Of a stretch of DNA of 64,000 nucleotides, positions 1 to 64,000 are shown piece by piece (the stretch's first letter is position 1; every line of letters begins with the position of its first letter). The translations under genes and the position numbers were made by a program. This stretch comes from an uncultured Burkholderiales bacterium (GTDB lineage: Bacteria > Pseudomonadota > Gammaproteobacteria > Burkholderiales > Burkholderiaceae_C): assembly GCA_903830725.1 (NCBI GenBank), contig CAIKVH010000048.1, positions 62,001 through 126,000 on the forward strand. Reading direction: 5' to 3'. The notes below the pieces were generated by a model. That model worked only from the letters and a program-made list of their open reading frames with translations, was not told the origin of the DNA and searched no databases.

Positions 1-1
1 A

Positions 2-808
2 CAGGACCAAATGCTTGAGGGGATCAAGCAGCGTGCAGAAAAGAACGGGGTGATGGACCTTGCTTTTTTAACCCAACAAGAGGCTCAGTCCTTGGAGCCA
101 GAGTTGTCGTGTACTTCCGCCCTTTTATCCCCAAGCACCGGTATCTTGGACTCACATAGTTATATGCTCAGCCTTCAAGGAGATTTTGAAAATGCGGGCG
201 GGGCAGTAGTCTTTCAAACCGAGGTTGTTTCGGCGGTCTGCTGCGCAGACAATATTTCTTTGCGCACCCAAAGTGGGGACACCATAGATACCAAAAGGGT
301 AGTTAATTGCTCAGGCTTGAATGCTCCACTTTTGGCCAAGACCTTTGCGGGAGCTCAAGAGGCTAAGATTCCCGGTGCTTTTTATTGCAAGGGAAATTAT
401 TTTCTTTTGCAGGGAAGATCCCCATTTAAACGCTTAATCTACCCTGTTCCCGAGGCAGCAGGTTTGGGCGTTCATCTAACTCTGGATTTAGGTGGACAGG
501 TTAAATTTGGACCTGACGTTGAGTGGGTGATTGATCCTACCGAATTAACAGTTAATCCCAAACGAGGGGAGCTTTTTTATGGGGCTGTTAGAACTTATTG
601 GCCCGCATTACCCGATAATGCGCTGATTCCTGGATATGCCGGAATACGTCCAAAAATCAATTCAGAGCACGAAAAATCTGAAGATTTTAAAATTTTGGAT
701 GTACAAGATCACAACATTCCGGGGCTGATTCATCTGCTTGGAATCGAGTCACCCGGGATCACCAGCTCCCTAGCAATAGCAGAGGAGGTCGTTAAAAGAT
801 TGTTCTAA
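2..808 (+). CDS. FAD-dependent oxidoreductase (DAO/LhgO-like), 5' end outside window
   Basis: The reading frame is open from the left edge, so the N-terminus with the FAD-binding Rossmann motif lies upstream of the window. About 268 residues remain. The visible part resembles the DAO fold family, especially L-2-hydroxyglutarate oxidase: NCSGLNAPLLA closes the FAD-binding half, GVHLTLDLGGQVKFGPDVEW is typical of the substrate half, and GIRPKI plus HLLGIESPGITSSLAIAE form the C-terminal FAD contact. Such enzymes oxidise 2-hydroxy acids or amines with FAD. The exact substrate is not certain. It converges on pyrD with only 31 bases between the stop codons, where a small hairpin lies. Confidence 0.8.
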   Translation, partial: QDQMLEGIKQRAEKNGVMDLAFLTQQEAQSLEPELSCTSALLSPSTGILDSHSYMLSLQGDFENAGGAVVFQTEVVSAVCCADNISLRTQSGDTIDTKRVVNCSGLNAPLLAKTFAGAQEAKIPGAFYCKGNYFLLQGRSPFKRLIYPVPEAAGLGVHLTLDLGGQVKFGPDVEWVIDPTELTVNPKRGELFYGAVRTYWPALPDNALIPGYAGIRPKINSEHEKSEDFKILDVQDHNIPGLIHLLGIESPGITSSLAIAEEVVKRLF

Positions 809-821
809 TTGAACTTTCTTC

Positions 822-845
822 AAGTAACACAACCTGTGATTACTT
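822..845. terminator. Hairpin between convergent oxidoreductase and pyrD
   Basis: An inverted repeat (AAGTAACACA, loop ACC, TGTGATTACTT with one bulged base) spans the pyrD stop codon and lies 14 bases after the upstream oxidoreductase stop. No clear T-run follows on either side, so a role as a bidirectional terminator is only plausible. Confidence 0.3.
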
Positions 846-1991
846 GGCTTCACGACTCATCAGGGCTTGCGCAACCTCCGTTATCAAGCCTGGTCCACGG
901 TAGATCAGGCCAGTATATATTTGCACCAAATTCGCCCCAGCGGCCAATTTTTCTAAGGCGTCTTTGTCACAACAAACACCGCCCACACCAATAATCGCAA
1001 AGTCAGGTCCTAAGCGGTTGCGCATCGTTTTTATAACGTTGTTGCTAGCTCTTAAAACTGGGGCCCCTGACAGTCCTCCTGCTTCATTTGCATGCACAGA
1101 GCCTTGCACGTCTTCGCGCGATAAAGTGGTATTTGTTGCAATTAAACCCCATGACTGAGTCGTTGAGTTAGGTGCATTTGAGGCAGAGGAATTTTTTATT
1201 TTGATTAAAGTGTTGGCAATGACCTCCATTTGAGCGTCATCTAAATCGGGGGCAATTTTTAGGAAAAGAGGTACATGCTTGTTGTGAATGCTCTGAAGCT
1301 TGATGCGTTCTTGCTCCAAGGTTATGAGCAGTTGCTCCAGGGCTTCATCATTTTGTAAAGAGCGAAGATTTTTGGTGTTCGGACTGGAGATGTTTACGGT
1401 AACGTAGTCTGCAAATTCGTAAACATCTCGTAAACAGATCAAATAATCGTTCGCAGCATCTTCAATGGGCGTAGATGCATTTTTCCCGATATTCAAACCC
1501 AGCAGCATTTGCGATGATTTTGAGGCCCGGGTAGTTCTGCGTTTGAACTTCGCAACTTTCACGTTTTTTATAAAGGTCTCGGTGCCTAAGTTATTAAATC
1601 CAAGCCTATTGATTAGTGCATTCTTCTGCGGGATACGAAACATTCGGGGCTTGGGGTTACCGTCTTGCGCAAGGGGAGTGACGGTCCCAACCTCAACAAA
1701 ACCAAATCCCATGGCATTAAATGCATCGATACATGCTGCGTTTTTATCCAAACCTGCTGCCAAACCTACTTTATTTGGGAATTTAAGACCCAAAAGCTCG
1801 ACTGGATCGCTAAGGGTATTTTGTCTGTAAAAAACGCTTAAAGGGGTGTTTTGGGTGTGCTTTAGAAATGCCAAGGTCAAATCGTGGGCATGTTCCGGAT
1901 CAAGCCTGAAAAGTATAGGGCGAACGAGCCGACAATAGAAAAAATTTAAGATTGAAGTAGAGAACATTGGATAATGCAGTTTGTTGGACAT
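840..1991 (-). CDS. pyrD: Dihydroorotate dehydrogenase (quinone), class 2
   Basis: This enzyme oxidises dihydroorotate to orotate in pyrimidine synthesis and passes electrons to membrane quinone. The protein has 383 residues, a little longer than the usual 335-350, partly because of an insert ([14 protein letters not shown]) near residue 150. Class 2 features include the N-terminal membrane-associating helix ([22 protein letters not shown]), [24 protein letters not shown] with the catalytic serine region, and IIGVGGV plus [11 protein letters not shown] for FMN phosphate binding. The start at 1991 has a G-rich ribosome-binding stretch (GGGGGA) just upstream. An ATG at 1967 is an alternative. 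It is divergent from rpiA with about 45 bases between starts. Confidence 0.96.
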
Positions 1992-2036
1992 TCGTCCCCC
2001 AATTCTCTCAGATGTTTTGAAAGTTTCCTGCTAACC

Positions 2037-2783
2037 ATGTCAACTCAAAATCATAATTCCAATTCCACTCCTAGTTCTACCCACGTCAACCCAAACTCTG
2101 CGCTCTCCCAAGATGATCTGAAAGCACTCGTTGGACTTGAGGTCTTGAGGTACTTGACGCCAGGTGACATTATTGGCGTTGGAACGGGCTCTACGGTTAA
2201 CCATTTCATTAAAGCCTTGGAGACTAATCAAGCGCTACGTACAGGGCTCAAAGGCGCAGTTTCAAGCTCTGAGGCTACTACGGCGTTACTGCAAAAAATT
2301 GGAATTCCAGTTTTAGAGGCATCCCAGGTTCAGGGACTAAGCCTCTACATAGACGGGGCCGACGAGATTGATCATTCCGGTTACATGATTAAGGGAGGAG
2401 GTGCCGCTTTGACCCGGGAGAAGATCGTTGCCTCCTTGGCAAAATCTTTCATATGCATTGCAGATGAATCGAAGTTGGTCAAGACCTTGGGCCAATTTCC
2501 CTTGCCCCTTGAGATCATACCTATGGCAGCGGCCCAACTGATGCGTTCGTTTAAAGAGCTAGGGGCAAGTGCAAAACTCCGCTTAAAGGGAGATCAACCA
2601 TGGGTGACCGATAACGGACAACACATATTAGACGTTACTGGCCTAAAGATCACAGATCCCGTAGCCTTTGAGAGTTTGGTGAGTCAGTGGGCGGGGGTAG
2701 TGACTGTGGGTGTTTTTGCATTTCAAAAGGCGACTCTGTGCCTATTGGCTACCCCGCAGGGCGTTAAAACACTCAAGTTTTAG
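2037..2783 (+). CDS. rpiA: Ribose-5-phosphate isomerase A
   Basis: RpiA interconverts ribose 5-phosphate and ribulose 5-phosphate in the pentose phosphate pathway. The key motifs are GTGSTVNHFI (phosphate loop), SSEATT, DGADEID (catalytic acids), KGGGAALTREKI and LGQFPLPLEI. The start at ATG 2037 gives 248 residues, close to family length after allowing for a Ser/Asn-rich N-terminal extension of about 25 residues. The frame stays open to 1974, but that start would run into pyrD. The next gene is convergent, 34 bases away. Confidence 0.96.
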   Translation: MSTQNHNSNSTPSSTHVNPNSALSQDDLKALVGLEVLRYLTPGDIIGVGTGSTVNHFIKALETNQALRTGLKGAVSSSEATTALLQKIGIPVLEASQVQGLSLYIDGADEIDHSGYMIKGGGAALTREKIVASLAKSFICIADESKLVKTLGQFPLPLEIIPMAAAQLMRSFKELGASAKLRLKGDQPWVTDNGQHILDVTGLKITDPVAFESLVSQWAGVVTVGVFAFQKATLCLLATPQGVKTLKF

Positions 2784-2817
2784 GCCACACACCCAGTGTC
2801 CTAACGAGGGCTATTGT

Positions 2818-3531
2818 TTAAATGTCCCCCTCATCATTGTTACGAACCCACATGTGCTCAAGTCTGTAGTCATCCATCATGAGGTTAGCTTGGAAATCTG
2901 CTTCGATGTAGGGGAAAAATCGACCTCTTGATACGATCATTAGCGGTTGATCCCAGTCTTTGTAAAGTTCACGCACTTGCGATAAATTATCGTTAATTTC
3001 TGTCTCTAAAAATTCAAAAATGCCGTAGTCTGGGTCCAGAAGTGCCTCAATGAGTTTGGTATAAAAAATATCTGCGTACTCATCCTTTAAGCGTTGGATA
3101 AGCCCTATTCCTTTGCTGAAATTTTCAGTGTCACTTTCTGTTGAATTGAGCCAACTATCAGGATCATAATCATTGTCCTTTTCGTACTCCTCGTCTGGAT
3201 CTAGGATGTCGGGTAAGTAAAACCCTGTTTTATTCATCAGATGATAAAGCGTTTCGTTATTGCATCTGACCAACTGCCATTTTAAAAAGTCGAACCTCTT
3301 GAATTCATAGGTCTTGTCTTCAGATTCGCCACTAACTTTTTCATCAGATGGGACGTAGAGCTCGTAATAACCTTCGTGGGCAGACATCCTAAACAAATCA
3401 GATTCAGTTTCAATTTCCATGTCGCTGATTTCCTCTGGTAACGGGGCTGGGAAAATTTCTACTACAAAATCGATTTGATTAAATTTAATTCCATTTTCCG
3501 AAATTTTTTCTAGATTTGCAGATTTAGCCAT
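2818..3531 (-). CDS. Acidic hypothetical protein
   Basis: The protein has 237 residues and no family that I recognise. It is strongly acidic throughout, with clusters of Asp and Glu (DPDEEYEKDNDYDPDSW near the middle), and has no signal peptide or membrane segment. Its aromatic-rich stretches (FDFLKWQLVRCNNETLYHL; YKDWDQPLMIVSRGRFFPY) suggest a folded soluble protein. It stands alone between convergent rpiA and the prlC 3' end, with an AT-rich 159-base upstream region that can hold its own promoter. Codon use resembles its neighbours, so it is probably a genuine gene. Confidence 0.7.
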   Translation of the reverse strand: MAKSANLEKISENGIKFNQIDFVVEIFPAPLPEEISDMEIETESDLFRMSAHEGYYELYVPSDEKVSGESEDKTYEFKRFDFLKWQLVRCNNETLYHLMNKTGFYLPDILDPDEEYEKDNDYDPDSWLNSTESDTENFSKGIGLIQRLKDEYADIFYTKLIEALLDPDYGIFEFLETEINDNLSQVRELYKDWDQPLMIVSRGRFFPYIEADFQANLMMDDYRLEHMWVRNNDEGDI

Positions 3532-3690
3532 AATGAGTGATCCTTATGAGGTTGGGTGTCGAACTCTGTTTGAGGTTTTAATACCAACTATTAATTAATA
3601 ATATAAATGTTATCAAATTTTATACAAATATTGCGCCTAGGGTTAAAGATTATCCCTTGGAAAATACTTAACGCAACAGTAGTTAAAACG

Positions 3691-5745
3691 CTACTGCATC
3701 ATGCCTTGGTGGCGCATTAAAGCGTCTAATTCTGGTTCGCGCCCTCTAAAGGCTATAAATGATTCAATAGCGGGGCGAGAACTACCGACTTCTAAGATAT
3801 TGATTCTGTACTTTCTGCCGGTTTCGACGTTAGGTTCCCCGTTTGCAAGTGCAGTCTCCTCAAATGCTGCGTAGGCGTCTGCACTCAATATCTCGGCCCA
3901 TTTGTAACTGTAGTAACCAGCTGCGTAGCCCCCAGCAAAGATATGGCTAAAGCTATGTGGGGTTCTACTCCACTCGGGCACGGGGAGGACCGCAATCTCA
4001 GCTCGTATATCGTTTAAAAGCGTCAAGAATGAGCTCTTGTCTTCGCTTTTTTGATCTTTACTTGTTTGACAGTGAAGTTTAATGTCAAAGAGGGAGAACT
4101 CAACTTGACGGAGTGTTTGCATACCGCTTTGAAAGTTTTTAGCAGCAATCAATTTGTCGAACAAGGCGCGCGGGAGCTTATCGCCAGTTTGAACGTGCTG
4201 CGTTAGGTCTTGTAAAACTGACCATTCCCAACAGAAATTCTCCATAAATTGGCTAGGCAATTCAACCGCGTCCCACTCAACCCCAGAGATGCCAGAGACA
4301 TCGCGCTCATCAATTTGAGTCAAAAGGTGGTGCAATCCGTGACCGAATTCATGAAAGAGTGTGATGACATCATCATGCGTTAGAAGGGGCGGGGCACCGT
4401 TGATACCCTCAGCAAAATTGCATACCAAATGCGCAACAGGTGTCTGCAGGTGATGGTTATCAGGCCTGAGCCATCTAGCCCGCACATCGTCCATCCAAGC
4501 TCCGCCGCGCTTGCCTGATCGTGCACCTGGGTCGAGGTAGAACTGGCCAACCAGGGCCCCGGCACGCTCGATTCTGTAAAAATCTACGGTTGGATGCCAA
4601 ATGGGCGCAGAGTCGCGTTTGATATTGACTTCAAATAGTTTTTCAACAATTTTAAACAAACCACTTAAAACCTTGGGAGCGGGGAAATATGCTTTGAGTT
4701 CTTGGTCGCTAAAGGAGTAACGCTCCTCCTTTAGTTTTTCAGATATATAGGTCCAGTCCCAAGAGTTGGGGTTCTCAATATGAAGCACATCTTTTGCAAA
4801 CGTCCTTAATTCCTCTACGTCACGAAGTGCGTAAGGCTTCGCTCGGTGAGCGAGGGTATATAAAAATTCAATGACCTGAGCAGGAGTTTCAGCCATTTTT
4901 GTAGCAAGGGATAATTCAGCGTAATTGTTAAAGCCAAGAAGTTTGGCTTCCTCAGTTCGCAATTGAAGTGTTTCAACAATAATAGATGTATTGTCATATT
5001 GACGTGAGTTTTCATCACTTTGATCGGATGCACGCGTCACAAAGGCTTTGTAGATGCGCTCTCTGAGGGAGCGTGAGTGAGCATATTGCATAACTGGGAA
5101 ATAGCACGGCATTTTTAAACTAAGCAAGTAGCCTTTTAAACTTTTTTGCTCTGCTGCGTTAAGAGTGCTTGCTTTTACGTCCTCGGGAATACCGCTCATC
5201 TCCTCTTCGCTTGCTAGATAGGACCAAGAGTCTGTTGCATCTAAAACATTCTCACTAAACTTTTGGGATAACTCGGACAGACGGGATTGGATTTGTGCAA
5301 ATCTTTCTTTTTCAACTCCGCTTAACTCAGCCCCAGATAGTTTGAATCCCTTCAATGCTTTTCGGAGTGCCTCCGCCTGAACAGGAGCAAGAGACTTTGC
5401 ATCAATAGACTTATACTTTTTGTACAAAGCGTCGTTGCTACCCATTTCAGTCCAAAATTCAGTGATTTTAGGAAGTGCTTCGTTGTATGCAGCCCTCAAT
5501 TCTGGATTATCAGCAACACTATTCAAGTGGTTGACAGCGCCCCATGCACGTCCAAGCCTCTCTGTGCTGACATCCAAGACCTCCGCAATTTTTGTCCAAT
5601 CTGCTGGGTATGTATCTTGGGTGACTTGATCCAATGCGCTCTTTGCCTTGGAAATGAGTTGATCTATGCTTGCGCCAACCTGGGCTGGTGTGATTTGATC
5701 AAATAGGGGGAGGTTATCAAAATTGAGTAAGGCAACGGTGGTCAT
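3691..5745 (-). CDS. prlC: Oligopeptidase A (M3 zinc metallopeptidase)
   Basis: Cytoplasmic M3-family peptidase that degrades short peptides, including signal-peptide fragments. It has 684 residues, matching the family length of about 680. The zinc motif HEFGHGLHH starts at residue 465 (H465, E466, H469), and the family landmarks RSGKRGGAWMDD, FCWEW and FAGGYAAGYYSYKWAEIL follow the expected order. There is no signal peptide. It lies 50 bases downstream of folD on the same strand, so the two are probably co-transcribed, an arrangement common in betaproteobacteria. It is also called opdA. Confidence 0.95.
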   Translation of the reverse strand: MTTVALLNFDNLPLFDQITPAQVGASIDQLISKAKSALDQVTQDTYPADWTKIAEVLDVSTERLGRAWGAVNHLNSVADNPELRAAYNEALPKITEFWTEMGSNDALYKKYKSIDAKSLAPVQAEALRKALKGFKLSGAELSGVEKERFAQIQSRLSELSQKFSENVLDATDSWSYLASEEEMSGIPEDVKASTLNAAEQKSLKGYLLSLKMPCYFPVMQYAHSRSLRERIYKAFVTRASDQSDENSRQYDNTSIIVETLQLRTEEAKLLGFNNYAELSLATKMAETPAQVIEFLYTLAHRAKPYALRDVEELRTFAKDVLHIENPNSWDWTYISEKLKEERYSFSDQELKAYFPAPKVLSGLFKIVEKLFEVNIKRDSAPIWHPTVDFYRIERAGALVGQFYLDPGARSGKRGGAWMDDVRARWLRPDNHHLQTPVAHLVCNFAEGINGAPPLLTHDDVITLFHEFGHGLHHLLTQIDERDVSGISGVEWDAVELPSQFMENFCWEWSVLQDLTQHVQTGDKLPRALFDKLIAAKNFQSGMQTLRQVEFSLFDIKLHCQTSKDQKSEDKSSFLTLLNDIRAEIAVLPVPEWSRTPHSFSHIFAGGYAAGYYSYKWAEILSADAYAAFEETALANGEPNVETGRKYRINILEVGSSRPAIESFIAFRGREPELDALMRHQGMMQ

Positions 5746-5795
5746 AGAGAATCTGCGGGGTGTATTTGAAAAAACTTTTTTAAACTATTGTGATC

Positions 5796-6650
5796 TTAGG
5801 CAATGTGCCTTTTTTGAGCCGCCTCTAGCGTGTTTTGTAAAAGCATAGTAATCGTCATTGGCCCGACTCCTCCGGGTACAGGAGTGATATAGGAGGCAAC
5901 CTTGCTGACGCCCTCAAAGTCAACATCGCCGCATAGCTTGCCTTCCTCGTCCCTGTTCATTCCAACATCTATGACGACAGCGCCTGATTTGACCATGTCG
6001 GCAGTCAGTACGTTTATTTTTCCTACCGCCACGACGATAACATCAGCCTGTAGGGTTATGGCTTTTAGGTCAGTTGTTGCACTGTGGCAGATAGTAACAG
6101 TGGCATTCTTATCCAGGAGCATCAAAGCCATGGGCTTACCCACAATGTGTGAGCGACCAATTACAACTGCATGCTTACCCTTAAGTTCGAAATTGATGCT
6201 TTCAAGCATCTTCATGCATCCAAAAGGTGTGCAAGGCCAATAGCCTGGTAGTCCTTTAACAAGGGCGCCTGCGCTCGAGATATGAAAGCCGTCTACATCT
6301 TTAGCTGGATCAATTGCTTCAATTACACGGCTTGCGTCAATGTGGCCGGGGAGCGGGAGTTGTACCAAAATTCCGTGAATTTTTGGGTTTTTATTAAGTG
6401 CGTGGATGTGATTGAGCAATTCAGATTCAGTAATTGAAGCAGGGTAGGCGTCAAGGCTAGAAAAAAAACCTACCTCCTCGCAAGCTTTTACTTTATTGCG
6501 AACATAAACTTGGCTGGCGGGGTTTTCTCCAACCAATATAACGGCTAGGCCTGGAATTACGCCTTTTTGACTTAGCTCTTTGACTTCCAGGGTGATTCGG
6601 GTCCTAATACTTTTGGAGAGTTCGGTGCCACTGATAAGATTTGCGGTCAT
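5796..6650 (-). CDS. folD: Bifunctional methylenetetrahydrofolate dehydrogenase/cyclohydrolase
   Basis: FolD interconverts 5,10-methylene-, 5,10-methenyl- and 10-formyl-tetrahydrofolate using NADP, supplying one-carbon units for purines and formyl-methionine. The 284 residues match the family. Visible motifs are [20 protein letters not shown] (catalytic Tyr and Lys), [44 protein letters not shown] (NADP site) and [10 protein letters not shown]. It is the first gene of a likely folD-prlC unit. A strong hairpin separates its upstream region from the response-regulator gene. Confidence 0.97.
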
Positions 6651-6690
6651 GGGAAGTAATGATTATTTGATGATTTGAGAGGTGGAAGGT

Positions 6691-6746
6691 ACCAAAAAAT
6701 TAAGCTTCAACTGAATACTGCGAATTGCAAAAATTCAGTTGAAGCT
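6691..6746 (-). terminator. Rho-independent terminator after the regulator/kinase pair
   Basis: A perfect 14-base inverted repeat (AGCTTCAACTGAAT at 6703-6716 and its complement at 6733-6746) encloses a 16-base loop. On the minus strand it is followed by TAATTTTTT. It sits 57 bases beyond the stop of the FixJ-like gene and before folD, so it should end the kinase-regulator transcript. Confidence 0.75.
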
Positions 6747-6802
6747 CAAAGAACTACATGGACTGGGCTAAAAGCGTGACGCAATGTGGCGTCCAATGGT
6801 CC

Positions 6803-7432
6803 TTAAGCGGGTTTGGGCCCTGTTTGACCAAGTGCGATTTTCAAAAGATCCGCAACAGTATTGGCATTGAGTTTTTCCATAATGTTAGCGCGGTGGGCCT
6901 CAACAGTCTTGATGCTGATGCCAAGGTCATCCGCGATTTGTTTGTTTAATCTCCCGGCAACAATGCGCTCAAGGACTTGAGACTCACGCGTTGTAAGCTT
7001 GGAGATCAAAGCGTGTCTTGAAGCGGCTTGCAGGCTTTCAGCAAAGGAGTCCTTTGCAGCAGCTAACATTCGCTCTACAGTGCTTACAAGCTGTTCCTCA
7101 TCAAATGGCTTTTGAATAAAGTCAAGAGCTCCCTTTTTCATTGTGTCAACTGCCATGGGCACATCGCCGTGTCCAGTGATGAATACAATTGGCAGGGGTG
7201 AGTTTCTCTCAATTAATCGGTCCTGAAGTTCAAGGCCTGTCATACCTGCCATACGAATATCTACCAATACGCAGGCTACCTCTCTTGGGTCGTAGCGACC
7301 TAAAAAAGTCTCGCCAGAATCAAAACAGCGGACCCTGTAGTCCTTTCCCTCAAGGAGCCACTGTAGCGAATCGCGCACAGCCTCATCATCATCAACTACG
7401 TAAACAGTCCCTTTTTTGGGTATCAAACTCAT
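6803..7432 (-). CDS. FixJ-family response regulator
   Basis: DNA-binding response regulator of 209 residues. The N-terminal receiver domain (about 8-125) shows acidic pocket DDD at 14-16, phospho-acceptor D58 in VLVDIRMAGMTG, T87 in FITGHGD and K108 in FIQKPF. The C-terminal LuxR-type helix-turn-helix (about 140-200) reads LTTRESQVLERIVAGRLNKQ followed by IADDLGISIKTVEAHR. This layout is typical of FixJ, TtrR and StyR. Its start overlaps the kinase stop by 4 bases, indicating translational coupling and a cognate pair. Because the pair is divergent from the pyruvate dehydrogenase operon, it may regulate that operon, which is an inference from position. Confidence 0.92.
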   Translation of the reverse strand: MSLIPKKGTVYVVDDDEAVRDSLQWLLEGKDYRVRCFDSGETFLGRYDPREVACVLVDIRMAGMTGLELQDRLIERNSPLPIVFITGHGDVPMAVDTMKKGALDFIQKPFDEEQLVSTVERMLAAAKDSFAESLQAASRHALISKLTTRESQVLERIVAGRLNKQIADDLGISIKTVEAHRANIMEKLNANTVADLLKIALGQTGPKPA

Positions 7433-10002
7433 GAGTAACTCCGTGATTCAATAGAAAGATTTTCGTCAGATGGCATTTTAGTTCCAGTTGCGGGTAACCA
7501 AAATGAGAAACAGCATCCCACAATTGCTTGGTCATTGTAAAGGTTCTGAGCCTTCATTCTGCCCTGGTGGGATTCCACGATGCTTCGGCATAAATTAAGT
7601 CCTATACCTAGGCCCTCTGTCTTTGTAGAAAAGAAAGCCTCAAAAAGATGATCCATCACTTCTGGGGCCAAACCACCGCCGGTGTCTTGAACAGCAAACT
7701 CGACGGCACTTTGTCCGTCAATTTCAACCAAAGTTACATTGAGTTGCACATTTCTTTGCGAGTTCTCCCGCCCAGCCTGATCGATGGACTCAGAGGCATT
7801 TTTGAGCAAATTGATCAATACTTGTTGAATCAATATCCGATCAATGTTTACCAAGGGGAGCCTGGGTCCGAAATAGTGTGTAAAGCGAACGCGTCTTTTT
7901 TTCAGCTCAATTTCCGCCAGCTCGATGGCCTCCATCGTCGTTGTGATGACGTTGGATAGAACTTGGTTGGGTTCACTGCGTTTTACAAAATCCCTAATTC
8001 TTTGAATGATTTGTCCTGCTCTTTGCGCCTGCTTTGCCGTCTTGTCCAATGCCATCAATAACTCAGATTCAACAATCTGGTGATTGTTGATGCGAGTAAT
8101 CATCCCCTTGCAGTAATTTGTGATTGCCGTAAGGGGTTGGTTCAGTTCATGTGCGACGCTAGAGGCCATTTCACCCATAGTGATTAATCGGCTTGAAGCC
8201 TGGGCACGTTCTTCATGAATTTTTGCCTGTTCCTGTGCTTGCCGTCTCACGGTGATGTCAGTTGCAATCACCATTTGTGCTAAGCGTCCATCTACCCAGT
8301 TAAGGTACCGAGCTCGTACTTCTAGCCATTTGCCGAGCGATTCAACAAAAATTTCAGCATGTTCAGAGGTTGCATCTGCCAAGTTTTCAGAAGGAAAGCC
8401 TGCAAGATTATCAACCTCATCACTCCCTTTATCAGGTTGATTTGTGGGCATCCCTGCTCGTTGTACTAAGGAGATATGTCCTTCGCTTTGGTTGTTAAAC
8501 CATTGGCGGTACATCTTGTTGGTGAATAAGAGCTCAGAGCTACCGAGTGGGGTGACGGATACGGACGCATCCAAAGCTTCTAAAACAGTTGTGAAGCGCA
8601 GATGGGCCGCGGAGAGTTGGTCGCGAATGCGGTTAGGCTCAGTAATATCCGTCATGGATGTCATCCATCCAGTTTGCACACCGTATGCGTCGACCAAAGG
8701 GGAGACATAAAGGCGAGCATCAAACATACGACCAGAACGGTGCTGAACTTTAACTTGGTATCCTCCGGCTGGTGTTAAACCTTGCAACTCATTGTGTAGC
8801 ATTACCGACAAAGAAGATATGTATTCTTTTGGCCAATATGGGAATGGTGGTTGACCCCCTACGAGTTCTTGCTCACTCCAACCGGTCATTTGACAAAAAG
8901 CTGAATTAACGTAAGTAATCTTTCCTTTCATGTCCATGGCACGCATGCCCGTGAGCATTGAGTTTTCCATCGCTCGGCGGAAATTAGTTTCAGACATCAA
9001 TGCCTCTTGCGCCCGCAGTCTGCGTTGGGTATGACGCCAGGTTCCAATTAGCATCCACGCAGTCAAGATACTCAAAGCTGCAACAAGGCGGATCAAGCCG
9101 TTACCGATTAGTCCTGGAGAGGTTCTGTAATTGCTCGCCTTCAGATATAAGCTATTGCCAAAAGGCGTAAGGGGAACAGTGATTTCATAGGTCGCGGATG
9201 ACCAAGGCATTTGGGGGAGAATTGATTTTTGTTTAGAGGCTTCGTGTCCAGCAATGAATTTGCCGTCAGACTGGACAACTGAGATTGCATTTCGAGAACT
9301 TACCTCTGTTGGTACGCTGTAACGAAGTAACCCGTCGATGTCAAACTCCGTCATTAAAGAGCCTGTAAAAATGCCTCTTACGTATAGCGGAATAAAAAGT
9401 TGAATGACTTCATTGCGGTTGACGCTACTACCTAAGAAGGTAGTAGCGTTTATATTTTCCAAATTGCTTATGGGCTGAGAATAAAGAGATTGGTGCAAAT
9501 CCTTTGCCAAATTAAACGTTGCCACTGAAATTGGATTTTTGAGGCGATCCCCAATTTTGAGTTGAATATTCCCATCAATGCTTGAGCTAAGCGAACTGGT
9601 GTGGATCTTCAAATCTGAAGATATCCATGCCATGGAGGTAATTTCGGGGAAATCTTTTATGATGGTGCTGCAAAGACTTTGCAATTCCTGTGCACCAATT
9701 TCCCCCTTGTATAAATCACCTGCGAGTTGCATAGACTGTTGTTGTCGCTCAAGTACTCGCAGACGAATACGTTGTTGGGTGTATTCAACATCGCTTCTAA
9801 CGCTCTCTTGCTCCCGTTGCATCTCCTCATATCTAAGGAAGGTGAACGCAGCAAAAATAGCGGCTAAAAATAAAATCACAGCCGTGAGGGGAGCGAGTAA
9901 GGCTAATCTGTCTTGTCGCCTAGGACTTTGGCTACGCCACCACAAGAGCCAGCGAGCGGACAATTTTTTAAAGATAGAGGTTTGTTTTATTGGTTCTGAC
10001 AT
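7429..10002 (-). CDS. PAS-domain sensor histidine kinase (FixL-like, membrane-bound)
   Basis: Membrane sensor kinase of 857 residues. A first membrane helix lies near residues 33-55 (LALLAPLTAVILFLAAIFAA), followed by a periplasmic sensor region to about 300 (CHASE-like by position) and a second helix near 303-320. Two PAS domains follow (about 335-455, with ITYVNSAFCQMTGW, and about 460-590). The HisKA box MGEMASSVAHELNQPLTAI places the phosphorylated histidine at 618, and the ATPase domain contains DTGGGL, FFSTKTEGLGIGLNL. The sequence is of the FixL/TodS type that pairs with FixJ-like regulators. The haem histidine of FixL is not evident, so oxygen sensing cannot be claimed. The ligand is unknown. 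Confidence 0.92.
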   Translation of the reverse strand: MSEPIKQTSIFKKLSARWLLWWRSQSPRRQDRLALLAPLTAVILFLAAIFAAFTFLRYEEMQREQESVRSDVEYTQQRIRLRVLERQQQSMQLAGDLYKGEIGAQELQSLCSTIIKDFPEITSMAWISSDLKIHTSSLSSSIDGNIQLKIGDRLKNPISVATFNLAKDLHQSLYSQPISNLENINATTFLGSSVNRNEVIQLFIPLYVRGIFTGSLMTEFDIDGLLRYSVPTEVSSRNAISVVQSDGKFIAGHEASKQKSILPQMPWSSATYEITVPLTPFGNSLYLKASNYRTSPGLIGNGLIRLVAALSILTAWMLIGTWRHTQRRLRAQEALMSETNFRRAMENSMLTGMRAMDMKGKITYVNSAFCQMTGWSEQELVGGQPPFPYWPKEYISSLSVMLHNELQGLTPAGGYQVKVQHRSGRMFDARLYVSPLVDAYGVQTGWMTSMTDITEPNRIRDQLSAAHLRFTTVLEALDASVSVTPLGSSELLFTNKMYRQWFNNQSEGHISLVQRAGMPTNQPDKGSDEVDNLAGFPSENLADATSEHAEIFVESLGKWLEVRARYLNWVDGRLAQMVIATDITVRRQAQEQAKIHEERAQASSRLITMGEMASSVAHELNQPLTAITNYCKGMITRINNHQIVESELLMALDKTAKQAQRAGQIIQRIRDFVKRSEPNQVLSNVITTTMEAIELAEIELKKRRVRFTHYFGPRLPLVNIDRILIQQVLINLLKNASESIDQAGRENSQRNVQLNVTLVEIDGQSAVEFAVQDTGGGLAPEVMDHLFEAFFSTKTEGLGIGLNLCRSIVESHQGRMKAQNLYNDQAIVGCCFSFWLPATGTKMPSDENLSIESRSYS

Positions 10003-10168
10003 TTAATCTCAGAGTTTAAATTAATTCTGCAAAGCAAGTTGATAACCGTTGTCTCGGCTGTTTACTCTTGTAAGTTGTTTAGATGATAGCTGTTTTTCTC
10101 TTAAATTTCATATTATAAAAATACGTCGCACAATTTGAAATATCTGTAAAAATATGGGAAAATAAAAC

Positions 10169-10201
10169 TTAGGTATTTAGAAAAAAATGATTAAATACTA
10201 A
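10169..10201. promoter_or_regulatory. Imperfect inverted repeat upstream of aceE
   Basis: TTAGGTATTTA at 10169-10179 and TAAATACTAA at 10192-10201 pair with one extra base. They lie 22 bases before the aceE start codon inside a 220-base AT-rich divergent region. It may be a regulator site or an mRNA leader hairpin. A weak promoter-like pair (TTGAAA at 10135, GAAAAT at 10158) precedes it. Confidence 0.35.
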
Positions 10202-10222
10202 AAACAAAAATCGGGAGACAAA

Positions 10223-12934
10223 ATGTCAGATCAACTTCATACACCTTACGGATTAACCGATAAGGATCTTGATAGCTTAGAGACGAAGGAATGGAAGGAC
10301 GCTCTTTCCGCGGTCATTCAAGCGCAGGGAACTGAGAGAGCTCACTTTTTGCTTGAGCAGTTGTTAGCGCATGCCAGAGAAAACAGCATAGATATGCCGT
10401 TCTCTGGAAACACTGCCTATTTAAATACGATTGCCCCAGCCGAGGAAGAAAAGTGTCCCGGCAACATAGAGATTGAGGAGCGCCTGCGTGCCTATATGCG
10501 TTGGAACGCTATGGCGATGGTGGTCAAGGCAAATCGTCATCATCCCGTTGACGGTGGGGATCTGGGCGGGCACATTGGATCGTTTGCATCCCTGGCCCAC
10601 ATGTTTGGCGCCGGCTTTAATCATTTCTGGCATGCAGAAAATGAAAACCACGGCGGAGACCTAATTTATATTCAAGGTCACGTCTCACCCGGCGTCTATG
10701 CCAGAGCGTTTTTGGAGGGGCGACTTACCGAGGAGCAGCTCTTGAACTTTAGGCAAGAGGTTGATGGTAAGGGGCTCTCGAGTTATCCGCATCCGAAGTT
10801 GATGCCTGAATTTTGGCAATTCCCAACCGTATCGATGGGGCTTGGTCCACTGATGGCAATTTATCAGGCGCGTTTTCTGAAGTACTTGCACGCTAGGGGC
10901 ATTGCCAACACTGAAAATAGAAAAGTTTGGGTCTTCTGTGGCGATGGTGAAATGGATGAGGTCGAGTCCCTTGGAGCCATTGGACTTGCAGCGCGTGAAA
11001 AATTAGACAATCTTATCTTTGTGATCAACTGTAATCTGCAACGACTCGATGGACCGGTTCGGGGTAACGGAAAAATCATTCAAGAACTTGAAGGGGAGTT
11101 TAGGGGTGCCGGTTGGAACGTTATTAAGTTGATTTGGGGCAGTGATTGGGATCAACTACTAGCAAATGACAAAAACGGTTCCCTGCATAAGATCATGATG
11201 GATACCTTGGACGGCGACTATCAGGCCTTCAAGGCCAATGATGGTGCCTTCGTTCGCAAGCATTTCTTTGGCCGTAGCCCAGAGACGCTTGAAATGGTCT
11301 CTAAGATGTCTGACCAAGAGATTTGGAACTTGCGCCGCGGGGGACATGATCCTCAAAAAGTCTATGCAGCGTACGCCAAAGCCGTAAAGCATCAGGGGCA
11401 GCCTTCAGTGTTGCTTATTAAAACTGTTAAAGGTTTTGGTATGGGTAAGGTTGGCGAGGGCAAAAATACAGTTCATCAAACCAAGAAATTGCTGGATGAG
11501 GACATTAAAGCGTTTAGGGATCGCTTTAATATTCCAATTCCAGATAGTGAGCTCGCAAACATTCCTTTCTATAAACCAGCAGATGACACTCCAGAAATGC
11601 AGTACCTGCACCAAAGACGTAAAGATCTAGGAGGCTATTTGCCGCATAGGCGCAAACAGGCCGATGAGGGCTTTAAAGTGCCACCGATTGATACATTTAA
11701 GGCTGTTATTGAAGCAACTGCTGAGGGACGGGAGATCTCAACCACCCAAGCCTATGTTCGCTTTCTAACGCAACTGCTTAGAGATAAAGATCTAGGTCCG
11801 CGGGTTGTTCCGATTTTGGTTGATGAGGCACGTACGTTTGGTATGGAAGGTCTATTTAGACAAGTCGGAATTTACAACCCCGCTGGACAACAGTACACCC
11901 CTGTAGACAAGGATCAGGTGATGTATTACAGGGAAGACGTTGCTGGCCAAATCCTGCAAGAAGGTATCAATGAGGCGGGCGGGATGAGCAGTTGGATCGC
12001 TGCTGCTACCTCTTATTCAACGAACAACAGGATCATGATCCCGTTTTATGTTTATTACTCAATGTTTGGATTCCAGCGCATTGGAGACCTCGCTTGGGCT
12101 GCAGGGGACATGCAGGCAAGAGGATTTTTGCTTGGAGGGACTTCAGGGCGCACGACCTTGAACGGAGAGGGACTCCAACATGAGGATGGCCATAGCCATA
12201 TTCTTGCCGGAACAATTCCAAATTGCGTTAGCTATGATCCAACTTTTGCGCATGAAGTTGGCGTAATTCTTCATCACGGTTTAAAACGCATGGTGGAAAA
12301 GCAAGAGAATGTCTTTTTCTACATAACTCTGCTTAACGAAAACTATCCCATGCCCGGACTCAAAGAGGGCACAGAGGAGGAGATTATTAAGGGGATGTAT
12401 TTGCTTGAACAAGGTGACGGTCCCAAGAAAGCGCATAGAGTTAACCTTTTAGGTTCAGGCACTATTCTCAGGGAATCAATGGCAGCGAAGGAGTTGTTGC
12501 TGAAAGATTTCGGCGTAATCGCTAATGTTTGGAGTTGCCCTAGTTTTAATGAACTAGCACGAGACGGTCAAGCCGTAGAGAGATGGAATCTTTTAAATCC
12601 AGGCGAAAAGCAAAAAGTGTCTTTCGTGGCAACCCAGTTAACTGCTCATGCGGGTCCTGTCATCGCATCAACCGATTACATGAAGTCCTATGCAGATCAA
12701 ATTAGATCGTTCATTCCTAAAGACCGTGTTTATAAGGTCTTGGGCACGGATGGATTTGGTCGCAGTGACTTTAGATCCAAGTTGCGCGAGCATTTTGAAG
12801 TTAATCGCCACTACATTGTGCTTGCATCCCTTAAAGCGCTTGCAGAAAGTGGGTCCATTGAGATTTCAGTGGTGAGTGAGGCAATTAAAAAGTACGGGAT
12901 TAAAACCGATAAGATCAATCCCTTAAACGCATAA
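10223..12934 (+). CDS. aceE: Pyruvate dehydrogenase E1 component (homodimeric)
   Basis: AceE decarboxylates pyruvate with thiamine diphosphate and transfers the acetyl group to lipoyl-E2, the first step of the pyruvate dehydrogenase complex. The 903 residues match the single-chain E1 of proteobacteria. Diagnostic motifs are HPVDGGDLGGHIGSFAS, the ThDP/Mg site GDGEMDE from residue 240 with NCNLQRLDGPVRGN, and the later SYSTNNRIMIPFYVYYSMFG and EDGHSH regions. A good ribosome-binding site (GGGAGA) sits 6-8 bases before the ATG. It starts the aceE-aceF-lpdA-hydratase operon, with 16 bases to aceF, and is divergent from the sensor kinase. Confidence 0.98.
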   Translation: MSDQLHTPYGLTDKDLDSLETKEWKDALSAVIQAQGTERAHFLLEQLLAHARENSIDMPFSGNTAYLNTIAPAEEEKCPGNIEIEERLRAYMRWNAMAMVVKANRHHPVDGGDLGGHIGSFASLAHMFGAGFNHFWHAENENHGGDLIYIQGHVSPGVYARAFLEGRLTEEQLLNFRQEVDGKGLSSYPHPKLMPEFWQFPTVSMGLGPLMAIYQARFLKYLHARGIANTENRKVWVFCGDGEMDEVESLGAIGLAAREKLDNLIFVINCNLQRLDGPVRGNGKIIQELEGEFRGAGWNVIKLIWGSDWDQLLANDKNGSLHKIMMDTLDGDYQAFKANDGAFVRKHFFGRSPETLEMVSKMSDQEIWNLRRGGHDPQKVYAAYAKAVKHQGQPSVLLIKTVKGFGMGKVGEGKNTVHQTKKLLDEDIKAFRDRFNIPIPDSELANIPFYKPADDTPEMQYLHQRRKDLGGYLPHRRKQADEGFKVPPIDTFKAVIEATAEGREISTTQAYVRFLTQLLRDKDLGPRVVPILVDEARTFGMEGLFRQVGIYNPAGQQYTPVDKDQVMYYREDVAGQILQEGINEAGGMSSWIAAATSYSTNNRIMIPFYVYYSMFGFQRIGDLAWAAGDMQARGFLLGGTSGRTTLNGEGLQHEDGHSHILAGTIPNCVSYDPTFAHEVGVILHHGLKRMVEKQENVFFYITLLNENYPMPGLKEGTEEEIIKGMYLLEQGDGPKKAHRVNLLGSGTILRESMAAKELLLKDFGVIANVWSCPSFNELARDGQAVERWNLLNPGEKQKVSFVATQLTAHAGPVIASTDYMKSYADQIRSFIPKDRVYKVLGTDGFGRSDFRSKLREHFEVNRHYIVLASLKALAESGSIEISVVSEAIKKYGIKTDKINPLNA

Positions 12935-12950
12935 AAAGACGGAGATTTTC

Positions 12951-14630
12951 ATGGCTTTAATTGAAATAAAAGTGCCTGATATCGGCGACTTCGCAGATGT
13001 CTCAGTTATTGAGGTGTTGGTTAAAGTTGGGGACACTGTAAAGGAAGAGCAGTCTTTGATCACGGTTGAATCAGATAAGGCCTCTATGGAGATCCCTTGC
13101 TCTGCCGCTGGAGTGGTTAAGGAGTTGAAGGTTAAGTTGGGTGATAAGGTGCACGAGGGCACTGTATTACTGATGTTAGAGGCGTCCTCGGCAACACCTG
13201 TATCCGCGTCTAGTGCGGCTTCTGCGAGCAATCCAGTGAAGCCCATTGCATCACAGAGCAACTCAGCGACTCCCTCTCAAAGTACTGTATCTGGTTCACA
13301 AAGCGATACGCTCATTGAGGTGATGGTTCCCGATATTGGTGACTTTAAAGATGTCTCCGTGATTGAGCTACTTGTGAAGCCTGGTGACATCATTGAAGTT
13401 GATCAATCTTTGATTACTATCGAGTCGGACAAAGCTTCGATGGAGATTCCGTCCTCAGCCGCAGGTATTTTGAAGGAACTAAAGGTCAAAATTGGGGATA
13501 AATTAAATATTGGTGACTTTATCGCATTGGTTCAAGGCCAAGCTGCAGTTACTGCACCCATTTCAGCCTCGAGTCTTGGTGAGACTAAGGTTGCTGATAC
13601 GCGTTCGAGTTCTCCTGCCCTTGCAGTATCAGTTTCGACTGCACCCAGTTCAGCTGGTACTTCAATGCCAAGTCATCAGCCTGGTGTTGCAGTCAGTTCT
13701 GGTGTAGTGCCTCACGCTTCTCCGTCTATTCGAAAATTTGCTCGCGAACTCGGTGTTCCGCTTGAGGAAGTAAAGGGTACGGGGCTTAAGGGCAGAATTA
13801 CGCATGAGGATGTTCAATCCTTTACTCGCTCTGTTATGCAGGGGGATGTTTCCACAAAAGCCCAACAGTCTAAGGGCGGTGGATCCTCCGGTGCAGCCCT
13901 AGGCCTACTACCATGGCCAGTGGTGGACTTCGCTAAGTTTGGACCTATAGAGCGAAAGCCTATGAGTCGCATCAAGAAAATCAGCGGAGCCAATTTACAT
14001 CGTAACTGGGTCATGATCCCGCATGTGACCAATCACGATGATGCCGATATCACTGAGCTTGAGGCCTTTAGAGTATCAACAAATAAAGAAAATGAGAAAT
14101 CTGGCGTTAAGGTCACTATGCTTGCCTTTTTAATAAAAGCCTGTGTTTCAGCACTCAAGAAATTTCCGGAGTTTAATAGTTCTTTGGACGCAGAGGATTT
14201 GGTTTACAAGTCTTATTACAACATCGGATTCGCTGCGGACACTCCGAATGGTTTGATGGTTCCTGTGATTAAAAATGCTGACACCAAAGGCGTTTTACAA
14301 ATCAGTCAAGAAATGGGTGAATTGGCTAAAAAGGCCAGGGACGGCAAACTCTCTCCTGCTGAGATGACGGGTGCAACTTTTACGATTTCAAGTTTAGGGG
14401 GAATTGGAGGGCGTTATTTCAATCCGATTATTAACGCGCCTGAGGTATCTATTTTAGGTGTCTGCAAAAGTACGATGCAGCCGGTTTGGAACGGTAAGGA
14501 ATTCGTTCCTCGCCTGATGTTGCCTTTGTCTTTAAGTTGGGATCACAGAGTGATAGACGGTGCTGCTGCGGCGCGGTTTAATGCCCACTTGGGTCAAATA
14601 TTGTCTGACTTCCGACGTGTTTTGTTATAA
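12951..14630 (+). CDS. aceF: Pyruvate dehydrogenase E2, dihydrolipoyllysine acetyltransferase
   Basis: E2 core of the pyruvate dehydrogenase complex, transferring acetyl groups from lipoyl-lysine to CoA. The 559 residues hold two lipoyl domains (about 1-75 and 120-195), each with the lipoylated lysine in [11 protein letters not shown] or [11 protein letters not shown]. They are joined by Ala/Ser/Pro linkers to a peripheral subunit-binding domain near 255-290 (ASPSIRKFARELGVPLEEV). The catalytic domain ends with SWDHRVIDGAAAARF, containing the active-site His and Asp near residue 530. It lies 16 bases after aceE and 15 before lpdA. The two lipoyl domains and that of lpdA look like duplicates of each other. 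Confidence 0.97.
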   Translation: MALIEIKVPDIGDFADVSVIEVLVKVGDTVKEEQSLITVESDKASMEIPCSAAGVVKELKVKLGDKVHEGTVLLMLEASSATPVSASSAASASNPVKPIASQSNSATPSQSTVSGSQSDTLIEVMVPDIGDFKDVSVIELLVKPGDIIEVDQSLITIESDKASMEIPSSAAGILKELKVKIGDKLNIGDFIALVQGQAAVTAPISASSLGETKVADTRSSSPALAVSVSTAPSSAGTSMPSHQPGVAVSSGVVPHASPSIRKFARELGVPLEEVKGTGLKGRITHEDVQSFTRSVMQGDVSTKAQQSKGGGSSGAALGLLPWPVVDFAKFGPIERKPMSRIKKISGANLHRNWVMIPHVTNHDDADITELEAFRVSTNKENEKSGVKVTMLAFLIKACVSALKKFPEFNSSLDAEDLVYKSYYNIGFAADTPNGLMVPVIKNADTKGVLQISQEMGELAKKARDGKLSPAEMTGATFTISSLGGIGGRYFNPIINAPEVSILGVCKSTMQPVWNGKEFVPRLMLPLSLSWDHRVIDGAAAARFNAHLGQILSDFRRVLL

Positions 14631-14645
14631 AAGGGGACGATATTT

Positions 14646-16487
14646 ATGGCTCTAATAGAAGTAAAAGTTCCTGATATTGGCGACTTTAAGGAAGTCGGGG
14701 TTATAGAGTTGATGGTCAAAGTTGGTGAAACCGTTAAAGTTGACCAAAGCTTGTTGACTGTTGAGTCTGACAAAGCATCCATGGAGATTCCTTCCTCGCA
14801 CGCGGGCGTTGTGAAGGAGTTGAGGGTAGGGGTTGGAGACAAAGTTAGCGAAGGAACCACGGTGTTGATGCTGGAGGCAGTTGCTGGCGAAGTTGCTCCA
14901 GCGCTAGTTGCTCCAGTTATTGCGGCACCTACTAAGAATAGCACTAGCCCGGCGAGTGTTTCAAGTGCGACCAAAACTACACCGACTCCCGCTACTGCTT
15001 CAACTTACTCGGGAGCCGTAGACCTTGATTGCGATTTGGTTGTGCTTGGCGGCGGTCCCGGGGGCTACTCAGCTGCATTCAGAGCCGCTGACTTGGGGCT
15101 TAAAGTGATTGTTGTCGAGCGTTACCCAACCCTCGGTGGAGTGTGTTTAAACGTAGGCTGTATTCCTTCAAAAGCACTACTGCATGTTGCTTCTGTCATG
15201 GAGGAGGCGACACATCTTTCTCAGGCGGGTATTTCATTTGCAAAACCGACTATTGATTTAGATGCGCTCAGAGCACATAAACAAAAAGTAGTTGATAAGC
15301 TCACTGGTGGTTTAGGTGCAATGGCGAAAATGCGCAAGGTTCAAACCGTCCGAGGTTTAGGCACTTTTTTGTCGGCTCATCACTTGAGCGTGGAAGAAAC
15401 AACAGGAACTGGTCAAGCCAAAACCGGATCTAAGAAAGTCATTGGCTTTAAGGCCTGTATTATTGCTGCAGGCTCTCAATCTGTTCGCTTGCCCTTCATG
15501 CCTATAGACCCCAGGGTAGTTGACTCAACAGGCGCATTAGCGCTTCAAAAGGTTCCAAAGCGGATGCTGATATTGGGAGGTGGAATTATTGGCCTAGAGA
15601 TGGGAACCGTCTACTCCTCTTTAGGAGCTAGGTTAGAGGTGGTAGAGATGATGGATGGCCTTATGCAAGGCGCTGATCGTGATTTGGTCAAGGTTTGGCA
15701 AAAGATGAATGCCCCCCGATTCGATAACATCATGTTGAAAACAAAGACGGTTGCGGCCAGAGCCGTAGCCGATGGAATTGAGGTAAGCTTTGAAGGAGAC
15801 GGCGCTCCTAAGCCGCAGGTCTATGACATGGTTCTTCAAGCCGTTGGACGAAGTCCCAACGGGCTCAAGCTAGGGGCCAGTCATGCAGGCCTACAAGTCA
15901 GCGAGAGAGGTTTTGTTCCTGTGGATATTCAAATGCGAACAAACGTCGGTCACATCTTTGCGATCGGTGATATTGTGGGACAACCCATGTTAGCTCATAA
16001 AGCGGTCCACGAAGCGCACGTCGCTGCAGAGGTCATCGCAGGTGAGCTTTTGGGTGATACCTTGCTTGCTAAGAGCGCCTTTAATGCCCGCGTGATACCT
16101 AGTGTTGCTTACACTGATCCCGAGGTCGCTTGGGTTGGCCTTACTGAGGAGCAGGCTAAATCACAAGGTATAAAAGTTAAAAAAGGCCTCTTTCCATGGA
16201 GTGCATCTGGTCGCGCAATCGCTAATGGACGCGATGAGGGCTTTACCAAACTCCTCTTTGATGACAGTGAAGGGGCTCATGGACACGGAGCAATTTTGGG
16301 TGGCGGCATTGTGGGTACCCATGCTGGGGATATGATTGGGGAGGTAGCCTTAGCGATCGAGATGGGCGCGGATGCAGTTGATATCGGTAAAACAATACAC
16401 CCCCATCCAACCCTGGGTGAGAGCATCGGAATGGCTGCTGAGGTGGCTCACGGCTCTTGCACCGATCTCCCTCCTACCAAGCGTTAA
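14646..16487 (+). CDS. lpdA: Dihydrolipoyl dehydrogenase (E3) with N-terminal lipoyl domain
   Basis: E3 reoxidises dihydrolipoyl groups and reduces NAD. It has 613 residues because a lipoyl domain (1-75, [11 protein letters not shown]) and an Ala/Thr/Pro linker precede the flavoprotein at about residue 125. This architecture is known from betaproteobacterial and neisserial E3 of the pyruvate complex. FAD binding is in [20 protein letters not shown], the redox disulfide is C167/C172 in [17 protein letters not shown], the NAD site is [16 protein letters not shown], and the active-site base is in HPHPTLGES near residue 585. It is third in the operon, 12 bases before the hydratase gene. Confidence 0.97.
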
Positions 16488-16499
16488 TCTGTTTCGAGC

Positions 16500-17315
16500 T
16501 TGAGCCCCATGCATAATAAGTTGCCTGCTTTTAAAACCATTTTGATTGAAAGTCACTACGAAGGCCTCGTGCTTTTGGTGACATTGAATCGCCCTGAAGT
16601 TGGCAATGCTTTTAATACCCTTATGGGGCAAGAGCTAGAGTCGCTTTGGAACCTATTAACCGTAGATCCCCACGGCTTTCGTTGTGTTGTGCTCAGCGCA
16701 TCGGGCGGGAGGGTGTTTTGCGCAGGCGCGGATTTGAAAGAGCGCAACGGTATGACCAAAGAGCAGTGGCAAAGGCAGCATGAGGTCTTTGAGCGACAGT
16801 ACTTTGCAATGATTGATCTGCCAATTCCTGTCATTGGAGCAATCAATGGTCACGCCTACGCGGGGGGGTTAGAAATAGCTCTGTGTTGTGACTTTTTATA
16901 TGCTGCAAATAACATAAGATTCGCACTAACCGAAGTTACGCTTGGGATTATGCCGGGCGCAGGCGGAACACAGAATCTACCACGCGCAGTAGGAGAGCGT
17001 CGAGCCAAAGAGATAATCATGACTGGCAAGCCATTTAGTTCAGAGCAGGCGCATGAATGGGGACTTGTTAATCAACTCTTCGAGTCCCAGGACGTGATTG
17101 ACCAAGCCCTTAACACTGCGCAGGTTATTGCATCGAATGCACCGCTGTCAGTCAAACAAACCAAACGCTCTATCCGCTACGGATCTCAAATGGAGTTAAA
17201 AACTGCTTTTAGATTTGAGATAGAGGCCTACAACCATTTGATTGATACAGAGGACCGCGTGGAAGGAATAAAAGCCTTTAATGAGAAAAGAAAGCCTGTT
17301 TTTAAAGGCCATTAA
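16500..17315 (+). CDS. Enoyl-CoA hydratase/isomerase family protein
   Basis: Crotonase-fold protein of about 270 residues. Oxyanion-hole regions are AGADLKERN and HAYAGGLEIALCCD, followed by EVTLGIMPGAGGTQNLPRAVG with the position of the catalytic glutamate, and the usual C-terminal trimer segment. It probably hydrates or isomerises an acyl-CoA in fatty-acid or branched amino-acid breakdown. The substrate cannot be read from sequence. The frame opens with TTG at 16500, and an ATG at 16509 is an equal candidate. It lies 12 bases after lpdA, so it appears to be the last gene of the pyruvate dehydrogenase operon, linking it to acetyl-CoA metabolism. Confidence 0.88.
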   Translation: MSPMHNKLPAFKTILIESHYEGLVLLVTLNRPEVGNAFNTLMGQELESLWNLLTVDPHGFRCVVLSASGGRVFCAGADLKERNGMTKEQWQRQHEVFERQYFAMIDLPIPVIGAINGHAYAGGLEIALCCDFLYAANNIRFALTEVTLGIMPGAGGTQNLPRAVGERRAKEIIMTGKPFSSEQAHEWGLVNQLFESQDVIDQALNTAQVIASNAPLSVKQTKRSIRYGSQMELKTAFRFEIEAYNHLIDTEDRVEGIKAFNEKRKPVFKGH

Positions 17316-17350
17316 AACCTAGCTCGCGTGGGTTAATTTCATCTACTAAT

Positions 17351-17821
17351 TTAAGTCTGTATTTTCGAGTTGTTTGAAGCACGACTGCATATGAAACTCA
17401 CAACAGCAGAGCTTAGTGTATTGGTTTTGATGGGTTTTAGTGTTTCAAAATCTACTTCTTTTCTGAAAGATTTAAGTAATACACCCTTTCCCATTGACTC
17501 AGAAAAATACAGGCCTCTTACAACGGCAGTAGTCTCCCGTTCACAATCGATGACATACATGGAAACAGAAGATTGATAATTTCTATTTAGGGCGGCGTTT
17601 TTTCTGGACTGCCTATGAGTTGAATGGGTATGAATTTTATTTTGATTTTTATTTTCTAACACCCAAACCTTAACAAATGGCGCATCCTCTGAAATCGTGT
17701 CTTGATCCACATAGTAATCTGATTTTTTTCTGTCGTTTACATCAAGTGACATCCAGTCTGTACTGTGGGCTTGATTAAGGGCAATAATTAAGCTTGCAAA
17801 TAGACACAGATTAAAACGCAT
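17351..17821 (-). CDS. Secreted adhesin-E-like small protein
   Basis: Start chosen at ATG 17821, which gives 156 residues beginning with a clear signal peptide (MRFNLCLFASLIIALNQAHS). The longer frame to 17863 would overlap the kup stop. The mature part follows the pattern of the surface-adhesin protein E family: W near the start, SDYYVDQDTI, VKVWVLENK, conserved Cys pair (DCER and FICS) and a motif around VRGLYFSES. These are small periplasmic or surface proteins of mostly unknown role. It lies just downstream of kup on the same strand and convergent with the hydratase gene. Confidence 0.65.
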   Translation of the reverse strand: MRFNLCLFASLIIALNQAHSTDWMSLDVNDRKKSDYYVDQDTISEDAPFVKVWVLENKNQNKIHTHSTHRQSRKNAALNRNYQSSVSMYVIDCERETTAVVRGLYFSESMGKGVLLKSFRKEVDFETLKPIKTNTLSSAVVSFICSRASNNSKIQT

Positions 17822-17862
17822 TCTTTTAAGCTGTGCAGGATTGAAAATTAATATACGGAGCA

Positions 17863-19809
17863 TTAGATATCAATCAAGGAGCCAAGTTGAATAACTTTTC
17901 TCCTGTCAAATTTATAGAAATCTTGTGTATGAGAGCAATTTCGAACCATTGCCCTAAAGAGATACTCTCTTTTAAAAGACATTTTTTCAGTCTCATTTTC
18001 TATTAATGAATCCCTGGGGAGGAAAAAAGTAGAGTCGTCTGCAACACATTTAATCTTATGAGTTTGACTTAGTATATCTAAGATGTGATTTATATCAGCA
18101 GTCTCCTTGAATCCATAAATCGCCCTCACTAAAAAAATATTCTTTCCTAAGTCCTTGACGCTTAGCCGATCACTGTCATTGATTCGAGGAACATCCCAGG
18201 CGCTGATTTTAAGAAAAATTACTCTTTCGTGTAATACCTTGTTGTGCAATAAGTTTTGGGGTAGGCTATTTGGTACGAGATCGATATGGGCAGTTAAAAA
18301 TATAGCGGTCCCCTTGACTATTTGAATGGGTTGATCTTGAATGAATAATTCATTCATAAACTTTAAAATATCAACACCATTAGAAAGCGCTTTTTTGCGC
18401 AACAACTCTCGTCCTTGGTACCACGTAATCATAAAAATAAAACAGATGCCACCAATAAACAGGGGGAACCATCCTCCTTGGGAGATTTTATTTAAATTAG
18501 AAATAAAAAAACCAGCATCAATTGTGAGGAAGATACCAGTAATGAGCGTGACGAGAATTAAGTTCCACCTCCAAAGGACTCTCATCACTACTGTGGTGAG
18601 CAAGGTGGTCATGAGCATAGTGGTCGAAACTGCTACTCCATAGGCAGATGCTAAGTTGCCTGACTTTTGAAATGTAAGAACAATTATTATTACGATGAAG
18701 CAAAGTATCCAATTGACAAAGGGAATGTATATTTGACCCATCTCTTTGTCCGATGTGAATACAGTTCGCATACGCGGCACGAATCCAAGTAACATGGCTT
18801 GACTGGTCATCGAGTACGCGCCAGATATACAGGCTTGAGAAGCAATAACTGTCGCAACAGTGGAGAGAATAACCAGGTAAAAAGACAAGTAATCGGGTGC
18901 CATCATGAAAAATGGATTTGAAATGGCCTGAGGATTTCTTAAAAGCAGGGCGCCTTGACCGAAGTAATTAAGCAACAAGCAAGGCATCACTAAGAAAAAC
19001 CAGGAGATTTGAATAGGCTTATTCCCAAAATGCCCCATATCTGCGTACAAAGCCTCAGCGCCAGTTAGGACTAGAAAAATTGAGCCCGTGACGGTTAGCG
19101 TAATTGCCGGGTCTTGCACCAAAAAGTTAATGGCAAAGATGGGACTAAGAGCTAGAAGAATTTTAGGAAACGCAATGACTTGGTAAAAACCCATCATGCC
19201 TATGACCGTAAACCATACTGTCATAATGGGTCCAAAGAAATTTCCTACCGTAGCAGTTCCCTTTTTTTCGAACAAGAAGAGTCCTATGAGTACGGAAACT
19301 GTCAACGGCAGGACATAACGAATTAAGTCGTTTGATATGACCTGCAAACCCTCTAATGCGGATAGGACAGATATTGCGGGAGTGATGACTGCATCGCCGT
19401 AGAATAAACACGCACCAAAAACGCCAATGATGACTAGCAAAAAACTTTTATGAGCTCCACTTTTTGTGGCACGGGTTGTTAGTGCCATAAGCGCCAAAAT
19501 TCCACCTTCGCCGTTGTTATTTGCTCTCATAACGAACAAAATATATTTAAGTGAGACAACGAAAACGAACGCCCAAAATATCATCGAAACAACCCCAAAG
19601 ACGGATTCATTCGTTAAGGCGATGCCAATGTTAGGATCAAAGCAGGCTTTTAAAGCATAAAGTGGACTTGTTCCAATGTCGCCAAAAACAACACCAACAG
19701 CAGCCAAGGATAGCGCTGCTGTATTTGACCCTTTCTTTGCCCCGTTTAAGCTAAGTTCAACCCCTGGGAGGTGCTTGGACTCTGAATATTCGGGGTTGTT
19801 TAGGAACAT
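17863..19809 (-). CDS. kup: Potassium uptake protein Kup
   Basis: Low-affinity potassium/proton symporter of the inner membrane. The 648 residues begin with the family signature LSLAAVGVVFGDIGTSPLYALKACF, and about twelve hydrophobic helices are visible to residue 450. These include GDAVITPAISVLSALEGL, ALYADMGHFGNKPIQISWF, FGQGALLL and YGVAVSTTMLMTT. A soluble C-terminal domain of about 180 residues follows. It may share a transcript with the adhesin-E-like gene. A 207-base divergent region separates it from the phosphodiesterase gene. Confidence 0.97.
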   Translation of the reverse strand: MFLNNPEYSESKHLPGVELSLNGAKKGSNTAALSLAAVGVVFGDIGTSPLYALKACFDPNIGIALTNESVFGVVSMIFWAFVFVVSLKYILFVMRANNNGEGGILALMALTTRATKSGAHKSFLLVIIGVFGACLFYGDAVITPAISVLSALEGLQVISNDLIRYVLPLTVSVLIGLFLFEKKGTATVGNFFGPIMTVWFTVIGMMGFYQVIAFPKILLALSPIFAINFLVQDPAITLTVTGSIFLVLTGAEALYADMGHFGNKPIQISWFFLVMPCLLLNYFGQGALLLRNPQAISNPFFMMAPDYLSFYLVILSTVATVIASQACISGAYSMTSQAMLLGFVPRMRTVFTSDKEMGQIYIPFVNWILCFIVIIIVLTFQKSGNLASAYGVAVSTTMLMTTLLTTVVMRVLWRWNLILVTLITGIFLTIDAGFFISNLNKISQGGWFPLFIGGICFIFMITWYQGRELLRKKALSNGVDILKFMNELFIQDQPIQIVKGTAIFLTAHIDLVPNSLPQNLLHNKVLHERVIFLKISAWDVPRINDSDRLSVKDLGKNIFLVRAIYGFKETADINHILDILSQTHKIKCVADDSTFFLPRDSLIENETEKMSFKREYLFRAMVRNCSHTQDFYKFDRRKVIQLGSLIDI

Positions 19810-20016
19810 ACAGTATCGTTAGTAAAATCATTTAAGTGGTTGCGCATGGCGGGGGAGGGCTAAGCATTTCAAATTCAGTAAAAAGAAGCATCCCGGGATT
19901 TTTCCATTAATATGCTGTCTTGAAATGGTTTGGTACAAGCATGAGCAATTGGCTTGGATTGACTTATCGTGTCAAGATAGTCAAATAACTTTGCGAAATA
20001 TTAAGTTTATTACATT

Positions 20017-22215
20017 ATGCCTAAATTTATTAAATCGACCTTACTCAAGTATCCCTCAGGGATCAAGACGCATTTAACGTTCCTGATAATAGGAATGATG
20101 ACATTCATTCCTATTGCATGGAGCCAGGTCGGTACAAATGGGGTTGCCGCCAAGCGCATTGAGGCAATGCCTGCAGTTGCTCCTAGCGCAGCAACAACTT
20201 CCAGACCAAATGCTGCGGAGAAGATCGCTAAACAAAAAGTAATCATCATGGTTTGGGACGGTTTAAGACCTGACTCAATCACTGCCCAGGACACACCCAA
20301 CCTGTACGAAATGCGCAAAATGAGCGCTAACTTTTCAGATAACCACTCTACTTATCCTACTTTCACAATGATGAATGCGGCCTCATTGGCCAGTGGTTCA
20401 TTTCCGCGTAAATCTGGTTTTTACGGAAACACGTTTTGGACTCCCCCTCCAAGTCCCGTCGGCACAAATGCGGCCGGACTCCCCCAGAGCTATCAAGATC
20501 CCGTATTTACTGAGGACTATGCGATTCTTAAAACATTAAACGCTCACTATGACGATGATCTGATTATGGTTGAGTCGCTTTTTAAGATCGCTCACAAAGC
20601 GGGTATGGTGACAGCAACCGTTGGTAAATCCGGCCCTGCATTTTTACAAGATCTGGGCGCAGGGGGTTACTTCATTGATGAGAATGCTGTTTTGCCGTTG
20701 TCCTTTGCTAAAGAGCTTCAAGCCGCTCACTTTGCATTGCCCGCAAACGCCGTGAAACCTTTTAAAACTACTGAGCTAACGCTTGACTCTAAAAACGGCA
20801 ATCCAACCAAACGAGATCCCTATATTCTGTTCCCCTTGACTGAGTACGGCGAAACTTTGTACTCGCGCGATGCCTCTGATAATTCTCAAGGTGCTGCGGA
20901 GGATGCGGGGAACAAGTACATGTTAGAGGTCTTTACGAATTACATATTACCTATTAAGAAACCCGATCTATCTTTGATTTGGTTTCGAACTCCCGATAAC
21001 GCTCAACACGGCTACGGTGTCGGCTCTGCAAATTATCACAAGGCTTTACGCTCTCAAGACGCAAGATTGGGTGAGTTAAGAGAGGCCTTAAATCAGTTAA
21101 ATCTAGCATCATCGACCAATATAATTGTTATCTCTGATCATGGTCATAGCACCGTATCTGGGGCAACCAATTTGTTTCCACTTCGTAGTATTCAGCCTGC
21201 AACCCAAGTTGTAGGCGGCGTGTCCAACGCCAAGTTAGGTAATCCTGACTTTGTGAATGGATATTCTTTTTCCGGTGACGTTAGATCTGCAGATTTACTC
21301 ACCTATAGTGGCTTTAAAGCATATGACGGGCAGGGGTGTCTGACGTCAAGCATGGCAGGGATAAAGAGCGATCTCTCGCCTGTATACCCAGTCAAAATAG
21401 ATACAACCGGGGAGCTCTGCGGAGTACCTAATACGAAATACATGGCTATCAGCTCAACCCTGCCAACACCTATTGCTTCTTTTAAGGTACCCAAAGAGTT
21501 ACCAGAGCATGCCATTATTGTTGCCGCCAACGGTGGCTCTGACTACTTCTATGTTCCCGATCATGACACCAATACAGTTACAGAGATGGTGAGATTTTTG
21601 CAGAGTAGAGAGGAGTTTGGCGCCATCTTTGTGGATAGTCGGTACGGTGATTTACCTGGGACTTTTCCCTTGGACTTTATTAATTTAGAGAATGTGAGTA
21701 GAAGAGATCACGGACAACCCGACGTAGTAGCTAGTTTTGACTTTGACCCGAACCAACGGGTTAGGGGAATGCTGGGGACGGAGTACGAGAGTTTTGCCGG
21801 TCAAAGGGGCATGCACGGAAGCTTTAGTCCCTTTGATGTTCACAATACGTTCATAGCCTACGGCCCTTCATTCATTGGCGGAAAAGTAATTGGTTATCCA
21901 AGTGGAAACGTTGATCTGGCTCCAACCGTAGCCCACATCCTAGGGCAATCCATGCCAAATGCAGAGGGGCGAATACTAAACGAGGCGCTAACCAAACCAG
22001 TTTCGGGAGATCCTTTAAAAGTGAAGTTGTCAATACTCACGCCAAAACAAATTGCAACAGGCCTTAAATTCAAATCACCCACAGACCCATCTGGGAATAC
22101 ACCAAATTTGAAGCATTCGAGGGGCATTTATACGATTAATGTTGTTATAAAGGAGGTGAGCATTGGCGATAAAACATATCGCTACCTTGATTATGCAAAG
22201 GCACTTCGTTACTGA
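20017..22215 (+). CDS. Secreted alkaline-phosphatase-superfamily phosphodiesterase (NPP-like)
   Basis: A 732-residue exported enzyme with an N-terminal hydrophobic signal (about 15-35, LTFLIIGMMTFIPIAWS). The fold markers of the type I nucleotide pyrophosphatase/phosphodiesterase family are present: metal ligand D in IIMVWDGLRPDSI, the nucleophile region STYPTFTMMNAASLASGSFP, ISDHGHSTV for metal ligands, and a later metal histidine in RGMHGSFSPFDVHN. It probably cleaves phosphodiesters or nucleotides in the periplasm to release phosphate. It has an unusual inserted region around residues 420-520 with few similarities that I recognise. It is longer than typical NPPs and is monocistronic. Confidence 0.82.
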   Translation: MPKFIKSTLLKYPSGIKTHLTFLIIGMMTFIPIAWSQVGTNGVAAKRIEAMPAVAPSAATTSRPNAAEKIAKQKVIIMVWDGLRPDSITAQDTPNLYEMRKMSANFSDNHSTYPTFTMMNAASLASGSFPRKSGFYGNTFWTPPPSPVGTNAAGLPQSYQDPVFTEDYAILKTLNAHYDDDLIMVESLFKIAHKAGMVTATVGKSGPAFLQDLGAGGYFIDENAVLPLSFAKELQAAHFALPANAVKPFKTTELTLDSKNGNPTKRDPYILFPLTEYGETLYSRDASDNSQGAAEDAGNKYMLEVFTNYILPIKKPDLSLIWFRTPDNAQHGYGVGSANYHKALRSQDARLGELREALNQLNLASSTNIIVISDHGHSTVSGATNLFPLRSIQPATQVVGGVSNAKLGNPDFVNGYSFSGDVRSADLLTYSGFKAYDGQGCLTSSMAGIKSDLSPVYPVKIDTTGELCGVPNTKYMAISSTLPTPIASFKVPKELPEHAIIVAANGGSDYFYVPDHDTNTVTEMVRFLQSREEFGAIFVDSRYGDLPGTFPLDFINLENVSRRDHGQPDVVASFDFDPNQRVRGMLGTEYESFAGQRGMHGSFSPFDVHNTFIAYGPSFIGGKVIGYPSGNVDLAPTVAHILGQSMPNAEGRILNEALTKPVSGDPLKVKLSILTPKQIATGLKFKSPTDPSGNTPNLKHSRGIYTINVVIKEVSIGDKTYRYLDYAKALRY

Positions 22216-22288
22216 ACTAAGGTGCAAAGGACCTAATTGCAAGGGTTGCGGTTATAAAAAACTAATGCGTTCGCGCTAGAATTGAATC

Positions 22289-22636
22289 ATGTCAAAATCG
22301 CTTGAGTCATTTTTGTTTGGCCTCATACTGGGGGTTAGTATCACTTTGATCGTTGGATTTGGATTCTATGATTGGAAGACCCTAGCTAAAGGAAATGCCC
22401 TATCAGAGACCGAGTCCGATAGAGCGGTAATTAATGCCTTATCTGCTGTGTGCGTTGAACGCTTTAAAAAAGACATTAACTACGCAGATAACTTTAAGAA
22501 ATTAATTAAAGTTGATCAATTCTCTGCGGGAGATTTTATGGAAATCGGTGGGTGGAGCAAATTTAGCACATCAGCCGGTTTTGAATTGGAAATTTCAAAT
22601 TTGTGCGCAAAGATAATTCTTTCTGAGGCTCCTTAA
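22289..22636 (+). CDS. Small single-pass membrane protein, unknown function
   Basis: The protein has 115 residues and one membrane segment at about 10-28 (FLFGLILGVSITLIVGFGFY), followed by a soluble tail with two Cys residues (AVCVERF and NLCAKI). I recognise no domain. Similar small proteins with one anchor and a short periplasmic helical domain occur in Burkholderiales. It lies 73 bases after the phosphodiesterase gene on the same strand and 93 bases before the short-chain dehydrogenase. Confidence 0.6.
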   Translation: MSKSLESFLFGLILGVSITLIVGFGFYDWKTLAKGNALSETESDRAVINALSAVCVERFKKDINYADNFKKLIKVDQFSAGDFMEIGGWSKFSTSAGFELEISNLCAKIILSEAP

Positions 22637-22729
22637 GCCTGTTTCATTATTCAACAGCTGTTTAGTGCCTATTGCCGGAGTTTGACGGTAATACAGGGTA
22701 AGATGCCTGGTAATTGAAATGAAGCCAAA

Positions 22730-23572
22730 ATGAATATCAACTCTTTAAATAAGCGTGTTGCTTTGATCACCGGAGGCAACTCGGGTATTGGAAGGTGCAC
22801 TGCCTTAGAACTTGCAAGAAACGGCGCACATGTATTTATAGCATGTCGCAGTAAAGACAAAGCCCAAACTGTGATTGATGAATTTAGCACCTTTCCAATG
22901 ATAGGGAAGATTGAGTACATTTCTCTTGATCTGAGCGATTTTGCTTCAATTCGCGAATGTGCTAAAACATTTATCTCTAAGGGGCTTCCCCTTCATATAC
23001 TGATAAATAATGCGGGAATAGCCGGGATAAGAGGCCTTACGCATCAAGGTTTTGAGATGACGATGGGGGTGAATCATTTAGGGCATTTTTTGCTTACGCA
23101 GGAATTACTCCCCTTGCTCATCTCAAGTGCTCCCTCCAGAATAGTTAATGTTGCCAGTCGTGCGCACTTTCATGCAAAGGGAATCGATTTTGCTGGCTTT
23201 AGAGAGTCTACGCAGACTAAGTTTGGTATCAAAGAATATTGCGAGTCAAAACTTGCCAATGTTTTATTTACAATGGAACTTGCTCGACGATTAAAGGGAA
23301 CTGGCGTTAGCTCATACGCAGTTCACCCCGGTGTTGTAGCGTCAAGTCTTTGGAGAGTAGTGCCAGAGCCGTTGCGCTCCTTCATGAAGATATTTATGAT
23401 CTCCAATAAATCTGGAGCTAAAACTTCCCTGCACTGTGCTACATCATCCAGGAGCGCATTTGAGAGCGGAAGTTATTATGCTGACAGTAAGGCTAAGAAG
23501 CCGAGCAAAGTTGCAACCGACTCTGCGCTGGCAATGCAATTGTGGATTAAAAGCAGCGAGTGTGTTAATTGA
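22730..23572 (+). CDS. Short-chain dehydrogenase/reductase (retinol-dehydrogenase-like)
   Basis: NAD(P)-dependent oxidoreductase of the classical SDR family, 280 residues. The cofactor motif is ALITGGNSGIGRCTALEL, with the basic residues in ACRSKDK suggesting NADP. Other family sites are LDLSDF, NNAGIAG and the catalytic YCESK tyrosine-lysine pair, with a serine in NVASRAHF. Overall it resembles retinol dehydrogenase/WW-domain oxidoreductase-type SDRs common in bacteria. The substrate is unknown. A bidirectional terminator lies 27 bases after the stop. Confidence 0.9.
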   Translation: MNINSLNKRVALITGGNSGIGRCTALELARNGAHVFIACRSKDKAQTVIDEFSTFPMIGKIEYISLDLSDFASIRECAKTFISKGLPLHILINNAGIAGIRGLTHQGFEMTMGVNHLGHFLLTQELLPLLISSAPSRIVNVASRAHFHAKGIDFAGFRESTQTKFGIKEYCESKLANVLFTMELARRLKGTGVSSYAVHPGVVASSLWRVVPEPLRSFMKIFMISNKSGAKTSLHCATSSRSAFESGSYYADSKAKKPSKVATDSALAMQLWIKSSECVN

Positions 23573-23589
23573 ACCAAATCCAGGGCTTC

Positions 23590-23623
23590 AAATTTAAAAA
23601 GGCCAATCTAAAAAGATTGGCCT
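23590..23623. terminator. Bidirectional terminator between SDR and potassium channel genes
   Basis: Perfect 10-base inverted repeat AGGCCAATCT (23600-23609) with loop AAAA and its complement at 23614-23623. On the minus strand it is followed by TTTTTAAATTT, a standard T-rich tail, so it should chiefly terminate the channel gene. It also lies in position for the converging dehydrogenase. Confidence 0.8.
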
Positions 23624-23673
23624 AGTTAATTTCGCTACTGGTATCGTTGAATACTATTCAGTATCGTTTTCAC

Positions 23674-24711
23674 TTAAAGTCTATCAAGGTGATCTTTGAG
23701 TTGCTCATCACTCATGCTGAGGAGCAGGGCACCTTTTTCAGGTTTGATTAACTTTAGCGACAACAACTGCCCGATAGCGTGCTCTTTTGATGATTTGTTA
23801 TCATGGTTTTCTTGCATGCTTTCTCCAAATAGTAAGACCATTAGCGTCTTACCAACGATGTTCATCAAGATACCAAACAAAACCAAGCCAAGCAACATGG
23901 TAATTACTGCAATAACTCTGCCTCCAAAAGTTACAGGGAACATGTCGCCGTAGCCAGTTGTGGTGAGCGTAACCATACACCACCACATCGTGGCTGGGAT
24001 GGATGTAAAGAAGTGCTTGTCCGCTGGGATAGTATTTCCGCCGATAGGATCCAAGGGCGCAAACACAGAGGCCTCAGGGGGAGAGCCAGCGGGGAGGGGA
24101 TGAATTTTGAGTTCTGCATCAAGTGCGGCTTGACCAATAGCCATGTTCTCAGGGGAGTACATATCGCCCTCAACAAAGAACATCAAGCTACTTGAAATCA
24201 TCACTACTGAGAATAGGGAAATAAAGTAAATCCTTAAGTTTGTAACAAGTGGATTGCTTGATTTGACTTTGTTGGATATTTCTTGCATGGCTGCTTTTGC
24301 CATTTTCAATACTCGAAGAACCCTTACAACTCTTAGGATTCGGAGTACTTTCGCACCTTGTAGTGCTCCTAAGTCGAGGATGACCAGGATGGTGGGAAGA
24401 ATGGAAATTAAATCAACAAGACCCCAAAAACTAAAGATGTATTTGATGCGATTCTTCGCAAAATATACGTTTCCAGCATAGTCACCAATGAAAAATGCCA
24501 CCGCAACATATTCAATTGTAAGGAACAGTGATTTATAGTCAGTAGCAAATGGCTCTAGGGTCTCTAGAGCAAGGGTGATACATGAAACATAAATCCAAAA
24601 ATTAACAACAGCAATCCATTGCTTGAATGGTTTACTCGTTGGATTTGTAAATGCCTGTCGCAACGTACTGTTGGAGTGCCCGTGTCCGTGAGCATGTGTG
24701 GGTTGATTCAT
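23674..24711 (-). CDS. Voltage-gated potassium channel (6-TM)
   Basis: Start chosen at ATG 24711 (345 residues); the longer frame to 24768 adds 19 residues. The protein has an N-terminal His-rich stretch (THAHGHGHS), then six membrane helices. The S4-like segment is RILRVVRVLRVLKMAK with regularly spaced arginines. The selectivity filter is TTTGYGD within MWWCMVTLTTTGYGDMFPV, which is diagnostic for potassium channels. A 45-residue periplasmic insert between S5 and the pore (EGDMYSPEN to DKHFFTS) is longer than usual. The cytoplasmic tail is short and Lys/Ser-rich. Together with Kup it points to tuned potassium homeostasis. Confidence 0.9.
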   Translation of the reverse strand: MNQPTHAHGHGHSNSTLRQAFTNPTSKPFKQWIAVVNFWIYVSCITLALETLEPFATDYKSLFLTIEYVAVAFFIGDYAGNVYFAKNRIKYIFSFWGLVDLISILPTILVILDLGALQGAKVLRILRVVRVLRVLKMAKAAMQEISNKVKSSNPLVTNLRIYFISLFSVVMISSSLMFFVEGDMYSPENMAIGQAALDAELKIHPLPAGSPPEASVFAPLDPIGGNTIPADKHFFTSIPATMWWCMVTLTTTGYGDMFPVTFGGRVIAVITMLLGLVLFGILMNIVGKTLMVLLFGESMQENHDNKSSKEHAIGQLLSLKLIKPEKGALLLSMSDEQLKDHLDRL

Positions 24712-24890
24712 CGCGTGTACCTGTGGTGAACAAAATAATGCAAGATGATATTTTAAAAATGTTCTCAAATACTCATCAAATTAAAATATTTTAAATTTAC
24801 TAATTAAAAATGATTAATTTTTGGCTCGATTTAGACTAGGGTTGCTACCTAGTTAACGGACAATTTCCCTTGAATCAATCATTAACGGGC

Positions 24891-24918
24891 AAAAAAAATC
24901 ACAGTAAAAACTGTGATT
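24891..24918 (-). terminator. Rho-independent terminator of the small ORF at 24984-25181
   Basis: Perfect 9-base inverted repeat AATCACAGT/ACTGTGATT (24897-24905 and 24910-24918) with loop AAAA. On the minus strand it is followed by a run of T residues. It lies 66 bases downstream of the small minus-strand ORF, and no other minus-strand gene is in range, so it supports that ORF being expressed. Confidence 0.7.
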
Positions 24919-24983
24919 GTTCGTTAAAAATTTGTACCTGCTCTGAAGCATTTACCCAAGCTAGAGCCCAAACAAGGCGTGGC

Positions 24984-25181
24984 TTAGGGCTTTATAGCTC
25001 TAATGTTGCCGTAGATTCGAGCGGCTGGCCTACTTTTTTGCTCAGCAGTTTGTGCCATTTGCGCCCGCAGACGGTCAAAGGAGGCCTTGATTTTGGTGGC
25101 CTCATAAGAGACCTTCAAAAAACGCTGTTCAAATCTTAGAACCAACGAATCTGGTGATTGTTTAGTCATTTCCATTTTCAT
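24984..25181 (-). CDS. Small basic hypothetical protein
   Basis: A 65-residue frame (an internal Met at residue 5 may be the start), basic and helical in character (RFEQRFLKVSYEATKIKASF, then RLRAQMAQTAEQKSR). No domain is recognised. Support comes from its position in an otherwise empty 470-base region and from a strong terminator on the same strand 66 bases after its stop. The ribosome-binding site (TAAGG region) is weak. The overlapping plus-strand frame 24870-25139 is less convincing. Confidence 0.45.
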   Translation of the reverse strand: MKMEMTKQSPDSLVLRFEQRFLKVSYEATKIKASFDRLRAQMAQTAEQKSRPAARIYGNIRAIKP

Positions 25182-25353
25182 ACCTTAGTAATCAATGGAT
25201 ATTTAACGCACGAGACTTAGAGTTGGTGCACAAAAGTTGCAAATATTTTTAAATAAATTTGCGAATGGTGAAAATATAACTATAAATAATTAATTAAAAA
25301 GATTAATTTACTATTTTGGGGCAATTTATCCCAAATTCTTGTAAATGGAGTGT

Positions 25354-25638
25354 TTATTTTTGGGCAGAGATTTGAACATTTTGTGCCGGCAATTGTCCGT
25401 TTTGCGGGGTGACGACCACGTTTCCAGGGTAGTTGTCCGGTCTTTTCATCTGCAAGTTGAGGACTGGACGTTTGTCATCCTTGCTGTGATCTGCCTTTTG
25501 CGTGAATTGTTTGGCATTTGCATCTCTCGCCATATCGAAAGCAAAAGATTGGCCGCACAGGATCAAGAGTAAGGCTAGGGATTGGAGAACCATGATTAAA
25601 AGTGCATTTAAGGAGAATAAAACCAGAGATTTTTTCAT
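25354..25638 (-). CDS. Small secreted hypothetical protein
   Basis: Start chosen at ATG 25638 (MKKSLVLF...), giving 94 residues. A strong signal peptide occupies about 1-35 (basic start, long hydrophobic core ALLIMVLQSLALLLILC, cleavage near SFA). The mature part is short, polar and rich in Gln, Asn and Lys with no cysteine and looks unstructured. No family is recognised. It may be a periplasmic or lipid-free surface peptide. It is isolated, with 172 bases between it and the upstream small ORF. Confidence 0.55.
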   Translation of the reverse strand: MKKSLVLFSLNALLIMVLQSLALLLILCGQSFAFDMARDANAKQFTQKADHSKDDKRPVLNLQMKRPDNYPGNVVVTPQNGQLPAQNVQISAQK

Positions 25639-25767
25639 ATGCTGTCCTGTCAAAAAGAGTTACATATAGGCTAATAAGCAAAATTAGCACCACCCTACTT
25701 TGACACTAGATTCTTAGCAGCAAGCAGCCCGCACACCCAACCACCCCCACGGTTCAACGGCAGGCGA

Positions 25768-26931
25768 TTACTTGGGCTTAAATAAGTCGGTTACAGCGGA
25801 TTTCCATCGATTCAATATAGTTTGACTTAGCTTATGTTCAGGAACGACGGGAGCGGTTGATTCCAATGAATGATCGCCCGGACTTTTTTTCTCATTGGCT
25901 ACTGTGGTAGTGCTCAACTGATCTAAGATTTGAGTGTTCATCTCGACAAGTTTTTGGGCTGCCAGTGAGGCGTCAACAGGATAAAGAGCTAAGGAATTAA
26001 AGAGGGGTAATTGCTCGGGTTGAGAGGTGGATTTTGGGTTGGTTGGTATTACTTTTTCAGATGCTTGTGAAGTCTCGGATTTCTTGACTAGGTCTGGAGT
26101 TACTTTGGAACGAGTTTTAGTGATTTTAGAGATCACAAAGTCGCACACCAAATCGTTGTAAGGTGCGGGGTGTTCCGTCTCAGGCACTTCAAGCAAATTA
26201 CTTTTAGGATAGATCTTCAAGAATTCATCTACCTGGATTGCAGTACAAATCACAGAATTTTTTGCATGAATCAAAGATATAGGCCCCTTAAAGCTGAACA
26301 CGGTATGGGCAAAACGCATCCCCATTAAGTCAGATTTGTAAGGCAAATCAAAATGTGCTGGGTCTTGAACTGCACGAATCACCTCAGGGGAGACGCCTAA
26401 TTCATCCGCCAAAAAACCTACATCAAGTGAATTAGCTGTTTTCATCGTGCCCTTACTCATCGTGCCGTATAGCTTGTAAATTGACCACCAAGCCAAACTA
26501 AAACCGATATCGTTCAAAATAATGGAGGCAATATTGTTGTGTGGGGAGGCAGCAATGTACATAGCCAAGATTCCCCCCATACTTGTTCCAATCAAGTTAA
26601 CTTTGAAAGACTTGGTGAGGTGAGTTTCTTTGATGTGATCTAGGAACAATTCCAAATCACTCAAATAAAGCTTCATGCTATAGACATCCGAGCGACTCAA
26701 TGGTTGAGATTCGCCCCGACCACAAAGATCAACACTGATAGCTCTGCAATGTGAGGTTTTATGAATTCTTTCAAGAAGTGGCGCAAATGTTTCTCTCGTC
26801 TCCAACAAGCCAGGGATACATATTAATATTTCATCACTGTGTTTGTCCCCAACGTCGCTATAAGCTAAGTTTCGCTTTGTATCGGATTGAACAATAGCAA
26901 AGCGCAGGGTAGGTTCAGATTTTGGTACCAC
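25768..26931 (-). CDS. Alpha/beta-hydrolase with long C-terminal tail
   Basis: Residues 1-265 form an alpha/beta-hydrolase: ICIPGLLETRETF for the oxyanion region, VDLCGRGESQPL, and nucleophile S117 in GTSMGG, with a candidate catalytic histidine in ETEHPAPYN. The acid usually found after strand 7 is not evident at the expected place (HAKNSVICTAIQ). Residues 270-387 are a polar, Ser/Pro/Thr-rich tail that ends in an amphipathic helix (LSQTILNRWKSAVTDLFKP). An intermediate helix (SLAAQKLVEMNTQILDQL) is also present. The start is GTG. The function is unknown; an esterase or lipase-like role is the simplest reading. Confidence 0.75.
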   Translation of the reverse strand: MVPKSEPTLRFAIVQSDTKRNLAYSDVGDKHSDEILICIPGLLETRETFAPLLERIHKTSHCRAISVDLCGRGESQPLSRSDVYSMKLYLSDLELFLDHIKETHLTKSFKVNLIGTSMGGILAMYIAASPHNNIASIILNDIGFSLAWWSIYKLYGTMSKGTMKTANSLDVGFLADELGVSPEVIRAVQDPAHFDLPYKSDLMGMRFAHTVFSFKGPISLIHAKNSVICTAIQVDEFLKIYPKSNLLEVPETEHPAPYNDLVCDFVISKITKTRSKVTPDLVKKSETSQASEKVIPTNPKSTSQPEQLPLFNSLALYPVDASLAAQKLVEMNTQILDQLSTTTVANEKKSPGDHSLESTAPVVPEHKLSQTILNRWKSAVTDLFKPK

Positions 26932-27023
26932 AATCGTTTCTCATGTACCCCCAACCGTCCCCTCAGTGCCAAACGACCAAAAGGAAAGAAGGAGTTTGAA
27001 TAGGGTAGCAGAGTTTTATTAAA

Positions 27024-27051
27024 GTTGAGTGAATCTATACATTCACTCAAC
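27024..27051 (-). terminator. Hairpin downstream of dctA
   Basis: Perfect 11-base inverted repeat GTTGAGTGAAT/ATTCACTCAAC with a 6-base loop. On the minus strand it is followed by CTTTAATAAAACTC, a weak T-rich tail. It lies 129 bases after the dctA stop and 93 bases before the hydrolase start, consistent with a terminator, though an operator for the hydrolase gene is possible. Confidence 0.5.
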
Positions 27052-27179
27052 CCATACCTTATCCTAATTCATGGGTACTTGTTTGACTAATGCTAAGAAT
27101 TAAGAAGTTAAATCGTATTATTTTCGATAGGTTGCTGGTTAAAGTGGTGAGATGGCCTCAAATCCTTGTCGACGCCAAT

Positions 27180-28430
27180 TTAGCCTTTCATCGCGATTGC
27201 TAATTGTTCCTTATCTAGCTCATTTTCCCACTTAGCAACAACCACTGTAGCAACTCCATTGCCAATAAAGTTGGTTATAGCGCGCGCCTCAGACATAAAA
27301 CGATCTATACCCAAAATCAAAGCCAGGCCGGCTACGGGTATTGCCGGTACTACGGCCAAGGTTGCTGCTAAAGTAATAAAACCTGATCCGGTAACACCAG
27401 ACGCACCTTTGGAGGTCAGCATAGCAACGAGAAGAATGGTAATTTCTTGAGTTGAGGTTAACTCAATATTTAGGGCCTGGGCAACAAACAAAGCCGCCAT
27501 AGTCATGTATATGTTGGTGCCGTCCAGATTAAAGGAATATCCTGAGGGGACAACAAGTCCGACAACAGATTTAGAGCAACCCAACTTCTCAAGTTTAATC
27601 ATCAATGGAACTAAAGCCGATTCAGAGGAAGATGTACCTAGTACGGTTAGGATTTCATCCTTGATATATGCAATAAATCTTAGGATATTAAATCCAGTGA
27701 AGGCTGCAATGATCCCAAGTATGACTAATACGAAAAGAGCGCAGGTTAGGTAGAAACTTCCCATCAAGGCTGCCAAGGGTTTGAGTGCGCCTAGCCCAAA
27801 TTTACCAATGGTGAAGGCCATTGCTCCACCCGCACCAATGGGTGCTAACTTCATAATTGAGTTCATCATTTTGAAAATGATTTTGGAAAACTCTTCTATG
27901 AGCTTGTGTATGGCGTTTCCATTCTGCCCTAGACTTACCATGGCATAGCCGAACAATATGGCAATTAACAATACCTGCAACAGGTCACCCGAACCAGTGA
28001 AGGCATCCAAAAAGGTTTTAGGAATAATATGCAATACAAAATCAACTGGCTTTTGTTCCTGAGCAGCTTTGGCATAAGTTGCCACCGCTTTAGCGTCTAA
28101 GGTCTCTGGATCTACGTTAAACCCTTCACCTGGTCGTAGGGTATGCATAACAAGCACACCGATCACAAGGGCCATTGTGGAAACAACTTCAAAATATAAA
28201 AGTGCTTTACCCCCGACTCTGCCGACTTTTCTCATATCCCCGGCACCCACGATTCCCATCACAACAGTACAAAAAATGATTGGGCTGATTAGCATTTTTA
28301 CTAATGCGATAAACCCATCGCCCAGAGGTTTCATACTTGCACCGGTCGTTGGATCCATGTATCCCAACAATCCACCAGCCAAGATGCCCAATAAAACCCA
28401 AAAATAGAGCTGTGAGGTTAAGCGCTTCAT
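27180..28430 (-). CDS. dctA: C4-dicarboxylate/proton symporter DctA
   Basis: Inner-membrane carrier of the DAACS family that imports succinate, fumarate and malate. Starting at ATG 28430 ([20 protein letters not shown]) gives 416 residues, the family length; the open frame to 28469 adds 13 residues that do not match the usual N-terminus. Diagnostic regions are [66 protein letters not shown] and [22 protein letters not shown]. It stands alone with a palindrome about 36 bases upstream. Confidence 0.96.
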
Positions 28431-28465
28431 AAATAATCCCAATAGAAAAGATATTGCAAACTGGC

Positions 28466-28492
28466 GCACGACATTAGACTAATTTAACGTGC
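28466..28492. promoter_or_regulatory. Palindrome upstream of dctA
   Basis: ATTAGACTAAT (28473-28483) is a perfect 5-1-5 palindrome, flanked by GCACG (28466-28470) and CGTGC (28488-28492), which also pair. The site lies about 36 bases before the chosen dctA start in the divergent dctA/aldolase region, a sensible place for an operator. No sigma-54 signature was found. Confidence 0.4.
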
Positions 28493-28728
28493 ACAAGTAT
28501 TCTATTGTAACCAAACCGTCATAAACGACGATGCTGCCCAGTACCCAGCAATTAAGCAGAAATTATTGACTGTGATTGGCGAAACAATATTCAATGTTGA
28601 GCCCTTACCCCATTTGGCGTAATTTTTCAACCGGGGATGCTTGCAGATAAGACCTTGGGATCCTGGGCAATAATGGGAACTGAGCATGCATATGCGTCTG
28701 CGTCTGAAATACTGCTGTAGCCATTTAT

Positions 28729-29487
28729 ATGAACATTCCCAAAAACAAATTTAAAGAAACTTTACTCAAGCACCAAAATCAAAAGGGTTTATGGACCACT
28801 CTTACAAGCTCCTATTCCACAGAGGCCTTAGCTGGTGCGGGGTTTGATTGGATGCTGTTAGATATGGAGCATTCACCCAATGAGATGGATACGATCTTGG
28901 CTCAACTTCAGGTCCTAGCCGCATATCCCGTTAACGCAGTTGTCCGCCCGGTTTGGAATGATCCTTTACTTATCAAGAGGTTGCTCGATATTGGTGCCCA
29001 GACCCTTTTACTACCCTATGTTCAAAATGAGCATGAGGCACAGAGCGCTGTCAGCGCGATGCGTTACGCACCGCGCGGTATCCGGGGAGTTAGCTCCGTT
29101 ACTCGGGCGACCCATTTTGGGCGTGTCAAGGACTATATGAAAGGTTGCGAAGCCGAGTTGTGTCTTTTGGTTCAAATTGAGACGCAACAAGCCCTAGATC
29201 ATTTGGAGGCGATAGCTAATGTGGACGGAGTAGACGGCGTCTTTATAGGCCCAGCAGATTTATCGGCGAGTCTTGGGTTTCCCGGCCAACAAGACCATCC
29301 CAAAGTCATCAAAACAATTAAGGACGCGATTAAACGCATACGTGCTTGTGGCAAGGGCGCAGGCATATTGACGAGTGACAGACAATTGGCCAATCAGTAC
29401 ATTAGCGCAGGAACCACTTTCACCGCTGTCGGGGTAGACGCAGCACTTTTGGCGCGTGCTGCAGAGGCGCTCGCGAAGGAGTTTTGA
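28729..29487 (+). CDS. HpcH/HpaI-type aldolase
   Basis: Class II metal-dependent aldolase of 252 residues, the family that cleaves 4-hydroxy-2-oxoheptanedioate, 2-keto-3-deoxy-L-rhamnonate or similar keto acids to pyruvate and an aldehyde. The motifs are FDWMLLDMEHSPNEMDT with the conserved Asp/His, VVRPVWND, QTLLLPYVQNEHEAQ with metal-adjacent residues, RYAPRGIRGV (substrate arginine), LLVQIET (metal Glu) and GVFIGPADLSASLG (metal Asp). The precise substrate is unclear. It has its own terminator. No catabolic partner lies beside it. Confidence 0.88.
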   Translation: MNIPKNKFKETLLKHQNQKGLWTTLTSSYSTEALAGAGFDWMLLDMEHSPNEMDTILAQLQVLAAYPVNAVVRPVWNDPLLIKRLLDIGAQTLLLPYVQNEHEAQSAVSAMRYAPRGIRGVSSVTRATHFGRVKDYMKGCEAELCLLVQIETQQALDHLEAIANVDGVDGVFIGPADLSASLGFPGQQDHPKVIKTIKDAIKRIRACGKGAGILTSDRQLANQYISAGTTFTAVGVDAALLARAAEALAKEF

Positions 29488-29610
29488 ACTAGATTTCCAT
29501 GACTTTTTAAGGAATTATCATACAAGACACTCTTTGAAATTTAAGTGGTTCTATCCTTAAAGTAATCCGTCTAAGGGTCGATTCTATTTTTACCAAGGTT
29601 GACATTTAAG

Positions 29611-29644
29611 CCACTTGCTACGAACGGCAGGTGGTTTTTTTTTT
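29611..29644 (+). terminator. Rho-independent terminator after the aldolase gene
   Basis: Eight-base stem CCACTTGC/GCAGGTGG (one G-U pair), loop TACGAACG, then ten T residues. It is 123 bases beyond the aldolase stop, a long 3' region with no gene that I can identify. The run of T also marks the end of the degraded AAA ATPase reading frame on the other strand. Confidence 0.85.
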
Positions 29645-29938
29645 GTATGCCAAGTCCAGAAATTATGGACATGATTATTAACCCTGGATCGGAAGGCTGG
29701 TGAATCCGGTCAATAAACTCATCTGCAAGATCAGAACTCAACCCTGAAAAATTTATTTCAGCAAGTAACAGATCGTCAGCATTTTTTGACCTTATCTACA
29801 GAAATTTTCAATTTCCTTGAGAGCTTTACTTTTTCCAGAGTTGTTTGGACCAACAAATACGGTCACTGGCGTTGCTGTAATTAACTCTGCAACAGATCCA
29901 GGAGATCGTCCAGACTTAAGTAGAAATGATGAAATCAT
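29645..29938 (-). pseudogene. Truncated, frameshifted AAA-family ATPase
   Basis: On the minus strand an ATG at 29938 with GGAG about 10 bases upstream begins a 48-codon frame ending at 29792. It contains PVTVFVGPNNSGKSKALKEI, a Walker A box of the SMC/OLD-like AAA ATPases. After the stop, the neighbouring frame continues without interruption (KNADDLLLAEINFSGLSSDL, then ADEFIDRIHQPSD), as expected if one base was lost or gained. No Walker B or the rest of the 400-600-residue protein is present. It is the 5' remnant of a gene, probably from a mobile or defence cassette, lying beside higBA. The exact 3' limit is uncertain. Confidence 0.65.
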
Positions 29939-30031
29939 CTAGTCGAACTCCAATCAGTAAATGTCACTAACGTATGGAAAGGATGAGATGCAAATATAAA
30001 TGAACAATTAACAATCAAACATTTTCTTAGC

Positions 30032-30346
30032 TCAAGAAGCAGTTGCCATAGCTTTCGGTGCAAGCGCAGGATTATTCTTAAACTTGATTTCTGCTGTCCA
30101 CAGATCCAAAGCCTCTTGCATGCGAAGCCAACTCTCAGGAGTACCACCTACAGCTCTTGAAATGCGAATGGCCATCTCCGCTGTAACAGCTTTTTTCTCG
30201 TGAAGTAAGTCTGATACCGTTTGTCGACTGACCATGAGACGAGCAGCAAACTCGCCTTGTGTCCATGCCAGTTCTGGCAGCACATCCTCACGCAGAACTG
30301 CGCCAGGGTGAGTTGGCCTGCGATTGGGGTTTCGTAGAGACTTCAT
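30032..30346 (-). CDS. higA: HigA-family antitoxin
   Basis: A 104-residue XRE/HTH protein of the HigA group: RRPTHPGAVLREDVLPEL at the start, then helix-turn-helix TQGEFAARLMVSRQTVSDLL and the typical end TPESWLRMQEALDLW. It neutralises the toxin encoded just upstream and represses the shared promoter. Its start codon overlaps the toxin stop by one base (TGATG), so the two are translationally coupled in the toxin-first order characteristic of higBA. Confidence 0.92.
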   Translation of the reverse strand: MKSLRNPNRRPTHPGAVLREDVLPELAWTQGEFAARLMVSRQTVSDLLHEKKAVTAEMAIRISRAVGGTPESWLRMQEALDLWTAEIKFKNNPALAPKAMATAS

Positions 30347-30624
30347 CAGTGATAGTCCTCCAAGTTAACGTTCATGGCGTCTTCGCCAACAAATTGAAAT
30401 GTGATTCGCCAGTTGCCAGTCACAGATACCGCGAACTTACCTTTTCGATCACCTTTTAGTGCGTGGAATTTGTAGCCATGCAAGTCCATGTCATCAGCTT
30501 CCTTTGACGCATCCAAACGGTCTAGCATCCTCTCAATACGTGAACCGTACTGGGCAGGAATGCCTTTGTAGCTGCCTTTGGTGAAGAAAAGCTCCAAACC
30601 CTTGTGTTTGAAAGATGTGATCAT
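30346..30624 (-). CDS. higB: HigB-family RelE-fold toxin
   Basis: A 92-residue RelE/ParE-superfamily mRNA interferase of the HigB group: GLELFFTKGSYKGIPAQYGS, LHGYKFHALKGDRKGKFAVS, GNWRITFQF and the C-terminal DYH. It should cleave mRNA on the ribosome when free. The ATG at 30624 lies only about 9 bases after a promoter -10 box (30633-30638), so the transcript has almost no leader and no ribosome-binding site is visible. Confidence 0.92.
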   Translation of the reverse strand: MITSFKHKGLELFFTKGSYKGIPAQYGSRIERMLDRLDASKEADDMDLHGYKFHALKGDRKGKFAVSVTGNWRITFQFVGEDAMNVNLEDYH

Positions 30625-30631
30625 TGATGCT

Positions 30632-30660
30632 AATTGTAAATATACAATTTACTTTGTCAA
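30632..30660 (-). promoter_or_regulatory. higBA promoter and operator
   Basis: On the minus strand TTGACA (30655-30660) and TACAAT (30633-30638) are 16 bases apart, a near-consensus sigma-70 promoter. The -10 box lies inside a perfect 7-4-7 palindrome, AATTGTA-AATA-TACAATT (30632-30649), the expected place for HigA to bind and shut the promoter off. Confidence 0.8.
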
Positions 30661-30755
30661 CTAAAACTTGACATCAAATACTCTTGAACAGATTGGCTCG
30701 AATCTTGGCGACCAGCACCGCCAATACCGCACAGGCCTGTGCTGGCGTCCATTTC

Positions 30756-32099
30756 CTAGAATTCGAAATGTAGCCTTAACCCTAAAAAGTTTACGGGACC
30801 TCTGTTTGAGTTGTAAGCGGGGTTGTAGATTCTTTGGAAATTCCCTGTGATGTATAAATCCTGGTAGGCTTTTAAAGTGTATAAAGTTTCGACGATTTGC
30901 TCGGGCTTGTAAGCTATCGAGCTATCCCCGATAAACATTGTCATACCGCCTAGTTGTAAGTACTTAATTTCATCACCCGTTATTCGGTTACTCGCTACAC
31001 CTAGTCCCAGTGTGTCCTCGGATCGTCCCCATTGAGTGCCCTTTATAGATACCCCAGCAGCAATTGATCTACTGATGTCTAAGGTCTGAGTTTCTGTTTG
31101 GCCATCATTCCAACTCCATCGTGCAAATAATCCAATGTCGTTTGTCATTGCTTGTTCAGCATTGAGGCCGTAGCCGTTTTTATTTTGCGTACTTAAACGG
31201 GCGTTCAAAATATTCGGAGGAGATCCTGCAGGCTGCTGATAGAACTGGTTTATAGCATCTTGGTAAGTTGCCATATACGCATGCTGGTGAAATAAGAGGG
31301 TTCTAATTGCGCCAGGCCACCCTAGGAGATTGTGTTTATGTGTCAACTCAAGTTGATCAACATAATCGTTTAAAAGGCTGTAATCTAATTCATTGGTATT
31401 TGGCAATTTAGGCACGGCAAGGCGTCCACCCTTTAAAATCCAGTTGTCTTGATACCACTCTCCTGCAAGTCCGTACGTAAACCCTTTGACATCAGCCGCG
31501 TAGCCATAGGCTCCCATAGAAAAAATGGAGAAATTTAAAAACTGAGATCGCGGCTCATGGCTGTAGGTGTTTTTGTCAAACACATCTAGGCTAGCAAATT
31601 TTCCAAAAGAAAAAACCAATCTGTTTTTATCAACATATCCTGCAAGATGATTGTCAATGGCACCTTCAAGATATTCAGTCCCTCCACCAAGTCCTATTGT
31701 TTGCCGAAAAAATAGTCTAGCGTTGTAGTAGGTATAGGGGATAAACATTCCTTTTTGTAGCTCTCCGTTTTGGATAGCCCCTAATCCAATCAGGCCTCCA
31801 CTGAAGGGGGTTCCTTGGAAAATTTCAGGGTTGTAGTAAAGCTCTGCTCCTTGCCAAAGCCTTTTGGCCAAAAAGGCAGTACCACTGAATGTATAGCTTT
31901 GGCCCGAATCACCCTCAGACGCATTTAATAGGCTATTCGCACCATAATACGGTGAGTTAAAGTTATTTTTCTTTTGATAAATGTAAGTGGCTTGACCTCT
32001 AACACTCCAATCCTCAGTGATGTGCTCCGCAACAACCAATTCATCAGCGAGAGCGTTGATGCTGAAAAGTAAAAAAACAATTGCTCTGAATATCGACAT
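30756..32099 (-). CDS. OprB-like carbohydrate porin
   Basis: Outer-membrane protein of 447 residues with a signal peptide (MSIFRAIVFLLFSINALA). Alternating aromatic strands fill the protein and the last residues are HFEF, the C-terminal phenylalanine needed for barrel assembly. SEDTLGLGVAS and the late DLYITGNFQRIYNPAYN block resemble the OprB carbohydrate-selective porin family. Early blocks (VRGQATYIYQKKNNFNSPY, EGDSGQSYTFSGTAFLAKRL) fit too. The solute is unknown. It lies 62 bases downstream of the DUF2946-like gene on the same strand. Confidence 0.8.
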   Translation of the reverse strand: MSIFRAIVFLLFSINALADELVVAEHITEDWSVRGQATYIYQKKNNFNSPYYGANSLLNASEGDSGQSYTFSGTAFLAKRLWQGAELYYNPEIFQGTPFSGGLIGLGAIQNGELQKGMFIPYTYYNARLFFRQTIGLGGGTEYLEGAIDNHLAGYVDKNRLVFSFGKFASLDVFDKNTYSHEPRSQFLNFSIFSMGAYGYAADVKGFTYGLAGEWYQDNWILKGGRLAVPKLPNTNELDYSLLNDYVDQLELTHKHNLLGWPGAIRTLLFHQHAYMATYQDAINQFYQQPAGSPPNILNARLSTQNKNGYGLNAEQAMTNDIGLFARWSWNDGQTETQTLDISRSIAAGVSIKGTQWGRSEDTLGLGVASNRITGDEIKYLQLGGMTMFIGDSSIAYKPEQIVETLYTLKAYQDLYITGNFQRIYNPAYNSNRGPVNFLGLRLHFEF

Positions 32100-32161
32100 A
32101 GCGCACTCCTTTGAAGACCCAAAAGTCAGGGTCGACTTAATCCAATCAAATGAAAAATGGA

Positions 32162-32527
32162 TTAAAGCTGAGGAGGGGCCCTTGATGAGTAGGGTGTTAT
32201 TAAAGGCTTCAGTGCAAATGAAGCCTGTACCCTTTGGAGCTCAGTTGGAAATTTATTTAAGAGAGTCAGTGCGAATAGGGCACTTGCTGCGAAACCTGAA
32301 AGAGCCAGCCCATCGAATAACTGACAATCTTTTGAGGATGAGTGCCCAAAAGAAGAGTCATGGCCGATAACATCAGTGTAGGGGCTAGCAGTTTTAAGGT
32401 AAGTGTGGTGACTGACTTGGTGGACAACACCAAAGAACTGCATTCCGACCATGCAAATAGCAACGAAGCCACCAATAATGACGGACTTTAAGTTGTTAAA
32501 CCCGCGCCTGGGTATTTTTATAAGCAT
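32162..32527 (-). CDS. DUF2946-like membrane-anchored hypothetical protein
   Basis: Start tentatively at ATG 32527 (121 residues); the frame runs open to 32617. A single hydrophobic helix (VIIGGFVAICMVGMQFFGVV) is followed by a His-rich exposed region (HQVSHH, GHDSSFGHSSSKDCQLFDGL) and a tail ending YSSRAPPQL. The order of helix, histidines, DCQLFD and a closing RAPP resembles the small DUF2946-type proteins found beside outer-membrane receptors in Burkholderiales. The role is unknown; metal handling is suggested only by the histidines. It probably shares a transcript with the porin. Confidence 0.6.
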   Translation of the reverse strand: MLIKIPRRGFNNLKSVIIGGFVAICMVGMQFFGVVHQVSHHTYLKTASPYTDVIGHDSSFGHSSSKDCQLFDGLALSGFAASALFALTLLNKFPTELQRVQASFALKPLITPYSSRAPPQL

Positions 32528-32783
32528 TTTTACATTATGGCAAATTTTTAATTCATTTGCGCTTGGACGGATAGTTGACGAGCAAATAAACAGGGTTGTC
32601 CGCATGTCGACTATCACTTACTTCCTACATTACTTTCTCCCCGGACTGAGCTAGTGGATGCGCTATGTTTGTGTTATTTCAATCGACATAAAATCATTGT
32701 CCAACAATCTTTAAAAATTGAAGACAGTCTATCGACTTACAGAAAATATCTTTAGTTCTTATTCAATAAGAGGAAGTGACAAT

Positions 32784-33704
32784 ATGTATTACGGTCAGTT
32801 ACCAGAGAGCGGATTTGAGGTGATTGAGGCAGAATTTGCCAAATGTTTTGTAGGGCACGCGAGGGTAGAGCGCCTTTGGAGTGGCGCGAGGTGGGCTGAA
32901 GGTCCGGTTTGGTTCGGTGGGGGTAGGTATCTCATCTTCTCAGATCTACCCAATAACCGAATGATGCGCTATGACGATACAGATGGTTCGGTCTCTGTTT
33001 TTAGGCAGCCCTCAGGCTTTGCAAACGGTAACACCTCTGATGGCCAGGGACGGTTAATCACTTGTGAGCACTTAAACCGGCGAGTTACTAGAACCGAACA
33101 CGATGGGCGAATTACAGTTATTGCCGATCAGTTTGAGGGTGGGCGCTTGAATTCTCCGAACGACGTAGTCGTTAAATCAGATGGGACCATTTGGTTTACA
33201 GACCCAGATTACGGAATTATCGCGGACTATGAGGGGCAAGTTCAATCCCAAGAACAAAAGGGTTGCTACGTATTCAGGTTTGATCCGCGCAGCAACCAAT
33301 TGAGTGTTGTAGCAGATGATTTTGATCACCCCAACGGTTTGGCCTTCTCTAAGGATGAACGTGAACTATTCATTGCGGATAGTGGAGGCACTGAGTCCCC
33401 CAAAGGGCCTCGCCATATTAGACGCTTTACCTTGTCGGCAAACGGCGCTGGCCTAAGGGATGTTGGGGTATTTGCTGAGTGTAGTGCCGGGTTCTTTGAT
33501 GGGTTTAGAGTTGATAATGACAACCGTATTTGGACGAGTTGTGCTGAGGGCGTTCAGTGTTTCAACCGTGAGGGTGTATTGATTGGACGAGTTCGGGTTC
33601 CTGAGATGGTTGCCAACGTAGCCTTTGGTGGTCAGATGAGAAATAGACTTTTCATTTGTGGTACCACTTCACTTTACTCGGTGTACCTGAAGATAAACGG
33701 ATGA
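32784..33704 (+). CDS. SMP-30/gluconolactonase family protein
   Basis: Six-bladed beta-propeller lactonase of 306 residues. The ATG at 32784 is chosen because AGGAAG lies 8 bases upstream and the family's usual start (MYYGQLPESGFEV) begins there. Metal and active-site landmarks are WAEGPVWF, NSPNDVVVKSDGTIWFTDP and DDFDHPNGLAFSKDERELFI. Such enzymes hydrolyse sugar or related lactones. It is followed 75 bases later by a flavin monooxygenase-like gene in the same direction, so the two may act on one compound. Confidence 0.88.
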   Translation: MYYGQLPESGFEVIEAEFAKCFVGHARVERLWSGARWAEGPVWFGGGRYLIFSDLPNNRMMRYDDTDGSVSVFRQPSGFANGNTSDGQGRLITCEHLNRRVTRTEHDGRITVIADQFEGGRLNSPNDVVVKSDGTIWFTDPDYGIIADYEGQVQSQEQKGCYVFRFDPRSNQLSVVADDFDHPNGLAFSKDERELFIADSGGTESPKGPRHIRRFTLSANGAGLRDVGVFAECSAGFFDGFRVDNDNRIWTSCAEGVQCFNREGVLIGRVRVPEMVANVAFGGQMRNRLFICGTTSLYSVYLKING

Positions 33705-33779
33705 GACTGGAAGTTAAAACTTATCAAGCATAGCCGAAGTAGCCGTAAAAGAGTATGCGCTAATAAAAGGAGATCAACT

Positions 33780-35024
33780 TTGAACTTAAAAATCATTCCA
33801 AAGACTGAAGCGCATTCTTGCGTTGCGCCCCCTTACCATTTGGGTCCTGCATTGACGCATGACGAGGCGGTCAAAGCAGCAGCCCAATTGGTGCCTAAAC
33901 TTTTAGAACGCGCCGCGCACGCTGAAAGCATCAGGCGTGTGCCAGCAGAGACCATTCAAGATCTGCACGACGCAGGACTTATGCGACTGATGCAACCCAA
34001 GCGGTTTGGGGGCTCTGAGTTGGGGTTGACGACTTTGATGGACGTCGTGCTTGAGTTATCCAAGGGCTGCGCTTCTACTGCGTGGGTATATTCTAATCTT
34101 GCATCTCATTCCTGGAACATTGGGCAACTCAGCCTACAGGCGCAGATAGATGTTTGGGGTGATGACCCGAAGGCGATGATTGCAACAGGGCTGGCATTTC
34201 CCTGCGGTAAAGCCACCCCAGTTGAAGGCGGCTATAAGCTCAGCGGCAGATGGCCCTTTGGTAGCGGGGTTGATGCATCTGAGTGGATGTTTGTAGGGGC
34301 AATGACTGAGCGCGCAGGCGGGGCACCGCAGAGGCGTTTCTTTGTGATTCCAAGACCCGCATTTAAGAGTCTGGATAACTGGCATGCGTACGGACTCACT
34401 GCAACGGGCAGTCACGATGTAGAGATTACAGAGACCTTTGTGCCAGAGCACTGCAGTGTTTCAGCTGAGGTGTTTGCTGGCGGACAAAATTTACCAGGCG
34501 CTGCCGTATACGACAATCCTCTGTACAAAATGCCAACCTTTGCAGCATTTGCCTATGTGCTTTGTATTATTCCCCTCGGCGCAGCGAAGGCGGCTGTAGA
34601 GCAATTTACGGCTACTATGATCAAACGGGCCGGAACTTATACGGGTGCTCGCCTTGCGGAGCTAACCCCCGTTCAGGTTCGAATAGCCGAGGCGGCGTCT
34701 TGCGTTGAGTTTGCTGAATCAGTCATTCGACGCGACTGGACCGATTTGGAGGAGATGGTAGAGAGGGATGAGTTTCCAAGCATTGAGACCAAGCTGCGCT
34801 GGAAACGCAATGCCGCCTTTGCAACGCAATTGGCAGTGCGAAGCGTAGATGCCTTGATGCCAGCTGCTGGGGCCGCAGGGCTATCCTCACATCTGCCTTT
34901 GCAACGACAATTTAGAGATATTCACGCAGCCTCCGCCCATATTGGATTGACCTGGGATGTGCACGCTGCTGCTTATGGTCAAAGCGCGCTTGGACTTCCA
35001 ACCCAGGGTGGTCTCTTGTTGTAA
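33780..35024 (+). CDS. Acyl-CoA dehydrogenase-type flavin monooxygenase
   Basis: A 414-residue protein of the acyl-CoA dehydrogenase fold, subgroup with the type-2 C-terminal domain found in two-component oxygenases such as HsaA and p-hydroxyphenylacetate hydroxylase. Supportive segments are IQDLHDAGLMRLMQPKRFGG, SKGCASTAWVYSNLASHSW, GRWPFGSGVDASEWMFVG, GTGSHDVEI-like ATGSHDVEITETFVPE and RDIHAASAHIGLTWD. The start codon is TTG, supported by AAAGGAG about 9 bases upstream; no ATG is near. It probably hydroxylates an organic substrate using reduced flavin from another protein. No flavin reductase gene is beside it. Confidence 0.78.
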   Translation: MNLKIIPKTEAHSCVAPPYHLGPALTHDEAVKAAAQLVPKLLERAAHAESIRRVPAETIQDLHDAGLMRLMQPKRFGGSELGLTTLMDVVLELSKGCASTAWVYSNLASHSWNIGQLSLQAQIDVWGDDPKAMIATGLAFPCGKATPVEGGYKLSGRWPFGSGVDASEWMFVGAMTERAGGAPQRRFFVIPRPAFKSLDNWHAYGLTATGSHDVEITETFVPEHCSVSAEVFAGGQNLPGAAVYDNPLYKMPTFAAFAYVLCIIPLGAAKAAVEQFTATMIKRAGTYTGARLAELTPVQVRIAEAASCVEFAESVIRRDWTDLEEMVERDEFPSIETKLRWKRNAAFATQLAVRSVDALMPAAGAAGLSSHLPLQRQFRDIHAASAHIGLTWDVHAAAYGQSALGLPTQGGLLL

Positions 35025-35069
35025 CTGCGAAAGCAAAAATTTAATGTTGACAATAATTTGAGAGTTGTT

Positions 35070-35975
35070 TTAATTATTCTCTTCTTGCCGATTAGGCGCT
35101 AACACAAGCACCATTGCAATTAGGATCAGAATTAACGCTAAGATATCTGTATAGGCAATTTGTTCGCCCAAGAATATTGCTCCACCTAATAGTCCAAGTA
35201 TGGGCACCAACATCACGGACAAGCCGCTCGTGACGGGGGTTAGTTTACGAGCAACAAGAAACCAAGCTACGTAACCAACCCCAAATGAGAGCCCTCCAGA
35301 GTGCGCAATGGCGAGCCACTCTAAGGCGTCAGGCCATCTCCATGCATCCCGTTCAAAAACAATTCCAACAAAGAGGAAGAATACAAAACCAAAGGACAGC
35401 ATCCAAAAGGTGAGGGCGATGGATGAGATACTCAACTTAGAGTGCTTAAGTAAGGTGGTGCCAAGTCCCCAAAAGAACGCTGCTCCAACCGTTAATGCAA
35501 CTCCTAAAGGATGGCCTGCGAAGTTTGTAAATTCATCGTGACCGAGTATCACCGTTGCAGTGAGGGAGCAAACTACTCCTAAAAGTGCCTTAGCCCTTAG
35601 CGGTGCTTTATAAATTACCACAGTAGTCAGTAAAGCCCAAACAGGCATGGTGTAGCCCATAATAGCAGCACGGCCTGAGTTCAGAAGTCGGATTCCGTAA
35701 ATTATTCCGACGTGCCACAGTGCCATGTTTACAAAGCTGAGATTCAGGATGATGCGTCGTTCGTTTAAGGGTATAAAGAGAGTATCCCCGCGGGCTTTAG
35801 CATACAAGCCAACACACGCCGCTCCAACGAAAAACGTAAACGCCCTGAATATACCTGCAGGGTAGTTGGTAACAGCGAATTTCATTACAGGGTAAGAGGA
35901 CCCCCAAATCAATGTTACCGCAAAGATGAGTAATAAATCAAGTCCTGAGATTTTGGGCTGTATTGATTGGCTCAT
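35070..35975 (-). CDS. DMT-superfamily transporter (EamA type)
   Basis: Ten-helix inner-membrane carrier of 301 residues made of two EamA repeats (about 10-145 and 155-290). The first repeat opens with LIFAVTLIWGSSYPVMKFAV and the second with GAAFFWGLGTTLLKHS. It ends near LGEQIAYTDILALILILIAM. These proteins usually export amino acids or metabolites, but the substrate cannot be read. It converges with the monooxygenase gene with 45 bases between stops. Confidence 0.88.
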   Translation of the reverse strand: MSQSIQPKISGLDLLLIFAVTLIWGSSYPVMKFAVTNYPAGIFRAFTFFVGAACVGLYAKARGDTLFIPLNERRIILNLSFVNMALWHVGIIYGIRLLNSGRAAIMGYTMPVWALLTTVVIYKAPLRAKALLGVVCSLTATVILGHDEFTNFAGHPLGVALTVGAAFFWGLGTTLLKHSKLSISSIALTFWMLSFGFVFFLFVGIVFERDAWRWPDALEWLAIAHSGGLSFGVGYVAWFLVARKLTPVTSGLSVMLVPILGLLGGAIFLGEQIAYTDILALILILIAMVLVLAPNRQEENN

Positions 35976-36065
35976 CCAATCATTCTAATTCTTTTAGGGG
36001 CATGCGCTTTAAGCGCTTTTACTATCTTAGAAATTATTTGCTCAGGACTGAATGACCTAAAGTAA

Positions 36066-36329
36066 TTAGCTGACCTTTTGGATCATTTCCAGTAGTTTGG
36101 TTTCACTGATCTCTCTGAATTGTCCGCGTTTAATACGCAGTAAGTGTGCTAAGTCAATCTCTAATAGCTTGGCAGCTTCCTCAGGTGCGAATTGTTTTGC
36201 GTTGATGAGCTGAATTAGGTCTTTTACAATTTGTGACTTGCGTTGCATGTCAGAGGTATCGTTAACTTCAATACCTGCATATACATTAGAACTTGTAATT
36301 TCTAAGATGTTTTCTAGTTCCGCGTTCAA
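36066..36329 (-). CDS. Orphan XRE/HTH antitoxin-like protein
   Basis: An 87-residue protein with a C-terminal helix-turn-helix of the XRE group (IVKDLIQLINAKQFAPEEAA, then LLEIDLAHLLRIKRGQF), similar to HTH antitoxins that pair with RelE toxins. No toxin gene lies on either side: 373 AT-rich bases upstream and a DMT transporter 91 bases downstream. It may be a solitary regulator or a remnant of a toxin-antitoxin pair. Confidence 0.7.
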   Translation of the reverse strand: MNAELENILEITSSNVYAGIEVNDTSDMQRKSQIVKDLIQLINAKQFAPEEAAKLLEIDLAHLLRIKRGQFREISETKLLEMIQKVS

Positions 36330-36702
36330 AATAACGTTCCTTGTTTTTAAACCTCAAGATATCTGCTTTTGATATCACCGTGTAGCATATACCGATTAGG
36401 TATTTAACCCTAGATCATATAACGAAAATGGGTAATTAGTCAATAGAAGTTTCAATGTGTTAACTGGCTCAATGAATTTTTATGAGTTCTTCATTTTTTA
36501 AAGCTCTTTAATTCAAGTGTTTAAGGACTACGCAATGAGATCAGTAATTTATAAATGAAAGTGTATATTTTTAAAATTTCGCAGTGAAATTTGATTTAAA
36601 AATTCATTTGCCTTGTCAAGCCATTGGCGGAGTGTTGAATGTTGCATTTTTTTATATTTAACTATAATAAGTCCTTTATGTATTAAAGAGAGATTATTCG
36701 AA
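36330..36702. other. AT-rich intergenic region without a recognised gene
   Basis: About 370 bases with no credible coding frame or RNA gene. ATACCGATTAGGTAT (an inverted repeat of ATACC around GATTA) lies about 60 bases upstream of the HTH gene start and may be its operator. Two GATATC sites stand close together at 36357-36376. The rest is low-GC sequence that probably carries promoters for the HTH gene and for the FKBP gene. Confidence 0.5.
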
Positions 36703-37230
36703 GTGGAACAAAATTTATTTCAACGCCTTATTCAGCGCGTATCAGAGACCTTTAAATCCCTATTTTCGGGCAATGCAAAAACCACAGTTCAAACCAGTGA
36801 GGACCCCTCTCAAGGTCACCGCGATGACCAGGCGAATGCTGCAAAAGATGCGCACCTGAAAACATCATTATCCTCACTTGACTTAAATCTATTTCATAAA
36901 GTCGATACAGTGATTGGTAACGGTGAGGAGGCATTCGCCGGTGCGGACGTTACAGTTCATTACACCGGATGGTTGATTGATAGTAATGCTTCTGACTTGA
37001 AGGGGCAAAAATTTGACAGCTCAGTTGATAGAGGTCAAACATTTAATTTTCCACTCGGACAAGGCCACGTTATTCGTGGATGGGATGAGGGATTTGCGGG
37101 GATGAAAATTGGGGGTAAAAGAACCTTACTGATACCGCCAGAAATGGGCTACGGAGCTAGAGGTGCAGGGGGCGTTATTCCTCCCAATGCAACCCTGATG
37201 TTTGAAGTAGAGTTGTTCGGCGTAAACTAA
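36703..37230 (+). CDS. FKBP-type peptidyl-prolyl isomerase
   Basis: Cytoplasmic FKBP of 175 residues. The start chosen is GTG 36703 with AGAGAG upstream; the frame runs open to 36613 but without a good start site. Residues 1-65 are a polar, low-complexity extension and 70-175 the FKBP domain: [49 protein letters not shown] and [14 protein letters not shown]. It catalyses prolyl isomerisation and may act as a chaperone. No signal peptide is present. A strong terminator follows. Confidence 0.9.
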
Positions 37231-37258
37231 AAAGCCTAATTACTTTCTTTAAAACATT

Positions 37259-37300
37259 AAGCCCCAAGTAAATACCCGTTCAGGGATTTGCTTGGGGCTT
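37259..37300. terminator. Bidirectional terminator between FKBP and tktA
   Basis: A long hairpin: AAGCCCCAAG (37259-37268) pairs with CTTGGGGCTT (37291-37300), and the inner AAAT/ATTT and CCC/GGG also pair around loop GTTCA. It lies between the converging FKBP and transketolase genes, 29 bases after the first stop and 37 before the second. Confidence 0.8.
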
Positions 37301-37336
37301 AGTTGTATTGCGACTAACGTGCAGGAGCTATCTAGT

Positions 37337-39370
37337 TTAGTGAGATGTTAATGCTTTAACCGCATCCACTATAGCTTGAGGAGTGATGCCAAAATGTTTG
37401 TACAACTCCCCTGCAGGTGCTGATTCACCGAAAGTTGATATACCTATCACTTGACCTGCTCGTCCGACATATTTATGCCAGAAATCGGGTTGGGCTGCTT
37501 CTACGGCGACAGCCGGCATAGTAGGCGGGATCACACTTTTTTGATATTCTGAGCTCTGCCTATCAAATACGTTGGTACAAGGCATGGAGACGACGCGCGT
37601 TGGTATTCCGACCTCTGCTAACACGGTTTGTGCATTAATTGCAATTGACGTTTCAGAGCCCGTAGCAAGAATGATTGCCTTCGCACCGGGCATATCTTTG
37701 AGGATGTATCCACCTCTTCGAACATGAGACTCTGAAGTGGCTTGATCTAGTAAGCGGGGCAAGTTTTGTCTAGATAGTGCAAGCAGCGAGGGACCGTCCT
37801 GTCTCTCAATAGACGCGGCCCATGCAACCATTGTCTCAAGCCCATCGGCGGGCCTCCAAACATCTAGGCCGGGTATTAAACGCAATGACGGAATGTGCTC
37901 CACGCTTTGGTGTGTTGGTCCGTCCTCTCCTAGTCCAATGGAGTCATGCGTCATCACATGTATGACGCGAAGCTTCATTAGTGCGGCCATTCGAATTGCA
38001 TTTCGACTGTAGTCGCTAAAGGTCAAAAAGGTACCACCGTAGGGGATGTATCCGCCGTGCAGACCAATGCCGTTCATGATGGCTGCCATTCCAAATTCTC
38101 GTACGCCGTAGGACATATGATTGCCCCACTGATCGCGTTTAGCGGTTTTGCATCCTTTGAAATTCGTTAGGTTTGAACCTGTAAGATCTGCGCTTCCACC
38201 AAAAAATTCAGGGACCAAAGGCGCTAGTAAATCCAGGGCATTTTGGCTTGCCTTGCGAGTAGCAACTGGGTCTGCTTTAGCAACTATAGTTTCGCAAAGA
38301 CTCATCAGGGATGATGCAAACTCATTTCCTAGAGCTCCCTTCATGCGGCGCTCGAACTCTATTGCTTTGGCGGGGAAATGAGCGCGGTAAGAGTTCATGA
38401 CCTTGTTCCAACGGTCTTCATTAACTCTTCCTCGCTCTGAGGCGTCCCAAGAGGATTTAATATCAGCTGGTATGAAGAAGGGTTCATGTGTCCAGTTTAG
38501 GGCTGCACGCGTAGCTTCAACTTCGGCTGCGCCCAGCGCAGAACCGTGTACATCTTGGGACCCGCCCTTGTTCGGGGCTCCTTTGCCGATCACGGTTTTA
38601 CAGCAAATTAGAGTGGGGCGACCATCCTCATGAGTTGCTTGAGTTTGGGCTTGCAAAATAGCTTGATCAACCGCTTGGGGATTGTGACCATCAATATGGG
38701 GTATTACGTTCCAACCGTAAGCCTCGAATCGTTTTGGGGTGTCATCGTTGAACCATCCCTCAACGTGTCCATCAATCGAAATACCGTTATCGTCGTACAA
38801 GAAAATAAGCTTTGATAATCTAAGTGTCCCTGCTAATGAGCATACCTCGTGGCTTATGCCCTCCATTAAGCATCCATCACCCAAGAAGGCGTAGGTGAAG
38901 TGGTCCACGATGTTCAGATGCTGACCGTCGACAACTTCGTTAAATTCTTCACTTAAGAGTTTTTCAGCAAGTGCCATACCCACGGCATTTGCAATGCCCT
39001 GTCCAAGGGGGCCTGTTGTGGTCTCAACCCCAGGGGTTATGCCCACCTCTGGGTGTCCTGGTGTTTTGCTGTGTAGCTGGCGAAACCTTTTCAGATCCTC
39101 AATGGATAGATCGTATCCAGTCAAATGAAGGAGTGCGTAAATAAGCATTGAGCCGTGACCGTTTGAGAGCACAAACCGATCGCGGTTTGCCCAGTGTGGG
39201 TTTTTTGGATTGTGGCGCAGGTGACGGTTCCAAAGCACTTCGGCAATATCGGCCATTCCCATTGGGGCCCCGGGATGACCGGACTTTGCTTTCTCTACTG
39301 CGTCAACAGCCAACATACGGATTGCGTTGGCCATGTTTTGGGCCATTTCGGGTGAGGGGGGCTGCGTCAT
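37337..39370 (-). CDS. tktA: Transketolase
   Basis: Thiamine diphosphate enzyme of the pentose phosphate pathway, 677 residues as usual. Motifs: [18 protein letters not shown] (catalytic His region), [13 protein letters not shown], the ThDP/Mg site [32 protein letters not shown], and in the second half [21 protein letters not shown] and [14 protein letters not shown]. It should work with rpiA, also in this window, to connect ribose and hexose phosphates. It is monocistronic and divergent from feoA across 255 bases. Confidence 0.98.
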
Positions 39371-39556
39371 TTCGGTGAAATCCTGCTAAATAATGTCGAT
39401 TTTACTTCCCCCCGGTTCCACCCCACCGTATCACTTCTCAAGAATTCCTCCTTGGCCATTAAATGTTGTCGCTACATTCGTAGGAGGGGTTTATTAAAGG
39501 TAAAAGGCAATAAAAGATACTTTTTTGGTGCAATTTTGTAGGCTAATATTGTAAAT

Positions 39557-39575
39557 AATAATGATTCTCATTTAT
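39557..39575. promoter_or_regulatory. Fur box upstream of feoAB
   Basis: AATAATGATTCTCATTTAT matches 13 of 19 positions of the Fur consensus GATAATGATAATCATTATC and centres about 60 bases upstream of the feoA start. Repression by Fur when iron is plentiful is the usual control of feoAB. Confidence 0.7.
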
Positions 39576-39625
39576 AATTCAAGGTAAGCAGTTATTAACC
39601 TCAATTTGCCTATTTCGGAACTTGT

Positions 39626-39880
39626 ATGTTGACTCTTGATCTTGCTGTAGAAAACCAGAAATACCGTATTTCACAACTCAGTGCTGAGAAAGAGCCTGGT
39701 TTGGGCCCAGAGTGCATGCGTCAACTCTTTGAACTTGGTTTTATTAAAGGCGAGTCTGTTATGCTGTTGCGGCGAACGATGCCAGGCTCCGATCCCATGG
39801 TGGTTCGTGTGGGAACATCAACGTTCGCACTTAGACGGGCCGAGGCACGCACTATTGGCGTCGAAATGGTTCAAGCCTGA
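39626..39880 (+). CDS. feoA: Ferrous iron transport protein A
   Basis: Small cytoplasmic SH3-like partner of FeoB, 84 residues, with family pattern CMRQLFELGFIKGESVMLLRR, GSDPMVVRVGTSTFALRRAEA. It is thought to control FeoB activity. It is the first gene of feoAB, 62 bases before feoB, beneath a Fur-box-like site. Confidence 0.93.
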   Translation: MLTLDLAVENQKYRISQLSAEKEPGLGPECMRQLFELGFIKGESVMLLRRTMPGSDPMVVRVGTSTFALRRAEARTIGVEMVQA

Positions 39881-39942
39881 GTAAAGATTCATTGCGCCGA
39901 TGCAAGCATAAGTTAGCAACGCATTAGGCTTATGAATGATCA

Positions 39943-41859
39943 ATGACTGAATCCCTCATCCATTTTCACCCGACGGGTAAGTTAATTGCCTTGGTTGGCA
40001 ATCCCAACTGTGGGAAGACGGCTTTGTTTAATCGCCTAACCGGGGGTAAGCAACAGGTTGCTAATTATGCCGGGGTCACTGTTGAGCGCAAAGAAGGCAA
40101 ACTAACACTTGATGATCAAAAGGCGCTCCGAGTCTTGGACCTACCTGGAACTTATAGCCTCTACCCTCGCACGCCAGATGAGCGCGTGACCTGCGATGTT
40201 TTGCGGGGGGTAGCAAAGGGAGAGAAAAAACCTGATCTGTTGATCTGTGTAATTGATGCGACTAACTTGCGCATGAGTTTGCGTTTTGTACTTGCCATCA
40301 AACGCACAGGCATTCAAACAGTTGTAGCCCTGAATATGGTGGATGAGGCGAGGAGTCGGGGTATTGATATAGATGTCGCTGCCCTCTCTTTAGAGTTAGG
40401 TCTTGAGGTCGTCCCGACTGTGGCTATTTCCCGGGAGGGAGATAAGTTATTAAAAGAAGCGTTAAACCGCTTGTTCACTCAAACTACAACTTTCATCCCT
40501 GAAATTAACTCGAATGAAGAACAAACCTTAGAGGAGTCAACTCTACAGTTACAGCAAATTGAGGCTGATCATCAGCGAGTTCAAAGCATTCTTCAAAAAC
40601 TAGGACTCGATCAAATTGTCTACCACACGGGTAGTGATCGACTGGACTCTGTTTTATTGCACCCATTGTTAGGCCCCGTGATTTTGGTCATCATACTTTT
40701 TACGGTCTTTCAAGCGATGTTTACTTGGTCTACCTATCCGATGGGTTTGATCAAAGAATTAAACGAATTTTTAAAAACTCAAATTATCAACACCTTTTCA
40801 CCGAACTGGTTAACGAGCTTAATTGTTGACGGGGTGCTATCTGGGGCGATGGGAGTGATTACGTTCTTGCCCCAGATTTTGATTTTGTTCCTCTTTATAC
40901 TAATACTTGAGGAGTCGGGTTATTTGCCAAGGGCTGCGTACCTCTTGGATCGGTTAATGGGCTCCGTTGGTCTGTCTGGGCGTTCCTTTATTCCTTTGCT
41001 GTCTAGCTTTGCTTGTGCGATTCCGGGCATTATGGCTATGCGTACCATTCCAAACATGAGGGACAGGTATGTAACCATGCTCATCGCGCCTTTGATGACG
41101 TGCTCAGCTAGGTTGCCAGTTTATAGTTTGTTAATCAGTGCCTTCATCCCACAAAGGACCGTGGGAGGATATTTTGAATTGCAGGGTCTGGTCATGTTTG
41201 GACTCTACTTGGCTGGTATTTTTGCGGCACTCTTTGTGGCTTGGATGCTTAAAGTGCTAACGCGTGTTGGTCAACAGGCTCGCCCGCTTATGATGGAGTT
41301 ACCCCGGTACAGATGGCCTAATCCCTGGAATGTGGTTATAGGACTGTTTCAACGCGCCGTCATTTTCATTAAACGCGTTGGCGGCAATATTCTTTTGTTA
41401 ACCATACTCATTTGGTTTTTGGCGAGTTTCCCCTTACCTATTGCAGGGCAAGAATTACGCATTGAAGACAGCTTTGCTGGGATTTTTGGAGGATATTTAA
41501 CTCAAGTACTAGGATCGATAGGTTTTAATTGGCAGATATGTATATCCCTAATCCCCGGCATGGTCGCCCGAGAGGTAGCCATTAGTGCGTTGGGAACAGT
41601 TTATTCACTCACCTCGATGGGAGATGACGGAATATCATCAGCACTTGCACCTATCATCAGTCAGCAGTGGAGTTTGGCGACGGCGCTTTCCCTCTTAACT
41701 TGGTTTATCTTTGCTCCCCAGTGCTTATCCACGATTGCTGTTTTAAAACGTGAGAGCGGGGGGTGGCGAATTCCCTTAATTGCTGTGACCTATCTTTTTG
41801 GATTGGCTTATATATTTAGCTACATCGTTTTTCATCTTGCCAGGAACTTTTTGGCATAA
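39943..41859 (+). CDS. feoB: Ferrous iron permease FeoB
   Basis: Inner-membrane Fe(II) transporter with an N-terminal G domain. G1 is GNPNCGKT (residues 19-26), G2 is in NYAGVTVE, G3 is DLPGTYSL and G4 is NMVD; a helical GDI-like segment follows at about 190-225. The permease part shows the gate regions VITFLPQILILFLFILILEESGYLPRAA, SFACAIPGIMAMRT and SLIPGMVAREVAISALGTVY. At 638 residues it is shorter than the 770-residue E. coli protein, having trimmed G-domain and C-terminal regions but all core motifs. No feoC follows. Confidence 0.96.
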   Translation: MTESLIHFHPTGKLIALVGNPNCGKTALFNRLTGGKQQVANYAGVTVERKEGKLTLDDQKALRVLDLPGTYSLYPRTPDERVTCDVLRGVAKGEKKPDLLICVIDATNLRMSLRFVLAIKRTGIQTVVALNMVDEARSRGIDIDVAALSLELGLEVVPTVAISREGDKLLKEALNRLFTQTTTFIPEINSNEEQTLEESTLQLQQIEADHQRVQSILQKLGLDQIVYHTGSDRLDSVLLHPLLGPVILVIILFTVFQAMFTWSTYPMGLIKELNEFLKTQIINTFSPNWLTSLIVDGVLSGAMGVITFLPQILILFLFILILEESGYLPRAAYLLDRLMGSVGLSGRSFIPLLSSFACAIPGIMAMRTIPNMRDRYVTMLIAPLMTCSARLPVYSLLISAFIPQRTVGGYFELQGLVMFGLYLAGIFAALFVAWMLKVLTRVGQQARPLMMELPRYRWPNPWNVVIGLFQRAVIFIKRVGGNILLLTILIWFLASFPLPIAGQELRIEDSFAGIFGGYLTQVLGSIGFNWQICISLIPGMVAREVAISALGTVYSLTSMGDDGISSALAPIISQQWSLATALSLLTWFIFAPQCLSTIAVLKRESGGWRIPLIAVTYLFGLAYIFSYIVFHLARNFLA

Positions 41860-41864
41860 CGAAG

Positions 41865-41886
41865 CTACCTAGAACTACCTAGGTAG
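41865..41886. repeat. Short palindrome and direct repeat after feoB
   Basis: CTACCTAG occurs twice (41865-41872 and 41875-41882), and the second copy is part of the 12-base palindrome CTACCTAGGTAG (41875-41886). It lies 6 to 27 bases beyond the feoB stop, so it may be a weak terminator, but no T-run follows. Confidence 0.4.
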
Positions 41887-41966
41887 GGGAAGTAAAACTA
41901 GGATATTATTTTGCTTATTCGGTTATCCAAATATCCCAAGTCATTTAATCAGTGGAAAAATATAAA

Positions 41967-42776
41967 ATGAAATTACATTTCTTAACGAGTTGCAAACTAA
42001 GCCTGTGCATCCTACTCCTGCAATACTCTTTGACGTGTCTTGCGCTAACCCCGGAAGAGGAGGACAAGCAAAGGATTGCTGAGTTGGTGGTCGCGAACCA
42101 TATCATTGCAGATCTGGGCGTGGTTGACGGGTTTGGACACATTAGTGTGCGTTCGGTAAAAAATCCTACTCACTACTTTATGTCTCGCTCTAGAGCTCCA
42201 GCATCTGTTACAGCTGCAGATATTTTGGAATATGATTTAGATGATCACCCCATTACCAATAACGGGATGAAGCCTTATGGAGAGCGCTTTATTCATAGCG
42301 AAATATATAAAACTCGTCCTGATGTACAGTCAATTATTCACAGCCATTCCCCCGCTGTGATCCCTTATAGTGTTAGTGATGTAGCTTTAAAACCCTTATC
42401 AAACACTGCCGGTTTTTTAATTCGAGAAGTTCCAGTTTTTGAAATTCGTGAAACCGCGGGCGGAGCAACAGATATGCTCGTAAAAAATAAAGATCTGGGC
42501 GGGGCACTTGCTAAAAAGCTCGGCTCAGCCACTGTCGTGTTGATGCGGGGACACGGTATGGCTGTTGTTGGTAGCTCAATCAAACTTGCAGTCGCTCATG
42601 CTTTTTATACAGAGCGAAATGCCCAACTCCAAACACAAGCTATACAACTTGGGGGAAAGATTAATTTCTATACCCAAGATGAAGCTATTAATGCAGGTAA
42701 TTTTATAGACAGCCAGGTTGATAGACCCTGGGAAATTTGGCAAGAGCAGGCCACGGCTCACAATCCCAAGAAATAG
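41967..42776 (+). CDS. Exported class II aldolase/adducin-family protein
   Basis: The start is probably ATG 41967 (269 residues), with a GTG at 41952 possible. An N-terminal signal peptide (MKLHFLTSCKLSLCILLLQYSLTCLA) is visible. The rest is a class II aldolase fold: DGFGHISVRSV, ADILEYDLDDHPI, YGERFIHSEIYKTRPDVQ, the zinc-binding histidines in IIHSHSPAVIPY and RGHGMAVVG. The family includes fuculose aldolase and ribulose-phosphate epimerase-like enzymes, which are normally cytoplasmic, so an exported copy is unusual. It is followed by an MFS carrier 158 bases later. Confidence 0.8.
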   Translation: MKLHFLTSCKLSLCILLLQYSLTCLALTPEEEDKQRIAELVVANHIIADLGVVDGFGHISVRSVKNPTHYFMSRSRAPASVTAADILEYDLDDHPITNNGMKPYGERFIHSEIYKTRPDVQSIIHSHSPAVIPYSVSDVALKPLSNTAGFLIREVPVFEIRETAGGATDMLVKNKDLGGALAKKLGSATVVLMRGHGMAVVGSSIKLAVAHAFYTERNAQLQTQAIQLGGKINFYTQDEAINAGNFIDSQVDRPWEIWQEQATAHNPKK

Positions 42777-42934
42777 AAAAAACTTTCCTCAATTTCGCGG
42801 TGAACGACAAGCGAATGCGGGCTTAAGCCTTTTCCACAAAAAAAATGGGGATGATTGCTATGCAAGACCCCCCTCTTATAATTGATGATTTAGTTGGTTT
42901 AGAATACGCAAACTTTTTTAAAACTACTTGATCA

Positions 42935-44218
42935 ATGAACGATTCAAATAAAACTACACTTGAAGATGCTATCTACCGCAAAGTAAGCTTAAGGTTAATG
43001 CCTTTGCTATTCCTAGCCTACATAGTTGCTTATCTTGACCGCGTAAACGTAGGCTTTGCAAAATTGCAAATGCTAAGTGCACTGAATCTAACTGATGCAA
43101 TATACGGGTTAGGGGCAGGTATATTTTTCTTTGGGTATTTTATTTTTGAAGTACCCAGCAACATCTTTCTTCATAAAGTAGGTGCTCGCAAGTGGATCTT
43201 TAGAATCATGATCTCATGGGGAGTTCTTTCTGGATGCATGATGTTTGTGACCTCTGCAACGTCTTTTTACATTATGCGGTTTTTATTGGGTGTAGCAGAA
43301 GCCGGATTCTTCCCAGGAATCATCTTATATTTGACCTACTGGTTTCCTGCGCAAAGACGTGGTCGTGCAACTTCAATGTTTTTAACTGCAATTGCATTTG
43401 CAGGAATTGTTGGGGGTCCTGTCTCTGGATGGATCATGAAGAGCATGGACGGCTCTTACGGTCTGCAGGGCTGGCAGTGGCTCTTCCTTATCGAAGCACT
43501 GCCTAGTCTTGTGATGGCTTTTGTTATTTTATTCTGTTTGGATGACAGAGTGGCTGATGCGAAATGGTTAACCGAGGAAGAGCGCGGTGTAGTTGCCTTT
43601 AATATTGAACAAGACTCAGCTCACAAAGAAGAGGTCTCAATATTTAAAGCCCTTACATCAATTAGAGTCTGGCATATGGGATTGATTTATCTCTCCTTTG
43701 TTGCTGGTTTATATGGAATTAGTTTTTGGCTTCCAACGATCATTAAAGCATTTGGCGTGTCTGACCCGTTAGACGTAGGGTTGTTGAGTTCTATCCCATG
43801 GACCTGCGGAGTGGTCGCCATGTATTTCGCAGCTAAGAGCGCAGATCTTAGAAATGAGCGCCGTTGGCATGCAATCGGAGCGGGTATTGCTGGTGCAATT
43901 GGACTCGCTTTAAGTGTTGTCTTTCATGACAATACTGTTTTATCAATGGCAGCGTTATCCCTTGGGACAATGGGCATCATGACTTCGTTGCCATTGTTTT
44001 GGGCCCTACCCACATCTTTTTTAACAGGCTCTGCAGCGGCTGCGGGCATTGCGCTCATTAATTCAATTGGTAATTTATCAGGCTTCGGGGCACCATACGT
44101 TATGGGATTAATAAAGGAGGCCACAAAATCAACTGATTCGGGTGTTTACCTCTTAGCGGGCATGATGCTGCTAGGGGCGTTTTTAGTCTACTTAGTACCC
44201 AAACCCGAAAAAAAGTAA
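42935..44218 (+). CDS. MFS transporter, anion:cation symporter (phthalate/tartrate-like)
   Basis: Twelve-helix transporter of 427 residues. The first loop reads AYLDRVNVGFAKLQM, the ACS-family signature, followed by GYFIFEVPSNIFLHKVGARKWI and EAGFFPGIILYLTYWFPAQRRGRA. The two halves are joined by a cytoplasmic loop near residues 200-240. Members import tartrate, phthalate, hydroxyphenylacetate or sugar acids. Being next to an exported aldolase suggests a carboxylate, but this is inference. A hairpin follows at 44232. Confidence 0.92.
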   Translation: MNDSNKTTLEDAIYRKVSLRLMPLLFLAYIVAYLDRVNVGFAKLQMLSALNLTDAIYGLGAGIFFFGYFIFEVPSNIFLHKVGARKWIFRIMISWGVLSGCMMFVTSATSFYIMRFLLGVAEAGFFPGIILYLTYWFPAQRRGRATSMFLTAIAFAGIVGGPVSGWIMKSMDGSYGLQGWQWLFLIEALPSLVMAFVILFCLDDRVADAKWLTEEERGVVAFNIEQDSAHKEEVSIFKALTSIRVWHMGLIYLSFVAGLYGISFWLPTIIKAFGVSDPLDVGLLSSIPWTCGVVAMYFAAKSADLRNERRWHAIGAGIAGAIGLALSVVFHDNTVLSMAALSLGTMGIMTSLPLFWALPTSFLTGSAAAAGIALINSIGNLSGFGAPYVMGLIKEATKSTDSGVYLLAGMMLLGAFLVYLVPKPEKK

Positions 44219-44231
44219 CTACTGATAAATA

Positions 44232-44256
44232 GATAAGGCGCATTTAGCGCCTTATC
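44232..44256 (+). terminator. Hairpin after the MFS gene
   Basis: Perfect 10-base stem GATAAGGCGC/GCGCCTTATC with loop ATTTA, 13 bases after the stop. The tail is ATTTGACG, not a strong T-run, but the stem strength suggests termination before modA. Confidence 0.6.
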
Positions 44257-44301
44257 ATTTGACGTTGTTAATCCTGCGCTATACATTGCAGAGCAATTTT
44301 C

Positions 44302-45054
44302 ATGAACGTCACTTTGAATAAGCTACTCCCTGTATTGCTCCTTATGAGCGTTTTAACGGTAAATGCGGCAGAGGTATTGGTCGCTGTTGCTGCAAATTTC
44401 TCAGCCCCCGCCCAAAAAATAGCAACATCATTTGAGCAAGATACAGGTCATAGGGCAGTAATATCGATTGGATCAACTGGCAAGTTTTATACTCAGATTA
44501 GAAACGGTGCGCCCTTTCACGTTTTCTTGGCAGCAGATGATGAAACCCCAACTCGCCTTGCAAAGGAGGGCCAAGCTGTTGAAGGAACGCAGTTTACTTA
44601 CGCAATCGGCAAACTGGTGCTTTGGAGCAAACAGGCTCAACTGGTTGATGATCGCGGGGAGATATTAAAGAAGGGAAACTTCGCGCATATTGCGATCGCA
44701 GATCCCAAGTTAGCTCCCTATGGTATTGCCGCTATGCAGGTACTCTCCAAAATGGGACTAGATAAGCAACTCAGCCCCAAGTTCGTTTGGGGAGAAAATA
44801 TAAGTCAAACTTTTCTTTACGTAGATTCCAACGCAACAGAAGTCGGTTTTGTTGCGCTTTCTCAAGTGCTCCAGGAAGGGCGAATAGGGCAAGGATCTGT
44901 TTGGATAGTTCCTATCTCAATGTATGAGAGTCTTAAACAGAATGCGGTACTTTTGAATACAGGCAAAAATAATCCAGCGGCCGAATCATTTATGAAATAC
45001 TTGCAGACTAGCAAGGCCCAGCAAATCATTAAAACCTACGGGTATAGTTTTTAA
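44302..45054 (+). CDS. modA: Periplasmic molybdate-binding protein
   Basis: A 250-residue periplasmic binding protein with signal peptide (about 1-22, ending VNAA). It follows the ModA pattern: VAVAANFSAPAQKIATSFEQ, the anion site SIGSTGKFYTQIRNGAPFHVFLAADD, and DPKLAPYGIAAMQVL with VGFVALSQV. It should deliver molybdate (or tungstate) to a ModBC permease, but no modB or modC lies in the window. It is 135 bases upstream of the molybdenum hydroxylase iorAB, which uses the cofactor. Confidence 0.88.
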   Translation: MNVTLNKLLPVLLLMSVLTVNAAEVLVAVAANFSAPAQKIATSFEQDTGHRAVISIGSTGKFYTQIRNGAPFHVFLAADDETPTRLAKEGQAVEGTQFTYAIGKLVLWSKQAQLVDDRGEILKKGNFAHIAIADPKLAPYGIAAMQVLSKMGLDKQLSPKFVWGENISQTFLYVDSNATEVGFVALSQVLQEGRIGQGSVWIVPISMYESLKQNAVLLNTGKNNPAAESFMKYLQTSKAQQIIKTYGYSF

Positions 45055-45189
45055 CCCCTTTTCCTTGTTTTTTTCGAAGCCAATGGGATAATGGTGTGAT
45101 TGCAGGTCGTTGGTGTAAACCCTAAAAATTAGAGCCACTGAAGCGAGTTAGATTAAACTTCAATTATTGTAAAAACTACAGGAGATGTC

Positions 45190-45654
45190 ATGAGCGTAAC
45201 TTTTCAGTTAAACGGTAAGACTGTATCAGCCAAGGCTGAAACGGATACCCCACTTTTGTGGGTTATCAGGGATGAGCTAGGACTAACGGGTACTAAGTTT
45301 GGCTGTGGAGCAGCGCTTTGCGGTGCGTGTACGGTTCAGCTCAATGGGCAAGCGGTGCGCTCATGTCAGACGACGCTTCAGTCTGTTGCGGGTCAAAAAG
45401 TGACCACAATCGAGAGTCTTGGAAAGGATAACAAACATCCCCTGCAAGCTGCTTGGATCAAGCATGATGTTCCCCAGTGTGGCTATTGCCAATCAGGCCA
45501 GCTGATGAGTGCTCATGCACTCCTTACGGTTAATAAAAATCCTACCGATGCAGAAATTGACGCCGCGATGAGTGGCAACGTTTGCCGGTGCGGTACTTAT
45601 TCGCGCATTAAAGCCGCTATCAAAGATGCGGCCCAAGTAATGCGCAGCGCCTAA
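45190..45654 (+). CDS. iorA: 2Fe-2S subunit of isoquinoline-1-oxidoreductase-like enzyme
   Basis: A 154-residue small subunit of the xanthine oxidase family. The plant-type cluster is bound by [14 protein letters not shown] plus SCQTT, and the second by CGYCQSGQ and CRCGTYSRI. It shuttles electrons from the molybdenum site of the large subunit. An AGGAG site precedes the ATG. It is coupled with iorB 25 bases later. The gene symbol reflects best resemblance; other substrates (aldehydes, N-heterocycles) are possible. Confidence 0.88.
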
Positions 45655-45678
45655 ACATATTGCCAAAGGAATAAGACC

Positions 45679-47850
45679 ATGACACAAAATACGAATATTC
45701 AAACAAACGGATCAACAGTTGCGCTATCTCGCAGATCGCTTTTAAAAGCCTCAGTCGTCACGACTGGGGGCCTGTTGATGGGGGTCTCTTTATCGGCTAG
45801 CAACAAAGCCGATGCTGCAGGGCTTTTGCATACGCCTAATGCGTGGGTGCATATTGCTGACGACAACACGATCACTCTCATCTCCGCAAAATCAGAAATG
45901 GGGCAGGGCGTCTACACTTCCATGCCCATGCTGATTGCAGAGGAGCTTAATGTTGATATTAAGAAAATTAAAGTTGCTTTTGCACCCCCAGATGCAAAAC
46001 TCTACGGCAACTCGCTCTTAGGAGGTCCTCAAGTTACAGGCGGTTCAACCTCCGTGCGCGAGAACTGGGAGAAATTGCGCATCGCTGGTGCGCAGGTGCG
46101 AGAAATGTTATTGGCTGCAGCGTCTGCCAAGTGGAATGTTCCTGTTGCTCAATTGACTGCCAATGACGGAGTTGTCAAAGGGCCTGGCTCCAAACTAGCA
46201 ACGTATGGTCAGTTGGCAGATGCGGCGTCAAAATTACCCGTTCCAGAAAAGCCGTTTATTAAGGATCCAAAAGACTTTAAGATCGTTGGCAAGTCAACCC
46301 CCCGTCTTGATACACCTTCAAAGACAAACGGTACAGCTGAATTTGGTATAGACGTAGTTCTGCCCGGTATGGTTTACGCCGCGCTCGAGCAGTGTCCTGT
46401 GATTGGGGGTACGGTTAAGAGTGTTGACTCAACTGCTGCTAAGAAAATGCCCGGCGTTGTTGCTGTGGTGCAAATCCCAGACGGCGTTGCAGTTGTTGCA
46501 GATACTTGGTGGCATGCTAACAAAGCAAGAAAAGCGCTGACTATCGTTTGGGACGAGGGAATTGGCGCAAAACTGAATAGCAAATCCATGATGGAAGGCA
46601 CGCGCGCTGCTTCGGTTTCTGGTAAATCCTTGGGGGCTGTTGCAGTGGGCAAGCCCATTGATGTAATTGCATCTTCTAAAGATGTAATAAAAGCCGAGTA
46701 CACAACGCAGTTGCTTTCGCATTCTCCGCTTGAGCCTATGAACTTTACTGCACACTACAAAAATGGTAAGGTGCAACTGGTTGGTCCAACACAGTGGCAA
46801 GATGGTGCACAGGGCACAGTTGCTAAGACCTTGGGTGTAAAGCCTGAGGATGTAACGTTGCGTACGACTTTCTTAGGTGGTGGTTTTGGACGGCGCATTG
46901 ATATTGACTTCATCATTCAAGCCGCGCAAATCTCCAAGGCAGTTAACAAGCCAGTCAAATTGTTATGGACGCGTGAGGATGATATGACTCATGACTTTTA
47001 CCGTCCTCACTCGGTCAACACATTGGTCGCTGCAATTGGCGCGGACGGTAAGCCAAGCGCTTTAACTCACCGCGTAACTTCTCAGTCGATCACTGGTCGC
47101 TTATTTGGTTTGCCCGTTGATGTTGCTGATCCTTTCATGGCTGAAGCGCTTGCACCTCCCTACCAAATTCCAGCAACTCAGTTCGATCAAGTTAAATTTG
47201 ATGCCGGTCTGAGGGTTGGGTACTGGAGGTCAGTAAGTCATTTAATGAATACCTTTGCAAATGAGAGTTTCATTGATGAACTTGCCAAGAAAGCAAGTGC
47301 AGATCCCGTTGCTTATCGTTTAGCTTTACTAAGCGATAAGCCGAGATTTGCAAATGTTCTCAAAACTGCCGCAGAAAAGGCCGGGTGGGGTAAGCCTTTA
47401 GCGAAGGGGCGAGCGCTTGGCGTTGCTTTAATGGAAGGGTATGACACCTTTATGGCGCAAGTCGCTGAGATCTCTATTCAAGAAGACGGTAATGTGCGTG
47501 TGCATAAAGTAACTGCTGTTGCTGATTTGGGTTACATGGTGAATCCCGATACCGTTGTGGCTCAGATACAGTCTAGTATTGTCTTTGGTATGGGTGCTGC
47601 ACTCATGCAAGAGATTACGCTTCAAGACGGACGCGTGCAGCAAACGAACTTCCATCAGTTCCCATTGGTTCGCATGAACCAGTCCCCTGAGTTTGATATT
47701 ACGCTTGTTAAGAGTACTGAAAAGCCTGGTGGAATCGGTGAACCAGCTACTGCACTTATTAGTCCCGCGATTGCAAATGCTGTTGCTGCGTTAACTGGTA
47801 AGCGCCTGCGTCAATTGCCAATGACGGCTGCTGTAATCAAGAGCGCCTAA
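45679..47850 (+). CDS. iorB: Molybdopterin-binding large subunit, isoquinoline-1-oxidoreductase-like
   Basis: Large subunit of 723 residues with a twin-arginine signal at the start (LSRRSLLKASVVTTGGLLMG), so the folded enzyme is exported to the periplasm. Family motifs are KSEMGQGVYTSMPMLIAEEL, LGGPQVTGGSTSVRENW, FLGGGFGRRIDIDFI, and the active-site glutamate region GGIGEPATA near the C-terminus. It hydroxylates an N-heteroaromatic or aldehyde using water, with molybdopterin cytosine dinucleotide as usual for this group. No electron-acceptor gene follows. The terminator at 47907 ends the iorAB transcript. Confidence 0.9.
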   Translation: MTQNTNIQTNGSTVALSRRSLLKASVVTTGGLLMGVSLSASNKADAAGLLHTPNAWVHIADDNTITLISAKSEMGQGVYTSMPMLIAEELNVDIKKIKVAFAPPDAKLYGNSLLGGPQVTGGSTSVRENWEKLRIAGAQVREMLLAAASAKWNVPVAQLTANDGVVKGPGSKLATYGQLADAASKLPVPEKPFIKDPKDFKIVGKSTPRLDTPSKTNGTAEFGIDVVLPGMVYAALEQCPVIGGTVKSVDSTAAKKMPGVVAVVQIPDGVAVVADTWWHANKARKALTIVWDEGIGAKLNSKSMMEGTRAASVSGKSLGAVAVGKPIDVIASSKDVIKAEYTTQLLSHSPLEPMNFTAHYKNGKVQLVGPTQWQDGAQGTVAKTLGVKPEDVTLRTTFLGGGFGRRIDIDFIIQAAQISKAVNKPVKLLWTREDDMTHDFYRPHSVNTLVAAIGADGKPSALTHRVTSQSITGRLFGLPVDVADPFMAEALAPPYQIPATQFDQVKFDAGLRVGYWRSVSHLMNTFANESFIDELAKKASADPVAYRLALLSDKPRFANVLKTAAEKAGWGKPLAKGRALGVALMEGYDTFMAQVAEISIQEDGNVRVHKVTAVADLGYMVNPDTVVAQIQSSIVFGMGAALMQEITLQDGRVQQTNFHQFPLVRMNQSPEFDITLVKSTEKPGGIGEPATALISPAIANAVAALTGKRLRQLPMTAAVIKSA

Positions 47851-47906
47851 GAGGGCAAAGGCTCTGGGCTAATCAAACTAGTCCTCATAGCCTTGGACAA
47901 ATAAAG

Positions 47907-47960
47907 AAGACCTGCTCCAATCCTGGATTTATATCCGGGTGCGGTGGCTAGGTCTTTTTT
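47907..47960 (+). terminator. Extended terminator hairpin after iorAB
   Basis: AAGACCT (47907-47913) pairs with AGGTCTT (47950-47956), followed by further T residues to 47960. Between them CCTGGAT/ATCCGGG form a second helix around loop TTAT, leaving an internal loop. The long 50-base structure is larger than a usual terminator. Confidence 0.65.
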
Positions 47961-47988
47961 ATGTAGCTGTTCAATTAAGAGAGTAGTG

Positions 47989-48669
47989 ATGAAAGATAAA
48001 TTAAAAGCGTTTCTCTTTGATCTTGACGGTACGTTGATTGAAACGGTCAATGAGATATCAGATGCTACCAATGACACGTTGCGAGCGCTTGGAGAATCTG
48101 CGGTCTTAGAGACTCAAGTTCGACACTGGATTGGACACGGTACTCGGGAGCTTTTAGTGAGTGCATTAGCCGATGCTAAGAAGCTATCAATAACTGAGAT
48201 TCGGTCATGGCCAAAGTTGACAGAGGCCTTTCATACTTTTGACGAATTTTATTTAACGCGTTGCGGCACACGAAGTCATTTGTACCCATTGGTTAGGGAA
48301 ATACTTGATGAAATAAAAGCCACAAAAATAAAAATGGCTATCGTGACGAATAAGGAAACTCGTTTTACCACGGCATTACTTAAGGCGCATAAATTAGAGC
48401 AGTATTTTGATATAGTCATTTGCGGTGATACGCTAAACGCTAAGAAACCAGACCCACGGGGAATTCATTTTTGTTTAGATCAATTTAAAGCTAAACCGGA
48501 TGAGGTAATATTTATCGGAGACTCTTCAATCGATGCCAAGTCAGCTCAAAATGCGGGGGTCACTGTTTGGCTGATGCCTTATGGGTACAACATGGGTGAG
48601 CCTCTTGAGAACTCAAATCCTGACCGAATTGCTATAGGATTCAGGGATCTTCTAGACGTATTAAATTAA
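47989..48669 (+). CDS. gph: Phosphoglycolate phosphatase-like HAD hydrolase
   Basis: HAD-superfamily phosphatase of 226 residues from ATG 47989 (AGAGAG upstream). Motif I is LFDLDGTLIETVNEI with the nucleophile Asp and acid Asp, motif II is VTNKE, motif III is the lysine of NAKKPDP, and motif IV is FIGDSSIDAKSAQNAG. The cap domain follows the Gph type (RHWIGHGTRELLVSAL). It probably dephosphorylates 2-phosphoglycolate made in DNA repair or photorespiration-like reactions; other small phosphates are possible. It converges with hupB. Confidence 0.85.
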   Translation: MKDKLKAFLFDLDGTLIETVNEISDATNDTLRALGESAVLETQVRHWIGHGTRELLVSALADAKKLSITEIRSWPKLTEAFHTFDEFYLTRCGTRSHLYPLVREILDEIKATKIKMAIVTNKETRFTTALLKAHKLEQYFDIVICGDTLNAKKPDPRGIHFCLDQFKAKPDEVIFIGDSSIDAKSAQNAGVTVWLMPYGYNMGEPLENSNPDRIAIGFRDLLDVLN

Positions 48670-48710
48670 ATTAGTGAGGCCGGTAATATTAGAATTTAAA
48701 GAACATATTT

Positions 48711-48745
48711 AAAAAGCCCAAGGACATTAATTCCATTGGGCTTTT
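48711..48745. terminator. Bidirectional terminator between gph and hupB
   Basis: AAAGCCCAA (48713-48721) pairs with TTGGGCTTT (48736-48744) with an inner GGA/TCC. It is followed by TTTT on the plus strand and by TTTTTAAAT on the minus strand, which suits both converging genes. Confidence 0.8.
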
Positions 48746-48795
48746 GTCTATAAAACTTTTGGCGTATCGAAAGCGCCAATAGTTTGGGTTGCGAA

Positions 48796-49074
48796 TTAAC
48801 GCTTGTTTACACGGTCTTTAAGTGTTTTTCCAGCACTGAAACGAACCACTTTTGAAGCTGCAATTTTAATCGTTGCACCAGTAGAAGGATTACGACCCGC
48901 GCGGGCAGCTCTTTTCTTTTGGCTAAATGTACCAAAACCTACTAGGGTAACTGAATTACCTTTCGTAAGGGATTTTCCAACGTTTTCGATAAATGATGCG
49001 AGAGCTCTAGCTGCAGCTGCCTTAGAAATATCAGCGTCAGCAGCCATGTGTTCGATCAGTTCTGTTTTATTCAT
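48796..49074 (-). CDS. hupB: HU-family DNA-binding protein
   Basis: A 92-residue nucleoid protein: [40 protein letters not shown] and a closing KTLKDRVN. It binds and bends DNA as a homo- or heterodimer. AAGGA lies about 10 bases before the start. The DNA-binding arm motif [12 protein letters not shown] is intact. A promoter-like pair is visible upstream. Confidence 0.95.
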
Positions 49075-49101
49075 TATTAAAGGTCCTTTGTAAAAAATGA
49101 A

Positions 49102-49128
49102 ATTCTATACTATGTTTACACAGGTCAA
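49102..49128 (-). promoter_or_regulatory. Possible hupB promoter
   Basis: On the minus strand TTGACC (49123-49128) and TAGAAT (49102-49107) are 15 bases apart, a short spacing, in an AT-rich region about 30 bases upstream of the start codon. Confidence 0.35.
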
Positions 49129-49271
49129 TTTTATATCATTTAAAACTAATCTAGCTGAGGCATTTAATTTAATTCGATCCTTTAATTTTTTCTTTAAAAA
49201 GAATTTTTAATCAAAAATATTTATTAAGAAAAAGTGTGGAAATCAGTAAAAAACAATTGATACTTTTCTTT

Positions 49272-51425
49272 TTACATTGTATTTTCAATGGTTTGCGTGA
49301 TGTTTTCAATTGTAAATGGCATGTTCCTGAACCTAATGCCTAGCGCGTGAGAGAGAGCGTTGGAGAGGGCTGCAGCGGTGGGGCCTGCTGCCACCTCTCC
49401 TGCACCAAGGCTCATGTCTCCCGTGTTTTCTATCAATTCGATATGTATTTCAGGAATTTCATCAAATCCCAGTATTGGATAGGACTCCCAGTCCGCGGAG
49501 GTAACAGCGTGCGTGTCCCAACGAACGCTCTCTTTAAGAGTCCAACTCAGGGACTGAATGATTCCCCCTTCAATTTGGTTTAGCAAACCGTCTTTGTGAA
49601 CAACTGCGCCTGCATCAACGCATGCCCAAACCTTTTGAACACTAACTTTATGACTGACTTCAACGAGGATGGCGATTGCACAGTGACCAGCGTGATTTTT
49701 ATACTGTGAATAGGCAAGGCCTAAGCCAATGGAGTTACCAGCATCTCCGCGGGTGTTCCAATTTGACATCTCACTGACCTTTTGAACAACTGCTTTAGCC
49801 CGGTCGCTTTTGAGATTTTTAAGTCGCAACTTGACCGGATCCATTTGTATTTGCTCGGCGAGTTCATCCATAAAACTCTCTATTGCAAACACATTGGCAT
49901 GTGCACCCAATGAGCGCAGAGCGGAGACCCGAACGGGGGATTGCGCAATAAAGTGGTGCTCAACTCTCAGGGCGTCCATGTTGTATGGAGGAATTATGTT
50001 TCTGAGTCCGCCTCCAGTGGGGAGGGGAACGTCTTTAGGGGTTGGTTTAAGCGCATCTCCAAAAGCGCTCCAATAGCCCATTAGTTGTACGCCGTCTCCC
50101 CATCCTGGTCTGCTCAGATGGGTGTTGGACCACACCTGCGCATTCCAATTTGAGATTTCGCCTAGGTTTGATATTTTTGCACTGAGCTCAACCAAACTGG
50201 CTGATCCCATGGGTGAGTGAGTCAGCTCATCTGCTCTGCTCCAAACCACGCGAACTGTGATGTTTAAGGAGTGAGCAATGAAGGCGGCGTCAAACACGAC
50301 ATCATCAGCCCCGTTGTGTCCGTAGCAACCTGCCCCAGGAGAGTGTTTGATCCGAACTTGCTTGGGATCCAGGTCTAGAGCTTTACAGATTTGTTCCCTA
50401 AGCTTGAAAACGCCTTGACTGTGAGACCAAAGCGTTAGGTGTGTTCCATCGCTGGAGGGTTGCGCAACAGCACAAGCCAAGCCAATGGATGCATGCGCTA
50501 TGTAGGGTCTGGAGTAACGCTGGGTGAGAGATTTAGAAGAACCGTGTTTGTCGCTTGATTCAGATTCCTGGCCCTCGCGCTTGACCTCGCCTATGCCTTC
50601 GCCTACGACAACCGTACTGTGCTTGTTTTGATGGATTAGCAATTCCTCCACCGAGTCATAAACCAGGGCAGGGGGTTTTGTCCATGTAATCTCTTTTTGC
50701 GCTTTAATCTGCGCCTGAATCAGTTGCTCCTCATCTTTACCAATCAGCGCAATAAAATCATTTTTAACAAATACTTTATCCACACCCACCAAGCTTTCTA
50801 GGGCTTGATGATTTAAATTCTGCGGTCTGCAGTGGGGGTGCGGACCTCTTACGATGCGTGCATGCCAAAGCTCAGGAAGATCGATGTCGTGGATATAACC
50901 GGCGCTTGTGAATTTTTTTAGTAAGTCGATACGGTCTACGTCAATACGTTCAGGCAAAGGATGATCTAGGATTTTTAGATTGGAATCATCAAGGCGAAGA
51001 TTTTGAAGGTTCGCATCAGCTGAGATTTGATGAAAGGAGAGGCGCTGACCACTAGCCGATTTAAACTCGCCGTTTGATAGTGTGAGTTCAGATGTGCTGC
51101 AATTTAAGGTTTTTGCAGCAACCCTTGCATATTCGCTACGAATTAGGCGGCAAACGTGTTTTAAAGCGGCAACACCCACTTCAACAGACTGACTACCGGC
51201 GGTGTAACCCTCGTCAGGGGATTGTCCTGTGTCTCCGGCTATCAATACAACCTGCTCTGAACCAAATCCTAACTCCCAACATACGGTTTGGATTAAAGCG
51301 GCAGAGATCCCTTGCCCAAGTTCTACTTTGCCGCTGAAGACAATAACCTCAGCCTTCGGGTTAAAGTTAATCCATTGGCTGGCAACGGGGTGAGACAAAA
51401 CGCTTGTGGGTAGGGGGGTGGACAT
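49272..51425 (-). CDS. Molybdopterin-binding large subunit (nicotinate-dehydrogenase-like)
   Basis: A 717-residue xanthine oxidase-family large subunit without a signal peptide. FSGKVELGQGISAALIQTVC, AGDTGQSPDEGYTAGSQSVE, HSPGAGCYGHNGADDVVFDA, and the catalytic glutamate region MSLGAGEVAAGPTAAALSNA are visible. The pattern resembles the NicB-type branch of nicotinate dehydrogenase but lacks the cytochrome c domains of NicB. It hydroxylates an N-heterocycle or similar. A 2Fe-2S subunit gene lies 28 bases upstream. It is the last gene of the catabolic operon. Confidence 0.85.
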   Translation of the reverse strand: MSTPLPTSVLSHPVASQWINFNPKAEVIVFSGKVELGQGISAALIQTVCWELGFGSEQVVLIAGDTGQSPDEGYTAGSQSVEVGVAALKHVCRLIRSEYARVAAKTLNCSTSELTLSNGEFKSASGQRLSFHQISADANLQNLRLDDSNLKILDHPLPERIDVDRIDLLKKFTSAGYIHDIDLPELWHARIVRGPHPHCRPQNLNHQALESLVGVDKVFVKNDFIALIGKDEEQLIQAQIKAQKEITWTKPPALVYDSVEELLIHQNKHSTVVVGEGIGEVKREGQESESSDKHGSSKSLTQRYSRPYIAHASIGLACAVAQPSSDGTHLTLWSHSQGVFKLREQICKALDLDPKQVRIKHSPGAGCYGHNGADDVVFDAAFIAHSLNITVRVVWSRADELTHSPMGSASLVELSAKISNLGEISNWNAQVWSNTHLSRPGWGDGVQLMGYWSAFGDALKPTPKDVPLPTGGGLRNIIPPYNMDALRVEHHFIAQSPVRVSALRSLGAHANVFAIESFMDELAEQIQMDPVKLRLKNLKSDRAKAVVQKVSEMSNWNTRGDAGNSIGLGLAYSQYKNHAGHCAIAILVEVSHKVSVQKVWACVDAGAVVHKDGLLNQIEGGIIQSLSWTLKESVRWDTHAVTSADWESYPILGFDEIPEIHIELIENTGDMSLGAGEVAAGPTAAALSNALSHALGIRFRNMPFTIENITQTIENTM

Positions 51426-51453
51426 GGTGGGTCAATCCGGTGAGGGGTACTGA

Positions 51454-51918
51454 TTACGGATTGGCGAGTTGGTTTCTAGCAAGCTTTGCGGCTTTTAAAA
51501 TTCTCAAATGTGCGCCGCACCTGCATAAGTGCCGAGAAAGTGCTTCAGTAATTTGCTGATCAGAGGCGTTCTTTTCTTTTCTGAATAATCCCGTCAGCCG
51601 CATCATGATGCCGTTTATACAGTAACCGCACTGCGCTGCTTGTTCCTTCAAGAATGCACCGAGTACAACCTTACCAACCGGGTCCTCCTTCAAGCCGCTA
51701 GGCGTCATGATCTCAGCATTTTCAACAGACCAGGACGGCGTGCTACAGGAGTTTTCAGCTTGACCGTTAACCAATACAGTGCAAGCTCCGCAGTGTCCAC
51801 TCCCGCATCCGTAGCGTACGGATGCATCTGCGCAGGTTGTCCTGAGTGCATGATACAGCTGAGCACCGGCGGAGGACTCAATCGATTGCTGTTTGTTGTT
51901 GTGTTTTATCTTAACCAT
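51454..51918 (-). CDS. 2Fe-2S subunit of the second molybdenum hydroxylase
   Basis: A 154-residue small subunit of the xanthine oxidase family, with cluster ligands YGCGSGHCGACTVLVNG and SCST for the first cluster and CGYCINGIMM with HLCRCGAHLRI for the second. It passes electrons from the large subunit encoded 28 bases downstream. Compared with iorA the ligand spacing is the same but the surrounding sequence differs, so the two pairs are old paralogues, not recent copies. Confidence 0.88.
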   Translation of the reverse strand: MVKIKHNNKQQSIESSAGAQLYHALRTTCADASVRYGCGSGHCGACTVLVNGQAENSCSTPSWSVENAEIMTPSGLKEDPVGKVVLGAFLKEQAAQCGYCINGIMMRLTGLFRKEKNASDQQITEALSRHLCRCGAHLRILKAAKLARNQLANP

Positions 51919-51972
51919 TTAACCAGCTATTTTGTGAGCCACTTGAAATCAAGACTTTAATGTCTTTTAGCA

Positions 51973-52863
51973 TTAAGCTATTTTTGCGTTCTTTATCCAC
52001 CAAGCAGCTAATTGGGTTCCGTCCGCGTCCCCAAGCCCCGCGGTGGAGGCTGCATTGAAGGAGTTGAGGGCGGCTTGAGTAGTTGGAAGCTCGTAGCCTA
52101 GGGCCTTTGCCTCTTCCACCATCGTCCTCAAATCTTTCCTAATGGAGTCAATGTTAAAGTGTGCAGACTCAGCAGGCTTACCCTCAAGCGCTGCAACAAC
52201 GGCAGGGATCCTCATTTTTAAAATGGCCGGTGTACCAGATGTGTCAGACAAAATATCCATTATTTTTTCAGGCTTCAGTCCCGAATGTTGAGCGATTGAT
52301 AACGCCTCTCCCAGGGCTTGCCAATAAATTAGCAGAGGCAAATTGATAGCGAGTTTCATACTCGCGCCACTGCCTACTGCTCCTACATGCTCTAATCTTC
52401 TGCACATCTGTAAGAGTACGGGTTTTGCTTTCTCAAAATCCTCATCACTACCACCAGCCAGTCCAAACAGTTTGCCGTCTCTGGCTGGTCCAACCGTTCC
52501 CCCAACTGGACACTCCACAAAGCCACCACCGGCCGCTTTCACTTTAGCCCCTAAATCGATACCCGTTTGAGGCCTAACTGTACTCATGTCAATGAATAGT
52601 TTGCCTTTAACGTTTGAATTAAGCGCACCCGTGTTCCCTAAGTACGCTCCCTCGATCGCCTTTGCATCTGTTAAAACAGAGATGATGATTTCGCTATGTT
52701 CAACGGCTTGAGCTGGAGTTTGCGCAAGGCTTGCCCCGCGATCGGTCAGTGCTTTGGTTTTAGAGGGCGTTCGGTTCCAAACCGTTAATGTGTGTCCCTG
52801 GTCGAGAAGTCTCTCTCCCATTGCGCTGCCCATACGCCCAGTTCCCAAAATTGCTATTTTCAT
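51973..52863 (-). CDS. 3-hydroxyisobutyrate dehydrogenase-like NAD(P)-dependent reductase
   Basis: Beta-hydroxyacid dehydrogenase of 296 residues. The cofactor motif is ILGTGRMGSAMGERLLDQGH, followed by VWNRTPSKTKAL (Arg suggests NADP), the substrate loop FVECPVGGTVGPARDGKL, and catalytic lysine in GSGASMKLAINLPL. It reduces or oxidises a 3-hydroxy acid or related semialdehyde. It lies 29 bases after the amidohydrolase gene, in the middle of the catabolic operon. Confidence 0.87.
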   Translation of the reverse strand: MKIAILGTGRMGSAMGERLLDQGHTLTVWNRTPSKTKALTDRGASLAQTPAQAVEHSEIIISVLTDAKAIEGAYLGNTGALNSNVKGKLFIDMSTVRPQTGIDLGAKVKAAGGGFVECPVGGTVGPARDGKLFGLAGGSDEDFEKAKPVLLQMCRRLEHVGAVGSGASMKLAINLPLLIYWQALGEALSIAQHSGLKPEKIMDILSDTSGTPAILKMRIPAVVAALEGKPAESAHFNIDSIRKDLRTMVEEAKALGYELPTTQAALNSFNAASTAGLGDADGTQLAAWWIKNAKIA

Positions 52864-52892
52864 ATGCTATCTCTGAATTAATGATGAAGAGT

Positions 52893-54110
52893 TTATTTAA
52901 TCTTGAAGATCTTCATGGCGTTTCCACCCTCAATGAGTTTTCTGTCCTCTGCCTTGAGTTTGTTAACTTCAGCGATTAACCCGCGTGGATCATCCTCTCC
53001 CATGTCGTAAGGGTAGTCGGTGCCTAGCATCACGTGGTCTGCACCGTAACGGTCGATTAGGTTTTTAAGCATTCTTGGATCGAAGGTGATCGTATCAAAG
53101 TAGAACTTCTCCAGATAGCTAGAAGGCTTTTTCTTAATGACGGTTCTCGTGTCGGGTCTTGCGCGCCAAGCATGATCCATCCGAGCCCAGTAATGCGCCA
53201 CAAATCCGCCGCCGTGTGCTGCGATGAATTTGATTTTAGGATGGCGCGCTACTACGCCGTCAAATATGAGGTGGCTTACGGCTATTGTCGTATCAAGTGG
53301 GTTGCCAATTACGTTGTTGAAGTAATGGTTTGTGAGTCGCTCGCCCTGCGTGAATCCAAGTGGATGCATGAAAATCACGGTCCCGAGTTCATTGGCTTTT
53401 GCAAAGAATTTCTCCAGTCCTAAGCGAGGATCTGTAAGGTTCATGCCGTTGACGTTGGTGTTGATCTCAACGCCGCGTAGTCCTAATTTCTTTACCGCAT
53501 ACTCAAGTTCCTGCACCGCAAGCTCAGGGTTTTGAAGTGGCACAGATCCCATACCAACAAAACGGTCTGGATGATCGCTCACCAACTGGGCAATACCTTC
53601 ATTCACCTCTCGGGCAAGCTCAGCGCCGTATGCAGGCTCAGTGAAGTAAAAGTAGTGATAAGGGGCTGGGCAAACGGCTTGGATATCAACGCCCATTTTG
53701 TCCATATCTTTTAAGCGCTCAGTAATACCCGTTAATTTAGGTGCTCGGGTCTTCATTTGAGCAATGTTAGTGTCATTGGTTAGTTTATTCGCGTAAATAA
53801 CTGTTGGATCATATTGAGCGGCGTTGAGGTGAGCCGTCTTTTGATTCACAACGGGGTTTAAATAGTGACAGTGAATGTCAACAATTTTATGTTTGCCCTT
53901 CGAGTTTTTAACGACCACTTTGCTGGAGGGTTTAACTTTGACAGAAGTTTTGCTTTTACTCGAACTCTTTGTGGCAAATGCGCGCTCGACACCTGCTTCG
54001 TATGCGAACTCAGGGTTGATAGAGGACTCGTCTTCGCTGCGAGACATGCGCTCGTTGGCCGAGTGGCTGTGAGAGGGATCAGAGCAAGAGGGGAGACAAG
54101 TAAAGAACAT
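52893..54110 (-). CDS. ACMSD-like amidohydrolase/decarboxylase with N-terminal extension
   Basis: Metal-dependent amidohydrolase-fold protein, 405 residues. The core starts near residue 77 with IVDIHCHYLNP (HxH metal site). It continues with GMGSVPLQNPELAVQELEYA, IFMHPLGFTQGERL, IKFIAAHGGGFVAHYWARM and MLGTDYPYDMGEDDP with the catalytic Asp. These are features of the ACMSD/gamma-resorcylate decarboxylase group, which decarboxylates or hydrates aromatic or ring-cleavage acids. Residues 1-75 are an added part with Cys/His residues (CLPSCSDPSHSHS) and a Ser/Lys-rich linker. AAGGA is 7 bases before the ATG. It sits 84 bases after livF. Confidence 0.85.
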   Translation of the reverse strand: MFFTCLPSCSDPSHSHSANERMSRSEDESSINPEFAYEAGVERAFATKSSSKSKTSVKVKPSSKVVVKNSKGKHKIVDIHCHYLNPVVNQKTAHLNAAQYDPTVIYANKLTNDTNIAQMKTRAPKLTGITERLKDMDKMGVDIQAVCPAPYHYFYFTEPAYGAELAREVNEGIAQLVSDHPDRFVGMGSVPLQNPELAVQELEYAVKKLGLRGVEINTNVNGMNLTDPRLGLEKFFAKANELGTVIFMHPLGFTQGERLTNHYFNNVIGNPLDTTIAVSHLIFDGVVARHPKIKFIAAHGGGFVAHYWARMDHAWRARPDTRTVIKKKPSSYLEKFYFDTITFDPRMLKNLIDRYGADHVMLGTDYPYDMGEDDPRGLIAEVNKLKAEDRKLIEGGNAMKIFKIK

Positions 54111-54194
54111 GGTAATCCTTGGTGAATAAGATTGAAAAAAATTTAAAAAATTAAGAGAAAATGGAAAAGTAAAAGAGTTGAATTTGAACCGTGT

Positions 54195-54908
54195 TTAGAA
54201 GATACCTAAATGTTGAGTTGCCAGTTCTGGATTGGCAGCGACTTCCTCGGAAGTGCCTTTAAACGCAACGCGGCCCGTGTTTAGTATTACAAAATCATCG
54301 GCGAGGGTCTTTGCGACTGAGAAATTTTGTTCCACCAAAATAATGGAAAGCCCTTCATTTTTGAGCTTGGCGATTGAGTGGTTGACCTCTTGAACAATCA
54401 AAGGTGCGAGTCCCTCAGAAGGTTCATCCAGTAAGAGTACGCTTGGATTTCCCATCAGTGCTCGGCCTATAACGAGCATCTGTTGCTCACCCCCCGATAG
54501 AGTCCCTGAGCGTTGGTCTTTTTTAGGCTTAAGTGCAGGAAACAAATCGTAAACCTTGGCCAGATTCCACTGAGACGTGTTGCCCTTCTTTTGTTCGGCA
54601 ACAATCAAATTCTCTTCAACGCTCAGACTCGCGAAAACTCTTCTGCCTTGAGGCACCAATCTTATGCCGCTCTTTGCAATGGACTCGGGTGAGTGGTGGG
54701 CAAAGTTTACGCCTTTGAGGTGCATTTCTCCTGAGCTCACGGGAAGCAAGCCAGAGATGGTCAGTTGGGATGTGGTCTTACCAGCTCCGTTGCGTCCCAT
54801 CAGCGCTAGCAAATGGCCTTGCTTTAACTCAAAACTGACGTTGTGCAAGACATGGCTGTCTCCGTAATGAACATTCAGGCCATTGATTTCAAGGATATTA
54901 GTGGCCAA
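54195..54908 (-). CDS. livF: Branched-chain-type ABC transporter ATPase (LivF-like)
   Basis: Start chosen at TTG 54908 because AAGGAG lies 6 bases upstream and the protein then begins LATNILEINGLNVHYGDSHV as usual for LivF; the frame to 54965 would overlap livG extensively. The 237 residues include Walker A GRNGAGKTT, Q-loop, signature SGGEQQML, Walker B LLLDEPSEGL and the H-loop region. It energises uptake of a small organic molecule with livGHM. It overlaps the livG stop by 11 bases. Confidence 0.93.
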   Translation of the reverse strand: MATNILEINGLNVHYGDSHVLHNVSFELKQGHLLALMGRNGAGKTTSQLTISGLLPVSSGEMHLKGVNFAHHSPESIAKSGIRLVPQGRRVFASLSVEENLIVAEQKKGNTSQWNLAKVYDLFPALKPKKDQRSGTLSGGEQQMLVIGRALMGNPSVLLLDEPSEGLAPLIVQEVNHSIAKLKNEGLSIILVEQNFSVAKTLADDFVILNTGRVAFKGTSEEVAANPELATQHLGIF

Positions 54909-55638
54909 GGTAGATCTCCTTGGTTTGAGGGTGGTTAACCACTGTGTCTCTGTCCCCCTCAACAATCAAAGTGCCGTAGTGAAGGAGAGTAATTTTTTCA
55001 GCAAATGCGAGTGCTACGTCCATATCGTGTTCAATCATAACGATCGTGGTTGACCTTGGAATGGAGGAAATTAGATCTTTCACCCAAAGTCTCTCATCGT
55101 GGGATAGTCCAGCAAGTGGCTCATCGAGTAACAGTAATTTGGGTTTTTGAGACATAGCCAAACCAATCTCAATACGGCGTTGCTCGCCGTATGACATTTC
55201 ACCTACTTTCCTAGTAGCACTGCTGGCTAAATCCACGCTCTTCAAGATCTCAAGAGCTTGCTCATAAATGTCGTCAGTGACTCTTAAACTGCGCAAGGGA
55301 TTGAACCTTTGTTGACTAACCCCGAGCAGGGCAAGTACAACGTTATGTGCTGCAGTTTCTTGATTAAACAAGTTAATGATTTGAAAGGTGCGGCTTACCC
55401 CCAGATGAGGTCTGGTTTGGGGGGGGAGATGTGTAACGTCTTTGCCGTAGACTTTTACGGTTCCTGAGGTCGGTAGGATTTCCCCAGTAATTTGGTTAAA
55501 TAGAGTGGTTTTTCCTGCGCCGTTAGGTCCAATGATGAGTCGTCGTTCCCCGCTTTGAATTTGCAGGGATAAATTATTGGTGACGGTTACGCCCCCAAAT
55601 TTCTTGCATAAATTATTAACTTCTAAAGCGTATGTCAT
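54898..55638 (-). CDS. livG: Branched-chain-type ABC transporter ATPase (LivG-like)
   Basis: ATPase of 246 residues: Walker A GPNGAGKTTLFNQITGE, LGVSRTFQIINLF typical of LivG, signature MSYGEQRRIEIGLAM, Walker B LLLDEPLAGL and the H-loop EHDMDVAL. It pairs with livF beneath the two permeases. Its ATG overlaps the livM stop by 4 bases and its end overlaps livF, so livHMGF are tightly coupled. Confidence 0.94.
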   Translation of the reverse strand: MTYALEVNNLCKKFGGVTVTNNLSLQIQSGERRLIIGPNGAGKTTLFNQITGEILPTSGTVKVYGKDVTHLPPQTRPHLGVSRTFQIINLFNQETAAHNVVLALLGVSQQRFNPLRSLRVTDDIYEQALEILKSVDLASSATRKVGEMSYGEQRRIEIGLAMSQKPKLLLLDEPLAGLSHDERLWVKDLISSIPRSTTIVMIEHDMDVALAFAEKITLLHYGTLIVEGDRDTVVNHPQTKEIYLGH

Positions 55639-56579
55639 GATTTCTTACCTGCCTTTGATTTTAAGAAGTTCAGGTTCGAAGAGACTATGCCCTTGGGCAA
55701 GAAAATAACAATGAATAAGAAAACAAATCCAAGCAACATATTCCAACGCTCAATGTAAGCAGAAGCATAGTTTTTGAGTATGACAACCAAGATGGCACCA
55801 AAGATGGGGCCAAGTAGCGTGCCAGAGCCACCCGCAATCACACAAAGCAAAGCTTCAGCGGAGACAGTGATGGCCATTACGCTTGGGTGTATGTATTTGT
55901 GAAAATACACATACAGTAGCCCTGCAACCGCTCCCAAAAAGGCTGCTACTACGTAGGTGAACCAACGAATCGCCCAAACGTTATAGCCCAGCGCTGTCAT
56001 CCTTCTGGGTTGATCTCTGGTTCCTTTTATTGAAGCGCCAAAAGCAGACTGAACCAACTGCCTTATAAAGGCCAGGCAGCACAAAGTGATGATGAGTGTG
56101 AACCAAAAGAAATGGCTACTGATTTCTAAATCAATTCCAAAGGGTGACGGACGCGTTAGACCAGATAGGCCGTTGTCGCCGTTGGTGACCGATACCCATC
56201 TATAGGCAAGACCCCAAGCGATTTGGGATAAAGCCAAGGTCAGCATTAAAAATCCTAGCCCTGTCGCACGCAGAGCAATCCAACCAAACACCATCCCGAA
56301 AAGAGTGGTGAGTAGGAGTGCTGCAGGTGCAGTGACAGAATGATCAAGACCTAGATTGATACCCAACCAAGCTGAGAAGTAGGCTGCTAGCCCTAAAAAA
56401 CAAGCATGTCCAAGGGATGTGAGCCCAGCGTAGCCTACAAGTAAATTGAGGCTTGACGCAAAAATGACTGCGATGAGTGCTTGACTGGCTAGGTTTACAA
56501 AATACTCATCACCAAAGATGGGCAGGCAAGCCAGAGCGGCAATTGCCGAGCAAATGATGAAAGGACGCAAGTACTTCAT
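55635..56579 (-). CDS. livM: Branched-chain-type ABC transporter permease (LivM-like)
   Basis: Inner-membrane permease of 314 residues with about nine hydrophobic segments and the LivM markers LLVGYAGLTSLGHACFLGLAAY and VIAGGSGTLLGPIFGAIL, plus the ATPase-contact loop KGTRDQPRRMTALGYNV. Its 5' end overlaps livH and its 3' end overlaps livG by 4 bases each. Confidence 0.94.
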   Translation of the reverse strand: MKYLRPFIICSAIAALACLPIFGDEYFVNLASQALIAVIFASSLNLLVGYAGLTSLGHACFLGLAAYFSAWLGINLGLDHSVTAPAALLLTTLFGMVFGWIALRATGLGFLMLTLALSQIAWGLAYRWVSVTNGDNGLSGLTRPSPFGIDLEISSHFFWFTLIITLCCLAFIRQLVQSAFGASIKGTRDQPRRMTALGYNVWAIRWFTYVVAAFLGAVAGLLYVYFHKYIHPSVMAITVSAEALLCVIAGGSGTLLGPIFGAILVVILKNYASAYIERWNMLLGFVFLFIVIFLPKGIVSSNLNFLKSKAGKKS

Positions 56580-57436
56580 GTGATAACACGTCCAAAAAGA
56601 CCTTGAGGTTTAAACGCAATCACGATAACCATGGGTAAGAATAAAATGACATACGCAAGATCAGGTACAAGCGCAATTCCAAAGGTGTAGATAAATCCAA
56701 CGATGAAGCTGGCTACGAATGTTCCAAATAAACTGCCCACTCCACCAAGGATCACAACAATAAGAGCAAGCGGGAGCATGTCCCCGTCAAGTCCCGGGTA
56801 GGCGTTGAAGATGGGCCCCCCAAGTGCTCCTCCTAATCCAGCGAGTCCAGCGCCCAAACAAAATACGGTTGTAAATAGCAAGGATGCGGGAATACCAACA
56901 GCACGCGCCATATCCATGTCATCTACACCGGCTCTGATCATTGCACCAATCTTTGTGCGCTCGATCAGCAGGTATAACAACACAGCAACGATGACTGCAA
57001 ACGTGAGTACGACGAGTCGGTAAGTTGGAAAGCTGAGATCAAGAAAGTGGATGGGCGATTGAAACAGCGCGGGGGTTGAGACCGGGATGGGATCCCCTCC
57101 CCAGGCCATCAAACAAAAGTCCGCAGCAATAAAGGACAGTCCAAGCGTCGCTAGTACCTGTCCCTGTGAGTTGCCACTGAGTCTCCTCAGAATAAAACGC
57201 TCGATGAGCCCGCCCAACACAGCAATGCTTAACATCGCAGCAATATCAGCAAGAAAAAGGTTGGTCCCGTTTCTAACTAAAACTGCTGTGATGTAGGCGC
57301 CTATCATGAATAGAGCGCCGTGGGTTAAATTTGCGATACGCATTAATCCGAAAATCAGAGCAAATCCGGAGGACAGCATAAACAGCAGTCCTCCTAACGA
57401 TAGGCTATTTAGCGTTTGGATTATCCAGATTTGCAT
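56576..57436 (-). CDS. livH: Branched-chain-type ABC transporter permease (LivH-like)
   Basis: Permease of 286 residues: LNSLSLGGLLFMLSSGFALI, MRIANLTHGALFMIGAY, the ATPase-contact segment RTKIGAMIRAGVDDMDMARA and LGGVGSLFGTFVASFIVG are typical of LivH. It is 10 bases downstream of the binding-protein gene, which starts the transporter block. Confidence 0.94.
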   Translation of the reverse strand: MQIWIIQTLNSLSLGGLLFMLSSGFALIFGLMRIANLTHGALFMIGAYITAVLVRNGTNLFLADIAAMLSIAVLGGLIERFILRRLSGNSQGQVLATLGLSFIAADFCLMAWGGDPIPVSTPALFQSPIHFLDLSFPTYRLVVLTFAVIVAVLLYLLIERTKIGAMIRAGVDDMDMARAVGIPASLLFTTVFCLGAGLAGLGGALGGPIFNAYPGLDGDMLPLALIVVILGGVGSLFGTFVASFIVGFIYTFGIALVPDLAYVILFLPMVIVIAFKPQGLFGRVIT

Positions 57437-57446
57437 GATTTAATTC

Positions 57447-58688
57447 TCAAGATTCCAAGTTCTTTGCGGGAGGCCATTCTCTTGAGTACACAGGATTTGC
57501 CAGGAATTGCTTTTGGTCATAAGTCCAGAACTGACTTATGTTGGGGTAGGTCTTAACGATTGAGTTAACGAGTCTGCCGTCCTTTCTCTCCACCTCCCTC
57601 ACATAGACGTCGCCGACCACGTTGCCAAGGCTGTCAAAGGTAAGCGGGCCACGGGCGGTTTGAATATTGGTCTTTTTCAGCGCTGCCATTAAAGCAGCTT
57701 TGTCTGAGAATTTTCCTTTAACCGCTTCCACAGCAGCTTCAAGAACAGAGCCATTCACATAGGACCCTGCAGCGTAATAGCCAGGGTCATAGCCAAAGGC
57801 CTTTCTAAATGCAGGCGCAAATTTAGCATTGATTGGGTTCTTCAGTTCCGCGGAGTACCAACACACCGTTTTGATACCAATTGCCTCATCCCCCATGTTT
57901 CTGAGAACAGACTCATCTAGCGCGGTCATCCCGCCGATGAGAGCCATCTTGCTCTTAAGTCCATATTCGTTGAACTGACGAACAAACCGGAAACCGTTTG
58001 AACCAGCGAAACCGAGGAAGATTCCGTCAACGTTGGTTTTGAGTTGCGCAAGGAAACTTCCGTAATCCGGGGTTGTGAGGGGGGAGAAGATTTTTTGAAC
58101 AATCTTGCCACCACCTTCCTCAAATACACGCTGAAAGCCTGCGTTCATTTCGTGGCCGTATGCAATGTCATCGGCAATCATTGCCATACGCTTAAATTTG
58201 AGATCTTTAACGCAGTGTTCAGCCATGACGTGGGCAGATTGTGCTGAGGTCGATGTTGCTCTAACAAACCATGGGTTAGGCTTACGCTGCGTCATGTCCT
58301 CAGCGGCGGCAACGGAGAGAGTAGGTATCTTGTTGGTTTTGATGTAGTCATCAATAGCCAGGGCTTCAAACGCTGCTAAAGGACCCGTCAACACGTGTAT
58401 TTTGTTGAGCTCATACAACTCTTGAATTTTTGATTTTGCAGTGGCTGGAACCCCTCCTGTGTCGGCTACAAAAAGTTGTACTTTTTTGCCCGCAATCATG
58501 TTGTTTCTCTCGGTAAGGTACATCGTCAGTGCACGTTCCATATCGATACCGCCTGAGGCGAGGGGCCCTGTCTTAACGGTTAAAAGACCGAGGCGCAAAA
58601 CATCATCCTCTGCTGCCTTGACCTGAGGGAATGCCATAGTTGCCCCAACTGCAGCAGTGCTTTGTATAAAATTTCTTCTGGTTGTCAT
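57447..58688 (-). CDS. ABC transporter substrate-binding protein (LivK-like)
   Basis: Periplasmic binding protein of 413 residues, type I fold. The N-terminus MTTRRNFIQSTAAVGATMAF has a twin-arginine-like motif and cleaves near KAA. The core shows LRLGLLTVKTGPLASGG, VQLFVADTGGVPATAKSKIQ and GPLAAFEALAIDDY, and the hinge region has AMIADDIAYGHEMNAGFQRV. The ligand is unknown; aromatic or amide compounds are common for the catabolic-island versions of this family. It is the first of the five transporter genes and follows the CocE gene after 47 bases. Confidence 0.92.
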   Translation of the reverse strand: MTTRRNFIQSTAAVGATMAFPQVKAAEDDVLRLGLLTVKTGPLASGGIDMERALTMYLTERNNMIAGKKVQLFVADTGGVPATAKSKIQELYELNKIHVLTGPLAAFEALAIDDYIKTNKIPTLSVAAAEDMTQRKPNPWFVRATSTSAQSAHVMAEHCVKDLKFKRMAMIADDIAYGHEMNAGFQRVFEEGGGKIVQKIFSPLTTPDYGSFLAQLKTNVDGIFLGFAGSNGFRFVRQFNEYGLKSKMALIGGMTALDESVLRNMGDEAIGIKTVCWYSAELKNPINAKFAPAFRKAFGYDPGYYAAGSYVNGSVLEAAVEAVKGKFSDKAALMAALKKTNIQTARGPLTFDSLGNVVGDVYVREVERKDGRLVNSIVKTYPNISQFWTYDQKQFLANPVYSREWPPAKNLES

Positions 58689-58735
58689 GTTGTCTCCTTT
58701 GATTTTTTGGGATTACTGAACGCTTATTTAATGGA

Positions 58736-60475
58736 TTATTTCTTTGGAATGACAGGAATCAATAAATAGTTTTCCATATTTTTGGAGAAATGCAAACTAC
58801 TTTGTCCACCAAAGGTGTTGGGTGGGCGATCCCTTGGATCATCGTGTAAGAAAGGCCCGCAACCTAGCAACTCATTTTTAAAGTTAGAAAGTTTGAGTCC
58901 TGTTTTCTTGGAATAAGTGTAATCTTTACCGCGCACACTTAAGCCAATTCTGTAGCCCTTAGGGATAACGATAGATGTAGGCCAAATCTCAACATCCAAC
59001 TCAACGGGTTGACCAGGAATAAGGGCTTGAGGGGAAACGTGAGTGTGGTAAGGCCTATACGGCCTGGTGAGGTCTTTATCTAGCGCTCTGTGGGAGGCTC
59101 TGAGCCAGCCCTGCGCGACCGGCGTATGCGGGTCAATCGCTCCTGCAAAGGTCACTTCTCTTAGATCCGGTGTAAAAATACGAACCACTAAGAAAATATC
59201 TGCATCGCTGGTATTTGAAGAGACCCAAAGCTTTGCAGCAAGGGGGCCAGTTAGCTCAGTTTGCTCGTCAAGGGGTTTGGATAGGAAACTCAATCCTTCT
59301 CCAAGTGCGTCAAAACTTAGTGTACGCTCCTCTTGGGACGGCTCAAATGAAAGCCCTTGGTGCGTAGGCTCCAGGTGCAAGCGAGTCCACTTTGTTTGGG
59401 CGAGAGGCCAATCTGACTCAACTCGGTCCTCGAAATGGTCAGTATGCCTGACCTGCAAACGCACTGGTGGTTCCTTGTCCCAGCCATTTTTCTCGCCCTT
59501 GAGGAAATAGGCAAAAAATCTTTTCTGTAGAGCAACGCCGTAATCGGTATAAAAGTGTGTCCAATGCTCAAGGCCGTGCATCTCAAGCCACTTGTTTTTA
59601 GACGCTGCCCTCATAAAGGACTCACTGTTACCTCGCAAATGAAGTCCCTGTCCTCCCCAGTTTCCGGCAGACAAGAAGGGTACGGTTATCCGGTCCCAAT
59701 TTGCAGACCTTGCTCGGTGGTATTCGTCGTCAACCGGGTGAGCCAAAATATCATCGCCAAATGAACAGCGGTTTTTCTGAAGTGTCCTGTCGTCCAGCGT
59801 CTCATCCCCGCAGACCAGCGTCCCATTGGCTTTGCTCTTAGGGCCCCGTTCGCCTAATCCGTATTGAACGGTCTTCACCTGCATGTCATACCAGTTTGCC
59901 CAAAAGGTAGACAAAATACCGCCGTGGTGCGTCATGTCTCTGTACCAATCGCTCGCGCCTTCCCAAATACACATCGCAGCAAGGTGAGGTGGGTTTTTTC
60001 CAGCAACATGCCATTGGTTTATGCCAAAGTAGGAAACACCACTTAGACCCACCCGACCGTTACTCCAGTCTTGAACCCCAGCCCATTCGATGCATTCATA
60101 AAAGTCTTGAGTTTCCTGAGGTGCGAAATGATCAATAAAACCCGGAGAACGCCCGCATCCTCTGGAGTCCACTCGAACACACACATATCCATCGGGTACC
60201 CATTTCTCGGGATCAACAACTTCCCAGTTCTGGTAAAGGTTGGTCGATCCGTAGGGAACATCAGGGTGCTCTGTGATCATCTTCTGCCACGCGCTCGGAT
60301 AGCCTTCTTGAAATGCAAGCCCCTTTGCATATGGACCGTAACTCAAGAGGACAGGATATTTCCCGGGCACCTTAGGGCGGTAGACATCGGCGCGAAGCGT
60401 CAGTCCGTCGGCCATGACTATTGGCATGTCCCAGTCAATTTGCATGAAGGTGGGCGTTTTGGTGTGCGCGTTCAT
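58736..60475 (-). CDS. CocE/NonD-family hydrolase
   Basis: A 579-residue serine hydrolase of the cocaine-esterase/acyl-peptidase-like group. The N-terminal alpha/beta domain carries the oxyanion region LLSYGPYAKG, VDSRGCGRSPG and nucleophile Ser148 in GVSYFG; a histidine lies in GLEHWTHFY. The C-terminal PepX-type jelly roll follows from about 330. The site normally holding the Asp reads SAGNWGGQGLH, without the aspartate. It should cleave an ester or amide to an acid and alcohol or amine. It lies 24 bases after the monooxygenase gene. Confidence 0.85.
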   Translation of the reverse strand: MNAHTKTPTFMQIDWDMPIVMADGLTLRADVYRPKVPGKYPVLLSYGPYAKGLAFQEGYPSAWQKMITEHPDVPYGSTNLYQNWEVVDPEKWVPDGYVCVRVDSRGCGRSPGFIDHFAPQETQDFYECIEWAGVQDWSNGRVGLSGVSYFGINQWHVAGKNPPHLAAMCIWEGASDWYRDMTHHGGILSTFWANWYDMQVKTVQYGLGERGPKSKANGTLVCGDETLDDRTLQKNRCSFGDDILAHPVDDEYHRARSANWDRITVPFLSAGNWGGQGLHLRGNSESFMRAASKNKWLEMHGLEHWTHFYTDYGVALQKRFFAYFLKGEKNGWDKEPPVRLQVRHTDHFEDRVESDWPLAQTKWTRLHLEPTHQGLSFEPSQEERTLSFDALGEGLSFLSKPLDEQTELTGPLAAKLWVSSNTSDADIFLVVRIFTPDLREVTFAGAIDPHTPVAQGWLRASHRALDKDLTRPYRPYHTHVSPQALIPGQPVELDVEIWPTSIVIPKGYRIGLSVRGKDYTYSKKTGLKLSNFKNELLGCGPFLHDDPRDRPPNTFGGQSSLHFSKNMENYLLIPVIPKK

Positions 60476-60499
60476 TTAATTTGAGTGACTAGATTTCAA

Positions 60500-61588
60500 T
60501 TACTTGATAGCAGCGTTAACTCTTGGCATAACTTCTGTTGCGAAAAGCTCCATTGAACGTTTAGCAAGTTTCGGATCCATCCAGTCATGACAAGCGTACA
60601 CGAGGTTCCCAAAGTCACCCACGTGCTCGCGGAATGCAAGAATTTGGTCAACAACCGAGTTCACCGTTCCTGCCAACACCAATCGTTTGGACACGTACTC
60701 AGGCGTTATCTCCGAGTCGGGCATGTTTTGATCCGTTTTGAAGAGATTACTCCTTCCCCCGCCGGTTACCAGTTTGCGGACCAGTTGTTTGAAGTAGAAG
60801 TGGTAAGGGCCGCCTTCTTCAAGAGCATAGCGTTTTGCTGTGGCCTCGTCATCGGCAACAAAGATGCTCTTCGCCACACGCCAATCTGCGGGGGAGGGGG
60901 TGGCCCCCACTGCCTCACGCCCTTCAACATATTTAGGCCAATGGGTTTTAACCCATTCAGGCATTAAAAAGTTTGCTGATATGGGGAACCAACCTCTTTT
61001 GGCCATCTCAGCAACTCCTTGAGAGAAAGGAGCTACCGCAGTTCCGACAATCTGTGGATAAGGTTTTTGGTAAGGTTTCATGATGAAGCCTTGTCCGATT
61101 TCTGGGATCATCGTCTTCTCGACAGATATTTTCCAAAACTGACCTTCGATGTTATATGGAGGCTCAGATTCCCAAATTTTTAGTACAGTGTTAATACACT
61201 CAACAAACATGGCGTTTCTGTCTTTGCCAAAGCTACCAAACACCTCTGCATCTGACATCAAGCCACCAGGGCTGATACCCATAATTAAGCGTCCCTTGAG
61301 CAAGTGGTCTAACATGGCCACATGAGCAGCAATTGCAGCGGGATGAGAGTTAGGAAGGTTTAAAGTCCCGGTGCCTAGTTTGATGTTTTTGGTCTCATGG
61401 GCTAATGTAGCTAAAAAAATCATACTCGAGGTGACGGTTTCTGCAGCATCCGTAACATGCTCGCCAACGTAGGCCTCACTAAATCCTAGCTTGTCACCCA
61501 GGATAATGGCTTCTCTGTCCTCCTGCAAGCTCTCCGTTACGTTGCGTCCAGGCGGGTGCAAGGGCATCATAAACATGCTGTGTTTCAT
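60500..61588 (-). CDS. Luciferase-like (LLM) flavin-dependent monooxygenase
   Basis: Bacterial-luciferase fold of 362 residues, using reduced FMN delivered by a separate reductase. Diagnostic segments are FMMPLHPPGRNVTES, GFSEAYVGEHVTDAAETV, IKLGTGTLNLPNSHPAAIAA and GRLIMGISPGGLMSDAEVFG. The resemblance is to alkane/limonene-type and other two-component oxygenases. The nearby flavin reductase gene, 71 bases upstream, is the likely partner. The substrate is unknown; oxygenation at a ring or ether is typical. Confidence 0.88.
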   Translation of the reverse strand: MKHSMFMMPLHPPGRNVTESLQEDREAIILGDKLGFSEAYVGEHVTDAAETVTSSMIFLATLAHETKNIKLGTGTLNLPNSHPAAIAAHVAMLDHLLKGRLIMGISPGGLMSDAEVFGSFGKDRNAMFVECINTVLKIWESEPPYNIEGQFWKISVEKTMIPEIGQGFIMKPYQKPYPQIVGTAVAPFSQGVAEMAKRGWFPISANFLMPEWVKTHWPKYVEGREAVGATPSPADWRVAKSIFVADDEATAKRYALEEGGPYHFYFKQLVRKLVTGGGRSNLFKTDQNMPDSEITPEYVSKRLVLAGTVNSVVDQILAFREHVGDFGNLVYACHDWMDPKLAKRSMELFATEVMPRVNAAIK

Positions 61589-61659
61589 TTCTTGATTCCT
61601 TTAATTAAGATTCTTTATTGGCTGGGTTAGGTACTTCTCTAGGTTCAGCATCAAAGGAT

Positions 61660-62160
61660 TTAAACCATCACTAGCTCATCGCCTTTCATGTACTTGCCTT
61701 TGCAAAACATAAGAGTGGCGAGATCTTGGTATGCATAAGCCTCTACCTCACCCAGGTACAAAATATGATCGCCCGCTTCTATGCGTTGGTATGTCTTGCA
61801 CTGAAAACACGCGGCGCAGTTGTCGATCAAGGGTATTCCTGCAATGCCATCGCTGTATGCAACTGTGTTGAATTTGTCCGGTATTGGGCTCGCAAATCTT
61901 TTGGATAAATCTGTCTGCGTTAAGGTCAGCACATTGATCGCAAACCGAGCACTATGGTCAAAAGCGTCCATGCTAGGGGAGTTTTTCTTCAAACTCCAAA
62001 GCACCAATGCCGGCTCTAGTGAGACAGAGCTAAAAGAGTTGGCGGTGACCCCGACCCTTTGGCCATCTTCAGCAAGGGTCGTCACAATGGTCACGCCAGT
62101 GGCAAAACTGCCTAGCGCTTTTCTAAAGTCGGTCGTTATAAATGGAGTCTTAGTGTTCAT
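61660..62160 (-). CDS. Flavin reductase family protein
   Basis: A 166-residue FMN reductase of the RutF/HpaC-type fold. FRKALGSFATGVTIVTT, GVTANSFSSVSLEPALVLWSL and FDHSARFAINVLTLTQTDLS are visible. It supplies reduced flavin to the LLM monooxygenase encoded next. It is probably the first gene behind the promoter in the 65-base gap that holds the FNR-like palindrome. Confidence 0.9.
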   Translation of the reverse strand: MNTKTPFITTDFRKALGSFATGVTIVTTLAEDGQRVGVTANSFSSVSLEPALVLWSLKKNSPSMDAFDHSARFAINVLTLTQTDLSKRFASPIPDKFNTVAYSDGIAGIPLIDNCAACFQCKTYQRIEAGDHILYLGEVEAYAYQDLATLMFCKGKYMKGDELVMV

Positions 62161-62161
62161 T

Positions 62162-62212
62162 TGATCACTTAAAAGTTTGATGTATTTGAAGTGATCATTT
62201 GATCTATATCAA
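62162..62212. promoter_or_regulatory. Operator region with FNR-type box and TetR-type inverted repeat
   Basis: TTGATCTATATCAA (62199-62212) is a perfect 5-4-5 FNR/Anr consensus palindrome. Next to it, TGATCACTT (62162-62170) and AAGTGATCA (62189-62197) form a 9-base inverted repeat across 18 bases. All lie between the TetR gene stop and the flavin-reductase start, just before its ATG. The site suggests oxygen-responsive control plus a second factor, possibly the TetR protein. Confidence 0.6.
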
Positions 62213-62225
62213 TCAGGGGTTTCCC

Positions 62226-63053
62226 TTAAACGGGCGAATTAACAGAATTATTTGGCTTTATTTGCTTTTTAATGCCGAGGATTTCGGGGAGAACCACAAC
62301 GGCGCCAGCTACAAAATGCGCAATGGTTTGCCTGATAAGGTCGTCTAGATTGTCCTCAACAGGGACATTAAAAATCCATTGCCTTTGGCCAAAATAAAAG
62401 ACTCGGGCATTGATACTCCAAACAAGCTCAATCTCCGCAGTCTTCAGGGGGATTTCGCTAATGGTTGGCAACCCCAGTTCATGGCGCAACTCAGTCGCTA
62501 TGGGCTCAAGGATTCGTGTTTTTAGGATATCCAGATATTTGCGGTTGATATCCTCCCCCCGCAACCCTGAGAACATGAAGATCCGAACCCAGTCCCATGT
62601 GAGCGCTGCTTTCGCGTACTCAATATACAACCGAGTCAGGCGGTCCTGCAAAGAGATAGTCCTGTCCTTGATCACAGTTTCCCAAAATGGATTCCACCGA
62701 CCCAAATAAACCTCTTCAAATACCCTATTGATTAGGGCTTCTTTATTGGGAAAGTATTTGTACAGCAGCGACTGCGTGACCCCGAGTCGTTGCGCTAACT
62801 CCCGTGTGTCTCCCCCAAACCCTACCTCTGCGAAGTACTTCACCGCCTCCCGCGCAATGAGTTGCTCACGCTCGGCGCCGCTGAGTCTCTTTGGGGATTT
62901 CAAAAGTGGGGTAGCTGAATTAAGGGTTGCGCCGTCACCGGCACCGTGGCCATCACCTTGTGCGACGCCAACACTTTCGGCCACGGACCCAACCGCATCA
63001 GAGGTCTGAGCCTTGGGCGTTACGAGCCTTTTGTTTTTGGGTAATGTAGCCAA
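62226..63053 (-). CDS. TetR/AcrR-family transcriptional regulator
   Basis: A 275-residue regulator. The first 60 residues form an unusual low-complexity extension (GSVAESVGVAQGDGHGAGDG). The HTH is in LAQRLGVTQSLLYKYFPNKE, followed by a ligand domain of about 150 residues. It presumably senses a pathway compound and represses the operon. It lies in the operon between the Gfo/Idh and flavin-reductase genes, 65 bases upstream of the latter. Confidence 0.9.
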   Translation of the reverse strand: MATLPKNKRLVTPKAQTSDAVGSVAESVGVAQGDGHGAGDGATLNSATPLLKSPKRLSGAEREQLIAREAVKYFAEVGFGGDTRELAQRLGVTQSLLYKYFPNKEALINRVFEEVYLGRWNPFWETVIKDRTISLQDRLTRLYIEYAKAALTWDWVRIFMFSGLRGEDINRKYLDILKTRILEPIATELRHELGLPTISEIPLKTAEIELVWSINARVFYFGQRQWIFNVPVEDNLDDLIRQTIAHFVAGAVVVLPEILGIKKQIKPNNSVNSPV

Positions 63054-63084
63054 TTTAATTAATAACTGTCATCAAAGCATCTAC

Positions 63085-64000
63085 CTAGCCAATAGAAGCC
63101 GATTGAACGACTTCTAGTTTTTTGCTCTTGGCTGAGATCATCACCGCCTCTAATGCGGCAACGTTAGCCAGCATCTCAGCGCTACTCACAGGGTAGGGCT
63201 TAATTCCCTGCACGGCAAGTGCAAAAGCCTCCAAGTTAGCAAGCACTGTTGGGTGCGCAGGAGCAAATCTTGCGGTGGTGTCTTGTCCTCTGATAACGGT
63301 TTTAATGTCCCATCCAGTCGGATTCTCTGGGTGCGTTCTGTCCCTAATTTCTACCCATCCCTTTGATCCGTAGACTGCAAATCTCCCCTCAAAAGGGGTG
63401 GCAAGCACAGCAGAGATCATTGCGTTGGCTCCATTTTTAAAGCCCATCATGATGCCAAGGGTGTCGCCGTTCTCGAAATTAGAGCCAAGGGTCGCAAGCC
63501 TGGCCCAGAGTTGCTCACAGGGACCAAGGATCGCAATACTCAAATCCACCAAGTGGATGCCGGTTGCTGTGAGCGGGCCAACTGGTGCAAATGCATTGGA
63601 TAAACGCCAATTGTCCTTTGGAAGGGCAAAGAATTTGTCCTGGCTGAAATTAGCCTCTATTTGAAGAATTTCACCCAAGGTTCCATTTGCAATCATCTCC
63701 CTCAACTGTATGATTTCAGGCTCGAACCTGCGTTCATGACCAATACCTAAAACCAAATTGTGCTCTTTACAAATCGATATCGCTTGTTCCGCGTCTTTAA
63801 GGTTTAAGCACAGGGGTTTCTCGCAAAATACATGCAACCCATGCTTGGCCGCTTTCACGATTTGACTGGCATGCTCAAGGTGAGGGGTGCACAAAATGAC
63901 CGCATCTAAGTTTTCTTGGGCTATCAGTGCATCCACCCCCCCGTGCAACTGAACGTCTTTGAGCAAGGGGTCTGAGGACATTTCTTTGCGAATGTCCTCA
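63085..64000 (-). CDS. Gfo/Idh/MocA-family oxidoreductase, 5' end beyond window
   Basis: The reading frame continues past the right edge (EDIRKE precedes the first internal Met), and the Rossmann start with its GxGxxG motif is absent, so the gene is cut. The visible 300 residues show AVILCTPHLEHASQIVKAAK, HVFCEKPLCLNLKDAEQAI and a substrate-domain catalytic region with GIHLVDLSIAILG. This NAD(P)-dependent family oxidises or reduces sugars or other hydroxyl compounds. It is 31 bases upstream of the TetR gene on the same strand, so probably part of the same operon, with more genes expected upstream. Confidence 0.88.
   Translation of the reverse strand, partial: EDIRKEMSSDPLLKDVQLHGGVDALIAQENLDAVILCTPHLEHASQIVKAAKHGLHVFCEKPLCLNLKDAEQAISICKEHNLVLGIGHERRFEPEIIQLREMIANGTLGEILQIEANFSQDKFFALPKDNWRLSNAFAPVGPLTATGIHLVDLSIAILGPCEQLWARLATLGSNFENGDTLGIMMGFKNGANAMISAVLATPFEGRFAVYGSKGWVEIRDRTHPENPTGWDIKTVIRGQDTTARFAPAHPTVLANLEAFALAVQGIKPYPVSSAEMLANVAALEAVMISAKSKKLEVVQSASIG

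Follow-up and report, generated by a model that had tools for sequence, protein, structure and literature searches.

Organization of the operon

The window (the whole stretch of DNA analysed, 64,000 nucleotides from an uncultured Burkholderiales bacterium) contains 14 minus-strand genes that extend from position 49272 beyond its end, with intergenic gaps of -68 to +84 bases. An initial annotation had counted 14 minus-strand genes less than 90 bases apart, which was borne out, the largest gap being 84 bases; all of the gene families it named were found on this strand, and the gene that it had counted without naming encodes a Gfo/Idh/MocA oxidoreductase. The gene set, the family assignments and the conserved residues described below, together with their conservation, are read directly from the sequence. 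Beginning with the first gene of the operon, the genes are:

63085..64000 (cut by the window end), minus strand: GFO, Gfo/Idh/MocA oxidoreductase, first gene of the operon (Pfam PF22725/PF01408/PF02894)
62226..63053, minus strand: TetR-family regulator (PF00440 at residues 68-111)
61660..62160, minus strand: flavin reductase, HsaB/HpaC/FerA type (PF01613)
60500..61588, minus strand: LLM, luciferase-like monooxygenase, proposed type II Baeyer-Villiger oxygenase (PF00296)
58736..60475, minus strand: CocE/NonD-type hydrolase, proposed ester or lactone hydrolase (TIGR00976)
57447..58688, minus strand: periplasmic binding protein with a Tat-like signal (PF13458)
56576..57436, minus strand: LivH-type permease (PF02653)
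55635..56579, minus strand: LivM-type permease (PF02653)
54898..55638, minus strand: LivG-type ATPase (PF00005)
54195..54965, minus strand: LivF-type ATPase, TTG start as listed (PF00005)
52893..54110, minus strand: AHY, ACMSD-like amidohydrolase, proposed non-oxidative decarboxylase (PF04909)
51973..52863, minus strand: beta-hydroxyacid dehydrogenase, 3-hydroxyisobutyrate dehydrogenase family (PF03446 + PF14833)
51454..51918, minus strand: FeS, [2Fe-2S] subunit of a molybdenum hydroxylase (PF01799 + PF00111)
49272..51425, minus strand: MoL, molybdenum-binding large subunit (PF20256 + PF02738)

The GFO frame comprises 349 codons, its start lying 134 bases outside the window, and is present in full at locus L004 (1086-2135). 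The -68 overlap, between LivF and LivG, hinges on the TTG start of LivF and would be removed by a later start. No FAD subunit gene adjoins MoL. Terminator-like sites between 48600 and 64000 numbered 14, against 18.0 expected from shuffled sequences, and promoter-like sites 13, against 16.4; neither is in excess, a result that neither points to an internal break of the operon nor argues against one.

The luciferase-like monooxygenase and its flavin reductase

LLM scores 131.4 bits against PF00296, and its closest solved relative by sequence is 3,6-diketocamphane monooxygenase (4uwm; E 3.4e-31, with the runner-up at 1.7e-16). The same entry is the top fold match of the LLM model (pLDDT 83.5), with a Z score of 35.6 and an rmsd of 3.4 over 350 aligned residues, while the best entry other than 3,6-diketocamphane monooxygenase reaches Z 32.7. 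Identity to the diketocamphane enzyme is only 26-28%, which counts against a Baeyer-Villiger reading. In the structural report, His46 and Glu52 are the sole cavity residues common to both diketocamphane enzymes and are unconserved in the wider family (PMC4631483). H44 and E50 of LLM align with this pair and are invariant in 15 sequences and near-invariant in 81. His46 occupies the position of a luciferase histidine and is therefore weak evidence by itself. The pair is also kept in an R. opacus protein that is about as near to LLM (30%) and bears an epoxidase name, "limonene 1,2-monooxygenase", and so is not exclusive to diketocamphane enzymes.

The flavin reductase scores 183.8 bits against the NCBIfam model for p-hydroxyphenylacetate hydroxylase reductase, under the cut-off of 340. 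In the window its gene immediately precedes LLM, as it does in 28 of 80 LLM loci. These loci are the best 80 of 589 confirmed matches and so represent close relatives alone; contig ends cut many of them, and counts among them are not independent because several are near-identical (e.g., L077-L079; L069, L070, L072). The best reading of LLM and the flavin reductase, judged from sequence and a structural model, would be a two-component type II Baeyer-Villiger monooxygenase.

The CocE hydrolase

The CocE protein scores 234 bits against TIGR00976 (cut-off 66.3), and S148 and H304 are invariant in 34 of 34 sequences. By comparison with cocaine esterase, both residues presumably belong to the catalytic triad, S148 as the nucleophile; G275/Q276 occupy the site at which we would expect the triad Asp of cocaine esterase, and the other conserved acids are E285, E298 and D311. 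Among the best 80 of 589 LLM loci, the next labelled gene after LLM is CocE in 8, from Beta- and Alphaproteobacteria, and in 8 more it is a PcaD-like hydrolase of a different family, only 31-33% identical to the query used for labelling; both families presumably share the alpha/beta-hydrolase fold. A hydrolase in this slot favours the Baeyer-Villiger reading, while the shared fold and the low identity weaken the point. Also counting against that reading, AHY instead of a hydrolase comes next in 11 of these loci, and no labelled gene lies within 350 bases after LLM in 26.

CocE could instead act first, on an imported ester, with the dehydrogenase, AHY and the molybdenum enzyme taking the acid part; LLM, the flavin reductase and GFO, controlled by the same TetR regulator, would then deal with the alcohol part or with a different substrate. 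CocE does occur with Liv genes and AHY (L161, L174), or divergent from a dehydrogenase gene (L163-L169), in fetched stretches that contain no LLM, and a GFO-TetR-flavin reductase-LLM core exists without it. The position of CocE straight after LLM in both proteobacterial classes, and the presence of LLM somewhere in 21 of the 23 CocE genomes among 300 genomes of the order, argue against this division of labour, which we consider rather improbable.

The ACMSD-like amidohydrolase

AHY is nearest to ACMSD by sequence, while by fold LigW and ACMSD are tied at the top (Z 36.1 and 35.6), and of the 20 best fold matches 18 are titled decarboxylases and 2 amidohydrolases. A study of ACMSD assigns roles to the Zn ligands His9, His11, His177 and Asp294 and to His228 (PMC11650718), all of which are kept in AHY as H80, H82, H249, D365 and H299. 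In addition, R310 aligns with ACMSD Arg239, and R122, invariant in 21 sequences, misses the Arg51 column of the phmmer alignment by one position. The position of Trp194, which contacts the substrate carboxylate in ACMSD, is held by His262, also invariant in the 21 sequences, and for this reason AHY is not classed as ACMSD itself. ACMSD, LigW, gamma-resorcylate decarboxylase and IDCase share with AHY the fold, the Zn ligands, the catalytic His and probably the inter-subunit Arg, whereas AHY differs from the amidohydrolase-2 decarboxylases in the Trp-to-His replacement, in an additional N-terminal motif, C-x(3,4)-C-x2-P-x-H-x-H, and in a linker. The model of this N-terminus has no fold, with mean pLDDT of 47-51 for residues 1-20 and ~30-35 for the linker.

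The dehydrogenases and the molybdenum enzyme

GFO, the proposed source of the ketone, is present in 45 of the best 80 of 589 LLM loci, a point in favour of the Baeyer-Villiger reading, and its residues E105, K106, H194 and D197 are near-invariant in 39 sequences; its best named relatives have sugar and cyclitol substrates, which counts against that reading. Residues S94, K170, N174, K243 and D244 of the beta-hydroxyacid dehydrogenase are invariant in 33 sequences. In FeS, eight Cys residues that form two [2Fe-2S] motifs (C38, C43, C46, C58, C97, C100, C132 and C134) are near-invariant in 12 sequences. Glu677 of MoL, presumably the active-site Glu of the xanthine oxidase family, is found in 14 of 15 sequences, the fifteenth (L092) having a gap there. 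The motifs and this Glu mark the FeS/MoL pair as a predicted molybdenum hydroxylase of that family.

For the substrate, the initial annotation had favoured an N-heterocyclic aromatic compound, or an ester or amide of one; the molybdenum enzyme would hydroxylate the ring, LLM would open or hydroxylate it, and the ACMSD-like enzyme would decarboxylate a ring-opened or pyridine acid. The nearness of AHY to ACMSD, an aminomuconate enzyme, favours such a route, as do genes near LLM in relatives. One of these, which L225 and L229 also carry near LLM, occurs in 10 of the best 80 of 589 loci; it has 2,6-dihydroxypyridine hydroxylase as its top solved match (E 5.7e-49, the next 8.2e-18) and points to chemistry other than Baeyer-Villiger oxidation; a PuuE-like gene (allantoinase family) is present in 13 of the same 80 loci and a CoxL-type molybdenum hydroxylase subunit in 9. 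On the other side, the window's genome yielded no dihydroxypyridine-hydroxylase-like gene at E <= 1e-15, in a search run without a positive control, and only one solved match has a best stretch that spans almost the whole of MoL, namely a subunit of an aldehyde dehydrogenase; the match to nicotinate dehydrogenase is partial. The Rut pyrimidine operon of E. coli likewise brings together a regulator, an LLM, a reductase (RutF) and a hydrolase, but RutA is without detectable similarity to the LLM described here, which resembles a ketone-oxidising enzyme: the best BLAST E value is 0.054, a forced alignment gives 18% identity, and E43-H44 are absent from RutA. RutA-like ring opening by LLM was rejected on these sequence grounds. 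An N-heterocyclic substrate, favoured by the neighbouring genes in relatives and opposed by the affinities of LLM and MoL, seems to us rather unlikely.

The importer and the regulator

The binding protein scores 22.4 bits against PF10518, slightly under the cut-off of 22.7. Its top solved matches (4ey3/4eyg/4eyk, E 2.4e-55) are R. palustris proteins in complex with aromatic acids; a ligand read off these structures was rejected, the relatives being too distant for assignment. The true start of TetR is probably ~60 codons downstream of the listed TTG, judging from close homologues that span 75-82% of the listed frame. Among 24 upstream stretches, no dyad that might serve as its operator is shared by more than 2, and TCATTTGAT, present in 12 of the 24, was considered as an operator but read instead as a ribosome-binding site with the start codon that belongs to a divergent gene.

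Conservation and co-occurrence of the gene families

The complete set of 14 genes is found in the same order in two relatives (L026, L047). The operon is common to freshwater and soil relatives, and named strains of Limnohabitans, Polynucleobacter and Ramlibacter carry full or partial counterparts. Elsewhere its parts are rearranged. In L083 and L086 the importer block is oriented opposite to the oxygenase gene, and the same families are together in changed order in Ramlibacter ginsenosidimutans (L086), L083, Limnohabitans sp. JirII-31 (L092), Polynucleobacter kasalickyi (L079) and an alphaproteobacterium (L120). Several relatives have the core without CocE, Liv, AHY or molybdenum genes, which counts against the Baeyer-Villiger reading.

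Every block is also found alone, a point in favour of unrelated blocks having met by chance; against this stand the reunion of the families in changed orders and their co-occurrence in 300 genomes of the order, where LLM was found in 14 of 15 AHY genomes. Hypergeometric tails, uncorrected for relatedness, are 3e-22 for CocE with LLM, 1.7e-14 for AHY with LLM and 2e-9 for AHY with CocE, and over 135 genera, likewise uncorrected, 1.5e-9 and 8e-11. These figures used E limits of 1e-150, 1e-90 and 1e-120 and overlaps tallied by hand, and assume that three draws of 300 genomes were identical, as their agreeing handles and tallies suggest. Chance assembly was rejected on the rearranged co-occurrence and the genome statistics and has very little probability left. 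The check for conserved co-occurrence that had been suggested at the outset finds the families meeting again in Burkholderiales and Alphaproteobacteria, though sub-blocks also occur apart. Comparative genomics and gene content, which are the basis here, support the earlier view that the 14 genes may be taken as a single functional unit, one that would combine uptake, oxygenation, hydrolysis, a decarboxylase-like step, a dehydrogenase and a molybdenum oxidase in catabolism.

A proposed catabolic route

The reading preferred here, held tentatively and with somewhat less than even confidence, is a catabolic operon centred on a two-component type II Baeyer-Villiger step. We infer all of its reactions and their order from gene content and modelled structure. 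The Liv-type importer would take up the substrate, and the Gfo/Idh enzyme would oxidise a secondary alcohol to a ketone. With FMNH2 supplied by the flavin reductase, LLM would place oxygen beside the carbonyl to give an ester or lactone, which CocE would cleave to a beta-hydroxyacid. The 3-hydroxyisobutyrate-dehydrogenase-like enzyme could then form a beta-oxo acid or semialdehyde acid, AHY could remove CO2, and the FeS/MoL pair could oxidise the leftover aldehyde to an acid, all under the presumed control of TetR. The substrate would be a ring or chain bearing an alcohol or ketone, and our favoured guess is a ketone, alicyclic or aromatic, from dissolved organic matter. More doubtful is the broader proposition that the operon represents a modular route, widespread but so far undescribed, by which Burkholderiales of fresh water and soil would break down ring compounds in dissolved organic matter. 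To a TetR-controlled dehydrogenase/type II Baeyer-Villiger core, this route would join, interchangeably, an importer, a hydrolase belonging to either of two families, and an ACMSD-like decarboxylase of a new class that bears an N-terminal Cys/His metal-type motif.

Relation to known systems

In agreement with the initial annotation, which knew of no named pathway with exactly this gene set, no paper listed from an open-licence library describes the combination. Proven substrates of type II Baeyer-Villiger enzymes are few, and ocean genomes have led to the proposal that these enzymes help to turn over recalcitrant organic matter. For SAR202, that account proposes a dehydrogenase, a type II Baeyer-Villiger monooxygenase and an esterase for recalcitrant dissolved organic matter, with the same chain from alcohol to ketone to oxygen insertion, the ester being opened spontaneously or by an esterase (PMC5395668); those enzymes form genome-wide paralogue families, whereas here one compact operon includes an importer and downstream enzymes. 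Because a single operon gathers the importer and the regulator with the oxygenase, the hydrolase and the later enzymes, its substrate could be sought through one binding protein or a gene deletion.

The pdc cluster of Caenibius tardaugens is similar by description: a catabolic LLM beside regulators is reported to turn a ketone into an ester, progesterone into testosterone acetate (PMC12239570). That cluster is described as comprising two oxygenases along with two regulators, the flavin reductase lying elsewhere in the genome, whereas here the reductase gene adjoins LLM. The camphor pathway of the CAM plasmid (3,6-/2,5-diketocamphane monooxygenases) shares the LLM fold, a separate flavin reductase, the His/Glu pair and the logic of a ketone-forming dehydrogenase. 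The present operon differs in having Gfo/Idh as the proposed dehydrogenase and in adding CocE, the Liv importer, the ACMSD-like enzyme and the molybdenum oxidase, and none of its 14 genes encodes a P450. A P450 is present in the alphaproteobacterial locus L120, where the order LLM-CocE-TetR-beta-hydroxyacid dehydrogenase-SDR-P450, with a divergent block of binding-protein and Liv genes, resembles a camphor-type set, as in camphor breakdown.

Operon Organization and Proposed Pathway

The window spans positions 62001-126000 of a 130,849-base contig in a draft genome of 3.05 Mb. From 49272 to its end, 14 consecutive minus-strand genes are separated by gaps of -68 to 84 bases, in agreement with the initial annotation, which had described 14 such genes with gaps below 90 bases.

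49272 to window end, minus strand: the operon; in order of transcription, Gfo/Idh dehydrogenase (GFO, gene 1, start outside the window), TetR, flavin reductase (FR), luciferase-like monooxygenase (LLM), CocE, periplasmic binding protein (SBP), LivH, LivM, LivG, LivF, ACMSD-like amidohydrolase (AHY), beta-hydroxyacid dehydrogenase (HIBD), [2Fe-2S] subunit (FeS), molybdenum-binding large subunit (MoL)
58736-60475, minus strand: CocE
52893-54110, minus strand: AHY

We favor reading this as a catabolic operon around a two-component type II Baeyer-Villiger step (LLM with FR), with CocE as ester or lactone hydrolase. Camphor is a known case of LLM-type Baeyer-Villiger catabolism. One study reports such catabolism of progesterone (PMC12239570), and another proposes a dehydrogenase-BVMO-esterase logic for SAR202 (PMC5395668). 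No LLM-type system that also includes CocE, a Liv importer, an ACMSD-like enzyme and a Mo oxidase turned up in the open-licence literature searched, within which the earlier statement that no named pathway has exactly this gene set holds. From the operon's enzymes we infer a chain from alcohol to acid, which gene order would nearly parallel: alcohol, ketone, ester, hydroxyacid, oxo acid, aldehyde, acid.

The Oxygenase and Its Proposed Hydrolase

By sequence, the best solved relative of the LLM is 3,6-diketocamphane monooxygenase, which is likewise the best fold fit of its predicted model. Residues H44 and E50 are invariant in all 15 aligned LLM sequences; they align with His46 and Glu52, the only cavity residues that both diketocamphane enzymes have in common, reported not to be conserved across the family at large (PMC4631483). 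Remoter relatives share the pair, two of them from Agrobacterium and others from Paracoccus and Marinovum, and so does the Rhodococcus protein that bears the name limonene 1,2-monooxygenase; it is absent from RutA and a second, remote Marinovum LLM (21%).

In the best 80 of 589 LLM loci, the first labelled gene within 350 bases after LLM was AHY in 11, CocE and a PcaD-like hydrolase in 8 each, GFO in 7 and a hydroxyacid dehydrogenase in 4; no labelled gene lay within that distance in 26, two loci were cut by an edge, and the rest had other genes. One slot shared by two hydrolase families would be the expected outcome of an ester- or lactone-forming oxygenase. In L120, an alphaproteobacterial stretch, the order is LLM, CocE, TetR, hydroxyacid dehydrogenase, SDR and P450, with SBP-Liv divergent, a set that can be read as hydroxylation, ketone formation, oxygen insertion and hydrolysis; another stretch (L118) carries LLM, CocE, TetR, a dehydrogenase and a cut P450 gene. 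Within the subfamily of this CocE, N272 and H279 are invariant in 34 sequences, and G275/Q276 occupy what we take to be the place of cocaine esterase's catalytic-triad acid; the triad acid of these proteins would lie elsewhere.

Later Enzymes

HIBD residues S94, K170, N174, K243 and D244 are kept in 33 of 33 sequences. AHY is nearest to ACMSD by sequence and, in its predicted model, to LigW and ACMSD by fold. ACMSD's Zn ligands and catalytic His are retained, as is one of its two Args, the Arg51 counterpart being placed only uncertainly in the alignment. AHY is a decarboxylase-like protein; with His in place of ACMSD's Trp194, it is not assigned as ACMSD itself. Residues 1-16 of AHY form the motif M-x-[FY]-T-C-x(3,4)-C-x2-P-x-H-x-H, and a variable linker rich in Ala, Lys and Ser (~30 to 80 residues) separates it from the barrel. 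This motif, which looks like a small metal site in a region predicted to be disordered, occurs in 29 of 33 entries at ≥50% identity (28 distinct genes, because L175 and L229 overlap). Among these entries, it is absent from L172, L230 and L231, and L063 stops short of it; it occurs in none of 16 entries below 40% identity. In the Mo enzyme, both Fe-S motifs are present, as is the active-site Glu, and no FAD subunit gene was found adjoining FeS/MoL. The sole solved match to MoL whose best stretch spans nearly the whole protein is an aldehyde dehydrogenase large subunit.

Conservation of Gene Order and Co-occurrence

Among the best 80 of 589 loci, the closest LLM (95%) belongs to an uncultured Burkholderiales bacterium (L045). 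A same-genus relative, L026, has the full set of 14 genes in unchanged order; L025, also of that genus and ending at a contig edge, keeps partial FR through MoL. L047 retains 14 of 14 genes (45-90% identity), and Limnohabitans sp. JirII-31 (L092) has 13 in order, with a gene for a hydroxyacid dehydrogenase (45%) at another place in that locus. The GFO-TetR-FR-LLM core stands without the remaining labelled operon genes in L032, L033 and L030 (in the last, sequence past LLM covers just 1.6 kb), and with AHY-FeS-MoL in L031. A CocE-SBP-Liv-FeS-MoL block adjoins LLM on the opposite strand in L083 and Ramlibacter ginsenosidimutans (L086), and a dehydrogenase-FeS-MoL block diverges from SBP-LivH in Polynucleobacter kasalickyi (L079). 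Of 20 CocE-centred stretches, two (L161, L174) combine CocE, Liv genes and AHY, and seven (L163-L169) have a divergent hydroxyacid dehydrogenase without Liv genes or AHY; in several of the remainder, tripartite-type receptor genes are the sole labelled families. These recurring joinings mark the operon as a union of modules that join repeatedly.

Under set identity limits, the best 80 of 589 LLM loci contained FR in 51, GFO in 45, TetR in 25, AHY in 22, hydroxyacid dehydrogenase in 20, MoL in 15, and FeS, CocE and SBP in 12 each, with CocE and SBP together in eight. Among 300 genomes of the order, LLM was found in 32, CocE in 23 and AHY in 15, AHY and CocE sharing 10. This search for co-occurrence in other Burkholderiales, which the initial annotation had suggested, found LLM in 21 of 23 CocE and 14 of 15 AHY genomes.

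Part of the LLM family may instead act on N-heterocycles, a possibility kept alive by two kinds of neighbor among the best 80 of 589 loci: a PuuE-like gene in 13, and a gene best fitting 2,6-dihydroxypyridine hydroxylase in 10, the latter also near LLM in L225 and L229.

L071, 4713-6008, near LLM: 2,6-dihydroxypyridine-hydroxylase-like gene
L046, L049, L062, L063, L093, L104, L109-L111, near LLM: likewise

However, a search of the window's genome, run without a positive control, found no such gene, and for this operon the Baeyer-Villiger reading is favored. Five of the ten loci also carry VOC and carboxymuconolactone-decarboxylase-like genes, the latter named by eye.

Surrounding Genes

44302-47850, strand opposite to the operon and adjoining it: ModA-like protein and second FeS/MoL pair, the pair with a Tat-like signal judged by eye
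32718-35975: SMP-30/gluconolactonase-like, HsaA-like flavin monooxygenase and EamA transporter genes

The L026 operon is likewise adjoined by the end of this second MoL and by the HAD gene that comes after it. SMP-30/gluconolactonase-like and HsaA-like homologues lie near LLM in six relatives (L056, L069, L070, L072, L075, L076), so the island may exceed the operon in size. In L004, a stretch reaching past the window end, a remnant-like TTCATTTGATCTC at ~2193, upstream of GFO, has one mismatch against the relatives' word (n=10), which may be read as the RBS and beginning of a second hydroxyacid-dehydrogenase gene in divergent orientation. That gene, 24-26% identical to HIBD in relatives, is absent upstream of GFO in the window's genome. 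An LVIVD-repeat protein (L092 2163-3413 and 12 other loci, ≥60% identity) lies near LLM in 13 of the best 80 of 589 loci, and L079 has an AndAc-like ring-hydroxylating dioxygenase alpha subunit near LLM (12680-13948; 411.5 bits, below the 750 cut-off).
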